Source of the DNA: Tribonema minus
Lineage: Eukaryota > Sar > Xanthophyceae > Tribonematales > Tribonemataceae
Reading direction: 5' to 3'
DNA: 64,000 bases
Assembly (NCBI GenBank): GCA_017506865.1
Contig: JAFCMP010000018.1
Span: forward strand, 62,001 to 126,000
Shown here one piece after another: positions 1-64,000 of the stretch. Numbering within the stretch: the stretch's first letter is position 1; every line of letters starts with the position of its first letter. Under the pieces are notes generated by a model. That model did no database searches and was not told the origin of the DNA. It saw only the letters and a program-made list of their open reading frames with translations. The translations under genes and the position numbers were made by a program.

Positions 1-284
1 GCAGGTGGCATCGCGCGCAGCACCATGAGTCACTCACTCACTCACTCTGAGTGAGCGGCGACCTGAGTCACTCCCTCCCGTCGCTCTGTCGTGTCATTGC
101 CCGGCTGCTCTCTCTCGGGCATAAATGGCACAACACGAGGCGACCGCGACCAGCATACATACCCCCACTACCTAACCTCTCTGCTGCTTGAGCGTTTCAA
201 CGCATGATATTTGACAATAGTATTTGTGTGTCAACATCTATACTTCGGAGTACTTCGGTGTGTACTATATACTTCGAAGTATAT

Positions 285-400
285 AATTGCCGCAGCAGTT
301 GCAACCATGGTTATTGGCAGAAGGCATTCAATTTGTTGGCTAACCGCACCTTTTTGCTAAGTAGAGCTCAACGGTCTTTTGATTCGTCTTTAACAATAGA
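285..400 (+). repeat. Dispersed 120-bp repeat family, copy 1
   Basis: Shares GGTTATTGG(C/T)(A/G)GAAGGCA, then GGCTAACC and CTTTTGATTCGT with the copies at 30777-30905 (+), 31905-32015 (-) and 35730-35855 (-). No coding capacity; probably a MITE or SINE remnant. Confidence 0.8.
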
Positions 401-560
401 TAGGCAAAGTGCACACAGTGATCAAGCCGCGCTCGACATGCTCTCTCTCTCCGCGGGTAACACACTGCAGCAGACCAGGTCGCTCACTTTCGGTGTCCAG
501 CTTGTTGCTGCCTATCATTTCAGCTTCAACCCTTGCTCTTTCCAAACCTGACTCTTGCAC

Positions 561-880
561 GCCAGAGCTGTGGGGAGTAATCATGCAACGGCGATAGCCT
601 ACCTGCTGTACAAGGGGTTCTCGCCCATGCAAATTCCCAACCCTCGCTGTAACCCTCACCCCACTTTCTAACCCTGACCGCAACGCTTGCGTACCTGGGC
701 TGCGGGCGGCAACAACGTGGCAGTGGTAGAGCACCTCCCAGACCCCCTAGCCCTACTCATTACAACTCCAGACCTTGACTTAGTCGCTAACCCTGGCCCT
801 AATCTTAGCTCAAATTCTAACTGTCGCACGCCAGGGCTGCCAGCGGCAACCACGTGGCGGTGATAGAGTAGCCGCTGTCC
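561..880 (+). repeat. Three 5'-edge echoes of ankyrin exon 973-1105
   Basis: Copies at about 561-625, 689-745 and 829-880 repeat the acceptor and first 40-60 nt of the exon at 973 (AGAGCTGCGGGCGGCAACCA type sequence), with increasing decay; the third has TAG where the exon has TAC. None contains the exon's 3' half. All lie upstream of the intact exon. Confidence 0.75.
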
Positions 881-972
881 AAGCCCTCCAAAATCACATC
901 CCCATTCCTCGAACTAATTGTTACCCTACCTCTGAGTTTATCCCAACCCACACCCTAACTGCCTTGCACCAG

Positions 973-3528
973 AGCTGCGGGCGGCAACCACGTGGCGGTG
1001 ATAGAGTACCTGCTCTCCAAGGGCGCACCCGTGGATCAGGCAGACAAGTCGGGACGGACCGCGCTGCACTGGGCCGCCATCAGCGGGCACCTGGAGGCGA
1101 CACAGGTAGGTTTTGAAGTAGGGTTTGGAGTGAACGGCACTGGGCCGCCATCAGTGAGCACTGGAAGCAACACAGGCAGGGTTTGAAGTAGGGTTTGAAG
1201 GTTTGCTCAGTCGGGCTGGACCGCATCGCACTGGGCCGCCATCGCAGATAGGACTTGAAGTATGACAATGTTAAAGCAGGGTTTGAAGGCTTTCCAATTA
1301 TGTCACGCCGCACTGCACTGGGCGGGCACCTGGAGGCGACACAGGCAGGGTTTGAAGTAAACTTGGAATTTTTCTTTCTCATTGCCGTCCCCGGACGCGC
1401 CGTGCAGATGCTGCTTGATTCCCACATGTTAGTATTCGGAAGTATCAATATTACATACTTCAAGTAAAATGAGTCACTCAGTACATGACTGAAACCTCTT
1501 TATAGAAGTATGTGTTTTTTGTGCTGACATCCTCACGCGTCGCGCCGCGCAGCTGCTGCTCGACAAGGGCAGCGCGATGATGGCAAAAACGGGCAGCGGC
1601 TCCAAGGCGTTTCACCTGGCAATAGAAGTATCATTTTACATGTAGTTACAGATGAACCCTTTTTTTTTTACATTCAAGAGCATGAGTTTGGTCGCTAATT
1701 GCCGTCCCCAAACGCGCGCTCGCAGCTGCTGCTTGACAAGGGCAGTGCGATGATGGCAAAAAAAGGCACCCCGTGCCCCATCCTGCCATGCTCCTACACA
1801 ATCAGTAGTACAAGTGTCGCCATGTGTAGTTTATATACGTTGTTTTTGCTGATCAATTTCCTCATGTGTGTCGCGCAGCTGCTGCTTGACAAGGGCAGTG
1901 CAATGATGGCAAAAACGGGCAGCGGCTCCACGGCCTTTCACCTGGCGGCGGAGGGGGGTCGCGTGGACGTGGTGCGGCTGTTCATGGAGCGCGCGACCGC
2001 CGCAGCCAGCCTGGACGCGCTCTGCAATGAAAAGGTATTTCCATAATCAAATGAATACTTTCTTTGAATTTCGTGAGACGAATCAGAAGAAGTGATATAT
2101 ATCGTACTGCGGAAGGCAGGCGCGCGGAGGTGGTGCGGCTGTTCATGGAGCGCGCAACCGCCGCGGCCACCCTGGACGCGCTCTGCAATGAAAAGGTATA
2201 TTTATGAAGTATGCATACTTCATAATGTAGTAATAATAGCATCAAAAAGTAGAGGTAATACAGAGGTAATGCGGAAGTGCGGAAGCCTTCTAAGTATAAA
2301 AAGTGTACCATAACTAGGGTTAGGGGTAGGTATGGGCAGTGGCTGTTCATGGAGGTATCGCGGAAACCTTTCAAGTACTTGGGAAATTTGCTACATATGA
2401 CTAGATAAGGGGTAGGTATAGACATAGATAACTAGGTGAGGGGGGGTACATACAGCAGATGCGCGGTTTTCCGAGCATTGCTTGTTGAAGCGCGCAACCA
2501 CTGCGGGCTGCGCACACGCGCTCTACAACAGAAAGGCTAGATAAGAAGTGGTGGCTAGGGTGAGGATGAAAGATAAGGTCATCGGTAGGGCAGCGTTTGC
2601 GCTTTCCGTGCATTTTGCCATGAGAAGGGGGGGGTCACAGAGCAGGGTGAGGATGAAAACCAGGGTCAACGATATATAGGTGATGACTCACTGATGAGGT
2701 TTGGTCGCTAATATCAAAAATGGGATATGTAGGTAGGGCTAAGGTCATGATGGGAACTCCGATCAGGGGTAGGTGTAGGTATGGTGCCCCTTTCCAGTGG
2801 TGCAGTTGTCTAGATGGCGCGCGCCTGTGGCAGAGCAGAGGTCTGCACGGAGCACGGGGCTTTGGAAACAAAGCTCTACTCGAGTAGGGCATTTGCATGC
2901 ATGCCCGACCTGTTGTACAAGCGGTACCCTAACGCTAACCCCAACCCTAAGCCCAAGCGGTCACGGACACGGGAAAGTGTAACACTTTCTAGAAAAATGG
3001 GGCACACTTCAGGATAGCCCATACTCACACTAACCCTAATTCTTACCCAAACCCTAACCTTGACCCCGCTGAATGTGTGCACCAAACACACATGGCGGAG
3101 TCCAAGGGGGGTGGGCAGATGGATGAGCAGCCAGTGGGGGGAGACGCCATTAGGCAAAGCTTTCAGAACTGATTTATTTTTTTTTTCAGCGCATTAATCA
3201 CTTTCAAGATTTCACAGATACTCGTAGAATCTAACATGTAGCAAGCTTGACATAGACCATCTGGGCTTGTTTGCGCTGAGCGAGAATCAATGAAAAGCTC
3301 GTGTTAGCATGCAATATGCTAAAGTCTACTCTTATCAGCGTTGGTTATATAACAATGGTTTGCTTGGATGAACCTCAGTGCCTCTCCGTGTGTTTGCTGC
3401 CACTGCAGGATTCCAACGCAAAGGGCGCGTTTGACCTCGCCGCCGAAGGGAAGCACCAAGCCGTGTGCAAGCTGCTAAAAGGTGCGAAGTTCGCCCTTAG
3501 CGTACATCTAGCCCCAATCGTTGATTGA
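973..3528 (+). CDS. Ankyrin-repeat protein gene, 3' part (5' end lies left of the window)
   Basis: Three exons join in frame: 973-1105 (enters in phase 2, so an earlier exon is needed), 1879-2034 and 3409-3481 or, read through, to a TGA at 3526-3528. The translation shows ankyrin helices: the end of the first exon (GRTALHWAAISGHLEATQ) runs into LLLDKGS of the second, exactly as an ankyrin unit should, followed by STAFHLAAEGGRVDVVRLF and then GAFDLAAEGKHQAVCKLL. Acceptors are CAG and donors GTAGGT and GTATTT. Ankyrin repeats bind proteins, so no enzymatic role can be given. The 3' end is ambiguous: exon three may read through 16 codons to the stop, or splice at GTGCGA (phase 1) to a possible ankyrin-like piece near 3753 (VGHLEAIARLC). 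Both long introns are filled with partial copies of the flanking exons. The exons look functional; the gene is convergent with the PP28-SAP gene. Confidence 0.75.
1137..1356 (+). repeat. Three 3'-edge echoes of ankyrin exon 973-1105
   Basis: Copies at about 1137-1180, 1221-1250 and 1312-1356 repeat the last 30-45 nt of the exon (CACTGGGCCGCCATCAG ... GGAGGCGACACAGG) and the start of the intron (GGTTTGAAGTAGG). All lie downstream of the exon and lack its 5' half. Confidence 0.75.
1549..1770 (+). repeat. Two 5'-edge echoes of ankyrin exon 1879-2034
   Basis: Copies at about 1549-1620 and 1712-1770 repeat the acceptor CGCAG and the coding start (CTGCTGCTTGACAAGGGCAG). The first extends 65 nt into the exon and the second about 50 nt, before unrelated sequence begins. 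Confidence 0.8.
2118..2878 (+). repeat. 3'-edge echoes of ankyrin exon 1879-2034
   Basis: A well-preserved copy at 2118-2196 repeats the last 75 nt of the exon including CTCTGCAATGAAAAG and its GTATAT donor. A poorer copy lies at 2461-2545 (GCGCGCAACCACTGCGG ... CTCTACAACAGAAAGG) and a doubtful one at 2815-2878. All are downstream of the exon. Confidence 0.65.
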
Positions 3529-4021
3529 ACAAGGGCTAGGATCAGGGTAAGGGTAGAGCCGCCCTAACCCTACATAAACCAAATCGCTGTTGGTGCAAGG
3601 GCTAGAATAAGAGGGTTGCAAGTCTTGGAAGTAGAGCGCCGACACTTGCAAGGGCTAGGATATTTGAAGTAGAACGTCAACACTTGAAGTTTGCAGAACT
3701 AGCGGACCACGTGCACGACGCGAGACCCAGTGTCATGTGTAAACTGGGTGCAAGTCGGTCACCTTGAGGCAATCGCAAGACTGTGTGCGCGCACCTTTAC
3801 AATTACTGAAACAGTGCATGTGCATCGCAAGTCTGCGCACTGGCAAATTCTCCTCGACATACTGGCTGGCTGGAAATTTCATCTATCAAAAACCGGAATA
3901 CACGCAGCTGACTGCGCGCCCGCTGCATTCGCACCCCACGCTTGCCGCCTCAGAAATGGGCGATCCGAATGCGCAGTCGGCAGCGTGCGTCATCAGCTGA
4001 TGCCGGTGACGCAGCACATCG

Positions 4022-4095
4022 TTGTGCAGCAGCGGCGGCAGAGGCAGCAGCGGCGGCAGCGGCAGCGGCGGCAGCAGCGGCAGCAGCAGCGGCGT
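4022..4095. repeat. CAG/CGG trinucleotide-type tract
   Basis: A degenerate array of CAG and CGG triplets. It yields poly-Gln/Arg, poly-Ser/Gly or poly-Ala depending on frame, so the open frames across it are not evidence for a gene. Confidence 0.9.
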
Positions 4096-5414
4096 AACGG
4101 CGGCAACGCGAAGGCTGCGGCAGCGCCTGCCCCTGTACAAAAGCGTTTCTGCAATGTCTGCTGTGCTTCGGGCGCATTGCCGCTGTTGCGGACAGCCACG
4201 TTGTTTTCGTATCGTCCGTTTCTGCGCACTGCTGATACGGCCTCCGAGCGCCGGGGGTGCTGCAGCGCAGACGGGGAAACAGGCGTGTGCGCCTATCGCT
4301 GCAGAGGATCATCGGGGGGAGAGGGGGGGGGGGGGGGGAGGTGTGCCTGGGGTTTCAGCAATTTTGGTTTCCCCACATGTTGAGCTTTGGGGCATCATTG
4401 CTCAGCGGCAGACGCAGGAGCGTCACCCCCGTGACAAGCGATGAAATGGCCGTCTTTCCTTGTGTCGTTGCCCGCCTTTTCTGTCTTCCCGCTCTGAGCG
4501 CTGTGCTGGTTGGGGCAGGTAGGTATGCATGCCTTGCGCAGTTTCACGCAGTCACTGCATGCAGTGCATGCACCCTTTCCTCGCTGTTCACGCATCTGCG
4601 GCTCGATGGGCACGTGCCGCGCAAAGTGGGTATGTATGTATGTGCTCTGACTGAATGCGCCGGCGCGCATGCGCACGTGCTCGGTGATGCTTGCGCACGT
4701 AGGTATGTATGCTTCGTGCAGCTCCGCGCCCTCGCCTAACCCTAACCCGGAATGAAGTCCTTGTTCACGTGTGCGTGGCTCGAATGCATGAGTGCCGCGC
4801 AAAGCGCGCGTGCTCGGACTGACTGCGATGGAGGAGCGCACGTGCGCTGTCGCTGTCGGCGGCGTCACTAGAGCTCTCAAACGCAGCGTCAGTGTGCTTG
4901 CAGCAGGCGCCGCGCGCGCAATGCAGCGCGCCTAAAGGGGAGTGTCGGCAAGAGTAAGATCGCGTGCGCCGCCTGCGCTGATAGTTGATGCATAGTGGCC
5001 CATTTCCTCAGGACAAGCTTCAAAAGGCTGCTCACGCCCGGAACTCTGCACACCGCACAAGCCTGCTCAGTTTCTGGCATCAAGAACACGACACACAGAC
5101 GCACAAACTCTGTAGTCTACAGCATGCCCCGGCACAGTGTGACCGAGAGCACGCGCTGAGCATCTCAAAAGCACTACATGCTGCTAGCTGGGCGTTTGAC
5201 GCTTGAGCACAGAGTGCGTCGTGCCCTCAACGACAACGCTCAAAAACATTGTGGACAATGCTGCAGCAGCACGGGCAGCAGCAGCGGCAACAGCAGAAAG
5301 CACGAAGGACGACAGATGTGAGCGCCACAGACCATGTGTGGCATTGAACAGAGAAGTTTACCCTCGGGGGCCCCTATACATGTACGTGTCGAGCAACCAT
5401 CGCTGTCGGGAGCG

Positions 5415-5468
5415 CGCTGCCGCCGCCGCCGCCGCTGCCGCCGCCGCTGCCGCCGCCGCCGCCGCCGA
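5415..5468. repeat. GCC/GCT trinucleotide tract
   Basis: A nearly pure run of GCC with interspersed GCT triplets, in non-coding DNA just beyond the 3' end of the PP28-SAP gene. Confidence 0.9.
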
Positions 5469-5659
5469 GCAGCGTGCGGTCCGCTGCTGCTGTTGAGCAG
5501 TGCCACACGCGGTGGCAGCAGTGAGCCGCAGGCCCTATTACGCTTCGCCCAAACCTCCACTAGCATTATGTTCCGACTATGGGCGGACTGTTCACGCTTC
5601 GCCTCCACTTCAAGTGGCACCGAACTTCCAGCTTCACCCTGTGAGGCTCACAGTTGAAG

Positions 5660-8600
5660 TCAGCCGTGGTGTTCCTTCTCCCACGCTAGCAGACGGTCGA
5701 TGAGGTCCTTCTTGGTACCCTGCAGCACGCGAGAAAGACGAGAGCCGCCATCAGAATAAAGGCGGGAGGCACGGCTGCATTGACGCATCGTGAACCCCAA
5801 CCATATAGGAAAACGCAGTACAGCAGTGCAACTTGCTGTTGCAGGCCCACGCATTGAGTCGTGAGCACAAGGGCACTTTGATGTGCGCAGCGCAACCGCC
5901 AACTATTATGCGAAAGCAGCAGCTACTGTGAAAGCATCAACTACTTCAAGTACTTGAAACAGACAACTTCGTACTCTGACGCTCCTAACCTAATCCCCCA
6001 GTTGTCAAACCCGACTGTGTGGACACTGATGCGGCATGGATGGAACGCATCTGAAACAGGCAGAAGGCGTGCTTCTGGTCTCATGCTCAGCCGCTTTCAG
6101 TAATGTCCATGCAGTACTTGCAGCTGCAGCGCTCAACTCAAGCCCTAAAAACCAGCTTGAAACCTATCCCTGATTCTGATCTCAACCATCACCCTTGAAC
6201 GCTGCTGCCGGGCCTCTCCAGAACGAGCCACAACGCGCACGTGCTGGCCTCGGCATGTCTTGACCTAACCCTAACCCTAACCCTACCCCTAACCCTAACC
6301 CTAAGACATGCACACCTCCAAGCAACATGAACCGACTTTTTGGATACTGATGTGGCACGCACGGAATGCGTCTAAAGCAGGCAGAAGGCGCGCTTCTGGT
6401 TTTGTGCTCAGCTGCTTTCGGTAACGCCGATGCTGTGCCTCAACCCTAGAAACTAGCTCAAACCCTAATTATAATCGCCCTCAACTGCTGCAACCAAGCC
6501 TCCGCAGTGCGAGCCGCAACGCACACGTGAAGGCCACACTGCATACATGAAAGAACACGCACATCTCCAGCAATATGAACCATATATCTGGCCACCACTG
6601 ATGCACAGTCACAAACTGCAAGTATAATTCTCCTGAGGAACGTTCCGAGGAGAAGAGCGTAACCCTAAGTCTGACCCTAACCCTAAGCTCCTGCAATCCC
6701 TCGCCCCTCTCCTTGCTGACTTTCGTTGCGCTCATCTTCTTCATCTCAACTGGGCTCAGCTTCGGTCTCTGATGCAAGCGTGGTGGTGGCCTCACTGCAT
6801 TCCAGAACCACCATGCAAACCTCGAGCGACATGAATAAATAAATCACGTAACAATGAATAATACATTTATTTGGTTCTATCTGGTGATGGCAAGTACAGG
6901 ACATCATCTGAGGAAACTTCCGTGGAGCGTACCTGCAATCCCTCGCCCCTCTCCTTGAGAAGCTCCTTGACTTTAGTTGGGTTCATCTTCTTCACCTCAA
7001 TTGGATTCAGCTTCTCCAGTTTCTGGGGCAACGGCGCGCGATAGCACAGCGTGAGAGGCAGCCGTGACAGCACGCGTCTTGCAAAATCAAATGTTTTTGT
7101 CTCAGAAAGTAAATCAAACTAAAATTCAATCAATGCTAAGAGTACACCTCAAGAGTCAGAGTGCAGTGAGGCGACGGCACGCGATCGCGCAGCGTGAGAG
7201 ATGGCAGCTGTGACAGCGCGCGTCTCGCACAACAAATGCTCAAGACCTGCTTGAGACAACTTCAAGAGCAAGAGTGGAGTGAGGCAACGGTGCGCAACTA
7301 ACTGCGCAGCGTGAGGGGCAGCCGTGACAGCGCACATCTCGCGCTGTATATGCTCCTTCAAAAGTTTACACACACATATGCTTAAGAGAACTTCTTCACC
7401 TCAATCGGGTTCAGCTTCTACAGATTCCGGGGGGACGGCGCGAGAGAGCGCAGAATTGAGATTGCATACGCAAAACACTCTGTTGAGGGGCGTTTTAAAA
7501 CGCCATTTTTGCACATCTTCTTGGTAGCCCCTTGGCGCCGGTTTTACAGCATTTTACTCATTAAGAGAAAACAGCGCGAGAGACAGCCATGACAGCGCAC
7601 ATCTCGCACTATATAGTTCACTTGAAGTATGTTTTTTTTTTAAAGTTAACACATATGCATGCTTACGAGATCCTCTTCGCCCCAATCGGTTTCAGCTTCT
7701 CCAGTTTCTGGAGCAATGGCGCGCGAGAGCGCAGCGTGAGAAATTGCACACGCAAAATACTCTGTTTACAGGCATTTTGCATATCTTCTTGGTAGCATTG
7801 GTGCCCTTACTACAGCATTTCATTCATTAAGATTTACAAGAGGCAGCCGTGATAGCGCGCAACAGAATGTGACAGCTTGGGCCTTCCACAAGAATCCAAT
7901 GAACGCTGCAAAGGATTTCAGGAGCAAGAGTGGAGGAGATGCGCAACGCCGACGGCGCCCGGCGGTGCAGCGCGAGCAGCAAACCGCCTGTTACTTCAAC
8001 GTTTGTCACATACTAAAATACGGCATGACGCGCGACCATCGCAAACATCAACATGAAGTACTCCAAGTACTGTAACTGAGCCGTCCAATCATCACTCACC
8101 GGTGCCTTTGGCTTCTTCGCCTTGTCGCCCTTCTCCCCCTTGTCTGCCTTCGGCGCCTTCTCCGCCTTTGCTGCTGCTGCCGGCACTGCTGCTGCTGCTA
8201 CGGCGGCAGCGGGTTTTTGCGGCTTGGCGGCTTCTTCTTCTTCGCTTTCCTGCATTCCGCCACAGTAGACAGCAGCGTCAGAGACTATGTCACCGGGGGG
8301 TCATGATCGTGTCGGCTCTAGTACAAAATGATTTTATTTTGGGTTGAAGCTGGGGTAGCGCTTTCCTGCGCTCCGCCATGGGCGCGAGAGCAGTGTCAGC
8401 GATGGTGGTACCAAGATAATGATGATATCTGCTCTAGCGTAGGGTCCGACAACTTCAGCACTGCGCGCTGCGACGCTGTGCAGCATTGCACAAGTACGCA
8501 TGGTCGGCCCCGGGCACCAAACCGCTCTCGTATCGACCAAATCCGTGTCCAGCCGTCAGACAGCTCTTATGCTGTGACCGCTCCTATGTCCAGCACTCTG

Positions 8601-11600
8601 ATACCTCCGCTGTAACATGACACTAAGCACGTGACCCCTGGGTTAGGGTTAGGGTTAGGGTTGCCGATATGCTGTACGCGCGCCAATTACGCTACCGGAC
8701 AGACACCGTGCGCTGTCAACGATGCGATATGAGCGTACGCACGTGTACACTTTATTCTCCCCTATCACGTGCTACCATCAAGTACTTGCACACAATAGTG
8801 TCACCATCATTACCATTGGTATAGGTATTACCGTGCACCGTCAACGATGCAGTTAAGATTGAGAATAGGGCTGGGACAAGCGCATGCATGCTTGCAGTCC
8901 ATTTTCCCTATAATCTGTTACCCTGAAGTACACACTAGTGTTATCATCATACAATTACTTCTTCATTACCTCGTCGCTTTCGTGACCTTCATCCTATCGT
9001 GCGCCGTCAATGCAACTAGCGCTGGAATACGGTTCAGGGCCAGCGTAAGCACGCAGAACAGTCCGGCCTTCCGATTACCTGTTGCTCTCAAGTTTACGAA
9101 AGTACTATCGTTACCACCATTAACTACCATTACCATCACTTCTACTTTACCTCGTCGCTTTCGTCCTCTTGAACCGCTGTGCCGTCGACAAAGTGGCCAG
9201 CGTACGCACGCGTACGTCCCCTTCTTCCCATCAACTGTGTAGTACCTACACAATAATGTTATCATTGCTACCATTATTATGGAAACGATATCAAAGATCG
9301 TAGAATAATACCTCGTCGCTTTCTTCCTCTTCATCGTCGTTATCCTCTTCCTCGTCTGAGCCCTCCGAGTCCAAACTGGCTAACGACAGGCGTTATGTAC
9401 ACGCATGCCCATCACTCATCTCGCCAATGCAATTGGTACACTCCACTCTTCTCATCACCTGTTAACTTGAAGTACGCAATAGTATCATCATCAGTACCCT
9501 TATGACATTACCTCGAATAACCCATGTAGTCGCTTCGAAATCCACCATAGTTCAATCATCATAACCATCATTACTGCTTCTTAATTACCTCCAACATCTT
9601 GACCATTTTTATTACTTCTTTTGAAAGCACCTCGTCGCTTTCTTCCTCTTCATCATCCTCATCGTCATCCTCCTCGTCTGAGCCCTCGGAATCGCTGGCA
9701 GCCGCCGCCGCCGCCGCGGCCGCGCGCCGCTTCTTTTCCTCCTCTGTCAGCTGCGCCGCCATCTCCGTCGCTTTCTGCGCAGCGGTGACAGCAGTGACAC
9801 ACAGACGCACACAACTTGAGCATGCAGGTCCTCCGTCCGACGCGCGAGAACAGGCCATGTGTGTGTGGAGGGGGGAGGCTGCGGTTGCTGTTCAACGCTC
9901 TGAGCGTGGCTGCCTCCTCCGTCAGCTGCGCCACCGACTCCGACGTTTTCTGCAGTTACACAGCAGTTACACGGCAGTTACGCACGCGGCACACAACGCA
10001 GCGTCAGCTTGCAGGTCTCGCTCCAAAGCGCGAGACCGCGCCGGGGGCGCGCACAGGGAGGGTTAGGATTGTACGTTAGGGTTGGGCAGCCGCTGAGCAC
10101 TGATGCTGAGCGCTGCTTCTTCTCCTCCTCCTCAGTCGCGGCGCGCGCGCACGACGACCGGCCTCTGATGGTACAGAGCGCTCAAGCATGCCAACCAGGC
10201 TGTGTGTTCAATACATACATACCCCCCTCGACACCGATGCCTACATACCTTTGCCTGCTCCTCGCGGCGCGCGCGCACGATGGCCAGCCAAAAACGCTAT
10301 GACAGCAATGGACTACTGTTTTTCTCTTTGCAATGCACAACGCCCAAGCATGCTACATGCCAATCCCGGTATGTGCGTCTATACATGCCTACCCCCCTGT
10401 GCACCAATGCCTACATACCTGTGCCTGCTCCTCGCGGCGCGCGCGCGCACGATGACCGGCCTCAGATTCCACGACCATGTACAAAGCGCTCAAGCGGCTG
10501 TGTGCATCGACCACATACATGCCCCCCTCTATACCGATGCATACATACCTTTGCCTGCTCCTCGCGGCGCGCGCGAACAATGGCGAGCCTCTCCATGTCC
10601 GTCCGCGCCTCATCCGTCTTGCCGGCGGCGTGCAACTTCAAGTAGTGCGCCTTCTTGCGCTCCGCCTCCAGCGCCTCACGCTCCTGTCGATGAGAAAGAT
10701 TCAGGCAGGCTGAACTTCAATGGTTGTACTCCAATTGTTGAACTTCAAGTGATTTGATACGTTTGAGTTTTTGCGGTGTCCGTCTTGCCCGCGGCATGCA
10801 ACTTCAAGTAGTGCGCCTTCTTCCGCTCCGCCTCCAGCGCCTCGCGCTCCTGTGGAATTCGGGCACATTTGATGCTGGTGAACCTACACTGCTGCATAAA
10901 CACGAATGCGTTTTGGTGTCCGCGGCGTGCAACTTCAAGTAGTGCGCCTCCTTGCGCTCCGCCTCAAGCGCCTCGCGTTCCTGCATTTAAACAATTTGGG
11001 CACATGGTTGATGCTCGTGAACTTAATCTCTTGCGTGAAAACGGATGCGTTTGTTGCCCGCGGCGTGCAACTTCAAGTAGTGTGACTTCTTGCGCTCCGC
11101 CTCCAGCGCCTCGCGCTCCTGTCCATGTGCAAAATCCACGCAGGCTGAACTTTCATGGTTGTACTTCAACTGTTGACCTTCAGGTGATTGATACTATAAA
11201 GAAGTATGTGTTTGTGTTTTTGAGGTGTCCGCCTTGCCCGAGGCGTGCAACTTCATGTAGTGCGCCTTCTTGCGCTCCGCCTCCAGCGCCTTATGCTCCT
11301 GTGACACAAGAATTTGGGCATGTTGATGCCGGTGAACTGAACTCATTCTTAACTGTCGCATCAAAGCAAATGCAATTGTTGCCCGCGGTGTGCAACGTCA
11401 AGTAGTGCGCCCCCTTGCGCTCCGCCTCTAGTGCCTCGCGCTCCTGCAATTTCAAATTGCAGGCGTGGCCGTGTGGAATTTCGCGTATTGCTTCAAGAAT
11501 TGCATCAAAAACATCGTGTGTCATGAGGTTGAGGGGTGTGAACATGCATGACCATCTCGTGTCGTGCTGAACTCTGATCGTTTCCTTGACATCAAGTCAT

Positions 11601-14600
11601 GTGACAGGTGCTCTCAAGGTACTCGGGTCGTGCTGAACTTCAAGTGTTGTCTTACATTTGTGTCATGTGAGAGGCCAAGGCTTGCTCGTCTCGCTGCGAA
11701 GTGCAACTTCAAGTAGTACGCCATCTCGAGTCTCGCGCTGCGGTCGCCTCACAAGTCGACCTTGCGCTGTTGAAGTTCAACAGCTGCTTTTGACAAATGC
11801 GTTTGGTTGAGGAGTGAGCACACTCTTGCTTTTGCCCAGCGTAAAGCGCGCCTAGTCTGCTCTGCCGCCTCCTGCAATACACGCATGTTGAACTTCAACG
11901 ATTGATCTTCAACTGCGAACTGCATACCTTCGCCACAAGCGCCTCGCGCTCCTGCGACTGTGCGGACCGTATGCGACAATCTTGATCTCAACCCCCACGC
12001 CTCAATTTTTCATAAGACAGGAATTGCAGGAATGCATTCTGTTATGTGAGTGGACGTGAACTCTGTCCGTCATCGTGCGTGAGCCATGCGCTGCACATTT
12101 CTGTACCCACCCGTTGGGCTTCGATTGTTGCGTCTCGAAAATGGGTCAGTGGTGAGGCTACAACCCATGGTCGTCTTGCACGCAGAAGGGCACACAACCC
12201 CCCAGCAGCTGAGTGACCATGTAGCCTCTACGCTTGCACTTGCCAAGCCCTAAAAGTGCAAAAGTACTAGCAGCACTTCCTGGAGGTAATTGCACACGTA
12301 ACCCTACTTCCAAAACCTCGCTAGCCTTAGCCCTAGCCCTAGCTAGCGCAGGCCATACATACGTACCCTGCGGCTGAGCGGCTCTGGCTCTGCGGTCGCG
12401 TTGTCCAGGTCCTTGATTTTGACGTTCTTCTTCTGCACCGCGTTTGGGTTGGCCGTCTCGATGATCTGCACGGGGGAGGGAAGGGGGGGGGGGGGGGAGT
12501 TGATTGAGCGCATGGTGCAAACATGGCCTGCACCTGCACGAATCAGAAGAATTCATGAACATGATTCAGAAGAAATCATGTCCATCAATTCATCTCTCAT
12601 TAGGCGCCGCCTGCAGAAGGCCGGAAAAAAACAAAAAGGCATGTGCTGTTGGAGCCTGCTGCAGCATTTGCGATGAGCGCTGCAACATCATGCCAGCCTG
12701 CCCTGCACAAGTCAGACGCATTCACTTCTAACCATATGGCTTTCAGAAGCAGTTTGAACCCCTAGTGAAGGCACTGGCGGCACCGCGTGCATGCAGAGAC
12801 CGGCAGTCACAATCTTTACAGCACGTGCTGCTGAAGCTGCAGAGCAGTTGCAGTGCCTTGACAGTTGGCAGTAGGTAGGCCACCAACGAAAACGAAAACA
12901 GCAGCTCAAATTAGCACGCGTGGCTCAGTGCCACGCAAATTTGCGACGCGGGTATAACCCTCACCCTAATCTGATACTGACCCAGACACAACTGGCCGAT
13001 CAGCGAGCACAGCTGCTGCAGCACCATATTGAGCGCTGGAACATAACTGCGCCATCGTGATGAGCGCTGCGGCATCATGCTGAGCGCTGCTGCATGATGA
13101 GCACTGCTACAACATCACGATGAGCACTGCTGCGTAATGATGAGCGCTGACGCCGCTGACCTAACCCTCGCCCCAAAATAAAGATGCGACTTCGCAGGGG
13201 AGTCAAGCGTGCACATTTTGTTGAAGTCGGGCGCAGCAGTGCTCAACAACGTGACCCTGAGCACTGCTTGATGCAGTGCGCAGCGACGCTCTGATGCTCC
13301 GCACTCACCCCCTGGGTCCCCTTGAACTTGACGGTCTTCTGGTCTTCCAACGTTTCCTGGAAGGGGGGGAGCGAGAAGAACAGCGGGGCAACGGCTGTGT
13401 TCATGAGTGACAGTCCTCATCAAGTACGCCATGAAAAATGTAGGCGGGGCAAGAACCGTTTCCATTTCAAAAATCCAGACTCTTCCTTGGTTTTTTGTGC
13501 GTGTACTCCAAGCAGACGTTGGACTGCCCCCAAATGTACTCTACGCAGTCATCAGACTGGCGCACAAACGTACGCTAACCCCCGACGCGACGCGTGCACC
13601 CTAACCCTAACCCTAACCCTAACGTTTTATGCGCAGAGGACAGCGAGAAGAACAGCGGGGCAACGGCGGCGTTCATGAGTGACAGTCCTCATAACCGCTG
13701 AGGGGCAAGGTTAGGGTTGGCGGGTAGGGCTAGCGGCGCAGCCGTGACACCACCTGCCGAACAAGGGACCTAGCAGAAGCCCCATCGCTACAAGGCCGCA
13801 ACGCGCACCCCGCATCAATCTCTGCATGGTTGTATTACTCAAGGACTGCTCTGAGATCCAGCGCACAGGACTGCCCGGACCTGCGCTGGGCGCATTCGCA
13901 GGGGCACATGTGCCAACTTGAAGCTGAAGGAGCCGTGTAACAACACATCTCCGCACGCTCTGCGCCCCGGCCGCGCATTCGCCGTTCAACAGCAGGCGTG
14001 TGCGGCGCTGATGGCGGCACAGCCTCAACCCTATATGCTTGCGATTACGGCAACTTGTTTTGGATTTGCAATTTGCAGCACGCATCTCCAAAACCCTACA
14101 TTTCGACAATTTTACTCAAAAACCAGCGCGACCTCTAGATATCTGCCTGGAGTTGGACCCGCTGTAGCGCGGACGGCCACTTGAAGTTAGGATAGCCACT
14201 TGAAGTTGACAGTCCAGCAGGTGAAGAAGCCAAAACAGCAGATCTCAGCGTGCTGCGCTGAATAGGGCACACCACCGCACGCGCACCGCACACGCAATCG
14301 GCACCAATGCAGCGCGTGCTTGCGCGAAAGCACTGCTGCAGCGAATGGCGCATGCGTCGCTCAACAACAGGCGTGCGGCGCGCGCCGCGCATGCGCTCAG
14401 CAGCGCCGCAGCGCCTGCTCGCGCTCCGAGCACTGTTCCAGCTGACAGCGCATTCGCCGCTGAACAGCAGGCGTGCAGCGCGCGGTCGCCATGCACGCAG
14501 CAGGCGGGGCGGGCGCACAATACTCCTGACCTACCTTAAACGCCGTCCCCAACCCTAGTTCTTGCCGTTATCGTAGCCCTGCACCCCGGCACCTGCTTCA

Positions 14601-17600
14601 ATCAGGCTTGGGCGTCACTGTCCGGCTTGCCGCACGACGTTGCAGGCAGCGGAGCGCGCGCGATGCAGTTGTCTGGCAGCATTGCTAGTATCCAACACTG
14701 GGGATAAAAATTCATGCAACCGAAATACGAACCAACTGGCAACAAACTGCTCTTGTACATTTCTTGGACAAGAGTCCCTCCTGGTTTTGCTCTCCTGCCA
14801 GAGTTCTTGTTGTTGCTCGACTTGCACAGGCATTTGTGTGCGCATTCTACGCCGCACGCACGCATGAACGGGCAGCGGCGGCGCGCGCGCGGCACGACCC
14901 CGCTGCCCTCGCGCTGGCGCGGCAACAAGCAGCAGCGCTCAGGGCTGCCTGCTGCCCCCTCTGCACTGGCTCTGACGCTCCGCGGCCTTCGCGCTGCCCA
15001 GCCGCATGCGCGACAATCGCGCACACGCGCAGCTTGCGCGCCTGCAGTACCGCTGCTGAGGCGTGCTGAGCGCTGCCATCGCAGCGGCGGCTGTGTAGTA
15101 GCCTGCGCTTTAGGGGATGGCTGCAGGGTGACAGGTGGTAGCTACGGCGGCATCTGCTCATGTGGCGACGGCGGCGGCGCAGACGAGCCTGCTGCGGCAA
15201 TGTTGTCACATGTCACGTGGCTGCCGCTGCCGTTACTGTCAAGCGGCGGCAGCTGTCAGACGGCGGCAGCAGTGGCAGCGTCAGTGGCGCATCTAGCTGC
15301 GCATCTACATCACTCAGTGTGTCCGTAGCAGAAGGCTGAGTGCTGTCGACAGTTCGCTGCTCTGACCCGAGCACAGCTGTTTGTCGAGGTGGATGGCAGC
15401 GTGGCCGACAAGACGTGCTGAGCACTGTCATCGCAGCCTCAACGGTCCGCTGCTCTGGTTCTACATAGCGCAGCTGGTTGTCGGAGCGCCTGCCTAGATA
15501 GCGGGTGCAGGGCGCTGGCACGCGGCTCCCCTTTCACATGCCCCCTTCTCCCCCCCCCCTCTTTGCGTCCCCTCAGCAAACGTCCCCTGCTCAACACTGC
15601 GTACTGACGCGATCGAAGCCTTCCGTGTGCTACTTGCACCAGGTCAGCGCCGCAACAGTCCCTCCATGTAGACCTCTCGCCCCCCCCCCCCCCCCCCCCC
15701 GCATGCGCCCCCTTAGCACTGGTAACCATGCGCGTGAAACAGTCTGAGTTGCACCCGATTGCTCACACGCGCCTGCAGCAGTGCTCAGCAGAGCCTGCTG
15801 GCGCTGAGCATCGCTGCGCCTGTGACGCTGGTGAATTTGATCATTGCTCTTGATGAGTTGCATTTGATCATTGCTCTCAAGGCGTGCGCGTTGGCCTGCC
15901 TCGCCGCCGCAATGACGCTCCTCCATGGTCGGAGGCACGTCGCCGCCTTGAAGTGCTACACTACGCACCTGCAGCAGCGCTCAGTTATACGCTGCAGCAG
16001 CGCTCAGGTGAGGCTGCCTCTGAGCGATGTTGCTGTGGCCGCATTCAGAGGCACGTCACCGCCTTGAAGTGCTGCGCTACACAGCTGCTGCGGCAGCGCT
16101 CAGGAGAGGCTTCTGCTGAGGGATGTTGCTAAGCAAAATTGCTATGGCGCAGCCGCAGCATCGGTCAGGTGCGCACGCAGCGTACCTGCGCAGCTGTTGC
16201 CAAGGCGGCAGCCTTCATCGCGCTCATCATCTTCCTCCCCGCCGCGCCGCATGTCTACCGCTTCTGATACGCACTGTATGACGATGTCTGCAGCGACGCC
16301 TCATACTTGAACAGCATATGTTGCCACGGCGGCTTCGCTGTACATCCTGTGTGCACGCTGCCATCGTGAGTACACCTAAAACAAACAAATGTAGCCCGTA
16401 CCTGAGCGGCTTTTGCCAGAGCAGCAGCCTCAAAGGCCTTGGTGTGCGCCTCGTCATCCTCCCCCCCGCTGCCCCCCTCCTCCCCGGACTCCCCGTCCTC
16501 CCCCTTCTTGCCGCTCCACTGCGACTCCCGCGTGTTGCGCGCCTCCATGTCCTCCAGCGAGGTGATGTACTGCGTGGGCAAGGGGAGAGGGAAGGGGGGG
16601 GGGGGGGGTTGAGCAGCTGATGGGACAGCAGCAGGTGGTGGTAGCGGGGGGGGTTGACTGAGCCCATGGAAATAGGGCTGGTGGCCACGGGGGGGGGGGG
16701 GGTTGCGTGTTGCGCGCCTCCATGTCCTCCAGTGAGGTGATGTACTGCGCAAGTTCAGGGGGGCGGGGGACGTGGGGGGGGGGGTCAGCAGCTGATGGGA
16801 CAACAGCAGCTGGCTGTAGCGGGGGGGGGGGTTGAGCGGCTGATGGGATAACAGCAGGCGGCCGCAGCGGGGAGGTGATGTACTGCACGAGTTCGGGGGG
16901 GGGGGGGGACGGGGGGGGGAGGGGGGGGGGGTTGAGCGGCTGATGGGACAACAGCAGGTGGCCGGAGGGGGGGGTGGGGGAGTAACGAGCAGCGCTGATG
17001 AAAATACAGCAGGGCTGTGGCGCGGCGGCGTGCATGTTAGGTGTAGCATGCAGTGCGGTCATCTGCAGGGGAGTCAAGAAGAAGTAAATCGAGATTCATG
17101 CAAGAAAGAGTGCATTGAAGTGCACGGCTGCCTGAGCCCTGTGCGGATGCTGGGGGGCATACATACATGGGTTTGAACTTTCCACCAGGTGAACCACAAC
17201 GTCATGTAAAGCCCAGCACCATCGGAGTGAAGTAGGCAGTGACGAGATGTCCTTGGGTATGAGATTCAAGCGCAGACGCCAGTGCAGCAGCTGAATGGCG
17301 ATTTCGGATACCAGACTTGTCTTGCAGGCATGCTCTTGCAATCTCTGACTGAACCGTCGCCGCCGACCTCCCTTTGCGTCGACAACAAAAGGCAAAGGGT
17401 GTCACAGGTCGACGGCTTTATTCAGTTACATCATCTGCCATCATCCTGTCACTCACGCTTCTGCGGGCGCCGCCACGGCCGCCGCGCTTGCCCTTGTTCA
17501 CTCCTGAATTGCAGCAAAGCAGGTCAGATCAAGCAGTAATAAGTCAGCTTGGCGCAACCATGGAGGATCTGATCTATGGCAGACCACCGAATGGTAGCAG

Positions 17601-17750
17601 CATGAATGGTGAGTGCACAGAGGAGGGCACTGGGGGTGAAGTGCACAAGTCAAGACCGACTACAAAAATCAACGTAGCACAGCTGGAGAGAGATCGCAGA
17701 TCATGGAGACCAGAACCCTCTGGATCACTTATCCGCTTACCTCTGCCCAT
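5660..17750 (-). CDS. PDAP1/HASPP28 (PP28)-domain protein fused to a C-terminal SAP motif, 316 aa
   Basis: Ten exons on the minus strand join without a frame break: 17750-17741, 17503-17457, 16569-16402, 13356-13309, 12465-12367, 10683-10549, 9774-9631, 8249-8100, 7022-6933, 5719-5660. After exon 1 (phase 1) every junction is phase 0. Exons 1-2 give a basic Gly/Arg N-terminus like that of PDAP1. Exon 3 starts YITSLEDMEARN, as at the family's YTSPEEI site, then becomes acidic. Exons 4-5 hold GIIETANPNAV and LSRR; exon 6 holds YLKLHAAGKTDEARTDMERL, the PP28 hallmark. Exon 7 is an acidic E/D run and exon 8 a Lys/Ala-rich linker. Exons 9-10 form a SAP motif (MNPTKVKELLKERGEGL, then GTKKDLIDRLL). 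PP28 proteins are casein-kinase substrates; SAP motifs bind AT-rich DNA or chromatin. A nuclear role is inference. Homology of the core is strong. Exon 7 has an alternative in-frame donor at 9588 that would add 14 residues. Confidence 0.88.
6264..6305. repeat. Interstitial telomere-type tract (CCCTAA)n
   Basis: Seven near-perfect CCCTAA units, one with an inserted C, in PP28-SAP intron 9. Confidence 0.95.
6688..7740 (-). repeat. Echoes flanking the SAP exon (7022-6933)
   Basis: Downstream in gene sense, at 6765-6688, is a nearly full exon copy (KLSPVEMKKMSATKV ... ERGEGLQ) with a short internal deletion and a damaged donor. Upstream, copies at 7445-7385 and 7740-7673 keep only the acceptor side (CCAGAAACTGGAGAAGCTGA type). 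Confidence 0.8.
8358..8410 (-). repeat. 5'-edge echo of PP28-SAP exon 8
   Basis: It repeats the acceptor and first codons of exon 8 (the GCGGAATGCAGGAAAGC type) followed by matching upstream intron sequence, decayed. It lies upstream of the exon in gene sense. Confidence 0.6.
8640..8662. repeat. Interstitial telomere-type tract (TTAGGG)n
   Basis: Nearly four perfect units in PP28-SAP intron 7. Confidence 0.95.
8960..9375 (-). repeat. Three 3'-edge echoes of PP28-SAP exon 7
   Basis: Copies at about 9375-9310, 9175-9147 and 8995-8966 (gene sense) repeat the acidic 3' end of exon 7, each ending GAAAGCGACGAG followed by a donor-like GTATTA, GTAAAG or GTAATG. The intact exon itself has GTGCTT at this position. 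Confidence 0.75.
9905..9957 (-). repeat. 5'-edge echo of PP28-SAP exon 7
   Basis: It matches the acceptor and start of exon 7 (CTGCAGAAAACGTCGGAGTC ... GCGCAGCTGACGGAGGAG) and lies upstream of it in gene sense. Confidence 0.7.
10128..10475 (-). repeat. Three 3'-edge echoes of PP28-SAP exon 6
   Basis: Copies at about 10475-10412, 10290-10238 and 10170-10128 repeat the last 40-60 nt of exon 6 (CGCGCGCGCCGCGAGGAGCAGG). The first two keep a TATGTA-type donor region (GGTATGTAGG); the third loses it. All lie downstream of the exon in gene sense. Confidence 0.8.
10795..11446 (-). repeat. Five 5'-edge echoes of PP28-SAP exon 6
   Basis: Copies at about 10852-10795, 10983-10923, 11122-11058, 11303-11243 and 11446-11388 each repeat the CAG acceptor and the first 55-60 nt of exon 6 (GAGCGCGAGGCGCTGGAGGC onward, to HYLKLHAA). 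They are spaced about 125-185 bp apart. None contains the exon's 3' half. This is the largest echo series in the window and all copies lie upstream of the exon in gene sense. Confidence 0.9.
13020..13150. repeat. Degenerate short tandem repeat in PP28-SAP intron
   Basis: A string of units resembling ATCATGATGAGCGCTGCTGC, 20-30 bp each, with drift. No coding content. Confidence 0.6.
13370..13692. repeat. Duplicated intron segment upstream of PP28-SAP exon 4
   Basis: A 50-bp block (GCGAGAAGAACAGCGGGGCA ... GTTCATGAGTGACAGTCCTC) occurs at about 13370-13422 and again at 13638-13690. It directly precedes the exon-4 acceptor in gene sense, so it is the intron part of an acceptor-side duplication. 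Confidence 0.8.
13598..13622. repeat. Interstitial telomere-type tract (CCCTAA)n
   Basis: Four perfect units in PP28-SAP intron 3. Confidence 0.95.
16183..16246 (-). repeat. 3'-edge echo of PP28-SAP exon 3
   Basis: It matches the last 60 nt of exon 3 (acidic GAGGATGACGAG, then GCTGCTGCTCTGGC) and a CAGGTACG donor, with indels. It lies downstream of the exon in gene sense. Confidence 0.7.
16597..16960. repeat. 5'-edge echoes of PP28-SAP exon 3 among G-homopolymers
   Basis: Copies of the acceptor plus the start of exon 3 lie at about 16760-16709 (GCGCAGTACATCACCTC onward, 45 nt of exon) and 16895-16872. They are embedded in several copies of GTTGAGCGGCTGATGGGACA and G-runs of 10-15 nt. In gene sense the G-runs are C-runs that act as, or mimic, the polypyrimidine tract. 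Confidence 0.75.
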
Positions 17751-18114
17751 GATCACGTGATATCAAAGTCAGAACTGGCTACAGGCTCGGCCACGCTGCG
17801 GATCGGTGTCCTATGAACACACACCCCTGGAGAGCTCGAGCACTGCCACAACTTCCCAAAACTTCAACTTTTCGTGAAGACTTCTTTTTTCTTCCTTTTT
17901 TTTTGCCAATTTTGCACATGTAGGTATGGACTTGTATGTAGTAGCTACTGAACTTCACGAGGTGCGTGTTTCCAACCACCCTCAATTGCCTTGTAATGAG
18001 ATCTGCATTGTGCATAACCATGCTGGTGGGACATTGTCTGTGCAAGTGTGTGACGTTACCTCATGCTGCTGGCAATGCAAGTCCTATGTATTGCAGCTTC
18101 TACCATAGTACAAG
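17751..18114 (-). promoter_or_regulatory. 5' flank of the PP28-SAP gene, duplicated at 37490-37757
   Basis: These bases lie immediately upstream of the PP28-SAP start codon and are conserved in inverted copy in the right palindrome arm, with substitutions and indels. I see no certain TATA element. Conservation may reflect only shared ancestry; its role as promoter is inferred from position. Confidence 0.5.
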
Positions 18115-18221
18115 GGAATGATCTACGACGGCGTGCGTCATACCATGCAACCCCAATGCAAGTAGGGCAAGCCATGGTGAATGCGGCATTCGGGTTGTAG
18201 ATCAGTGGTCATAACCTTCGG

Positions 18222-19330
18222 TCAATCAAGCAGGGTTTGAGGCAGTGCATCATCGTGGGTTGTGGGCATAGCATCGAGTGGGGTACGGCGACTCGATGCA
18301 TCGCACAAAGAGGCAGACATGCACGCATGCGGATGTTCATGCGATGATGACGTAGAACATGACTCACTGCACAGGTACGGCGCAGCACGGTGACGGTGAA
18401 GGGGGACACGAAAGAGAGAGCGGGACCGCAGACCATGGGTAACAGGATACATCAACCATTCCAGCGCCCTCCTGACTACGCGTGCACGCACTCGGAATGT
18501 GCACCCACTCCAGTTTCTTGATCCTATATGCTTTACTATGAGCACGGGAATGTCTGGGCCAGCAAAATGGCGGGGCAGAGACTGGGCCATCTGTTGCACT
18601 GCATTGGTATTGTCCAGCGTCGTCACATGCCCTGAATAACCTACTTGTCCACCAGGGAGGCGATAAACTTTCATGATCGGCAAATATAAGCATATGCATA
18701 GCCGTTCCAAGTATGTGAGGTCGGACAGTTCAGGGGGGCATGGTTCAAGTACCATATGGTTCTCAACGCTGAAGACTGCTGGCATGACAGCACTCGATGG
18801 GCGCTGTCGGTATGCGTTGTATGGACCTATGCATTCACTACAGATGAAAACTGCTGGACGAACGAAAGGGGTATTGTTGTGCATAGATTGCTGGCGCGGG
18901 TGAAGCATTCAATGACGCGTTCGTGTCGATTATGTTGCGATGACTTGCAATGATTGCAGCTCTTTCAATGGATTGCCTCTCTTGTTCAGCGGCCACCCTC
19001 TGTGCGCGTTGGTGCAGAGAAGCATTGATGCCTCTCAAAGCAGCTGCCCTGGCACGCTCTGCAGCAAGTCGCTGCTCACGTTGCTGTGGTGTCTCTCGCG
19101 CACGAGCATCAGACTGCCTAGCACGATGCGCAGCGAAATGTTGCTCACGTTGCTCTGGTATCTCTCGCACAGTCCGCCTAGCACGTCAACAGCAAGCCAT
19201 TGCTCACGTGGCGCTGGGCTTTCCCAAAGACCGCCTAGCACGGTCAACAGCAAGCCTTTGATTTCGCTGCTCTGTCGCGGTGACCACGACTAGGCACTCT
19301 TTCCACCTCTTCGCTTACGACGTTGCTGCT
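18222..19330 (-). pseudogene. Helitron-type replicase N-terminal fragment (DUF6570-like region), decayed
   Basis: Read on the minus strand, the 5' part (19330-18850) encodes repeated motifs of the type RARETPQQREQRLAAERAR, typical of the N-terminal repeats of Helitron proteins. The following part (about 18850-18440) has PCPPELSDLTYLERLC, PGGQVGYSGHV, LPRHFAGPDIPVLIV and VVRRALEWLM, which fit the cysteine-flanked domain preceding the Helitron Rep/helicase. The Rep (HUH) and helicase domains are absent, and upstream the frame is broken. It is a truncated, immobile remnant. Confidence 0.72.
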
Positions 19331-19365
19331 CTGTTGCGACGGCCGATGAAAAGCTACTTCTGCTC

Positions 19366-19370
19366 GCTGC

Positions 19371-19401
<31 letters not shown>
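19366..19401. repeat. GCT trinucleotide tract
   Basis: About twelve consecutive GCT/CTG triplets in non-coding DNA. Confidence 0.9.
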
Positions 19402-19405
<4 letters not shown>

Positions 19406-19707
19406 CTGTCGCCGACTGCGCCTCGCTTTGGTTTGGTGATTTTGGTTTTGAAGTTCGCCTTTTTTATGAGGACAGAAAAACTTGGAACTTTAAACACCAT
19501 CCCTTAGTGCCGCGCACGAAGTAGAAGGCGTGCGCACGGCGCGCGCTCGCTCCCGCTCGCTCGCGACCGTTGACGCCCGCCGACAATCGTTGTCATTGGG
19601 ACACTTTGAAACTGTCACACGATGTGTACATTCGTACAGCAAGTTCAGATACCACTCATTTGGGGTTTTTCGCGCCCTGAGCGAGAATTGATAAAAAGTA
19701 CAGTCGC

Positions 19708-20652
19708 ACAATGCAATTCAACATCTTCAGAGCGGTCAGGGAAGGCAGAGCACAAAGATCAATGGGCTAGGCGATAATCGGCGAGCACTGTATCAAATAT
19801 TTGTAATCACATTCAAAACGCAAGATTCTAAGAAGGCCTGGAATAGCCCTTGAATACATCAACAACAATAACTTGAAGGCAACAGATTCACACTGACGTA
19901 TAAAAAAAAAAGATGCTGTTGCAGCCAGCATGTGCTCTACTAGCGCAACTGTTGAAAGCATTGCACTTTGGAGGAGCGACATGGCATCATGATGCCTACT
20001 CCATGCTATTCCTAACTGTCCCTCCCCCGGCATCATACATGATCACGCTGGGACGATGCACGCCATTGCACGCATTGCCTATACACCAAAAACTCAGGTC
20101 ACAGCACGATACATATATGCAAAAAATGACAGCCAATCTGTGTGCCGCAGCACGCATCCATGCTTGCGCTAGCACGGCGGTGTGGGGCAGCGCGCAAGCA
20201 CTGTTTTGCCGCTGGGGCTGAACTTGCTCCTTTGACAGCAGCCGCGGGGGCTTCAAGGGTTCACCTGGAGCGCGCAGTGCGTAGGCACGAAGGAGCACAA
20301 TGGAGTTCAAGTTGAGTGACGTGCCACGTTCTTGCAAGCTGAATGAGCGCGCTCGAGATGGCGCATGTCTGTGTCGAAGTCATCAGCTGCGCACTGCGGA
20401 ACGCATCTGGTGATTGAAGATACCAGGGTGAAGCGAATGGACGCGACACACGGTGTGCAGCGCTCGAATTGTGAGGTCTTGAAACATGAAAATGCGCATG
20501 ACAACCTGCTATTCAGTGCATACCTACCCGCCTCTGCGTACCCTGCCAGTGGTTATGACAGAAAGCAGATGAGGGAGCACCATTGCAATGGCAAACCTCA
20601 CTGGACAGTGCCCAAAGCCCTTTGGAAGCAGGATTTGGGACTTTCTGTATGA
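19708..20652. other. Non-coding or decayed block shared by both palindrome arms
   Basis: It is conserved in inverted copy at 36500-37440. Short open frames survive in both copies (plus-strand KLSDVPRS and NLLFSAYLPASAYPASGYD; the right copy has RLSDVPRP and LLFSAYLP), but each is broken differently. I cannot identify it; it may be an old transposon piece or the 3' end of gene A/B. Confidence 0.5.
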
Positions 20653-20854
20653 GCGCATGCGGTTTTGTCATGATTCAGTCTCATGAGGGCTGAGCATTTT
20701 AAGTTGCCAGGGCCCATTTGCAAGTTGTAGCGACTTGAGAGTGCCCACTGCAGCAACGCTCACCAGACCCTGCCCATGGCGCCAGCAGCCACAACAGCAA
20801 CAACAGAAACTATATCAAAAGAGTATCACTTGAGTAGTGGGCTTTGTCCCATGC

Positions 20855-21410
20855 CTACCTACCCGCTCCAGTTGAACGCTGCCGCCTGCCCTTCACCTGC
20901 CGTTTTGCCAACAAGAGCGCACACACTTGGCCACCGGCACTCATCATGGCTGTACAGCACGCCAGATCTTAAACGAGCGAGCGCCGCTTTCAAAAGTAAT
21001 GCGTGTACGTAACCTACCCCTTGCCTACTTACCGGGGCCCACAGCAGGCTGAGGCATATGCCAGATCTCAGACGAGAGAGCACCGCTTTATAAGGTAGTG
21101 CTCTACTTACCAAGGCCCACTGCAGGCTGCTAGTCCGCCTCCCACGCGCCGTCATTTACCCACGACAGCGCACACAGGTTGCCGCTGGCGGTCTTGCCGA
21201 GGTACGACATGCCAGATCTCAGATGAGAGAGCACGGCTTCAAAAGTAGTGTTGCCCATGCCAGACCTACCCTATACCTTCCCACCCACCCCTGCCTACTC
21301 GCCAGGGCCCACCGCAGGCTACTGCCGTCCACCTCCAATCGCCGTCATCGACCCACGACAGCGCAAACACTTGGCCGCTTGCAGTCACGACAGCATACGA
21401 CATGCCAGAT
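20855..21410 (-). repeat. Four 3'-edge echoes of gene A exon 6
   Basis: Copies at about 21410-21296, 21225-21105, 21075-21030 and 20965-20855 repeat the 3' part of exon 6 (ATGTCGTA onward, CTGTCGTGGG, ending TGGGCCCTG) and a donor-like GT. Each unit is preceded by a conserved intronic GAGAGATCTGGC-like sequence. All lie downstream of the exon in gene sense; some contain stops. Confidence 0.85.
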
Positions 21411-21508
21411 CTCTCACGAGAGAGCACCACTTTCTGATAGTGCTTGGTACCCAAACCCTGTACCTACCCTGCCGCACATCATACCTACCCTACCCCCTGC
21501 CTACTCAC

Positions 21509-24500
21509 CAGGGCCCACCGCAGGCCAACGCTGCCGTCCACCTCCCAATTGCCGTTGTCCACCCACGACAGCGCGTACACGTTGTCGTTGGCGGTCTTGA
21601 CGATGTACGACATGCCTGGCTGCAGGAAGTTCACGGCCGCGGTCTGCGGCAGCGCACCGGAGTAGGGCAGGAATACAATTGGAATTAGGGTTAGGGCTGA
21701 GGTTAGGGTTAGGGTGAGGGATAGGGTTAGGGTGAGGTTTGAGTTAGTTTCAGGGTTGAGTTAGGGTTAGGGTTAGGCTAGGTTAGCGGGGCGCGCGGCG
21801 CGGGGTCAGCAGCAATTGCTCAGCGTTTGTGGCAGCCTGGACTGCGGAAGCGAGGTCGCAACGTCCCTGTTGCTTCACACGCATGACGCCTGGGTGCTGC
21901 GGTCACGGTCGACTCCAGCAGGAGACCACTGCATGCGAGCTTTGAGCGCCAGATGAGTGTACATGTTGTTGTGTACCGGGTTGCGCCAAGGCAGTTTCGT
22001 GGGGAAGTGCTGCTTAGGGTTAGGGTTAGGGTTAGGGTTAGGGTTAGTTGTGCTGCGTGCTCGCGCTCGCCAGCAAACGCAAGTGCAACGGACAGGGGGT
22101 CATCCTAGTGATATGTTGCCTGGGAACAAGGGAAGCACATCTCGGGCTCAGGTCAAGTCAAGTCAAAATCTGAGTCGAAAGCGCTCAGTGCGCAAGGGCC
22201 ACAGCAGCCGGCGGTTGCGCCAGCACACAGTGTTTTCAGATACCTATGCCAACATGCGCTGGCAGCTCCGTGGGTGGTTTTGTATCGCTTGAATGCCCTG
22301 GGTGGGTGCACGAGTACTCGGCACAAATCACGCAGAATGCAACATCGATCTGTCGTGAAGTGCGCAGCATGCACCTGCTCTATTCTGAGCGCTGCTGCTG
22401 CACCAGCGGTTGCCCACGCTCGCCGCAAACATTGTGGGGCAGCTCCCGCACCAAGTGACTACCAGAAACTTCAACTACTGCAGTATCGCAAATCCCACTT
22501 CAAGTACTTTCAACAAGAGCTGCATATCTTGCATAGGGTCTCCACTCCTCGAGCGGAACTGACTAGATAGAGCACTTTGAATTGAATCCTGCTGAGGCGC
22601 AAAGAAGCCTAGATGCTGATACACTTAAACAGCACCATGAAGTACGTGAACTTCAAGCGGAGACGCTCTCACCGGCGACGGCAGGGTTCCCGCGGGGCCT
22701 GCAGCCCCATAATGTCCTCGCATTCGGAGGCGCGGCTACGCCCATGAGAAAGTTAGCGCTGCGGCGCTTGTGGTTCTTGCTGAGGGCGCAAAGAAGCCTA
22801 GATGTAAAAACAACGAAACTACGAAGGACATGAACTTCAAGCGGGGACACTCGCCGGCGACGGCAGCGTCCATACAGGCCACGTGGCCCCCATAATGTCA
22901 TCGCACGTCAGCGCATTCAGCGGCGTGGCGACATCCATGAGAAAGTGAGGCAGCGCCGCAGCGCTTGTGATGCTTGCTGAGGGCGCGAAGAAGCCTAGAT
23001 GCTAATACGATACAAAGAGCACTACGAAGTACGTGAACTTCGAGTGGAGGAGCTCTCAGCGGCGACGGCAGGGTCCCCCCGGGCCCCGCGGCCCCCATGA
23101 TGTCCTCGCACGTGAGCGCATTCAGCGGCGTGGCAACACCCATGAGAAAGCCGCAGCGCTTGTGATTCTTGCTGAGGGCGCGAAGAAGCCTACTTCAAGA
23201 TGCTTGTACAGTGTTCAAGCGGGGACGCTCACCGGCGACGGCAGGGTCCCCCCAAGCCCCGCGGCCCCCATGATGTCCTCGCACGTCAGCGCATTCAGCG
23301 GCGTGGCGACACCCATGAGAAAGTTGGGCAGCGCCGCGGCGGTCATGGGCGGCGCCGCGAGACCGCTGCTGTACAGGTACCACGTGCTGTCCTGCCCGAG
23401 GCTCCAGAGGTCGACGTCGAACTGACGCATGAGGGCCATGCTAGAGGCGGTGCCCCAGGCGTTGAAGTCCATGGTCTCGCCCGTCTCAAGGTCGATCATG
23501 TTGTCGCTGCCTTTGGCGAGGAATACGGCGAAGGCGGGGGCGTCGATGGAGGAGCAGGTGATGTCCGGCGACACGGTGGTGCCTGATGAGGGGGGGGGGG
23601 AGGGGGGGGGGGGGGGGGGGGTGATGTTGAAGTTGAAGTAGGTGAGGGACGTGGGGGCTTCAGCCTCTGAGAGGGCACGCTGCTGAGAGAGCGCAAGGGT
23701 GAGATCGGGGCACTTCAGACTGTACCGAGAAGGCATCCTGGGCATCAGGCGCGCTCCCCCATTCCGTTGGCCTGTTGCCTTACGTGCACCCCTTTTTTAA
23801 AGTGTCATCGGAGCGCTTAGGGTTGAGCAATTAGGGTTAGGGTTAGGATGCATCTGCGACCGCATCTACCCCGTGCTCATGCCAAGTGCATTGACGTACA
23901 TGCTGCGCTTGCTGTTGCGGGTGTCAGAGGCGAGGCGAGAGTTAACCCTTACCCTAACCCTAACACTAACCCTAACCCTACCCCTAAGGGTGACATCGTG
24001 GCTACCCAAGAGGGGCAGCGTCATGTGTGGAGCCAGCAAAGAGAAAGGGACGGGGAGCATACGCGAATAGTCAGGTCAACTGACCCTAAACGAACAGCGC
24101 CTGCATGCTCTAAGCGGGACGTTTAGGTGCCTTGTCAGCTACTTGTGCAGAGCCCAACTTCAGAGCTCTTCTGCGACTGTTTCCTGTCCTGCTCCACTAG
24201 CACAAACAAGTATATGTATACCGTGCATCAGCAACAAGACAACGCCCTGCTCTCATTGAGACTCTTGAGACTCTGTCACCTTGTCAAATAGTCTCTATGA
24301 CCTTGTCAGAATAGTATTAGTACTACGTTACCTTCAAGCATTTACTCTCTGGTAGGACACTCGTTATTGTTCAAAGTAGGTAGTAGGTGGTTGGTACCTT
24401 CTTCAACATACATGCACTTATAAATAAATAGAGGTATTTGTTATGATGTACATGGTCTGATAAATCCACGGTTAAACTCTAGTTCTCGTACCAGTGGGCG

Positions 24501-27500
24501 GGGGCATGTTTGAGCACTGCGCCAGCACCGGCGACACGCCGTTCTGCTGGCACGGCGTAGTGAGGTCGTCGCAGTGCGGCACGCCGTCCTGCGCTCAAAG
24601 CGATACATATGTACCCATCGCAGGGTGCAGCGCTCAGCAATTTTACCATAAGCGTTCTATTAACAGGAGTGCGGCGTAGTGAGGCCGTCGCAGTGCGGCA
24701 CGCTGTCCTGCGCTCAAAGCAGTACATACATACCCATCGCAGGGAACGCAGCGCTCAGCAACTGCAGAGTAAGCTCAGCAACTGCAGAGTAAGCTCAGCA
24801 ACTTCACGAAAGTGCTCTATTAACAGTAGTGCGGCACGCCGTCCTGCGCTCAAAGCGATACATACGTACCCATTGCAGGGGGCAGCGTTCAGCAACTGCA
24901 GTGTAAATGTGTTATACTTCGAAATACTTCGAATTACGCAGCACCGCGCATGCTGGGCGGTCAATGGCGTGTAAACCAGGTGCAGTCACCGCGGGATGAT
25001 GATGCGCAGTCAGTCAACGTGGACGAGGGTGAGCGGCTAACGCGACAATCCCCCTCGAGAAGCAGATTTGCACGCGGGCGCCTTGCATGGAGAGTCACAA
25101 GTGCACTGGCGACATCTTGAAGGCTATTGCACACACCTGGCAGCTCCGCATGAGTTTGAAAATCTGACGATTCGCGGCGCTGCCTGACATTCCACGCGCA
25201 GCTGCACGGGCAGTTTCAACTCTGCTTTGAAGTTCAGTTCGGGAGTTACATACGGGAGTCATATGGCATGTGCACCCGCATGGCTCTGCACCCCTACGCT
25301 GATGGCGCACCAAGCAGTAAACAAGTGTTTGGGTGCGAAGCGCACGATGGCGTGCCGCAAGCACATGTTGTGCAGATGGCGGCCTCACCCACTGCGACTT
25401 GGTTGCAACAGCAGCGCTCGGCAACAGGATGCGCGCATGCTCAGTGGCGACACAACATTAAACGCAATTTATAAGTCATTGCCAACAGGACGACCGCATG
25501 CACAGCGGCGCAACGCTTTGTCGAGTGCCCATGTTTCACTCGCGCGCAAGTGTCACGACGCAGTCAGCGGATTTCATTGCAAACATACGTACCTGCCACG
25601 TGACTCTGCCGCTCGCAACGCAGGAATCGAAGCAGAACACCCCTGCATGGCGGAACGCGAAGCACTTTGTAGTTTAGCGATTTTGGTGCAGCACTTTTCA
25701 GTTGAGCGCTGCTGCAGCAGTTTTCAGTTGAGCGCTGCTGCAGCAGTTTATAGTTGAGCGCCGCTGCAGCAATTTCAGTTGCACGCACAGAACCGATCTT
25801 GGCACATGCTCAAGTGGAAGTGGCCGGCTAGGGCGTCTCACAGAGTGCGGCTCGCAATGTGGAAAGTGTCTGCGCGTTCTGAGATGGTTTGTTGTCCTTT
25901 GTCTCTGCCAGGGCATTGCTCGTGCAGCACAGCATCCACTTCGGTGTATCTGGGCTTTTTCGCGCCCTGAGCGAGAATTGATACAAAGGTGCTTCCACCA
26001 CCCACCTGTTCCGGGGCGCTGCAGAACTCAATGGGCTGTCCGCAGATACTGGTGATCAATGAAAAGAGGGCTTTTTGCACCTCAAACAGAAGCAGTAGAA
26101 GTACCACCTACCTGTTCCGGGGCAGTACCCCTTGGCGGCGCAGAACGGGATGGGCTGTCCGCAGATATCGGTGAGGCAGCGCGGGGCGCCGTCATCCCAC
26201 ACGTGGAGGCACGGCGGCGGCGGCATGCGGTCCTCTGCCAGGCACGTGGGCACGCCGTTGTCGTATGCGATCTCGCTGCAGCCCTGGAAGCACCGCGCCT
26301 GCGCATACGACAGCGAGAGCGCCATTGTGTGCACCGGGCATTGGACAGCTTTGAGACTGTGAGTAGGTGATGGCGGGTGTTAAGAACCACTTGAGCTACT
26401 AGGCACGTCAAAACGCCGTCGTCATACATGATCTGGCTGCAGCCCTGGAAGCAGCGCGCCTGCACGCATGTATGGCGACGCGAGCGCAAATTGTGTGCAT
26501 CAGGCATCGCCCAGCCGTGTTGTGAAATTTTGAGTGAGGTATGGAGGGTCGAAAAATACCACTTGAAGTACTGGCTGTGGGAGAACCGGCGGAAAGCGTG
26601 GTTGAGGCGTTGCCTCCACCGGCCGCGGTACTCTGCGGTGCCGCCGGGCTTCTGTCAGCGGAAGAGCTGGTAGATCTATGACAAGGAACGACGGAAGAAT
26701 TTCATGCGCGGGTGGCCAACATGTGGATCAGCTGTAAATGCAAAGTGAGGTTGGACAGCAAGTCTTCAAGTTCCCACACATGCTGTGCCTGCCATCTCTG
26801 CAGCAGTCGGAGCGTCTCATCTGGCTTACGGCATCGATGCTCAGGGCGTCTGAGCGATGATGCAGTGCGCACGGGGGTCTGGGCCAGGCGTCACGATGCA
26901 GGCACGCAGTGAAAACTGTATAGTCTTCATCAAGCTGAGCTTTGCACCCAAGTGCGTTTTGTTTCGATTGTGTTGATTGCGTCAAGGCGGAGCATCCCAG
27001 TGGAAAGCCACTGGTCTCCCCCCCCCGTAAACACTCACCTAGTGCTTGAAGTGCAACTGCTTGAAGTAGTACATTTTCCTAGCTTGCACATGATACCACA
27101 ACCGCAGAAAACTGCCTGACCAATCTGACTGTGCACTGCATGCTTATTTACTACTTTCCAACACGGTGTAATTTTCTGGCATTGTTTCTGTTGACCTTGG
27201 CACTACCATTAATTTGCCGGTGCCACCTTCAGCTTAGCGCTCATCAGGATTTGTTCGGCCGCGAAACATGACGCGAAAACGACTTGCATTTTATAGGGCT
27301 GATGCAAGGCACATCTCTTACCTCCTTCACTGCACCGCCCGGGAGTGAGGTGGGCGGGGACCACCACTTTATCAGGTCGAGCGGGCAGTCCAAGGACGGT
27401 ACGCAGGCGTCATACTGAACAACGCATTTCTTTTCGCCTTCACTGTAGTACGTGTCAAAGCCTGGCCAGATATCTGGGCTGTAGACATCAGGCGTACACG

Positions 27501-27567
27501 ACACTGGTCCCCCCAGCGCCCGGACTTCTATGATCACCAGCAACAGCGCGACGAACGCGTTGAACAT
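21509..27567 (-). CDS. Secreted cysteine-rich protein, paralogue A (family not recognised)
   Basis: Six exons on the minus strand keep one frame for 355 codons: 27567-27322, 26298-26112, 25642-25593, 24588-24492, 23582-23233, 21643-21509; junction phases 0,1,0,1,0. The start ATG is followed by a hydrophobic stretch (FVALLLVIIEVRALG) that looks like a signal peptide. Exons 1-4 are cysteine-rich: CVVQYDAC, ARCFQGC, CLTDICGQPIPFCAAKGYC, GVFCFDSC, DGVPHCDDLTTPC. Exon 5 holds SDNMIDLETGETMDFNAW and TWYLYSSG; exon 6 holds MSYIVKTANDNVYALSW. The exon-6 donor is GTGAGT, so more exons should follow, but I could not find them; a stop lies just beyond the exon-5 donor if that intron is retained. The product is probably exported and disulfide-bonded. 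Exon structure is corroborated by paralogue B. Confidence 0.75.
21685..21775. repeat. Interstitial telomere-type tract (TTAGGG)n, degenerate
   Basis: About 90 bp of TTAGGG variants just upstream of gene A exon 6. Confidence 0.9.
22014..22046. repeat. Interstitial telomere-type tract (TTAGGG)n
   Basis: Five perfect units in gene A intron 5. Confidence 0.95.
22665..23155 (-). repeat. Three 3'-edge echoes of gene A exon 5
   Basis: Copies at about 23155-23046, 22940-22840 and 22760-22665 repeat the last 90 nt of exon 5 (CTTTCTCATGGGTGTTGCCA ... CTGCCGTCGCCG) with decayed donors (GCTGAG, GCGAGT, GTGAGA). All are downstream of the exon. Confidence 0.85.
23831..23987. repeat. Two interstitial telomere-type tracts in opposite orientation
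   Basis: TTAGGG units at 23831-23848 and CCCTAA units at 23943-23987, facing each other 95 bp apart in gene A intron 4. Confidence 0.9.
24668..24880 (-). repeat. 5'-edge echoes of gene A exon 4
   Basis: Copies at about 24735-24668 and 24880-24828 repeat the intron end (ATGGGTATGTATGTA ... GAGCGCAG) and first 20-55 nt of exon 4. Both lie upstream of the exon in gene sense. Confidence 0.8.
25955..25990. repeat. Dispersed short repeat (GCGCCCTGAGCGAGAATTGA)
   Basis: Found also at 19670-19700 and, more diverged, near 3268-3298 and 33790-33820. All are plus-oriented. Origin unknown. Confidence 0.7.
26002..26055 (-). repeat. 3'-edge echo of gene A exon 2
   Basis: It repeats the end of exon 2 (ATCTGCGGACAGCCCAT ... 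CCCCGGAACAGG) with a small internal deletion and a GTGGGT donor. Downstream in gene sense. Confidence 0.8.
26405..26480 (-). repeat. 5'-edge echo of gene A exon 2
   Basis: It repeats the CAG acceptor and first 60 nt of exon 2 (GCGCGCTGCTTCCAGGGCTG onward). Upstream in gene sense. It also supports GCGCAG as the true acceptor of exon 2. Confidence 0.8.
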
Positions 27568-27711
27568 GCTGCTTCTTGCTGCAGACAAACACGCTGATGA
27601 TCTCAGTGTGCCTATTGCTCTCGATCGTTTCTGGTGCCTACAGCTCGTCGAATGCGACCTCTTGATCTATTGTAGTGCCCTGCCCACTGCGAGCGTCCCC
27701 TCAGCGTCCGT

Positions 27712-27856
27712 GTTTCTTACTAGTGAATATCGTTACGAATGACGAATGTTCCCGGAGGAACGGAACCGATCTGACACCGAGAACGGGATGGCTCTGAGCA
27801 GGGGTGAGCATCAATCCCTGCATAGCACAGCAGGCAGAAGGTTTAGATTGAGTGAG
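27712..27856. repeat. Inner inverted repeat of the palindrome, left copy
   Basis: About 145 bp that match the reverse complement of 28153-28301 with a single one-base indel, far better than the rest of the arms. It contains GGAACGGAACCGATCTGACA, related to the hairpin loop sequence upstream of MMACHC. Confidence 0.95.
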
Positions 27857-28152
27857 AACAGAATTGCCCAAGAGGACAGCCAGACTGCCCCCGCCATTTG
27901 AGCCCACAGCGAGGTGCATAGGGGGCTTCACGAGGCTGTTGTACCATTCGCATCGCAGGGACGCGCTCAGATCGAGGCCGTGAGGCTTCACAGCAGCCGC
28001 TAGAGCGGATGCATACAGCTGCCAGCAGCTACAAGCCATTGCTTGATTCCTGTCTGTGTCAGATCGAAGATCTCGGTGATGTCTTTCGGTGATGTTGCTG
28101 TTGTGTGTCGCAGGCAGTACGCAACACCAAATGAAACACGGTGTCTGCACGC
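27857..28152 (-). pseudogene. Truncated copy of MMACHC 5' region and exon 1 at the palindrome centre
   Basis: Read on the minus strand, 28152-28040 matches 38636-38745 (the DNA just upstream of MMACHC), and 28039-27857 matches the start of its exon 1 (WQLYASALAAAVKPHGLDLS ... LAVLLGNS), breaking off after about 61 codons at the inner inverted repeat. The rest of the gene is missing. Confidence 0.9.
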
Positions 28153-28301
28153 TTTCTCACTCAATCTAAACCTTCTGCCTGCTGTGCTATGCAGGGATTG
28201 ATGCTCACCCCCTGCTCAGAGCCATCCCGTTCTCGGTGTCAGATCGGTTCCGTTCCTCCGGGAACATTCGTCATTCGTAACGATATTCACTAGTAAGAAA
28301 C
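28153..28301. repeat. Inner inverted repeat of the palindrome, right copy
   Basis: Partner of 27712-27856. The two copies flank a 296-bp spacer and could form a long cruciform. Confidence 0.95.
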
Positions 28302-28447
28302 ACTTCGCTGAGGGGACGCTCGCAGTGGGCAGGGCACTAATATAGATCAAGCGGTCACATTCGACGAGCTGCAGGTACCAGACACAATCGAGAGCAACAC
28401 GCAGGCACACTGAAATCATCAGCGTGTTGTCTGTAGCAAGAAGCAGC

Positions 28448-31400
28448 ATGTTCAAAGCGTGCGCCGTCGCGCTGCTGTTAGTGGCCATAGAAGTCCGGGC
28501 GCTGGGACCAGTGCCATGTACGCCTGATGCCTATAGCCCGGATGTCTGGCCAGCCTGTGACACGTTCTACAGTGAAGGCGAAAGAAAATGCGTTGTTCAG
28601 TATGACGTCTGCGCACCATCTATGGGCTGCCCGCTCGAGCTGATCAAGTGGTGGTCCCCGGGCACCTCACCCCTGGGCAATTCGGTGAAGGAGGTAAGCG
28701 TTGTGCGTTGCATCAGTTCACTAATAGCATATACCTGAAACATATCCCTCGTTCTTTGCCGTAGTCCTGCGTCTTCCGATGATGTGCCGCACGACGCAGC
28801 GCATCGAGGCCTGTGGAAGCAACGACAGCAGCGCTCATTCCGCCGGTCCTCCCATGAGTAGTGTTTACGTGGTATTTTACCGCGCACTATCACTCACTCA
28901 CAGTCTCAAAGCCGGCCGATGCTCCGGCGCACGCGACTGCGCCCGCGCCGTCGCACGTGCAGGCGCGATGCTTCCAGGGCTGCAGCGAGATCGCGTACGA
29001 CGACGGCATACCTACGTGCCTGGCGGTGGACAGCAATCCCGGCAGCGGCGCGCCGCGGCCGCCGTGCGTGCACGTGTGGGACGATGGGGCGCCGCGCTGC
29101 CTCACCGACATCTGCGGACAGCCCATCCCGTTCTGCGCCGCCAAGGGGTACTGCCCCGGAACAGGTGGGGAGTACTGTTGTTGAGCGATGTCACGCAGCG
29201 TATCACACAGCGTTGTTGCACCTGCACGCGTGGGATGACAGCGCACTGTGCTGCCTCGACAATATCTGCGGACAGCCCATCCCGTTCTGCGCCGCCAAGA
29301 GGTACTGCCCCGGAACAGGTGGGTAGTGCTGTTGTTGATGTTGTTTGAGGTGCAGAAACCCTCTTTTCATCGATCACCGGTATCTGCGGACAGCCCATCC
29401 CGTTCCGCGCCGCCGAGGGGCGCTGCCCCGGAACAGGTAGGTAGTACTATGAGGCGACACACAGCGTGGCTGAGCAATGCGCACACTGGCGGCGAGATGG
29501 CGGCTCCTCACCTCGTAGCAAGCGAGGCATCTAGTGCTTGGGCTCGTTTGCACACTTTGGCTGCTCCTCCTGTCGAAAGCAGGGTGTCTAGCATCTGGGT
29601 TCGTTCGCGTTCGCAGCCAGCCTTGGAAGTATGCAGGGCGCTCACGGCAGACGCACCGCCTGTGCTTTGACTGTTGGTGCATGCCGCCCCATGGGGCCGC
29701 TGCGTGCTGCGCAGTGAAGGCCGCACAGGTCAGGGTTAGGGTTCAGGTCAGGGTTAGGTTAGAAATAGGGTTAGCGTTAGGGTTAGGGTGAGGGAAACTG
29801 CACGCATGGTACGATCTAGCCAGTGCCGTCAACGACCGGGAGCAGTAAGCCCTGTTAGCTACGACGTCCACAGGACGCGGCCGTTGTACAGACTTCTTTT
29901 GTACGCGCAGCGCTGATGTTGTGCAAGTGCAACGTCTTTGGGCACAGGTCGCAGCGCTGGTTCCATGCAGACGTGATAGCCCCAGCAGCAGCGCCCGTTG
30001 CTCACCCAGCCCCGATGCAGTATGACATGGCGCGTTTCTGGCCTGCCTTCAATTGTGTGGCGTGTGGCACGTGTGGCTTGTGGCACCAGGGCAGGTGGCG
30101 TTGCCGCCACAACTGGTTCGCGTAAGCTTAGGGTTAGGGTTAGGGTTAGGGTTAGGCGCGGGGCCACAAAGATTGTGGGAAGGAATCGATGCAATTGTGC
30201 AAAGGAATCTATGCAATCCATGCTTCTTATTTTCTCCCGCCTTAGCCGTCGCTGCGGGACTGCTTACATAGACGCAGTAAGCCGAATCGGATGCTGCGTT
30301 GCGCGAGCAATGCCCCCGTAGAGACACAATCAGCATACCGTTTTGAAGCGAGCATGCAACTTCAATCTTGCGCCTGCACTCCGTGAGACCCCTAGCTGGT
30401 CAATTTTCGCCTGCGCATGTGCGCTGATCGGTTCTGTGCATTGCTGGGTCCGTAGCAGCGCTAAACTGAAAACTGCTGCAGCAGCGCTCAACTGAAAACT
30501 GCTGCAACAAAATTGCTAAACTGAAGACTGCTGCGCGTCCCGTTGCGCAGGGGTGTTCTGCTTCGACTTCTGCGACGCGAGCCCCGGCAGGATCACATGG
30601 CAGGTACGTATGTATGCAATCAGAGTGGGTTAGGGTCAGGGTTAGGGTTAGGGTTAGGGCTGCACCGAGTGACGCTCCGCAGACGAATACGCCATGACCT
30701 TTCCATACTGGAACACCCATGCCCTCAAACGCTAAAAAGTTTGCACACAGAAGTCTTTGAACTGTGAATATGATGGCACTGTTTGACTCGTGGCCAATGA
30801 CTGCAGCAGCGGCGACCACGGTTATTGGTGGAAGGCACTTGCGGCTAACCATCCTTTGTCACCTACTTGAAGCTCTACGATCTTTTGATTCGTTCCTGTG
30901 ACATTAAAGCGCACATGAAGCAGCCGCACTTGAGCCTGTGCTGCCGCTGAGCATGCGGTCATTTCTGTAGTTGACGACTGAACAAATTGCGTTTATTGTT
31001 GTGTCACCGACACGCATGTGCGCATCCTGTTGCCGAGCGCTGCTGCTACAAACGAGTCTGCAGTGAGCGAGGCCGCCAGCTGCACTTCAAGTGAAGCGTC
31101 AGAGCAAAGTGTGACTTCTAGTTTCCACGCAAACTTGAAGCTGCCTGTTGATGTGCATGTGGAAAGTTAGCCAGCACCACAAGTTGGCAGCGCCTTAGGG
31201 TTTAGGGTTAGCGTTAGGGGTAGGTTAGGGTTAGAGTTAGGTTAGGGTTAGGGTTAGGTTAGGGTTAGCCATTGCGATCGTCAAATTATAACCTCAAGCG
31301 GAGCCGTCGAGGTGCATGCAATAGACTTCAACATGACGCCAGTACGCCTGTGACTCTCCATGCAGAGGCGCCCACGTGCAGTTTTCCTGCTTCTCGAGGA

Positions 31401-34400
31401 GGAACGTCCCATCAGCCGCCATCTATCCCTCCTCCATGCTGACTGACCTGCGTATCGCCCTCCCATGGTGATTGTACCTAATCCTAACCCTAATTGACAC
31501 GCCGTCAACCGCCCAACTTGAACGTTCGGTGCTGCGCATGATGCACCTACACTGCAGTTGCTGAGCACTGCGCACCCTGCAACGGGTGCTGAACGCTGCG
31601 CCCCTGCGATGGTCATGTATCGCTTTGAGCGCAGCAGGGCATGCAGCCATCAACGTGCTTACTCTGCAGTTTTCGAGCTTATTTCGCAGTTGCTGAGCGT
31701 TGCACCTTGCGATGGGTATGTATGTATCGCTTCGAGCGCAGGACGGCGTGCCGCACTGCGACGACCTCACTACGCCGTGCCAGCAGCACGGCGTGTCGCC
31801 GGTGCTGGCGCGGTGCTCAAACATGCCGCCGCCCGCTGGTAAGAGAACTAGATTGTAACCGTGTATCTACCAGAGCATGTACGTTATGACATAGAAGTAT
31901 ATGAATACGAATCAAAAGATAGAAGAGCTCCAGGTGACAAGGAGTGGTTGACCGCAAGTGCCTTCCTCCAAGAACCGTGGTCGCCGCTGCTGCAGTCATG
32001 GGCCACGAGTCAAACAGTGTATATAAGCGTACAGAAGTATATGTTAACAAGATGGTGCCAACAACCTACTATCTACTTTGAACAGTAACGGTAGTCCTAC
32101 CAGAGAGTAAATAATTCAAGATGATATTATGTTTTAGCCAAGGTGATGAGAGTCTCGATGAGAGCAGGGGTGGCATAGTGTTGATGTACAGTGTACATAT
32201 ACATGCGCATGCAGTGAGGACAGGAAGCAGCCGCACAGGAACTGAGAAATTGGAGTTTGCAATCACACTTGTAAGGGGGTCTTGAGGGCCATGCTTAGAG
32301 CTTGCGGGCACTGTTCGCCAAGGGTTCGTTATCCTGACTATTCGCGCAAGCATCTCGTCCCTTTCATTTCACCGGCTCCACGCATCCCTGTAGTTTTGCC
32401 GGCCCCGCAAATCAGGCTGTCCATCTCTGGTAATCGCAAAGTCATTACTTGCCCTTCCCTCAAATGTGACAGCGATGGCAGCGAGCCTGAGAGTGTACGT
32501 CGGTGTACACTGCATGAGCACGGGTCGCTGCGCTTGCGGATGGGCCCTGGCCCTAACCCTAATTGCTCCTTTCAGGCCGGCCCGGTCAGTTGACGGCATC
32601 TCTTTCAATTTAGCGCACGCAGCGCTGGCACTGCACTCCCTCGCGTGTGCAATCACGCGCCGGTGCAACGCCATCTTGACGCTGTGCGGGAGGCGACTCT
32701 AATACGCGGGAGACATATTTACCAACGCAGTGTGTATGCCTTATTGGTTCTGTACAGTGCGACGTGCGGTCACAGGGTTTCCGCACCTCAGGCGGAAGTA
32801 GATGAAGTTCAGTCTGAAGTGCCCCGAATTTACCACTGCACTCTCTCAGCAGCTGAGCGCACTCTCTCAGAGGCCTAGACCCCCGATTCCCATGCCTACT
32901 TCAAGTTCAACATCAGCGCGCAGTTGACACCCCCCACCCCCCCAAACCAGCCACGCTGTCGTCGGCCGTCACGTGCTCCTCCACCGATGTACACCCCCAC
33001 ATCTCTCGCCTACTTCAAGTACGACATTGCATATCTTGATTTTTCACAGGGCTTCCGCCCCTCAAGCGGAAGTGATGAAGTACAACATTGGCGATTGGCA
33101 CGCAGTTGACATTTGACATCGCCCCTCTTCCCCCCCCCCTCCCCCCTCATCAGGCACCGTGTCGCCAGACGTCACCTGCTCCTCCGCTGGCTTAGACCCC
33201 CACGTCCCTTGCCTACTTCAACTTCAACATCAGCGCGCACTTGCCACCGCTCCCCCCCCCCCCCAAACAGGCACCGTGTCGCCGGACATCACCTGCTCCT
33301 CGGCTTAGACCCCTACTTTAACTTCAACATCAGCGCGCAGCTGACCCCCCCCCCCGCCCCCCCCCCCTCCTGTCCCCGCATCAGGCACCGTGTCTCCCGT
33401 CATCACCTGCTCCTCCGTGGGCGCCCCCGCCTCCATCACAACCCTCGCCGCCAGCAGCGACACCATGATCGACCTCGAGACCGGCGCGACCATGGACTAC
33501 GATTCCTGGAGCGCCGCCTCTGGCGCGACCCTCGCGCGTCAGTTCGGTGTTGAACTCTGGAACATCATGAGCACGTGGTACCTGTACAGCAGCGGCTTCG
33601 TGGCGCCCATGGGAGGCCTACCGCTGCCCAACCTCGTCATTGGCGTTGCCACACCTTTGGACGTGCTGACGTGCGGCGACATCATGGGGGCCACGGGGCC
33701 TGCGGGGATGGTGCCGTCGCCGGTGAGCGTCACCGCTTGAAGTTTGCGTGCTTTCATAAAGTATTGTATTGACTGTGATTATTTTCCAGGCTTCTGCTGG
33801 CGCTAAGCGAGAATCGGTGCAATCAGTACGAAGTACTCCATTTGCTTGCGTTCAAGGGGCGGAAACTCTATCAAGTCATCGCGGTCCCAACTTGAAGTTT
33901 GCGTACTCGCAAACACTTCATCTAATTCCGATTGAGGGGCAAAACCCTGTCAAATCTGAGAGACATCTGTCTGGACACTTGTAACCACCGCATTTACGTC
34001 CGTGTGAGAGGCAGAAACCCAATCAAATTTGCAAGACATTGTGCTTGATGCAATGCAGGGCTTCAAAGCATTTAGAGTGGGATTTGCGGCTCCAGTAGTA
34101 GTTGAAGTTGGTGGTCACACGGGGGCGGAACTGCCCCATTACGCAATGTGTGCGATAAATGACGCACTAAACGTGGGGCAGCCGGTGGCGTGGCAGCAAC
34201 GCTCAGACCTTTGGACGGAGCAGGTGCATGCTGTGTGCTCTGCGTTGACAGGTTGTTGCATGCCGAGCAGTTTGCGCCAACTTGAAGCATTTGCGCGCCC
34301 CAGCCAGAGCATTCAACAGCTTCGCCCCCCCGCCCCCCCCCCCCCCCCCGGACTCGGAGGTGCCAGCACACATAGTCAGTCAGGTATCCAGGCAGTCTGT

Positions 34401-34968
34401 GGGCCGGCGCAAGCGCCTTTCTAAGCATCGTACGCTTTGGGCTCTGGATCTAGGCTTGCCTTGTTTTTGAGTCTGAGCTTTGAGTCCGAGATGTTTTCAT
34501 ACCTGGTACCCAGGCAAGATAATGTCAAGAAGGCCCCTGTCAACTGCAGCTGCGTCAGCCGGCAAGCGCAAGCGCGCAGCACGACTCCATGTCATTTCAC
34601 CACGCGACTGCGTGCACATTTCCACACACAGCGATCTGAACTCCACGCTGAGTGCTCAAGGCTTCGCTGCCGCAACGTCACGTGGCATGCATGTGAAACC
34701 TTTGTGCCAAAGCGCTGCGCAATGCTGCTGGTACCGCGCTGCGCGCCCCGGTAAACTAGCCCTAACCCCTACCCTAACCCTAACCCCAACCCTACTCCCA
34801 ACGCTAACCCCCCTAAAACGTGATTCTATGCCGCAGAACATGGGTATCGACTTCCGCCAGCCGAGCATGTCGTACATCGTCAAGACTGCCGACGACAACG
34901 TTTACGCGCTGTCGTGGTACGAAGGCGTGCAGGCAGCGGACGGCAGCCTCAGCCTGCAGTGGGCCCTG
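28448..34968 (+). CDS. Secreted cysteine-rich protein, paralogue B (family not recognised)
   Basis: Plus-strand counterpart of gene A, with the same six exons and phases: 28448-28693, 28963-29164, 30551-30603, 31742-31838, 33385-33722, 34837-34968 (356 codons). Exon 1 is 246 nt in both; past the signal peptide its product is about 73% identical to A by hand count, with all of A's cysteines kept. It has the same signal-type N-terminus (FKACAVALLLVAIEVRALG), CFQGC, CGQPIPFCAAKGYC, GVFCFDFC, HCDDLTTPC, ETGATMDYDSW, TWYLYSSG and MSYIVKTADDNVYALSW. The donor expected after TGGGCCCTG in exon 6 is mutated (GA for GT); the next copy of this exon end, at 35080-35195, has an intact donor. Nothing in it points to catalysis. 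Its 3' end is not identified. Confidence 0.72.
29262..29440 (+). repeat. Two 3'-edge echoes of gene B exon 2
   Basis: Copies at 29262-29322 and 29384-29440 repeat the last 50-60 nt of exon 2 (ATCTGCGGACAGCCCATCCC ... TGCCCCGGAACAG) with GTGGGT or GTAGGT donors. Confidence 0.9.
29733..29790. repeat. Interstitial telomere-type tract, degenerate
   Basis: GGGTTAGGGTT variants in gene B intron 2. Confidence 0.85.
30127..30156. repeat. Interstitial telomere-type tract (TTAGGG)n
   Basis: Five perfect units in gene B intron 2. Confidence 0.95.
30628..30659. repeat. Interstitial telomere-type tract (TTAGGG)n
   Basis: Five units, one variant, 25 bp downstream of the gene B exon-3 donor. Confidence 0.95.
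30777..30905 (+). repeat. Dispersed 120-bp repeat family, copy 2
   Basis: Best-preserved plus-orientation copy, with GACTCGTGGCCAATGACTGC at its left end. Confidence 0.85.
31195..31270. repeat. Interstitial telomere-type tract (TTAGGG)n, degenerate
   Basis: About 75 bp of TTAGGG variants in gene B intron 3. Confidence 0.9.
31548..31640 (+). repeat. 5'-edge echo(es) of gene B exon 4
   Basis: Repeats of the intron end (TGCGATGG ... CATGTATCGCTTTGAGCGCAG) and a few exon bases, degenerate. Upstream of the exon. Confidence 0.6.
31905..32015 (-). repeat. Dispersed 120-bp repeat family, copy 3
   Basis: Inverted relative to copy 2 and about 1 kb away, just beyond exon 4 of gene B. Confidence 0.85.
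32925..33312 (+). repeat. Three 5'-edge echoes of gene B exon 5
   Basis: Copies near 32925-32990, 33135-33200 and 33250-33312 repeat a C-run, the acceptor CAG and the first 35-45 nt of exon 5 (GCACCGTGTCGCC ... ATCACCTGCTCCTC). Each is preceded by CTACTTCAACTTCAACATCA-like sequence that is also found before the true exon. Confidence 0.85.
34758..34800. repeat. Interstitial telomere-type tract (CCCTAA)n
   Basis: Six to seven units with variants, ending about 35 bp before the gene B exon-6 acceptor. Confidence 0.9.
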
Positions 34969-35079
34969 GAGAGTAGGTACTTGATTTACCTCCGCTCGAG
35001 GGGCAGAAACCTTGTGAAAAATGCAGGATATGCCGACAGGTACACTCACTACTTTTGGAAGTGGTGCTCTCTTGTCTGA

Positions 35080-36235
35080 GATCTGGCATGTCGTATGTCG
35101 TCAAGACCGCCAACGGCAACGCGTACGCGCTGTCGTGGGACGAAGTCGCGCAGGCAGCGGACGGCAGCCTCAGCCTGCAGTGGGCCCTGGTAAGCAGGCA
35201 GGGGGTAGGGTAGGTATGGGGTAGGGTACATATGGGGTAGGGTAGGTATGGGGCAGGGTAGGTATGGTAGGGCAGGTATGGGGTAGGGGTAGGTAAGTAG
35301 GTCCTTGATTTGCCTCAGCTCGAGGGGCGGAAACCCTATGAAAAGTACAAGATATGCAGCTCTTGTGCCCATGTCAAGCATGTGCTCCCTCGCATTCGCG
35401 AGTGCAGCTGAACACCTGCGCTGCCTTGCATGTATATAATGGCCAGCAGTCTAGTTACTTCAAAGTATGGGGTAGGAACGGTAGCAAGTAGGTGCACACA
35501 CTACTTTTGAAAACGGTGCTCTCTCGTCTGATACCTGGGATGTCGTACGTTGCCATGACCGCCAGCGGCCAAGTTTCTGCGACGCTGTGGATGATTGCCG
35601 GCATATGCGAGGCGGAACAGCAACCTCAGACCGCAGTGGGCCCTACTTTGAAGTATGGGGTAGGTATGGTAGCAGGTCGGGTACACGCGCACTACTTTCG
35701 AAAGCAGTGCTCTGTCGCCTGAGATCTGATGTGAAAAACGAATCAAAAGATCGTTGAGCTCTAGGTGACAAGGTATGGTTTGCCGCAAGTGCCTTCCACC
35801 AATAACCTTGGTCGCCGCTGCTGCAGTCATTGGCCACGAGTCAAACAGTGCCACCATAACCACAGTACGCAAAAAAACTTATGTGTGCAAGCTTTTTCGC
35901 ATTCGAGGCATGGGTGTTCAGTATGGACAGGTCTCACGTGTTCGGTAGGCCAGATATGTTGTAAGACACGACGATCGTCCAGCGGCCAGGTGTTTGCGAC
36001 GCCGCAGGCAGACGACGCCGCGCGCGCGGCGGAACAGCAGCATCGGCCTGCAGTGGAGCCCAGTAGGTAGGGGGTAGGGTACACGCTTTTGGAAGTGGTG
36101 CTCTTCGACTGAGGGCCGGCATGTCGTTCGTTGCCATGACCGCCAGCGGGCCACGTATTTGTGCTGCTGTGGGCAAGACGACAAATTGGAGGCGCGCGGC
36201 AGCATCTCAGTGGAGTTGGCCCTGGGCAAGTAGGC
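35080..36235 (+). repeat. Four 3'-edge echoes of gene B exon 6
   Basis: Copies at about 35080-35195, 35530-35645, 35935-36065 and 36105-36235 repeat the exon end and intron start. The first is nearly intact (SYVVKTANGNAYALSW frame, then TGGGCCCTG and GTAAGC); the others have stops and indels. A TATGGGGTAGGGTAGG simple repeat lies between the first two. Confidence 0.85.
35730..35855 (-). repeat. Dispersed 120-bp repeat family, copy 4
   Basis: Inverted copy lying between two 3'-edge echoes of gene B exon 6. Confidence 0.85.
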
Positions 36236-36499
36236 ATGGGGTAAGGCCTACTACCAAAGTGGTGCTCTCCTCATATGGTTGCTGTTGCTGGTTTGTATTG
36301 TGGCTGCTGGCGCTAAGGGCAGGGCGTGCTGAGCGCTGCTGCAGTGGGCTCTGTCCAGTCGCTGCAGCTTGCAGTTGGCCGTGGCAACTTCAAGTACTCA
36401 GGGGGTCCGCATTGGTGCGGCGCTCCTGGCTGAAAGGTTTGGACTCTCTCCCAAGTTCCTAATGAAGCTGCATGCCAAAGCTGCACCTGCTCACAACCT

Positions 36500-37490
36500 A
36501 ACCCCTGCTTGCACTCAGTGTCTGATAAGCACCGACTTGAAGGGACGTTCGCCATCGCCGTAATTTTTCATCATCTGCTTTCTGTCATGGCCGCTGGCGA
36601 GGTGAGCAGGGGCAGGTATGCACTGAATAGCAGCTTGTTGTCTGCAGTAACGTACACCTCGCGTTTCACGCGCTTCAAATCGCATGACGTGTCCTCCTGC
36701 TTCAACCTTCTGTTGGCAACACCACATTGGATTTGTTGCTGCCTCATTGATGTTTTTGTTAATACAAATTGCGCCATCTTGAGCGCTCGCGTTCAGCATG
36801 GCAGGACGTGGCACGTCACTCAACCTGAACTTCACTGTGCTCCTTTGTGCCTACACACTTGCGCTCCAGGTGAACCCTTGAAGCCCCCCTGGGGCTGCTG
36901 TCAAAGGAGGGGTTGAAGTTCAGCCCCAGCGGCAAATCAGTGCTTGAGCGCTGCTCCACACCGCCATGCTAGCGCAAAGTGCGAATGAGCGCTGCGACAC
37001 CTATGTTGGTTGTCATTTTTTGCATGTATTGTGATGTGACCTGAGTTTCTGGTGTGTGTGTACCGTAGGCGATGCGTGCAATGGCGTGCATCGTCCCAGC
37101 GTGATCATGTATGATGCCGGGGGAGGGACAGTCAGAAATAGCATTGAGTAGGCATCATGATGCCATGTCGCTCCTCCAAAGTGCAGTGCTTTCAACAGTC
37201 GCACTAACGGAGCACATGCTGGTTGCAGCAGCAACTTTTTTTCTCTATGTCTGTTGCCTTCAAGTTGGTACCATTGATATATTGAAGGGCCATGATGATC
37301 CCAAGCCTTCTTAGAATCTTCCGTTTTGAATGTGATTACAAAGTATTTGATACAGTGCGCGCCGGTTGTCGCCTCACCCATCGATATTTGTGCTCTGCCT
37401 TCCCCCCTTACTGCTCTGAACATGTTGAATTGCATGGTGTTGTTGTACTGCGGTAGATGCGGCAATATGGCTTGCATTATTAGCAGCATG
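36500..37490. other. Right-arm copy of the shared non-coding block
   Basis: Inverted partner of 19708-20652, including a minus-strand frame beginning KFRLSDVPRP and a plus-strand frame near 37111 whose counterpart begins at 20036. No gene can be supported. Confidence 0.5.
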
Positions 37491-37832
37491 AGGTAACGTC
37501 ACACACATGCACAATGCAGATCTCATTGCAAGGCAATGGAGAGCGCGGAAAAAATCGCGTGAAGTTCAGTGGCTACTATCTTGCAGCAAACCGGTGCAAA
37601 AAGGAGACCAAAACAAATCTCTCCACCGAAGACGAGGAGTTGAAGTTTTGGGAAGTTGCGGCAGTGCTCTCCGAGTTGGAGCTCTCCTGGTGCTTCACAG
37701 GACACCAATCCGCAGCGTGGCCGAGCCTGTAGCCAGTTCTGACTTCGATACGACGTGATCATGGGCAGAGGCAAGCGGAAAGGTATTACAGAGGGTTCTG
37801 GTCTCCATGATGATCTGCGATCTCTGGGAGAG
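37490..37832 (+). pseudogene. Right-arm copy of the PP28-SAP 5' flank and exon 1
   Basis: The ATG at 37758 is followed by GGCAGAGGCAAGCGG, matching exon 1 and intron start of the PP28-SAP gene, but the GTAAGC donor has become GCAAGC. Homology ends about 75 bp later, so no further exons exist here. Confidence 0.85.
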
Positions 37833-38439
37833 GCAGTATTTCAACCGCGTGGCGAATGATCTTGTCAGCGTGGACACATCACCGGGCACCGACTTTTGAG
37901 CAAATTTTGGGGTAAGTTGGCGACGACTTGCAGTTTGAGTGAGACTGCGTTGTTCACGGGCTAGCAGGGGCAGGAGGAGGCTTCATTCTCTACATCGATG
38001 ATTGCAGGGGGCCGAGCAACTGCTGACGCGCTCCTTGTTGCATCGCATGGCAGCCCTGGCGGCGGATATGCCACCTTAAGACTGTCAATTGAGCTTTGCG
38101 CTGCGGCAGCTGGGGCTAGCATTCTTGCTGGCGCCTCTTACTGGCAGCAGATGTTGGCAATGCTGCAGTTTTGCTGCAATTGAAGATGTACCAGCCGCGG
38201 AAGACGGCGTGCGCAACAGCTCACAACTTAGTCTGGATGTTGCCGGGCGGCGGCGCGGCGTGCTTTTGAACTGACGCCAAGCTGCGGCGTTGCTGCCAGG
38301 AAGAACATCAAGCGCTGGCAAGGATGGAACTGGAGAGAACGGCTTATGAGCATGCGGTTGCGCCATGGAAGCTGCGCAGTGAGGTGATCCTGCTGGAGGC
38401 GTAGCCAGCGAAAGGACGTGCTGTCAGAGGATGCTGGAC
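37833..38439. other. Spacer between the palindrome and the MMACHC upstream hairpin
   Basis: No gene supported; short frames on both strands only. It presumably holds part of the MMACHC regulatory region. Confidence 0.45.
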
Positions 38440-38690
38440 TGTCGTGTGTCGCAGGCAGTACGCAAGGCAAATGCCGGTGTCTGCACGCTCTCTAATTTAA
38501 CCTCAAGTGCTTGCAAAAACACGGAGCCGTTCTCGTTCTCGGCGTTCTCGAGGAACAGAACTGACACCGAGAACCCACGTTTTTGCCAAAAATCTCAAGA
38601 GAAAGGCAGAGCAGGAGCTTGAGTTGAGTTAGAGAGCGCAGACACCGGCATTTTGCCTTTGCATACTGCCTGAGACGCACAGCCGCAACA
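38440..38690. repeat. Hairpin-forming inverted repeat upstream of MMACHC
   Basis: The block 38440-38505 (GTGTCGCAGGCAGTACGCAA ... CACGCTCTC) recurs in reverse complement at 38625-38690, with mismatches, around a loop containing CTGACACCGAGAAC. This arrangement is what sits, duplicated, at the palindrome centre. Confidence 0.85.
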
Positions 38691-38745
38691 TCAGCGAGAC
38701 ATCATTACCAAGATCTTTTCTGACACAGGCAGAGACTCAAAGCAC

Positions 38746-41700
38746 ATGGCTTCTAGCTGGCAGCTGTATGCATCCGCTCTAGCGGCTGCTGTGAAGCCTC
38801 ACGGCCTCGATCTGAGCGCGTCCCTGCGATGCGAATGGTATAATAGCCTCGTGAAGCCCCCTATGCACCTCGCCGTGGGCTCAAATGGCGGGGTCAGCCT
38901 GGCTGTCCTCTTGGGCAATTCTGTGGCATTCTGGCCGCCGCTTTTGGCCACTTTGAGAGAGAAGAAATGGCAGCCTGATGACGCAGCGGTGGAGCCGGCA
39001 GCTGCAGCGGACGCGGCGAACAATTGCTGCCAGGACCTGCCTGGGGAGCGGAGCTGGGGCAAGCACCCCATAGATGCTTATGTGGTGAGTAGATAGTATT
39101 CAAGTAATTAAGCGCAGATCATGTGCGCCCATTTGAGTTTTCAGCTGCCCAGGGTTGCTCTAAGGTCCGTGTGCAGTTGTCTCCTGCGCCAGGTTGCTTG
39201 CGGGGCGCGCGTGAGCCTAGAGAAGCATGAGAGTAGCACAGTCTACGAAATCACATACGGCAAGCAGTAGGTCGGGAGGTATGTCAGGCTGCATGAGCAC
39301 TTTGATGCACGTGATCCCACCTAAATTTCTCCTAGTTTTATCGAGGAGTTCGCGCCTTTTGAAGGTCTGATGTCCATCATTGTTGCGTGGAATTTTCTTA
39401 CTTCCAACAAGGTGGTCTATATTGTCCGCAGATGGACGCGGTGAGCGCTGCCATGGGGATATCGTCGCAACGTCATACATGCGTACACATGCATACTCAT
39501 ACACGACACAGAAAACAGCATCACCCCAAGCACAAATTCCCCGGCGTCACCAATCCGCGAGTCAACGTGCGACGCTCCGCAGATGGATGTGGTGAGCGCT
39601 GTGCAGGAGCTGCGCGCGTCCGATGCACTGCCCGCGGCAGCAGCACCCCGAAAGGCACTCGACTACTTGAGCACTGTCCGCCTGCCTCACCCCCCCCCCC
39701 CCCCCCCCTTTTCTTCTCTCAACATGTAACGCTCCGCAGATGGAGGTGGTGAGCGCTGCTGTGCGGGAGCTGCGCGCGTCCGACGCGCTGCCCGCAGAGG
39801 CGCGCGCGGCGGAGGTGAAGCTGTACTGGGCGCATGAGACGGCGCGCGGGCGGCTTGTCGCCATACAGCGCATGGCGCATGTCTCCGGCCTCGCGTGGTG
39901 AGACCATCTTAAAGGCATGCGCGCACATAGGCTGACTCCGACGGTTTCCATAACGCCGCACCGCCCTCGAGCACTTCGCCGCACTTGCACCTGCGCGACA
40001 TGGCGATACGGCGGCGCGCAGGTGGCAGTGAAGCGCGACGTCACGGCTGCTGCTCTACTGCAAGTTGAAGTTTCTAGTCCGCCCCGTCACCCGCCAGAGG
40101 CATGCTGTGGTCAGCATCAAGCGTACTTGCCGTCCTAAAACAGAACGTGGCACCACGTGCTCGCGGGGTGTGGTGGCAGAGAAAGTTGAACTAGCGAGAC
40201 TGTGGCGCGCGGGCGGCTCGTCGCCATACAGCGCATGGCGCACGTCTCCGGCCTGGCGTGGTGAGGTCAATCAGCATGCGCGCGCGTAGGCTGACTCTGA
40301 CAGTCTCTTGTCCCCCCCGTCGGCAGTGAAAGTTGAAGTTAGCGAGACGGCGCGTGGGCGGCGTCGTCGCCATACAGCGCATGGCGCACGTCTCGGGCCT
40401 CGCGTGATGAGACCATTCAGCAGCGCGCGCAGAGACTGACTCTGACGCAACGAGCACCAAGCATACTCTCCCTCGTCAGACAGATCGTGACACCACACGT
40501 GCTCACGGGTGTGACGGCAGAGAAAGTTGAAGTTAGCGAGACGGCGCGCAGGCGCCTCGTCGCCATACAGCGCATGGCGCACGCCTAAGGTCTGGCGTGG
40601 TGAGACCATAAAGCATGCGCGCGCGCAGGCTGACTCCGACAATTTCCATAAAGTCGCCAGCGCTCTCGGGCACGGCGCGCACTTCAAGTTGCACCCGTGA
40701 CATGGGGTTACGGCGGCGCCCAGATGGCAGTTAAGAGCGACGTCACGGCTGCGGCTCTACTGCAAGTTGAAGTTTCTAGTCCGCCCCGTCACCCGCCAGA
40801 GGCATGCCACGATCAGCACCAAGCATGCATGCTCTCCATCATCAATCAGACAGAATGTGACACCAGGCGCCTGCGGGTGTGATGGCAGAGAAAGTTGAAG
40901 TTATCGAGACGGCGCGCGGGCGGCTGCTCGTCGCCATACTGCGCATGGCGCACACCTTAGGGCTAGGGTTAGCTACCCTGACCCTAACCCTAACTCATAC
41001 ATAGCAGCGGGCGTCTCTGGCGGTGCTGAAGCAGCGTACCCTGACCCTAATCCTAACTCATAGCAGCGGGTGTTGCTGGCGGTGCTGAACGCAGCGCCTC
41101 TCCCAGCCTGAACCCGATCCCTCATGTGTGTGCGTGCGCGCGGCTGCCGCAACGCCTACCCCCCGCCGCAAGCTGCACGACAACACGCCGCTCCTGCCTG
41201 CCCACAGAGGTCCTGAAGCCAGCGCCTCTCGTAACCTCAAGCCCTACCTTCAACTCTCCCCCTCCTCCCTTCCCCCCCCCACCCCACCCCACCCCCCCGC
41301 AGGCTCCATGACAAGACGCACCTGTGTCTGCACCCGGAGGTCGGGCCGTGGCTCGCGCTGCGCGCAGTCTGCTCGTTGTAACCTCAAGCCCAAGTGCACC
41401 CCCCCCCTCCCCCCCCCCCGGTGCTGCAGGCTCCATGACAAGACGCACCTCTGCCTGCACCCGGAGGTAGGGCCGTGGCTCGCGTTGCGCGCAGTCGTGC
41501 TCGTTGTAACTTCAAGCCCCAACTTCAACTCCACCCCCCCCCCCTGCGCTGCAGGCTCCACGACAAGACGCACCTCTGCCTGCACCCGGAGGTCGGGCCA
41601 TGGCTTGCGCTGCGCGCAGTCGTGCTCGTCGACGTGCCCGGCCCCTCCGGCCCGCCGCCGCCCGCGATGCCGTGTCCCGCGTCTGAGGCAGAGGTGGCGC

Positions 41701-43238
41701 GCGCCGCCGCCGCCATGGACGCCGCGCTAGGTGAGCACTTCTGCAGTGGCCTGCGCGTTACGCTCACCCACCGGCTCACTGTAAATATAGATGCAAGTTC
41801 TTCGATGTAGCTACATCTGAGGGCCTTGAATTGTGGTCACACTGAGGTTGCGGCGCCGTACAAGCAGGGACCCAAGCAGTGCAGCAGGTCGCCTTGTCCG
41901 TTTGTGATGACGCGCTCGAATTTGTGAAATTGCTGTGATGACGCGGACGTGGCTAAGCGTGTGCGCGGCGCTCTGCGCCATGCTTGCCCTAGGGTTAAGG
42001 TTAGCGTTAGGGTAAGGGTTGAGCGCGAACGCAATGCCTCTGCGTCCGGCTAAGTGGGTAGCCGGCGCGTTGCAGGTGCGGAATGCGTTGCATGGCAGCT
42101 GTAGCAGTGCTCCACTGATGTCAGTAACCAGCACTGTGCCACATTTCTGGCAAATGTAATGCGACCGTTAATTTGTTGCTTCTGGAATCTACTTCATCAG
42201 CTGCGATGGCTGCCGCACCGGGCTTCATTGTCTGCCTTTTATTGAATACAAGAGACTCAGAACGGCGGCGCACTTGTGCTTGCCCCTGCTGCCGTGCCTG
42301 TGTTGCACCAAACGTCAAGCTGAATCAATATCAGAATGAACCTCAAATATTGCAATGGTGAAAGCCAAGCTCAATAAGTAATGAAGACATGAAGCAATTC
42401 ATCAAAATCATATATTTTGACATGTGGTAACATATCCGTACCCCTGTTGGCGTGCTGCGTCGCACCATCTTACCGATGCAATGCCAGTAATTCTTCTCGT
42501 AGCTCCCACCCTCACCCTCAGTTGTCACATTTGCATAACCCCTGCTGTCGTGCTGCGTCGCGCCATTGTATGGATGAACTGCTCGTAGCTTCCGCCCTCA
42601 CCCTCAGTCTTCACATATGCATCCAACTGCTGTCGTGCCTTAGATGTCACCAAGCGCAGCGGCGCCACCAGCCGCGAGGCGCGCGAGGCATTTCTCGCCT
42701 CAAGCATGAGTTACTTCAACCCCAAACTCAGCACAAACCCTAAGTTATCACATACTAATTATGCCTGCCACCGTGCCTGCGTTTCACCAGGTGTCATAAA
42801 GCACGGCGGCGGCGCCAACAGTTGCACGAATGTAACCCTGGTAACCCTACCTGTAGCATCGACCGCAACCCTCAGTGATCGCATATGCGTAACCCTCCGC
42901 TGTCGTGCTGCGTCGCGCCAGACATCATCAAGCACGCGTCGGCGTTGTACGGATGAAAAAGGCCAGTAATCCTACTCACAGATCCCACCCCCACCCTCAC
43001 CCTCAGTTGTCACATATTATGCGTACCCCTGCTGTCGCTGCTGCGTCGCGCCAGACGTCATCAAGCGCAGCGGCGCCACCAGCCGCGAGGCGCGCGAGGC
43101 GTTCCTCGCCGCACGCGCGGCCTTCGACCTCGGCGCCGCGTACCGCTACCCTGCCGACGTCATCGAGTATCACTACCACAAGGACCTGAGGACGCTGCAG
43201 CGGTGCCTGCGGGACACGCAGCCGCCGCCGCCGCCGCC

Positions 43239-43269
<31 letters not shown>

Positions 43270-43705
43270 GGCATACAACTATCATAGAAAGAACGCTGCT
43301 ACCACTGCAGCAGGACACGCCGCAGCTGCCGGCGCCGCCGCCGCCGCTGCAGCATCAGCAGCAGCTGCAGCAGCAGCAGCAGCAGCAGGAAGGTAGACGG
43401 TGGCCGTAAAAAGGAGGCTGCTGCTGCTGCAACTGCCACGTCTTAGAGAGCGGTGCGCGCCGGGCGGGGAGGGGGGGGCGCCCGTGCGCTTCGCCCTGTG
43501 TGCCTGTGGCAGCAGCTGATGTATAAGAGCTGCTATCACTGACTCGTGCAGAGCTGCAGATTCGGGGCGCCACGATGCTGCCGCCGTGCGCGCCCACCGC
43601 TTCGCGCAGCTGCTCTACAGCGCATTGCGTCATGCTCCACGAGTGCAGTTTGCCGCAAAGAGCAGGGCCTCAGGAAGGTGCCGTCAATGCGGGCACTTGC
43701 AGTGA
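38746..43705 (+). CDS. MMACHC: MMACHC/CblC-like cobalamin-processing protein, 344 aa
   Basis: Five exons join in frame: 38746-39084, 39740-39897, 41555-41730, 43055-43270, 43560-43705 (stop TGA 43703-43705); junction phases 0,2,1,1. The order of motifs matches animal MMACHC: WYNSLVKPPMHL and LAVLLGNS in exon 1, HPIDAYV at its end, LVAIQRMAHVSGLAW in exon 2, HLCLHPEVGPWLALRAVVLV in exon 3 and EYHYHKD in exon 4. MMACHC (CblC) is a cytosolic flavin/glutathione-dependent protein that removes the upper ligand of imported cobalamins before delivery to methionine synthase and methylmalonyl-CoA mutase. A poly-Pro/poly-Gln stretch near the end of exon 4 is an insertion. The exon-4 donor is GC (GGCATAC); phase and frame support it. 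Exon 5 is assigned from phase and a good open frame (AVRAHRFAQLLYSALRHAP), with no family match. Confidence 0.86.
39430..39650 (+). repeat. Two 5'-edge echoes of MMACHC exon 2
   Basis: Copies at 39430-39465 and 39573-39650 repeat TCCGCAGATGG and the following exon bases (GGTGAGCGCTG ... GAGCTGCGCGCGTCC). Confidence 0.9.
40196..40962 (+). repeat. Four 3'-edge echoes of MMACHC exon 2
   Basis: Copies at about 40196-40263, 40345-40412, 40535-40603 and 40900-40962 repeat GTCGCCATACAGCGCATGGC and the exon end; the first and third keep GTGAGG/GTGAGA donors. Each is preceded by AAAGTTGAAGTTAGCGAGAC or a variant, which corresponds to GAGGTGAAGCTGTACTGGGC of the exon with changes. Part of the intron (40020-40090) is also repeated at 40725-40800. 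Confidence 0.9.
40957..40996. repeat. Interstitial telomere-type tracts facing each other
   Basis: TTAGGG units followed by CCCTAA units, directly at the end of the fourth 3' echo of MMACHC exon 2. A CCCTGACCCTAATCCTAACT repeat recurs at 41040-41060. Confidence 0.9.
41159..41515 (+). repeat. Three 5'-edge echoes of MMACHC exon 3
   Basis: Copies at about 41159-41235, 41300-41390 and 41427-41515 repeat GCAGGCTCCATGACAAGACG and up to 85 nt of exon 3, each ending at GCTCGTTGTAAC where the true exon continues with GTCGACGTGCCC. C-runs precede each acceptor. Confidence 0.92.
42289..42950 (+). repeat. Five or six 5'-edge echoes of MMACHC exon 4
   Basis: Copies near 42289, 42446, 42538, 42635, 42770 and 42900 repeat CTGCTGTCGTGCTGCGTCGC and the beginning of exon 4. 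The one at 42635-42700 keeps 50 nt of exon (AAGCGCAGCGGCGCCACCAG). Between them recur TCCCACCCTCACCCTCAGTT segments. Confidence 0.85.
43305..43397 (+). repeat. 3'-edge echo of MMACHC exon 4
   Basis: It repeats CTGCAGCAGGACACGCCGCA, the CCG/CAG tract, and ends CAGGAAGGTAGAC, so the echo has a GT donor where the exon itself has GC. Confidence 0.75.
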
Positions 43706-45000
43706 GGACTGCTTGAGGCCTAAGATTACGCAGGAAAGTTTGCACAAGTACTGCGGATATCAGGGATTGAACTTGCAGGGTTTGGTGATTCACGGCAAAT
43801 TTTGGGTTGAAGCTGCGATATGATGACCCTCGTACAACCACAGCGCAGCGCCGGTCGGTGATGTCAGCACACTGCTCAGCAGCCACAGCACTGCGGGTTA
43901 GCAGTAGCTCGTTGCCGCAGCGACATGCGGAGCGCGGTTGTTGCGTATGCGTCCTGTAGGTACAGTGGTCTGAACTGCTTCCGAAGCACGTATCATGTGC
44001 GCAGCCAAAGTGTACTCGGGCGCAGTCCATGTGCACATTCTTCTTGGTCGTGTCAGTTCTTGCCTGATTAACAAGGGTCCTATGTAATTCCAAATGCGAC
44101 CATTTGCCTGCCACTTCACAGCTGGAGGCACCTGTGCCTGTGTGTAAATCCGAGGCCCAAACGCAGCCAGATCTTCATCTTCTCTCCCAAGTTTTTGAAA
44201 CGAACGTGCTTTGGTGCCTGCTGCTTGAAACGTGCACACTGAACTGCGCAAATTGGTGTTGTAGCTCTTGTGATCGTGAGATCAGCCTCAATGGATTGTA
44301 CCAACAAGCTACCGTCATGTGCCAAATTACGCCTGTCGGTCAGAGATTTAGAATGGCCAAAAAAGGCACTCGGACACTGGATAAGGATCACGCACAAAAT
44401 ACCAGGCGCAATTAGGACAAACGCCTCAAAACACCTTCAAATGGGCACTACATTACCATCAGCCGCAATATCTCCTTTGTTGAACCAAAGAAGATACTTG
44501 GAATTTTCGAAGTTGCTTTACAAGAAGGCAACCACTCCTCACACTGTTGACGGCCATCAACAGCAGGCCGATGTTGAGGCCAGGCTGGCTACAGCCAGAG
44601 ACCCAAGACAGACCAGGGTGGAGGTGTGCATCTGTGCAATGGCACTTGTCATCTGCTTGCATGCTGTGCTTCGTGTGCCTCACCAGTAACATATGATGTG
44701 CATGCCATATAGGGTGACCACAAGAAAGTGCCACCGGGTCTAAAAATGAATGCCCAATAAAACACCCAGGCCCAATTAGGATCCGTGCTCGGTACGCTCT
44801 TATTCTATGACTGACCGGCCTACCGGTAATTTGGCACATGACGGTATGCGTGGGGAATTTGCTGCCCTTATTTCGGTAGCATGTACATGACACCAGCACA
44901 TTCTGCGTGTCGCTGATCCTAAATCAAGGTCAAGCTTTTATCCTGTTTCGATCCTGGCCGGCCTGCTACATTTTCTCAGTACGCTCGACACACGCTGGAA
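43706..45000. other. Unassigned region with an inverted-repeat pair
   Basis: No gene supported. A 38-bp sequence at 44306-44345 (TACCGTCATGTGCCAAATTA type) recurs inverted at 44812-44850, with intervening partial direct repeats (GGCACTCGGACACTGGATAA vs GTGCCACCGGGTCTAAAAAT). This could be a small non-autonomous DNA transposon. Open frames on both strands show no motifs. Confidence 0.45.
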
Positions 45001-47000
45001 CCATGATCATGCCCTCCTCGTCCAAAGCTGACTCTTCCGCACCTACTGTGGTAGCAGTAGCAACGGGGACGTCTCATTGTTGTCCAGGCAGCAGTCCAGG
45101 GACGTCTTCATCTCTCACGCAACTTCAACCGTTACGAACTTCAAACCGTTGACGAGCTTCAAGTACTTGCAGTTGGTGCTTAGTTGGGTTGGCCTAGGCG
45201 TGCGAGCTGTGCTCTCTACTTAAAAGATTCGGAGGGGAAAGATTGTCGCGCTGCTTGTGCAGCGCTGACAGGCGCTGGTGGCGCGGCGATTGGACTTGCT
45301 CGCGGTTGCCGCTGTTGAGTCCTGCCGCGAGGTTGACTTCGGATCAGGAGCAGGCTCATCCAGGTGAGGTCACTGTCACTATCGCCAGCCAACAGCTCCG
45401 CTCGTATGAGGTATTGTTTCGTCGCGGAAATCCTTGTGCTCAACGGAATGCGTTTACAACAACACCTAAGGTGAACCCGCACTGCTGATTGCAGCTGGTG
45501 ATGATCGCGCCCCCCTCACCGCGCACGCGCATGTTCTTGAGCATGCGTGCGTCGATCTCCGTGATGCTTGTTGCATGCTGCGACAGGCAGCTCCAGCGCA
45601 ATCTGTAAAGTACTGAACGTAACGTGTTCGTGATCTCAGGAGGAGTAGTGCATGACGCTGACCCTTGACGTCTGCTTACCCAGGTTTTGAATTCGTTAAG
45701 ACTGCGCTTGGCGCTCCCATCTTCACAGCTCTTTCAAAGAGAATGTGCCCCAGCAATGTCGGTCACAGCACCAGTAACAGTCTGCCGGTGTCTATCCCAA
45801 TGCTCGCCAATCCACTGCAGATCTGCCAGCCTCAAATCATTACGCAATGGCTCAGCGGGTGGCCTACTGTTTGGTACACGCTGGTTGGACGGCTCTCTGT
45901 CTTGCAGGACCAGCACTTCAACATTGCAGTGGCGCTCTGCATGGTGACACAATCAGTCTGCCTTTGTATGAGGCAAGTGTCTTGAAGTTAGGCTTCAACG
46001 CGGGGTGATCCGTATGCCTATTGAAGTGTTTGCTGGTATTTGTGACCAAGCCATGAGCAGCAGCATGTGGTGGGCATCTTCAGTTCAGATTGGCAGCAGA
46101 CTTGTTGTTGCGCGTGTCGACAAGCCATGAACAGTAGGGTTGCCCAGGAAATGAGTGCTGTCGGGCATCTGGCTTTAGATGAGCACGCGCAGCCACCAAC
46201 AGTGTCTAGCGCGTGAGCTACTTTACCCGCCTTCGAGCAAGGGTTTCGAAACGCCATGCAGGCTTAACCAGCAAGGGTTTCTGAAGCACCTTGGTTGGCC
46301 CTCGGGACTCGTTTCGGCAGCACTCTAGAGGTCGCCACGACGCTAAAGGCAGGCGTCTTGCACAGTGGCATCCTTAAACAGTCTTAGGTAATACCGTAGT
46401 GTACTGCCATGTGCTTCCCGCCAGCATTGTGTGCATCAGTAGTACTTGTGCTTGCCTGTCTGTCTGGGGCTGCTCCAATACATGCTGCTGCTTCATGAGC
46501 TGCTCTTTCATGCTCAGCTCGTACACCAATCGTCATTTGTAAATCATGTTCAGGCACCTTCCAAGTGCTCGTGGACCATCACACTCTCCGTAGCTGTGGT
46601 ACACTGCAGCTACTTTGTACAGCAGCTATGCACCGATTGTGTTATGCTATCAAAGTGTCATGGAGTTGTAGTTGTTCAGAGCATGTACCTTATGATTTTG
46701 TAGAATGCTGTACGATTTAGCTGTCAACAATGGTATTTCTCTATGCACTAAGGCATGCATTGACCATATCTGGTGGCTTCCTCATCTGTTGTCCCTTCCT
46801 GCTGTGAGGCGCTTGAATGGCGATCGGTCTGGCGCACGTGATGAGAGCGCATTAGAGCCGCTCAAGCCTTCCGCCAGAGCGTCAACCACTGGTGGTAAGC
46901 GCTACTCGCTGGTGCACCACAGGCATCTATTTGTGGCGCATATAGGCATGCTTGCTTTGTGTCATGTTACTTTGAAGCACAGTCTGAAAGGCAGAGTTTG
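45001..47000. other. Unassigned region
   Basis: No gene supported. A minus-strand segment at about 45605-45490 reads SQHATSITEIDARMLKNMRV, which looks coding, and 45952-45734 reads as a 72-aa open frame, but neither extends into an interpretable gene. They may be transposon remnants. Confidence 0.4.
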
Positions 47001-48060
47001 AGAACAAAAAAAATTGTTTTTCAAAACGAAGCTGGAGATGGGCATCATTGGCATCGCCGATGCACGTGGGCCAGCGCTGCTGATGCCACTGCTCCCAGCA
47101 GCGCCCTGGCGGCACTACGCGCTGATTGCTGCTGTGCCCTTGCTGCTCCCGGCGGAGCTCCTTGCGCTGGCCACAACAGGGACTGCGACGCCTGTGCTGC
47201 TCACGCAAAGTGTTGGTTGTGCGTGCTCCAGAAGCTTTCCTGCGCTTACAGTTTGTGCTTGGATCGCATCTTGCTGACGTTGACGTTTGTCTCCCATGCG
47301 TGCGCCGTGGCCGCCACTGTCACTGCCGCCACCGCCGCCGCGCCATCAGACCCTCTGAATGTCTTCGCATGCTGAATGGGACCGCTGCTGCTGCTACTGC
47401 TGCTGCTGCTGTTAACCCTGGCAGACGCCACGAGCACAGCCAACGACAAGCGTCACCAACAGGCTCGCATCAAGTCGTCTGTGTGCAAGCCGTTGTAGAC
47501 GCAGACCCCGATGACCTAGTGCGTGCGCACAGCGGCGGCGGCAGTGCGCCGCATGTGCTGCTGCCTGCATCACGGCGGCGCATGGAGGCAGCGCCGCTCA
47601 GCGCGGAGTGCTGCTGCTGTCGCCGCTCGGTGAGGATGCACTCGCCACATACGATTTCAACGTGCGCATTGCTGCTGAGCCCGAGGCGGCGGTGATGGCG
47701 GCGGCGGCAGCGGCGGCGGCGGCAGCGGCGGCGGCGGCAGCGGCGGCAGCGGCAGCGGCGGCGGCGGCAGCGGCGGCGGCGGCAGCAGCGGCGGCGGTGG
47801 CGACGACACAACAACGACGGCAGTTACTACGCCAGCGGCAGCAGCGAGCACGGCAGCGCCGCTGGTGCAGCTGTGCGGAGCGTTGAGCATTGACCGTGCT
47901 GCTGACTGCAATGCGCGCAATGCTACGGCAGGAGCAGGCTCGCCCGACAGGCCGGCCGCATCGAGCCCCCCAGTGAGCAGCGCACTCTCTTACCTGGCAC
48001 ACACCTCGCCTCACAACCAGGACCTGCTGAGAACGTCAGTGAAGGCGTAGCCTGGGCAGC
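47001..48060 (+). other. Possible Cys-rich/Ala-rich exons, not resolved
   Basis: A plus-strand frame reads CAGHNRDCDACAAHAKCWLC near 47160-47230, reminiscent of a PSI-type cysteine cluster, and another has LLLSPLGEDALATYDFNVRI at about 47605-47665, followed by a GCG/GCA tract (47690-47805). I could not join them into a gene. Confidence 0.35.
47690..47805. repeat. GCG/GCA trinucleotide tract
   Basis: About 38 consecutive GCG or GCA triplets. The long poly-Ala and poly-Pro/Leu frames across it are artefacts of the repeat. Confidence 0.95.
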
Positions 48061-48102
48061 TGGGGGGGGGGCGGATGCGCAGCTGCTGGTACACAATACC
48101 AG

Positions 48103-48384
48103 AGCATTCACACTTGGACCATCATTCACACGGCGGACCGAGGTTGTTGACTCACTGTATCGTCGTTGTTGTCTGTCTCGCATGCTTGCAACACTGGGCC
48201 AATCCCCCCAAATGCCAAAGAGATGCGTTTCTGTGGGGGTGTGAGCATTCACACTTGGACCATCATTCACACGGCGGACCGAGGTTGTTGACTCACTGTA
48301 TCGTCGTTGTTGTCTGTCTCGCATGCTTGCAACACTGGGCCAATCCCCCCAAATGCCAAAGAGATGCGTTTCTGTGGGGGTGTG
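48103..48384. repeat. Perfect 141-bp tandem duplication
   Basis: Two adjacent copies (48103-48243 and 48244-48384) appear identical. As 141 is divisible by three, the minus-strand open frame reads through as two 47-residue units. Perfect identity means a very recent event. Confidence 0.95.
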
Positions 48385-48936
48385 CCTAACAATCATGATC
48401 AGTGCCCTACAGACACAGTGTTCACGCATGTCGCTTGCACGCATGCATGTGTCTTCAAGATGCAATGTGCTGGCTATGTTAATTGTCCAGCTTTTTTTAA
48501 TGAGATGCGCTAGCCTATGTGGCGTATCATGTGAGCAGCTCAGCAGCGAGTGTGCTTCTTAATGCAACACGTGAAAAAGCCCAGATGGGTGATGTAAAGT
48601 TTGCTACTACAGTGTGTAGAATCTACATGTATCCTGTGACAACTTGAAAGCGTCTTGACACACGTTGATAATCGCTGTGAAACGACATCCCCAAACGGCA
48701 TCTCCGCCCAGTTCATCTTCGGCGCCCCACGTTGACTCCACCGTGTGTGTCATCACATACAAAGAGTACACCATGCATGTCGAGCGCTGCCAAGAGAGCT
48801 GAGCGTATGCGCGGCAGTGCTATGCCTTGTAGAGCTACATGGGAAATTGGATGCTCTGGGCAGGTACTACAGAATGTGGCGTTGTGATGCTAACCTGTTG
48901 TGACATACTTGCAGGTCTCAATCTTATGTTCGAAGA
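48385..48936. other. Spacer without recognisable features
   Basis: Between the 141-bp duplication and the TIR-flanked element. I see no gene, repeat or RNA motif here. Confidence 0.5.
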
Positions 48937-49908
48937 GACAGTGCACACCTTAGACGACATCATGTCGCGACATAGTCGTCTAGACAACATGATCCATTGA
49001 GGGTATGTCGTGACATGGCGTCCAGACGACAGGGGTTTTAGCAGTGGCAAGCGACATATGTCGTCTAGACGACATCAGCTTTGACAGGCATGTCGCGACA
49101 TGGTCGTCTAGACATAGGTTCTGCCAGGAGCACGCAACCATGTCGTGACAGCAACGACACACAACGACATAGTTGAAGCTAGAAATTGAAGTGCGACAGA
49201 GGCTGGTTTGTTGCAGCTATTGTGCTGCCACGACTGCTGCGAAAGAAGTGTCATGCTACACCAATCTCATATAACGTAGTGCTGCCTCCCTGATGTAATC
49301 ATCGTGTTCTCAACCGCTGTTGGCGCAACCTTCCAACAGCGGTTGAGACGGATTGAACCACCGTCTCACTGCAAGATGCTCTAGCTGATTGGGCCCTAAA
49401 TTCACTGCAGAGCACCTCTGGGGCGTACCGATGCATCACCAACATCAGCACAGCTCCCAGCGTCTTACCTCTTACCTGAGCTCACGCAAAGAGGCCCTTT
49501 CGATAAAATGAATGCACCGAGCTTGACATGGATCATCACGATCACCCACGATGCGTATGCGTTGAGCAACTCAGAGATCAGAGCCTGCGGAAGCGTCGTC
49601 CGCTATTGCGAAATACGCTCTGATTGCGGCAAGCTACCGCGGAATCAATGCTATGTGCACTGATGTGCACACACGACATGCTACGACATACACGACATGA
49701 CACAACATGAAGAGCGCCAACCTTGCGCAACGGTGTCGTGAATGGACGACATGAACCTCATGAACGGTGCGTCAACACCGTCGTCTAGACGACATGATCT
49801 GGGCGGACGGTGCGCGACTGTGTCGCGACATGATTTCTGGCGGCACCGTCGCGACATATTGTACCAACTATGTCGTGAAAGCATCATGTCGTCTAAGGTG
49901 TGGACAGT
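48937..49908. mobile_element. TIR-flanked non-autonomous element with reiterated CGACAT palindromes
   Basis: The left end (ACAGTGCACACCTTAGACGA CATCATGTCG) is repeated inverted at the right end (CATCATGTCGTCTAAGGTGT GGACAGT). Both subterminal regions (48930-49170 and 49670-49900) are packed with palindromic units GTCGTCTAGACGAC and ATGTCGCGACAT. The middle holds no transposase. Clustered subterminal repeats around TIRs are typical of MITE-like DNA elements whose transposase binds many sites. No target-site duplication was clear. Confidence 0.7.
49309..49347. repeat. Perfect 15-bp stem hairpin inside the TIR element
   Basis: CTCAACCGCTGTTGG, a 9-nt loop, then CCAACAGCGGTTGAG. The stem is perfect. 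It sits near the element's centre and is not a bacterial-type terminator (no T-run, eukaryotic context). Confidence 0.9.
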
Positions 49909-51640
49909 TACATGTTGTCAAGTGGTTGTGATTGCAAGCATGCATCATCTGAGCGTTCTGCGCCGTAAGCAAGAAACAATAAAACGTACAGGACGTCATC
50001 GGTACCACACCAGCCAGGAAAGGTACATGATTGGCAGAAGACATGGCTGCAGGTATGCGCACATCCCATTAGCAAGTTCCCAGAGCTTCCGCTCACATCT
50101 GCCACACTGGGAGAACATGACAGAAGGCGCTTGTCTCACGAAATCGGCGAAGCATTGATGAATTTCAGTGGCACAAAAGCAGGCGGAGAAGGAGAGCAGT
50201 ACCTCATCACCCATTGGGATGCAAACGTATGCATTGACAGTATCCAAACCTACCATGGACAAGGTGCAACATGCAGGCCACGCGGGCTCACACACTTTGC
50301 AATCTGCGTTTGGGTCTCTGAAGGTGGTGAGAGGACACCCTGTCCGCCATGCGCACTGCATCATGTTGATGGTACTGCACTACGCACGAAACTCATAGGG
50401 CCTGGGATCTCACCATCCAGAAAGGTCACTTGCTTCCGAATTTGAGCACTGCAGTATGAAAGCAGCACTGCTCCTTCCCCTTGCTGCATTCAACTTCTTT
50501 GACACAATCCAGAAAGGTCACTTGCTTCCGAATTTGAGCACTGCAGTATGAAAGCAGCACTGCTCCTTCCCCTTGCTGCATTCGACTTCTTTGACACAAT
50601 GGTATCATAACCTCGCAAACCGGGGCCACAGGACACGATGGGGGGCGGGGCTGGTTGGTTTCAGTCCAGAATAAACCATCCCCCAGTGTGCGTGCCCCCC
50701 TCGTTCCCCTGGAATCGGCCTTGACGCAATGTGCAGGAGTCACACTCACACACAGGGTATATCTCGCCTCTCTTGCCATCGTGACATCGTGCCTCAATGG
50801 GCTGGGCCCACAAGTACTCACTGCAATATGTCTGGCCTCTTGTCACTGGCATCTACTTGACGCTAGCGCAGCCTGTATCCCCGCTATGCAGAAGTCCAGG
50901 TCATGGCCAAGCAAGGCGGAAGGACGATGGCGGAGCACTAGAGAAGACGGGGGGGGGGGGCACGGAAGCGCGCAGCAGGTCCTGCACTGCGCCACAGCTG
51001 ATGGTGCTTTTTGTGCCATGCGCATGTGACAAATGGGTGGTGGGGGGGGTACTCGACGCGCGCACAGCCGGTATCTCGCTGGTCCTGAACTCGGTATCAA
51101 GGTCAACCCAGGCGAAAGAACGGTGGCGGAGGGGGAAAGTAGCCCGGAGGCGCACGGGGGTACGCACCAGGTCCCGCACTGCGTCGCAGCTGATGGTGTT
51201 CTGCACCATGCGCTTGTGACAGATGGGGGGGAAGGGCATACTGTCCACCATGCAATCTGTAGGTACCTGCTGCTATGCTGCCGTTGTTCAGGCCTGGCAT
51301 GCCCATGGGAGGATAGGGCAGATACGGGCGTGCAGGCCCCGCGGGCAGAAGGTGGGGAGGGGGATCAGGCGGCATATAATACGGACGCACAGGCCCCGGA
51401 GGAAGAAGGGGGGGAGGGGACCAGGCGGCATAGGAGGCGGCATCCACACAGCGCTGCGCAGGTTGTTGAAGTCTATGATGGCTGGCAATATCCGTGCCCC
51501 ATTTGTACCGCATTGAGCCATGGCTCGCTGCATGTTATTGAGCGCGCGCCTGCGAGCACACACACGTGCAAACATGACGACATTAGCAGCCAGCATTGTG
51601 TGTGGCTAAGGTGTTGACGTGCAAAGACAGTGATGACAAT
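49909..51640 (-). other. Unresolved region with proline-rich minus-strand frames and short repeats
   Basis: Minus-strand frame 51513-51103 encodes a Pro/Gly/Tyr-rich stretch (RPYYMPPDPPPHLLPAGPAR) and is followed by decaying repeats containing CATCAGCTGCGACGCAGTGC (51195) and CATCAGCTGTGGCGCAGTGC (51005). These resemble 3'-edge echoes of an exon, which would suggest a real minus-strand gene, but exon limits are unclear. Confidence 0.4.
50416..50605. repeat. Tandem duplication, 102-bp unit
   Basis: TCCAGAAAGGTCACTTGCTT and the following bases recur 102 bp later with one or two changes; the second copy ends at about 50600. Confidence 0.95.
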
Positions 51641-51992
51641 GGCGGTTGAGGATATTTTGCTCCCAGATAGCGCAAATGTTGCAAGAAACCTGAGATATTG
51701 TTGTTAGTGACTGACCACCCTTGACCATGTGGTGCCATGAGGCGCACATTCAGGCAGCAGACCCTATAGGTACACACGGCTCTTGTGCCAACAAACCCTC
51801 AATGGCAGTTGTGCAATCAGATGAACTTCAATTCAGCAATTGGCGCTTTCAAGGAAAAATGCCACTGCCAAAGCCCATTCATGCTGTCAACTTGGTTAAT
51901 GCCATGCACACCTGCAGCATGACACTTGTTTTATTGAGCTCCAACGTGAGAGGCATCCTCTGGAAGAAGAAAAAATACAGTCGCGGTGTCTA
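51641..51992. other. Spacer without recognisable features
   Basis: No gene, repeat or RNA motif seen. Confidence 0.4.
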
Positions 51993-52514
51993 ATGGTCGG
52001 TCGCCTGGTGGCCAGTCTTCACATGCACCTTCACACACTCGGATGTGTTGTTATGATTTGGGGTGAGTTCCGTACACCTGTATTACTACTGCAAGGTAAG
52101 CATTCATCCATAGCTAGGTCACTAGAACCAGTACATTGTCAGCTTTTCTTCTTATGTAGAAGTATTATTTGTAAAAATAAATATAAGTCGATGTCATTGA
52201 GCACATTGTCGGACCACAGGCACAGGCAATACCTGTTGTTGAAGACTCATTCAGAAGAGCACCTTGAGCAATTGCTGCTATTCAACATGTCGGCGAACGG
52301 GCATGTATCTGCCTACTCAATGCTCCAGTGTACATCTCAACAAGACGCTGTACAACGAATTATTCAAGAACTGGGAAGCGCATCTATGGCTTTGGCAGCT
52401 TATCTAAACTGCAGTGTACAGAACGCTCGGGTTTCATCAATTGAGGTGAAATCAAGGCTTGATTGTCAAAATATTATTGATTGTCAGCAGATCAGCATTC
52501 ACTTACGCTTCTGA
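51993..52514 (+). CDS. Hypothetical protein, 173 aa (uncertain)
   Basis: An uninterrupted frame whose C-terminal half (HRHRQYLLLKTHSEEHLEQL, QRIIQELGSASMALAAYL) has a helix-like, protein-like composition. No motif is recognised, there is no supporting splice structure, and the N-terminal third looks non-coding. It may be an exon or chance. Confidence 0.25.
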   Translation: MVGRLVASLHMHLHTLGCVVMIWGEFRTPVLLLQGKHSSIARSLEPVHCQLFFLCRSIICKNKYKSMSLSTLSDHRHRQYLLLKTHSEEHLEQLLLFNMSANGHVSAYSMLQCTSQQDAVQRIIQELGSASMALAAYLNCSVQNARVSSIEVKSRLDCQNIIDCQQISIHLRF

Positions 52515-53107
52515 AGTGCATTCCTTATACATGAGATGTATAGCAAGCAAGCGATGCTTAATGTGAGATATGTATGGCAGATACTGCACAGCTCACGTAC
52601 TCACTTGAAGATGTTGTGTACCTCAATGTGCCGGAATCGGGTGGTGGCAAAGTTTGCCAGCACAACATGAACCTCAATGCTGCAACAAGGCAGGGTGCAA
52701 CACAGACAGGAGTCAATGAAGTAGGCTCATGTGGGGCAGTGAAGTATAGTTGAGCAAAGCTAGCCTTGATCCGTGCATCGTGGTGCAAGTGGCAATACTT
52801 GCAAGCTTACTCACGAGTATCACTCATTACTCGCGAGTTTACTCACGAGTTCCACCTAGGGGTAGCGTCTTAATTAGGGTTAGTCACAACCGTAACCCTA
52901 ATCCTAGCCCTTCTGTAAGCTGTATGGGCCTTGATAGTGACTGTAGAAGGACTAGAGCCTTCATAAGAGTTGCGCCAGATGCCATTATTACACAACTTGA
53001 AGTTGAGCCTTGCTCGAAACCTAAATTCGCTGACTCCGGCAGTTGCGCCACGGCCGTCAGAGGTTAGGCGATAGCCCTGCATACACACGTCAACGTAGCA
53101 CTTCAGA
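52515..53107. other. Intergenic spacer
   Basis: Contains a short ACTCACGAGT/ACTCGCGAGT iteration (52808-52852) and a single CCTAA-type remnant (52895-52912). No gene seen. Confidence 0.5.
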
Positions 53108-53818
53108 ACGCAAACTGCGGACTGGTACAGTAACTGCAAACTTTAAGTCTGTGTCAGCAGCACCTGATCAAACTCAAGGAGCCGCTGGCTTCTCAAGCGA
53201 ATACGCGCTGTGCTTGCCTCCAATTTTGAGCGCAATGCAAGGTGAGGGCTGACCTGGTCGCCGGCGGTCAGGCAGATACTTGCCAGACAGTATTGAGGCC
53301 TGAACGCCCAATCGTGACTACGTACACAAAACTAGTTGTGGACAGAAGGTGATGAACTGCGGACTGGTACAGGTAACTGCAAACTTTAAGTCTGTGTCAG
53401 CAGCACCTGATCAAACTCAAGGAGCCGCTGGCTTCTCAAGCGATCGCCTCCAATTTTGAGCGCAATACAAGGTGAGGGCTGACCTGGTCGCCGGCGGTCA
53501 GGCAGATGCTTGCCAGACAGTATTGAGGCCTGAACGCCCAATCGTGACTACGTACACAAAACTAGTTGTGGACAGAAGGTGATGAACTGCGGACTGGTAC
53601 AGGTAACTGCAAACTTTAAGTCTGTGTCAGCAGCACCTGATCAAACTCAAGGAGCCGCTGGCTTCTCAAGCGATCGCCTCCAATTTTGAGCGCAATACAA
53701 GGTGAGGGCTGACCTGGTCGCCGGCGGTCAGGCAGATACTTGCCAGACAATATTGAGGCCTGAACGCCCAATCGTGACTACGTACACAAAACTATTTGTG
53801 GACAGAAGGTGATGATGA
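53108..53818. repeat. Three-copy tandem repeat, 230-243 bp unit
   Basis: Units start at AACTGCGGACTGGTACAG near 53112, 53355 and 53585. Copies two and three are nearly identical (230 bp); the first has an extra 13 bp (243 bp). Too short and too few for a centromeric satellite. Confidence 0.95.
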
Positions 53819-54522
53819 TGCTTGCAAGTAGCACCATAACACATACCGGTCGCCCAGCTTTAAGCCCCCTACCCCCGACCCCCGACCGAAACCCCCAGGG
53901 TGCTTGAAACGCCAAAAAAATGTTGTTCGCGTGTTGGTGCCCCGTTGCGGCACGCCAGGCATCGATTGGCAGTGGCAGTGGCGTGCGCATGATATGAGTT
54001 CCATTGCTAAGCTTGTTCTATTAAAAGCAGAGCTATGGCGCTCCAGTAGACAGTAGTTTGCGCTCGCACGGCTACTTGTTTGGCTTTGCTTGTGCGTTAT
54101 CACGATGCATCGCGCGGCTTGCTGCCAATTACCTGATTGATACACAGCTGGCATTCACCCCCACTGCTTTTGGTTTTGATACAGCTGCATTTCCACGCCA
54201 ATGCGATGAGCAAGCTGTCAGATTGGCCAGGCGCCAACATAAATATGCCACAAAAGAAGACTCCGATCTGATAGCTGGTGATCCGCAAAACAGCTCCTAC
54301 AACTGCATCAAGACTAGATCCAGACTAGCACAAGCATTACTTGTAACAGCACCATTTTTAGAGTCATACAAGCAGTGGCAGCAGCATGTGTTGCACTCAG
54401 CAGCAGGAAGGCACAAAGCAGGAGAGGAGACGAAAGGCAGTATCTGTTGGTAGAAAACAGAAATTGAAATTTGCGGGAGTAGCAGCAATGACAGTGTGAA
54501 CGCACAGCAGCGCTGGATAAAC
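53819..54522. other. Spacer between tandem repeat and the MULE gene 3' end
   Basis: A plus-strand open frame (54058-54453) has no recognisable motif and I do not call it. This stretch probably includes the 3' UTR of the minus-strand transposase gene. Confidence 0.45.
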
Positions 54523-57500
54523 TCAAACTGGAGGTGGGTTTGCAGGGCCACTTTTCTGCCGCGTTTTTCGCTTGGGATAACATGCCTTACTCTGTCGCTG
54601 GAAGTTACCCAGCGACCGTTCCTTTGTGGGTTGGCGCCCACACTCTGGCATGCGCACCAGCGACTTGTTGCAAACAAGCGCATCCGCGGCGTCGGGCGCA
54701 GACCGCTTTCGGTGACTAAACAAAGGCTTGCAAGTCCTGTCCGTCTCTTGCCTGTTCCAAGTCATCTTGCTAGGAACTGATTCGACTGCAAAGTGCGGCA
54801 TTGATGCCTCGCAAAGATCTGCCAGTTCACGCATGGCCGGCATAACCTTGTCTAACTGGGCTGGCGCAACCAACTGTGCATTGTTTGCAAACTGGCGAAA
54901 AACTGCTGCGCAGCGCCTGACCTCTTTTACCCCCTCAGGCAGCGCGCCTGCCTCCCCAATTGCACTGCTGATGGACTTGGCGGTCTGTGTAGCCTCCATC
55001 AGTGCCTTCACCGCAGCCTCCCCCCCAAACCTGTTGAGCGGCTCCTCAACGTCCAGCGGCATTGCTAGGGGTGGGAGTCGCCGCACTTCAATGCGCTCAT
55101 TGATGTCAGCAGGCGCCGGAGGATCGTAGGTGGCGAGGTTGCACCCGGTCTTGAATGTATCGTGTAGCTGTGCTGCCGGAAGATGGGCGCATGTGTGGAA
55201 CAGCTGCGAGTCCAGGTATGTGCAGAACCAGGTGTAGATGTTGAGGGTGCATGAAGCAGCTGTTGGAGCCGCTGGGCAGAGCCACCTGGGAGAAGGCAGA
55301 CGGGGAAAGCCATATGTCAGCATGATATTGCTGACAGTATACTAAGTATGTGAGAAGCTCTCTGCAGCGGAAGGTTGATGTTTACAACTCAACAGTCGAT
55401 GCTCATCATGTTTGTGCACAAATTTCAACAACAAACGTTGTCAAGTGTATGTGGTGACATGACACCCCATAAGGGGGGGCGGGGGTGCCGCGTTTACTAC
55501 CGGTGTGCAATGAAAACACAGCTGCATCATAAAATCACAATACGCAATATGCTACTTCTAGAAGTAATATGTCAGGTATTACGTCCCATCACACACCAAA
55601 AAATAAATTAAGTACTACCTACTGTGGTGACAAAGCTCCTTTTTCTTCGAGCTGAACGCAAAAAAAAATCAATAGTACTTTGCCATAACCCAACAGTGTG
55701 GCAATCGCAGTGTTGAAAAATTAGTTTCCCCAGCCATTACCAGCGCAACGGCCACTTAAAAACTGAGTACCAATGGCAAAAATGGCCTAAGACCGTCATG
55801 GCCATCGCTGCACGACTACGACCAGTATGCGATTTATGAGGGCCACTGTGACAGTTGCCCTGCTCAAGCGGAAATGGTGACGTCCAAATCGCTGCCCTAG
55901 CAAGGTATGCTAAATACTATTGCGGCCAGTGAGTGAGTGTAAGACCAAAGTATTTCTCTTGCCTGCATTGAAGTACACCGCTGCTCAAGTCGACCTCCTC
56001 CAAGTGGTCCACGAGCGCCTCAGCAGTGCGCAGCCGCATAGCGTGCGTGAATCCGATGCTGGTGGCGGCAGCCTCGAGGTGCTTGCATACATTGCGGCAT
56101 GCCTGAGGGCACGAGCAGAAAAGCTCTCCCACATGTCCAGAGTAGCTGGTGGAACCGGGGTGCTTGACGCTCGTGCACGTGAACGCCCCCATGGCCTTGT
56201 CTCCAGTTGGAGTGACGTAGCCACGTTCGAGTATGAACTGGACTTGGTGCTGGTGGCGCTGCAGTGCTGACATAGCAGCTGCGTAGAGGCACATAATCAG
56301 GAAAATGAAAATGTTAGTGTACTAGCCTACATGCCTCAACATGAGAGCGTTTCATACTGTGCTATGCATCGCACGCCAAAACGCGTGGAGCACTGTCATT
56401 GAGTTGCATCCTACTTCAACAAGAAGCGGTAGCGTCACCCTCACAGCCAATTCAATATGAAGGTTTGAGGCGCTGAGGCAGTGCTGTCATTTTCAAGCAT
56501 TAAATAGCAGTTGCACGATGGCTTGATCATGGCAGAATGAACAAAAAAATTGTGGTGATGTTAGCGCTGACCGCGGCTGCACTTAACAGGCATTCATGCC
56601 ATGCAAAAAACCTATGCGTAAAGTATACTTGTCACCCTGGCGAGGTCTTCAAGTGCTTGGGCCATGTCAAGCCTATGAATTAAAGTAATTTTGCTCACCT
56701 GATGATTCCAGGCCGGCCAGCTTTTTCTGACGGTCATGAATGTAGTGAGGCATGACTTCGGTGACAAGCAGAGAGAGCAGCTGCGCCAACTGCCGAGCCT
56801 TCTTTCTCATCAAGAAGACGTACTTGAGAGTCCCATTCCAGCGCTCCAGGTGGTTGTTGGTGTTGACGTCCATAGCAGACACTGCTGTTCGCCCATAGAA
56901 TGCCCAATGCTCAGCACAGCACGCCCAGTTGTCGTTGTAGTATTGAACCACCGCTGCATGGTGTGCCCACCTGCATAACATACACATGAGAAAGTGCGTG
57001 CTGCAATCATCACATCTAGTTGGACAGAAAAGAAGTAAAGGTTTTCTTAGTGCTGCTCAGCATCATCCGTCAACATGGACAGTGCGGACAGCAAACAGGG
57101 ATGGACATCACAAGAGCTCATTGGTGCGACTCAAGGAGCAGTTACATGCTTGCAACAGAGGAAATTAAGCCTTCAGTAACGTTGAGCAAGCAAACACTTC
57201 TCTGTATATGGTCGGTAATTGGCTGTTGAATAGGCTTGGTGCAGAAAACCTCAACTTGAAGTAGTTGTGGTGACGCACCACTCGTGCCCATTACCTTTTA
57301 AGTTAAAACATATGTGATGTTCGCGTTCATTATACCTGCTGCCGCAGGTGGCTGACACATGAACAAACCAGTTGTCATTAAATGTTGGCACGATGTACCG
57401 GGAACATCTTCAAGTTCTAGCTGCAACATGATGACACAGCAAATGAAGCATGAATGCATGTACCCGTTGCCACTGCATATAAATTGTCACAAATGCATGC

Positions 57501-60500
57501 ACTCATTGCCAACTGCATAAGAAATCGTCACAAGGGCATGAGCAAAAGTGCGCGCAAACACGCATTTGCAATATATGTCAAGATGCCTCAATTATGGCAG
57601 TAATACTGTGAGCCTCTCTGGAGATGTCCTGCACATAAAAGGAGTTGATGCATCGTAGTTCTTGAGGTACATGTATTGGCAGCACCGATACTGCAAAGGC
57701 AGCCTGCGTCAATGGTAAAACAGTACCAGCGATACATCACGGTAATTCCAAACTGATGAATCATGGTTCGTTCATGGAACACTAAACTTCAACAGTGCAT
57801 TAGCGTGATCTACTGAAGTCTTCATTGCTGACAGCAACAAAAGGCCCAAATGAAAATTACTACACAAGGTGTCTAAATGTGTGCGCGACACAGAAGTACA
57901 CCATGCCCTAACAGCATATGCGTGAGTGTAAATTATGGCAGTCACCTGTGCTTGAACGCAGTTTCTTCAATGACAAAATTAGCACGGTCCCTGATGCCAG
58001 CTAACTTCTTGATGTTGGCCAGTATTGCCTTGCGCATGCCCTGGTCCCGCACACCTCCATCGGCACTCCGCACGAAACGCTCCCAAGCTTGTAGTACGTG
58101 GAAGAAGCAGAGGAAGTACTGGATGCTGCAGTCGTCCAGTGCGCGCATTTCCGTTGGAGACTTGTCGATCATGGCATATCTGATGGTGCGAGTCGTTTTC
58201 TCCTGCACCTTCTGGTCCCGCCAAAGCACAGGTAGCAAAGAACATGATGTATGATGGTCAGCGTGCTTTGGTGATCAACTGGCAAACACCAATCTATGCA
58301 TACATGGCACTCACAAGAGCACACATGCCACTTTATCAGCAGAAATATACAGACATATCAGTGTTGGAAATCAACGTCGGAAATGTAAAATGCAAGTGTT
58401 GGGGATCCATCTCTGAATTTCAAGTCAAATGCAGAGTGGGATTACTGTGTTCACAACCCCCTTATTAACAACTGCGTCATTTAGAGCACTGCCATCAGTC
58501 AACATTCACGTTGTGAGTCAAGTGCGTCATTGGCGTCCACTGAGCACACTGCAAACAGTTATTAATCATTTGTTGACGCAAGTGTGCTGACAAATTGAAT
58601 GCGCTGCGAGGGTGGTGGGACAGTGAGCAGAGGCTTCGGATCAGGGTGTGTGTGTTGAAGTTGAAGTTAAAATCCAAAACAGCATGCTACTGTACGGTAA
58701 AAAAATTAACATACATAATGAGAACTTGACTGCTGGCATCAAAATAAATAAACATACTGGAAATCATCAGACAGGCTGCATCATGAGATGGTGAAAAGCA
58801 GTAGGCCACAGACAGGCCTAATCATGATATGGTGAAAATCAGTACGCCACAATGCTGCCACAAGGCCCGAGGCATCAAAGTGACAGCCGTTGATGCCACC
58901 ACGTGCGGCATGCCACTAACACAACAGTTTGTATTACTGCAACAGTTTGTATTACTGCAACTGTCTGCCTTTGCGCACTGCTGGTGTGAATGGAGACGCA
59001 AGCTGCCTGTAAAATCTTGTCAGAACAGAAGTGCTTATGAAAGTAGTTGACACTTACGTCCATGCAAAGCTTGACCTCCTTGGCTGCCTGGCTCGAGGTG
59101 AGCATGAATGCGACAGGTACGCCTTCCCTGAAGTCATCCACCACCACCAGGCTGTACAGCTGGTAGCCATACTTGTTGGTCCCCCCCGTTGCATCCAGCA
59201 GCACCATGCGGTCATATCCGGCTCCAAATGCATCAAGCATGGCGATGCCAAATGCAACAGCCACAACGACGCAAAAGTGTGTGGTCACCTTGCCGTCCTT
59301 GTCTTGCTCCTGCATCAACACAGAAGCGAAGTGCCGAAAGGTCATGCAATCCATGATGGGCAGTACTTCACGCGTGGGTCAAGGCGCATATATCAGTTGA
59401 CCATGAGCCAACAGCAAGTTAAAAACTTGAAGTTTGGCATCAGACATCACAAGGGCCCTTGCGTGTCGATATTGTACCACCTACCATGTTGAAAGTCGTC
59501 AAACTGTGACCAGCGCAGGCGGAACATTTACTTTACAATTTTGGGGTACACAATTCTCTTTTAATGGGCTGGGCGTAGTACGGATTACTTGTCAGGCTTA
59601 GACATCACGCAATGATAATGATAATGTCTGCAGTGCAACAACAGTGGAGGGGCACAATGAAAGTAGGCAAATGCTGCACTGGCTAACCATTGGCATAGGC
59701 AAGGACAACAAAAAGGCCTTGCTCCGCCCAAATGAGACTCTGAAAGTCCACATCCAAGCAAACAATTATGCTATGGTCAGGTCGGTCAGGACGTGCAAAC
59801 TCTTTGAGTTGAGCAGGTTGGCCTCATTCACATCTGCAAGCTATCTGTTTATTACGGGTAAAGTTGGTTGAGCCGTGATAATGCACGTTCATGAGTGACT
59901 GAAGTTGAAGTTAAACTGAAGTTGAAGTCTTTTGAAGTATGATATTACATCAGGATCAACAACTGAACAAGTGAGTAGTCAGCAGAATGCCGCTGACATA
60001 GGGCTACAACGTGGCATCACCTAACTTCAACGATACTTCTGCCCTGGAGACTTCACTACTGGACAATCGTATCGGTGGTATTTGGGCTTTCAAGGTCGCA
60101 GTTGAGCTCAGCAAAGCCAACATGTAGCAGTTCTATAGTTGCTATTTGCAAAGTTCACACATGCACACAAAACATGGAGCTCAGTTGCATGAAAAAGCAC
60201 GTGTATGTCAAGTTGAACTTGTCACGGTTGGGCAAATTTCCAAAAGTGAGTGCAACTGCAACTTGCCTGTGGCTGATAATGAAGCAGGGGGTTGTCATCT
60301 CCCATCTGCTGCCATGCAGTCACCAAGCGCATGACAGCAGCCACATCATTGCGGTCTAGTCTGCTGTCGCTGGACATCTGCGTGGCGATGCGGTGGACGT
60401 CACTGGTGGTAAGCCGCTTGCGCCTGCCTTTAAACGACTCCAGGTATTCCCCGATCACCTCCCTGTCAATGACCAGCACCACCTGGTTTTGGGGGGAGAC

Positions 60501-63500
60501 ACAATATGCGTTTTAACAGATGCGCGCAAATCACAAATGACATACTTCGGAAGTACTTGATCTGAGAGGTTGAAGTTTGAAGTGAGGCAGTGACACTCGA
60601 GACACGGACAAATGACGATCAGACCTCAGCTTAGTAAAGCTCAAGATACCGACAACGTACTGTGACTCAGCGGACCTTATTTGCAAGTCAAAGTCAATGG
60701 CATCTGAAGCAATTGTATCACTCTCCATGTCTCCAGCTGAGTGATTTGTACTCAATGTGTCTGCAATCAATCATACTTTAAAGTCACACACAACGGTTTT
60801 CGTAGGCCAATAACATGACACTTGCACAAATACTACTTCGACATGAGTACGTCAATGCTGCTGGCGAAAAACTATGTAAAGAGTAGCCCGTATGCAGGGT
60901 GACTAACCCTAACCTTAACCCCAACCCTAACTTCAACCCTAAATCAATACTTCCCGATCATTCAGCAGTACTATATTGTCGTATGCCAAAGTCATAGTAT
61001 AAAGTCATAGTATAACATGCAACCATGCAGAAAAGCTTTGTTTATGCATCATTCATACGCTGCACATAATCTAGCCAGTGACTGTACAAAAGTATCACTA
61101 CCGTAACACTCAATGAACCTGAGGACATCCTTCACACGCTGCGCATAAGCTAGCCAATGATATACGAAAGCACCACTCCGTGCAACAAACCTGAAGGCAT
61201 CATTCATACAAATAAACCTGAAGGCATCATTCGCGCTGCACATAGAGTTGTAGCAACTAAATATTGAATGATCTGAATAATTGTTTTTAGACATCACCTG
61301 CAGCGGCTTCAGGCCAAGAGACAGCAGGTCCCACGCTCGCTGCTGCAGAGCAGGATGCGGTTTAAGCCACAGAACATCCTCTGTGCAGCCTGGCTCATGC
61401 TGGGTGTGCCGCGCTGTCTGTATGGCCAGTGCCTCCGGGGCTTCTCCCTTGCGCTGCCAGATTTGCACGTTCAGCTGGAAAGTGCAGCCCACTTTTCTGG
61501 TTCGCCTGGGTACCCTGGTAGGATCCTGTATAGACTGCTTTTCCGCGCTTGCTCGTGCGCACTTGTATGTAATGCTGGCAACTTTGCGACCTTGACTGCT
61601 TGCCATGCCCTTCTCCATTCTGGCTCGAATGCCAGCAGCTTGATCGGGCGGCAGCCCAAAATCAGAGTCTGTTGCGCACAACAGATAAAAATTGCAGTTG
61701 CCCAGAATTAAGAGTGTGGCAAAAAAAGATGAGTGTCACAGTTGCGGATCTGACTAAACATTTATGCCGGTGGTCACACACATTTGCCTCAGTAGTTACT
61801 GCAAGGCACACAACTCAATGACGTTGAAAAGAGACCAAAGTATGACGTCACAGTGTTGGACTCATGCATAACCTGCAAATAGAGCAAAAGGACAGGGACA
61901 GTGAGGGATGCATTTCCTGGGAAGTAGATTGATGCTTTGCACGTGTCACCTGACATACAGCTGGACGTGTATGTATTTGACGTGTATGTATCTGAATGAT
62001 AAGGGGTATGTCATTATGTATGTTGAAATTAAATTGAAGTATGTGCGCAGCACAATTGAACATCCACGGGTTTGATTTGACAAGCTGAGAAACAACCGTA
62101 TCGATTTCAATCATTTGCGTTATTTGAAGTTCATGCGAGGTACAACTTCAAGAATTATGATACTTCAGCCTGAGCAAAGAAGGGGGGATGACGGTGCTGG
62201 TCATGACTTGAGTTTTGTTTATTCAGCTAATTTGAATACATCATCACACTTTTTGCAGAGTATGCGGACACGCTTTTCACCTGAAAGGGAGCTTCCGTCC
62301 TGGTCAGTCTCTTCGACGCTCAGCGCCGGCTCCCCCGCCTGCGCCACCTCCATGTTGCCCATCACGGCAATGCCCTCCGGGGCCTCACTGAGTCCACTCT
62401 CTGAGGTGATCATTGCTGCGCATCAGAGCCCAAAGCAGATTCTTCAATTTGATGACGCCTGGCCAGTAAACACATCAATGAATCTGATTCTACACAGATC
62501 GATCGGAACACAACTGCAAAAACCAAATCATCTGATTCAGAGCCCAAAGCAAATCCATTAATGACGCCTGGCTAGTACACACAGGTACATAGATCGACCA
62601 AAACACAACTGCAAATAAGTGCCATGCAACTGGCGATAGCATCAGACTTGTTTCATTACATAATGCAACAATGAATACGTAGAAGGACTGACGACCATGC
62701 TCACGGTGAGAGCTGGCCAAAAGTGATCAGAGCTGTCGACTGGGCATCGCGCTGAAACACGATCTGTTTTTTTGCCAAGCGAGGCAGACTTGAGGAATGC
62801 CTTGTGTGGTGCAGAGCACAGGCACATCCAAATACCAAGCTGATGGCTGTAATTTGGTCTTACTTTGGTAGCATCGCTCCACCAATGCAATGATGCCAGC
62901 CTCACGTTGCCGGCTGCATGGACGCATGAGCGTCAAGTCCACCTTGTCCCCTGCACAAATACCGCGATGCAATCACCAGCACGCACTGAGTAATTGCATT
63001 AAAATGTTTTTGTGCCCCTACGTCAAGTCCGATTATTCCGCAATGGTGCGTGAATACTTCAAGCTGCATGTGCAATTTCTGTGCTGGTGCCTGAGTAAAT
63101 AAAATCACAAGCCAATCTGCACCATGGCAGCCAGCAAATAAATACCAGTGAAAGTAAACTTGCCTTGGTATGTCTCCATCCATGATGAGAAATCGGACAG
63201 CGGAAATCGGCCCACCAGTTCCTCATTTGGAGGCAAGCTCGCTGGCAGATTTGCAGTGGCAGCAGCCTGCATATACACATGCATACAGAGCACACAATGT
63301 CATGCAGTCAATGTGACGCAAACATTCAGTGTGAACAATGCCAAGGGGCACTTGTTCAATGCACTAGCTCGTAGTCGATATGCTATTAACAAACGAATGA
63401 CGCACCTGTTGCTGCTGCTCTGACGTGGAACTGGCGCCACTGCCGCTGCCGCCCTCAACACCCACGCCGCTGGCCAGGACATGCAAGTTCTTGTTGAAGA

Positions 63501-64000
63501 TACTGATGCCAGCGGCTGATGGGTCACTGACATCCGAAAATGTCACTGTGCTCTTAGGGCCAGTAATTTTCCGCACACTTCCTCGGCGACCCATATGCTG
63601 ACCATTCACGACAATCACCGCTTGGTTAAGTGCTGATGGCTCAATCTGGTCATCTTGAAGATTTATTGGCACCACACGCAGCTGCGCACATTGCACCGCT
63701 CGCTGACGTTGCTGCTCTCCTGGCCAAGTCACATCAGCTGACCCGTTGTCTACCATCTGCAACAGAGGAACATGCAGCCAAGAGTGAAAATCGAAGCTCT
63801 CAATTCAGTCAGCTTCTGCGTGCATGCAATTACACCGCTCCCAACCCCGCAACACAGTTGTACAAGCAGTACTTGGCTCACCGTTGTAACAGTGCCGATC
63901 CTCTGTGGCTTATTGTGATACACCACAGGTTTGCCGACAGCTATCGTAGGCGTGTTTATAGCCGTGCCCCCCACCCGAGGCGGCGTGTTTGGCTGATGGA
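54523..64000 (-). CDS. Intron-rich Mutator-like (MULE) transposase with KOW/SH3-like N-terminal region (5' end beyond window)
   Basis: Twelve exons on the minus strand form one frame of at least 1,077 codons: 63998-63882 (partial), 63756-63406, 63266-63164, 62950-62864, 62400-62281, 61668-61298, 60482-60267, 59309-59058, 58211-57946, 56970-56699, 56278-55963, 55285-54523 (TGA). Exons 1-4 carry SH3/KOW-like strands (GKPVVYHNKPQRIGTV, AVIVVNGQHMGRRGSV, GDKVDLTLM). Exon 6 holds a FAR1/FLYWCH-type zinc motif (VGCTFQLNVQIW, ARHTQHEPGC). The DDE core follows: VLLDATGGTNKYGY (first Asp, exon 8), RYAMIDKSPTEM (second Asp, exon 9), CFFHVLQAWERF, and NTNNHLERWNGTLK (Glu, exon 10). Exon 11 has a SWIM finger (FCSCPQACRNVCKH). 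All catalytic residues are present. Three introns use GC donors. It could be an autonomous transposon or a domesticated gene. Whether the KOW-like exons belong to the same gene rests on phase continuity alone. Confidence 0.85.
60903..60942. repeat. Interstitial telomere-type tract (CCCTAA)n, degenerate
   Basis: The only clear tract in the MULE gene, in its intron 6. Confidence 0.9.

Follow-up and report, generated by a model that had tools for sequence, protein, structure and literature searches.

Introns of Tribonema minus carry series of decayed partial copies of the edges of their own neighbouring exons (hereafter echoes), and these follow a side rule, by which echoes in the upstream intron hold the exon's 5' part and echoes in the downstream intron hold its 3' part. 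The series have very probably arisen through tandem duplication over splice junctions with the original borders kept, neutral decay of the dead copies, and in-register amplification of the exon-anchored arrays.

Echoes in the five window genes

Self-comparison of the window, i.e., the whole stretch of 64,000 nucleotides of contig JAFCMP010000018.1 that was analysed, at E<=1e-4 yielded 97 pairs in direct orientation, of which 83 had a spacing below 500 bp, and 54 inverted pairs, just one of which was so close. The window was then searched with 14 exon models (three ankyrin-like, five PP28, one each for genes A and B, and four MMACHC); matches were dropped if they covered fewer than 12 exon nt, lay on the self-diagonal, or had their midpoint inside the exon. 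Among the 47 matches with at least 12 nt of exon overlap, 43 are partial exon copies that follow the side rule (25 copies of the 5' edge lying upstream and 18 copies of the 3' edge lying downstream), which bears out the estimate in the earlier note of about 45 decayed copies in the introns of five genes, as well as its side rule. The remaining four offer no convincing exception: three "upstream 3' edge" matches are tails of 21-27 nt within PP28 5'-edge copies already counted, and the one "downstream 5' edge" match overlaps 16 exon nt in a poly-C stretch. Four of the 14 exons (ANK e3, PP28 b, PP28 c, and MMACHC e1) had no copy in this search of the window. The features are as follows, with percent identity and aligned length where available; exon borders are rough for the ankyrin-like, A and B genes.

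975-1107 (+): putative ankyrin-like gene (named so in the earlier note), working exon e1, borders approximate, copies on both sides
547-616 (+): upstream echo of ANK e1, 5' edge, 74% over 72
648-736 (+): upstream echo of ANK e1, 5' edge, 74% over 96
802-883 (+): upstream echo of ANK e1, 5' edge, 78% over 82
1137-1200 (+): downstream echo of ANK e1 that takes in the 3' edge and the donor region, at a distance of 71 (pair 1066-1130/1137-1200, 88%, window self-comparison)
1209-1288 (+): downstream echo of ANK e1, 3' edge, 68% over 84
1322-1359 (+): downstream echo of ANK e1, 3' edge, 95% over 38
1880-2035 (+): ankyrin-like gene, working exon e2, borders approximate
1509-1620 (+): upstream echo of ANK e2, 5' edge, 84% over 116
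1721-1768 (+): upstream echo of ANK e2, 5' edge, 94% over 48
2109-2220 (+): downstream echo of ANK e2, 3' edge, 84% over 113
2486-2536 (+): downstream echo of ANK e2, 3' edge, 71% over 51
16402-16568 (-): PP28 gene, working exon a (spliced product 53% to transcript protein P0129)
16705-16813 (-): upstream echo of PP28 a, 5' edge, 84% over 111
16181-16245 (-): downstream echo of PP28 a, 3' edge, 68% over 73
10550-10682 (-): PP28 gene, working exon d (Pfam PP28 domain in the spliced product)
10779-11446 (-): upstream array of five echoes of PP28 d, 5' edge, 84-94% (10779-10856, 10917-10983, 11054-11187, 11228-11326, 11379-11446; exon-model search)
11687-11752 (-): upstream echo of PP28 d, 5' edge, 76% over 67
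11928-11954 (-): weak upstream echo of PP28 d, 5' edge, 85% over 27, E 1e-3
10127-10463 (-): three downstream echoes of PP28 d, 3' edge, 78-81% (10372-10463, 10172-10289, 10127-10166)
9631-9775 (-): PP28 gene, working exon e (exon-model search)
9913-10144 (-): two upstream echoes of PP28 e, 5' edge, 71% (9913-10031, 10085-10144)
8954-9371 (-): three downstream echoes of PP28 e, 3' edge, 71-85% (9310-9371, 9111-9170, 8954-8993)
23214-23642 (-): gene A exon, borders approximate, 76% to the B exon
22652-23130 (-): three downstream echoes of the A exon, 3' edge, 78-83%
33345-33741 (+): gene B exon, borders approximate
32895-33264 (+): three upstream echoes of the B exon, 5' edge, 75-88% (32895-32943, 33114-33191, 33158-33264)
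38747-39084 (+): MMACHC-like gene, exon e1, no echo found, matches P0001
39740-39898 (+): MMACHC-like gene, exon e2, matches P0001
39425-39635 (+): two upstream echoes of MMACHC e2, 5' edge, 85-87% (39425-39458, 39562-39635)
40204-40969 (+): four downstream echoes of MMACHC e2, 3' edge, 80-85%, absent from P0001 (40204-40307, 40344-40447, 40538-40667, 40906-40969; exon-model search)
41553-41730 (+): MMACHC-like gene, exon e3, matches P0001
41152-41480 (+): three upstream echoes of MMACHC e3, 5' edge, 76-88%, absent from P0001 (41152-41212, 41279-41376, 41356-41480)
43054-43280 (+): MMACHC-like gene, exon e4, matches P0001
42592-42941 (+): two upstream echoes of MMACHC e4, 5' edge, 79-82% (42592-42705, 42868-42941)

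The ANK e1 echo at 1137-1200 was missed by the exon-model search and stands outside the 43. Upstream of PP28 d, self-comparison revealed a 435-bp higher-order repeat (10619-10988 vs 11054-11451). Echo sets differ between the paralogues A and B: in the exon-model search of the window, no A-type downstream 3'-edge echoes were found beside B and no B-type upstream 5'-edge echoes beside A. The translated B exon had no Pfam match, and the MMACHC profile scored 23.3 bits for the window gene, under its cut-off of 27.

Echoes in kinesin, CCT and DEAD genes

Exon-edge echoes in Tribonema minus are not restricted to the window. Across 27 loci of three other families (20 kinesin, 4 CCT, 3 DEAD), 157 copies abide by the rule and two do not (one kinesin, one DEAD), both more than 900 bp distant; self-diagonal matches, and those covering fewer than 12 nt of the exon or anchor, had been removed beforehand. 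The kinesin loci, multi-exon genes chosen blind to echoes (20 of 40 planned), gave 91 obeying and one violating copy, with 10 internal or full same-strand and four opposite-strand matches. At the CCT loci the count was 43:0, with eight internal or full and four opposite-strand matches; three of these four loci, out of about ten CCT genes, were chosen after their own HMM rows displayed an overlapping match, so that CCT frequencies lean upward. The DEAD loci, three of seven genes having two neighbouring matches, gave 23:1, with one full and one opposite-strand match. Four of the nine opposite-strand matches were self-palindromic. At least one rule-abiding copy was present in 24 of the 27 loci (kinesin 17/20, CCT 4/4, DEAD 3/3).

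Furthermore, six overlapping matches spotted by eye in the family listings from HMM data only (kinesin 1, CCT 4, myosin 1) were all rule-abiding, adjacent-exon overlaps of up to 18 profile positions being excluded as profile overhang. The DEAD-box HMM search displayed no echo-like overlapping matches among 38 rows; DNA comparison of three of the genes so searched revealed echoes despite the lack of HMM overlap.

Splicing, decay and the duplicated unit

A transcript-derived protein from a close source (P0001, 96%, 100% cover) lacks all 11 MMACHC echoes and joins e1-e2, e2-e3, and e3-e4 directly over them, with no additional intron in this one gene, and the annotated T. minus CCT-theta protein (P0009) joins the borders predicted by the rule in locus L024. 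The earlier claim that the spliced product stays unchanged is therefore upheld for these two genes, by one transcript and one annotation, respectively.

The kinesin/CCT echoes diverge as dead DNA opposite a constrained working exon. Substitutions between echo and exon were 0.122/0.107/0.199 by codon position, with N/S of 0.434, where 0.5 is expected for a dead copy against a constrained exon (at most 98 echoes); indels were mostly frame-breaking (168 of 1-2 nt vs 6 of 3 nt), and 15 stops were found in 1902 codons. In these analyses echoes with less than 30 nt of exon were left out (98 of 135 kept), and the codon analysis also skipped short overlaps. None of 120 echoes covered more than 90% of its exon, hence they are not whole tandem or mutually exclusive alternative exons. 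Splice dinucleotides were retained in many (AG in 37/55 echoes, GT in 30/43), so that disuse is not accounted for by their loss. An age gradient was also sought in the kinesin/CCT echoes, and exon identity did not fall with distance (Spearman -0.06, p=0.56). As a post hoc sighting, exon end points clustered at 57-60 nt.

The duplicated unit spans the intron-exon boundary: the 157 rule-abiding copies extend to the exon border expected from their side, many of them including adjoining intron sequence, and their intron parts are homologous to flanks of existing introns. In 45 edges (nearest copy 80-260 nt away, at least 20 nt of exon and 30 nt of intron), intron homology fills the unit up to its predicted far end (0.65 for its distal third, compared with 0.54 for random controls, p=2e-5); since it also runs beyond the predicted breakpoint (0.67 vs 0.60 random, p=0.004; vs distal third, p=0.52), this test does not fix the unit's end. 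A diagonal scan of 279 kb (24 fetched loci plus the first 50 kb of the window) found 599 local matches vs 0 in chunk-shuffled sequence, with a modal distance of 100-200 nt (220/599, array multiples counted); the sensitivity of the scan rose from 0.29 at 30 nt through 0.71 at 40 nt to nearly 1 at 80 nt and beyond. A minimum period of about 90 nt, suggested by blastn self-comparison, was dropped, as a sensitivity test showed that blastn misses repeats close to the main diagonal, its detection rate being 0.025 at 80 nt and 0.925 at 90 nt; consequently, the kinesin/CCT/DEAD counts and the blastn intron-family counts miss short-period echoes.

In 16 of 27 multi-copy edges, copies end at the same exon position to within 2 nt; 2000 shufflings gave 7.3 such edges on average and never more than 15. 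The earlier proposal of duplication repeated many times per junction is correct as to multi-copy series, but these look partly like in-register amplification of an existing unit, and not solely like independent events.

Origin of the echoes and intron growth

Unit homology, dead evolution, and the P0001 and P0009 joins support the earlier proposal of tandem duplication across the junction with the original borders in use, the breakpoint being approximate. Introns of Tribonema minus would lengthen through tandem duplication of units typically of 100-200 nt. If a unit crosses the acceptor, the acceptor closest to the working exon would be kept, leaving the upstream unit (intron end, acceptor, and exon 5' part) dead; if it crosses the donor, the donor closest to the working exon would be kept, and the downstream unit (exon 3' part, donor, and intron start) would die. 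As the protein is unchanged, the event would be tolerated; the dead copy would drift neutrally while the working exon remains constrained, and extra copies could come partly from in-register misalignment among existing units, giving nested arrays. We infer this order of events; exon definition would account for the preference for the original borders, and the amplifier would be slipped or unequal exchange.

Exon-edge duplication is a major route of intron growth. In 48 introns of the kinesin and CCT loci (CCT partly picked for visible echoes), 29 had an edge family and 19 had none, and echo zones cover about 35% of intron length. The earlier suggestion of a main route is retained as "major"; main status is not, the rest being intron-internal duplicates and unexplained sequence.

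Local duplication is also found away from junctions, and tandem duplication might be blind to position in non-coding DNA, echoes being chance junction crossings made more visible by one constrained copy. We consider this unlikely, though a serious contender, for in the same 48 introns intron-internal families exist (edge vs internal 36:9 by blastn, with pairs up to 30 nt apart dropped, and 33:24 by diagonal scan), two-sided repeat cover within introns changes little over the first 400 nt from a junction (0.23-0.39), and junction sides lacking an exon echo have equal cover near (0.120) and far (0.124). However, edge families are the more numerous although a typical intron has more internal room, and with exons masked and transposons included, one-sided cover was 0.243 at 40-220 nt vs 0.097 at 300-1000 nt from junctions (ratio 2.5, 95% CI 1.6-5.4). 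An excess also appeared in introns of at least 700 nt (0.212 vs 0.109), and in introns of at least 760 nt near exceeded far in 17 and fell below it in one (ties excluded). Exon-anchored arrays thus give an about two-fold junction-proximal excess.

Gene conversion from exon to echo, on top of tandem duplication, would keep exon parts alike and make the arrays older than they appear. It would account for the identity step at the junction and for edge 6097 of L024, one of some edges at which the exon parts are more alike than a simple duplication model permits. There, dead-dead exon parts are 85-100% alike and intron parts 50-80% (unrelated floor about 54%), which may point either to conversion by the working exon or to higher-order units of mixed make-up; we regard conversion as improbable, given that one dead and one constrained lineage explain the codon-position pattern without it, and unlike intron parts in PP28 can stem from higher-order duplication of mixed units. 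Non-tandem local copying, by template switching or break repair, might drop exon-edge fragments into nearby introns, and at high identity many aligned stretches are indeed shorter than the copy spacing. Such copying would nevertheless ignore side and orientation, against 157:2 for the rule and just nine opposite-strand matches; intron homology fills the unit, and short alignments are explicable by higher-order arrays, as in PP28, all of which makes it very unlikely. Selected alternative or regulatory (poison) exons are the least credible source: many echoes retain AG or GT, and conservation is higher in their exon parts than in their intron parts, but N/S of 0.43, frame-breaking indels, stops, the lack of nearly whole copies, and the echo-free P0001 and P0009 all speak against selection.

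Returning to junction-crossing tandem duplication, constrained exon edges may, as a tentative extension that we hold at less than even chance, act as permanent seeds, introns ratcheting outward from their junctions, each with a fossil series of its own exon. Selection would hold the working edge similar to its dead copies, so that slipped or unequal exchange would keep yielding copies, while intron-internal arrays would lose homology and freeze; this would fit the junction excess, confined to sides with an exon echo, and the shared end points.

Minisatellite-type arrays have head-to-tail units, in-register copy-number change, and higher-order repeats; in T. minus, one unit sits in a constrained coding exon. 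Unlike introners, where one element is dispersed over introns of unrelated genes, each echo counted in the sampled loci copies its own neighbouring exon edge. In potato RdRp, one tandem duplication over an intron-exon boundary led to the gain of an intron (Ma, Lan and Niu 2016, PMC4974935); the duplicate likewise comprises the intron 3' end and exon 5' part with inherited splice signals, but as a single event, with a new intron and a recruited donor, whereas in T. minus the copies are absorbed into an existing intron, serially, at both exon edges and in most sampled genes. In the Rogers model, as outlined in PMC4974935 and PMC2891723, an exonic AGGT segment at a position lacking an intron is tandemly duplicated into a new intron and splicing likewise hides the duplication, the peptide being unchanged; in T. 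minus the unit has intron flank as well as a splice site, and what results is a longer version of an existing intron. Intragenic duplications cited in PMC4974935 also affect exon-intron structure, but as cited they concern segments with whole introns and intron creation, not decayed exon-edge series. Hence, the earlier note's statement that no description was known needs qualifying: tandem duplication as an idea and the single boundary-crossing potato case are published, while systematic nested series were not found described in the literature searched.

Little has been documented on how introns lengthen when transposons are not involved, and published examples of junction-crossing duplication, as far as our search went, are isolated ones. 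With dead copies of their own junctions in 24 of 27 loci, the duplication rate, neutral intron divergence, and the border-protecting splicing rule become measurable in one genome, and an echo can preserve an earlier exon state. Since many echoes retain open reading and splice dinucleotides, they are also a hazard for automatic gene annotation. In brief, the echoes of Tribonema minus show one way in which introns can grow.

Exon-edge copies in the window

The genome behind the window (C18:62001-126000) comprises 158 Mb in 554 contigs. Comparison of the window with itself yielded 97 direct pairs, 83 of them less than 500 bp apart, and 54 inverted pairs, of which one lay within that distance. Echoes, i.e., partial copies of exons lying in introns, were counted with 14 exon models, those of the ankyrin-like, A and B genes being approximate. 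The MMACHC-like model was taken from the EukProt transcript protein P0001 (96% identity, whole query covered), its product scoring 23.3 bits with the Pfam MMACHC profile, under the cut-off of 27, and the PP28 model was based on the Pfam PP28 domain together with a transcript protein at 53% identity, from a source labelled 'Vauche' and taken as Vaucheria. The earlier note had reported about 45 copies, every clear one obeying a side rule, by which copies in the upstream intron carry the exon's 5' edge and copies in the downstream intron its 3' edge. Both the number and the rule were borne out, since among 47 matches overlapping the exon models 25 were 5'-edge copies on the upstream side and 18 were 3'-edge copies on the downstream side, the remaining four being three tails of already counted PP28 copies and one poly-C match. 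Echoes were absent from four of the 14 exons in this search. The arrays were nested, PP28 having a 435-bp repeat composed of several sub-units.

Side features of the window
13598, 21685, 22014, 23943, 30128, 31195 and 34756: dispersed short arrays of TTAGGG/CCCTAA type
17689-28182 and 29003-38924: multi-gene block duplicated in inverse orientation, containing A and B
27858-28182: copy of MMACHC exon 1 in the inverted block, 86% to 38606-38924, out of order
39562-39635: upstream echo of MMACHC exon 2, with LPAAA, like P0001
39740-39898: working MMACHC exon 2, with LPAEA
48102-48384: near-perfect tandem duplication, 142 bp at 100%, outside modelled genes
50411-50600: near-perfect tandem duplication, 98 bp at 98%, outside modelled genes

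The two near-perfect duplications may reflect a recent or ongoing process. Local direct repeats covered 18-40% in parts before 43.5 kb, 13% at 43.5-54 kb, and were nearly absent (2%) at 54000-64000. The upstream echo of MMACHC exon 2 seems to retain an older state of the exon. Genes A and B are inverted paralogues with exons 76% identical; A presented three downstream echoes and no upstream ones, and B three upstream echoes and no convincing downstream ones. Judged from these sequences, echoes must have been gained after the A/B gene duplication, or lost.

The side rule in other gene families

Outside the window, kinesin motors (132 exon matches), CCT chaperonins (56) and DEAD helicases (38) were sampled, and 20 kinesin, four CCT and three DEAD loci were compared, three of the four CCT loci having been chosen after overlapping HMM rows had been seen. 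Among copies reaching exon-anchor edges, the kinesin loci presented 59 upstream with the 5' edge, 32 downstream with the 3' edge, one downstream with the 5' edge and none upstream with the 3' edge; the CCT loci 22, 21, 0 and 0, respectively; and the DEAD loci eight upstream with the 5' edge, 15 downstream with the 3' edge and a single upstream match with the 3' edge, at 61% identity and 955 bp distant. Thus, by DNA comparison, the proposed rule extends beyond the window, with 157 copies obeying and two violating it in 27 loci, and at least one rule-abiding copy in 17/20 kinesin, 4/4 CCT and 3/3 DEAD loci. Other matches in these loci comprised 20 internal or full ones, some being array overlaps, and nine on the opposite strand, four of these self-palindromic. 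In the protein-profile listings alone, six overlapping matches were noticed, all rule-abiding; the DEAD listing (38 matches) held no overlapping echo-like profile matches.

A full-text literature search, mostly outside subscription journals, found no systematic description of exon-edge echo series. The nearest published cases are that of the potato RdRp gene (PMC4974935) and, in Drosophila, introns gained when exonic sequence was duplicated in tandem (PMC2891723).

Splicing and decay of the copies

In P0001, the four MMACHC exons are joined and none of the 11 echoes is included. The annotated Tribonema minus CCT-theta protein P0009 (556 residues) matches locus L024, cut from contig C135, identically from residue 15 to its end, residues 1-14 falling outside the stretch; by this annotation, the acceptor after the echoes there and the donor before them are used. 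Splice dinucleotides were retained in many copies (AG in 37/55, GT in 30/43), and because many unused splice sites are intact, exon definition would be the cause of border choice.

Against the working exon, the echoes (98 entered) differed by 0.122, 0.107 and 0.199 at codon positions 1, 2 and 3, with an N/S rate ratio of 0.434. One dead and one constrained lineage should give about 0.5, two coding lineages far less and two dead ones about 1; the ratio lies close to the first expectation, so, on this substitution pattern, the echoes are dead sequence. Indels of 1, 2 and 3 nt numbered 140, 28 and six, respectively, and 15/1902 codons were stops. From codon positions 1 and 2, the echoes' own branch would average about 0.11 substitutions per site. 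None of 120 echoes contained >90% of its exon (median share 25%, exon lengths from anchors), and no age gradient with distance was found, which counts against the proposed model. At several unrelated edges (loci L007, L009, L012, L016, L023 and L024), exon parts stop 57-60 nt into the exon, a post hoc observation that may be chance.

Duplicated units and their position in introns

A diagonal scan of 279 kb gave 599 local direct matches, compared with none when the sequence was chunk-shuffled. The matches were spaced from <20 nt upward and peaked broadly at 100-200 nt (220/599, array multiples counted). For 45 edges, the nearest copy lay at a median of 154 nt, with exonic and intronic parts of 58 and 89 nt. 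Intron-part homology was maintained to the predicted far unit end (0.65 vs 0.54, p=2e-5), as tandem units require; it was also present past that end (0.67 vs 0.60, p=0.004), an effect that arrays would cause, and the exact breakpoint is therefore not fixed by this test. At 16 of 27 multi-copy edges, copies ended ≤2 nt apart in the exon, compared with a mean of 7.3 and a maximum of 15 such edges over 2000 shuffles; in-register amplification would produce this pattern. Two further results count against the proposed model. At high identity, many alignments were shorter than the spacing between copies; and when dead copies were compared with each other, exon parts reached 0.80 and intron parts 0.68 (floor 0.54), a contrast exceeding what neutral decay alone predicts. 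It was extreme at edge 6097 of L024 (exon parts 85-100% alike, intron parts 50-80%), where gene conversion from the working exon is possible.

With exons masked, direct repeats took up 31% of the bases of 48 kinesin and CCT introns (median 805 nt) and inverted ones 2%; after Markov resampling there were none. Edge families, i.e., arrays anchored on an exon edge, occurred in 29/48 introns and were absent from 19, which also counts against the proposed model; echo zones, from the junction to the farthest echo, covered 35% of intron length. Blastn gave 36 edge families and nine families wholly inside introns, and the diagonal scan 33 and 24, respectively. Repeat cover, with exons masked and in one direction only, was 0.243 at 40-220 nt from the junction vs 0.097 at 300-1000 nt, a ratio of 2.5 (CI 1.6-5.4, transposon content uncontrolled), and among introns ≥760 nt near cover exceeded far cover in 17 and fell below it in one. 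This excess was confined to sides with an exon echo (0.41, 35 sides), cover being 0.12 on the 61 sides without one and 0.12 far from junctions. Tandem duplication therefore forms two layers, a position-blind background and, on top of it, arrays anchored on exon edges, in which a constrained exon edge would renew its own array.
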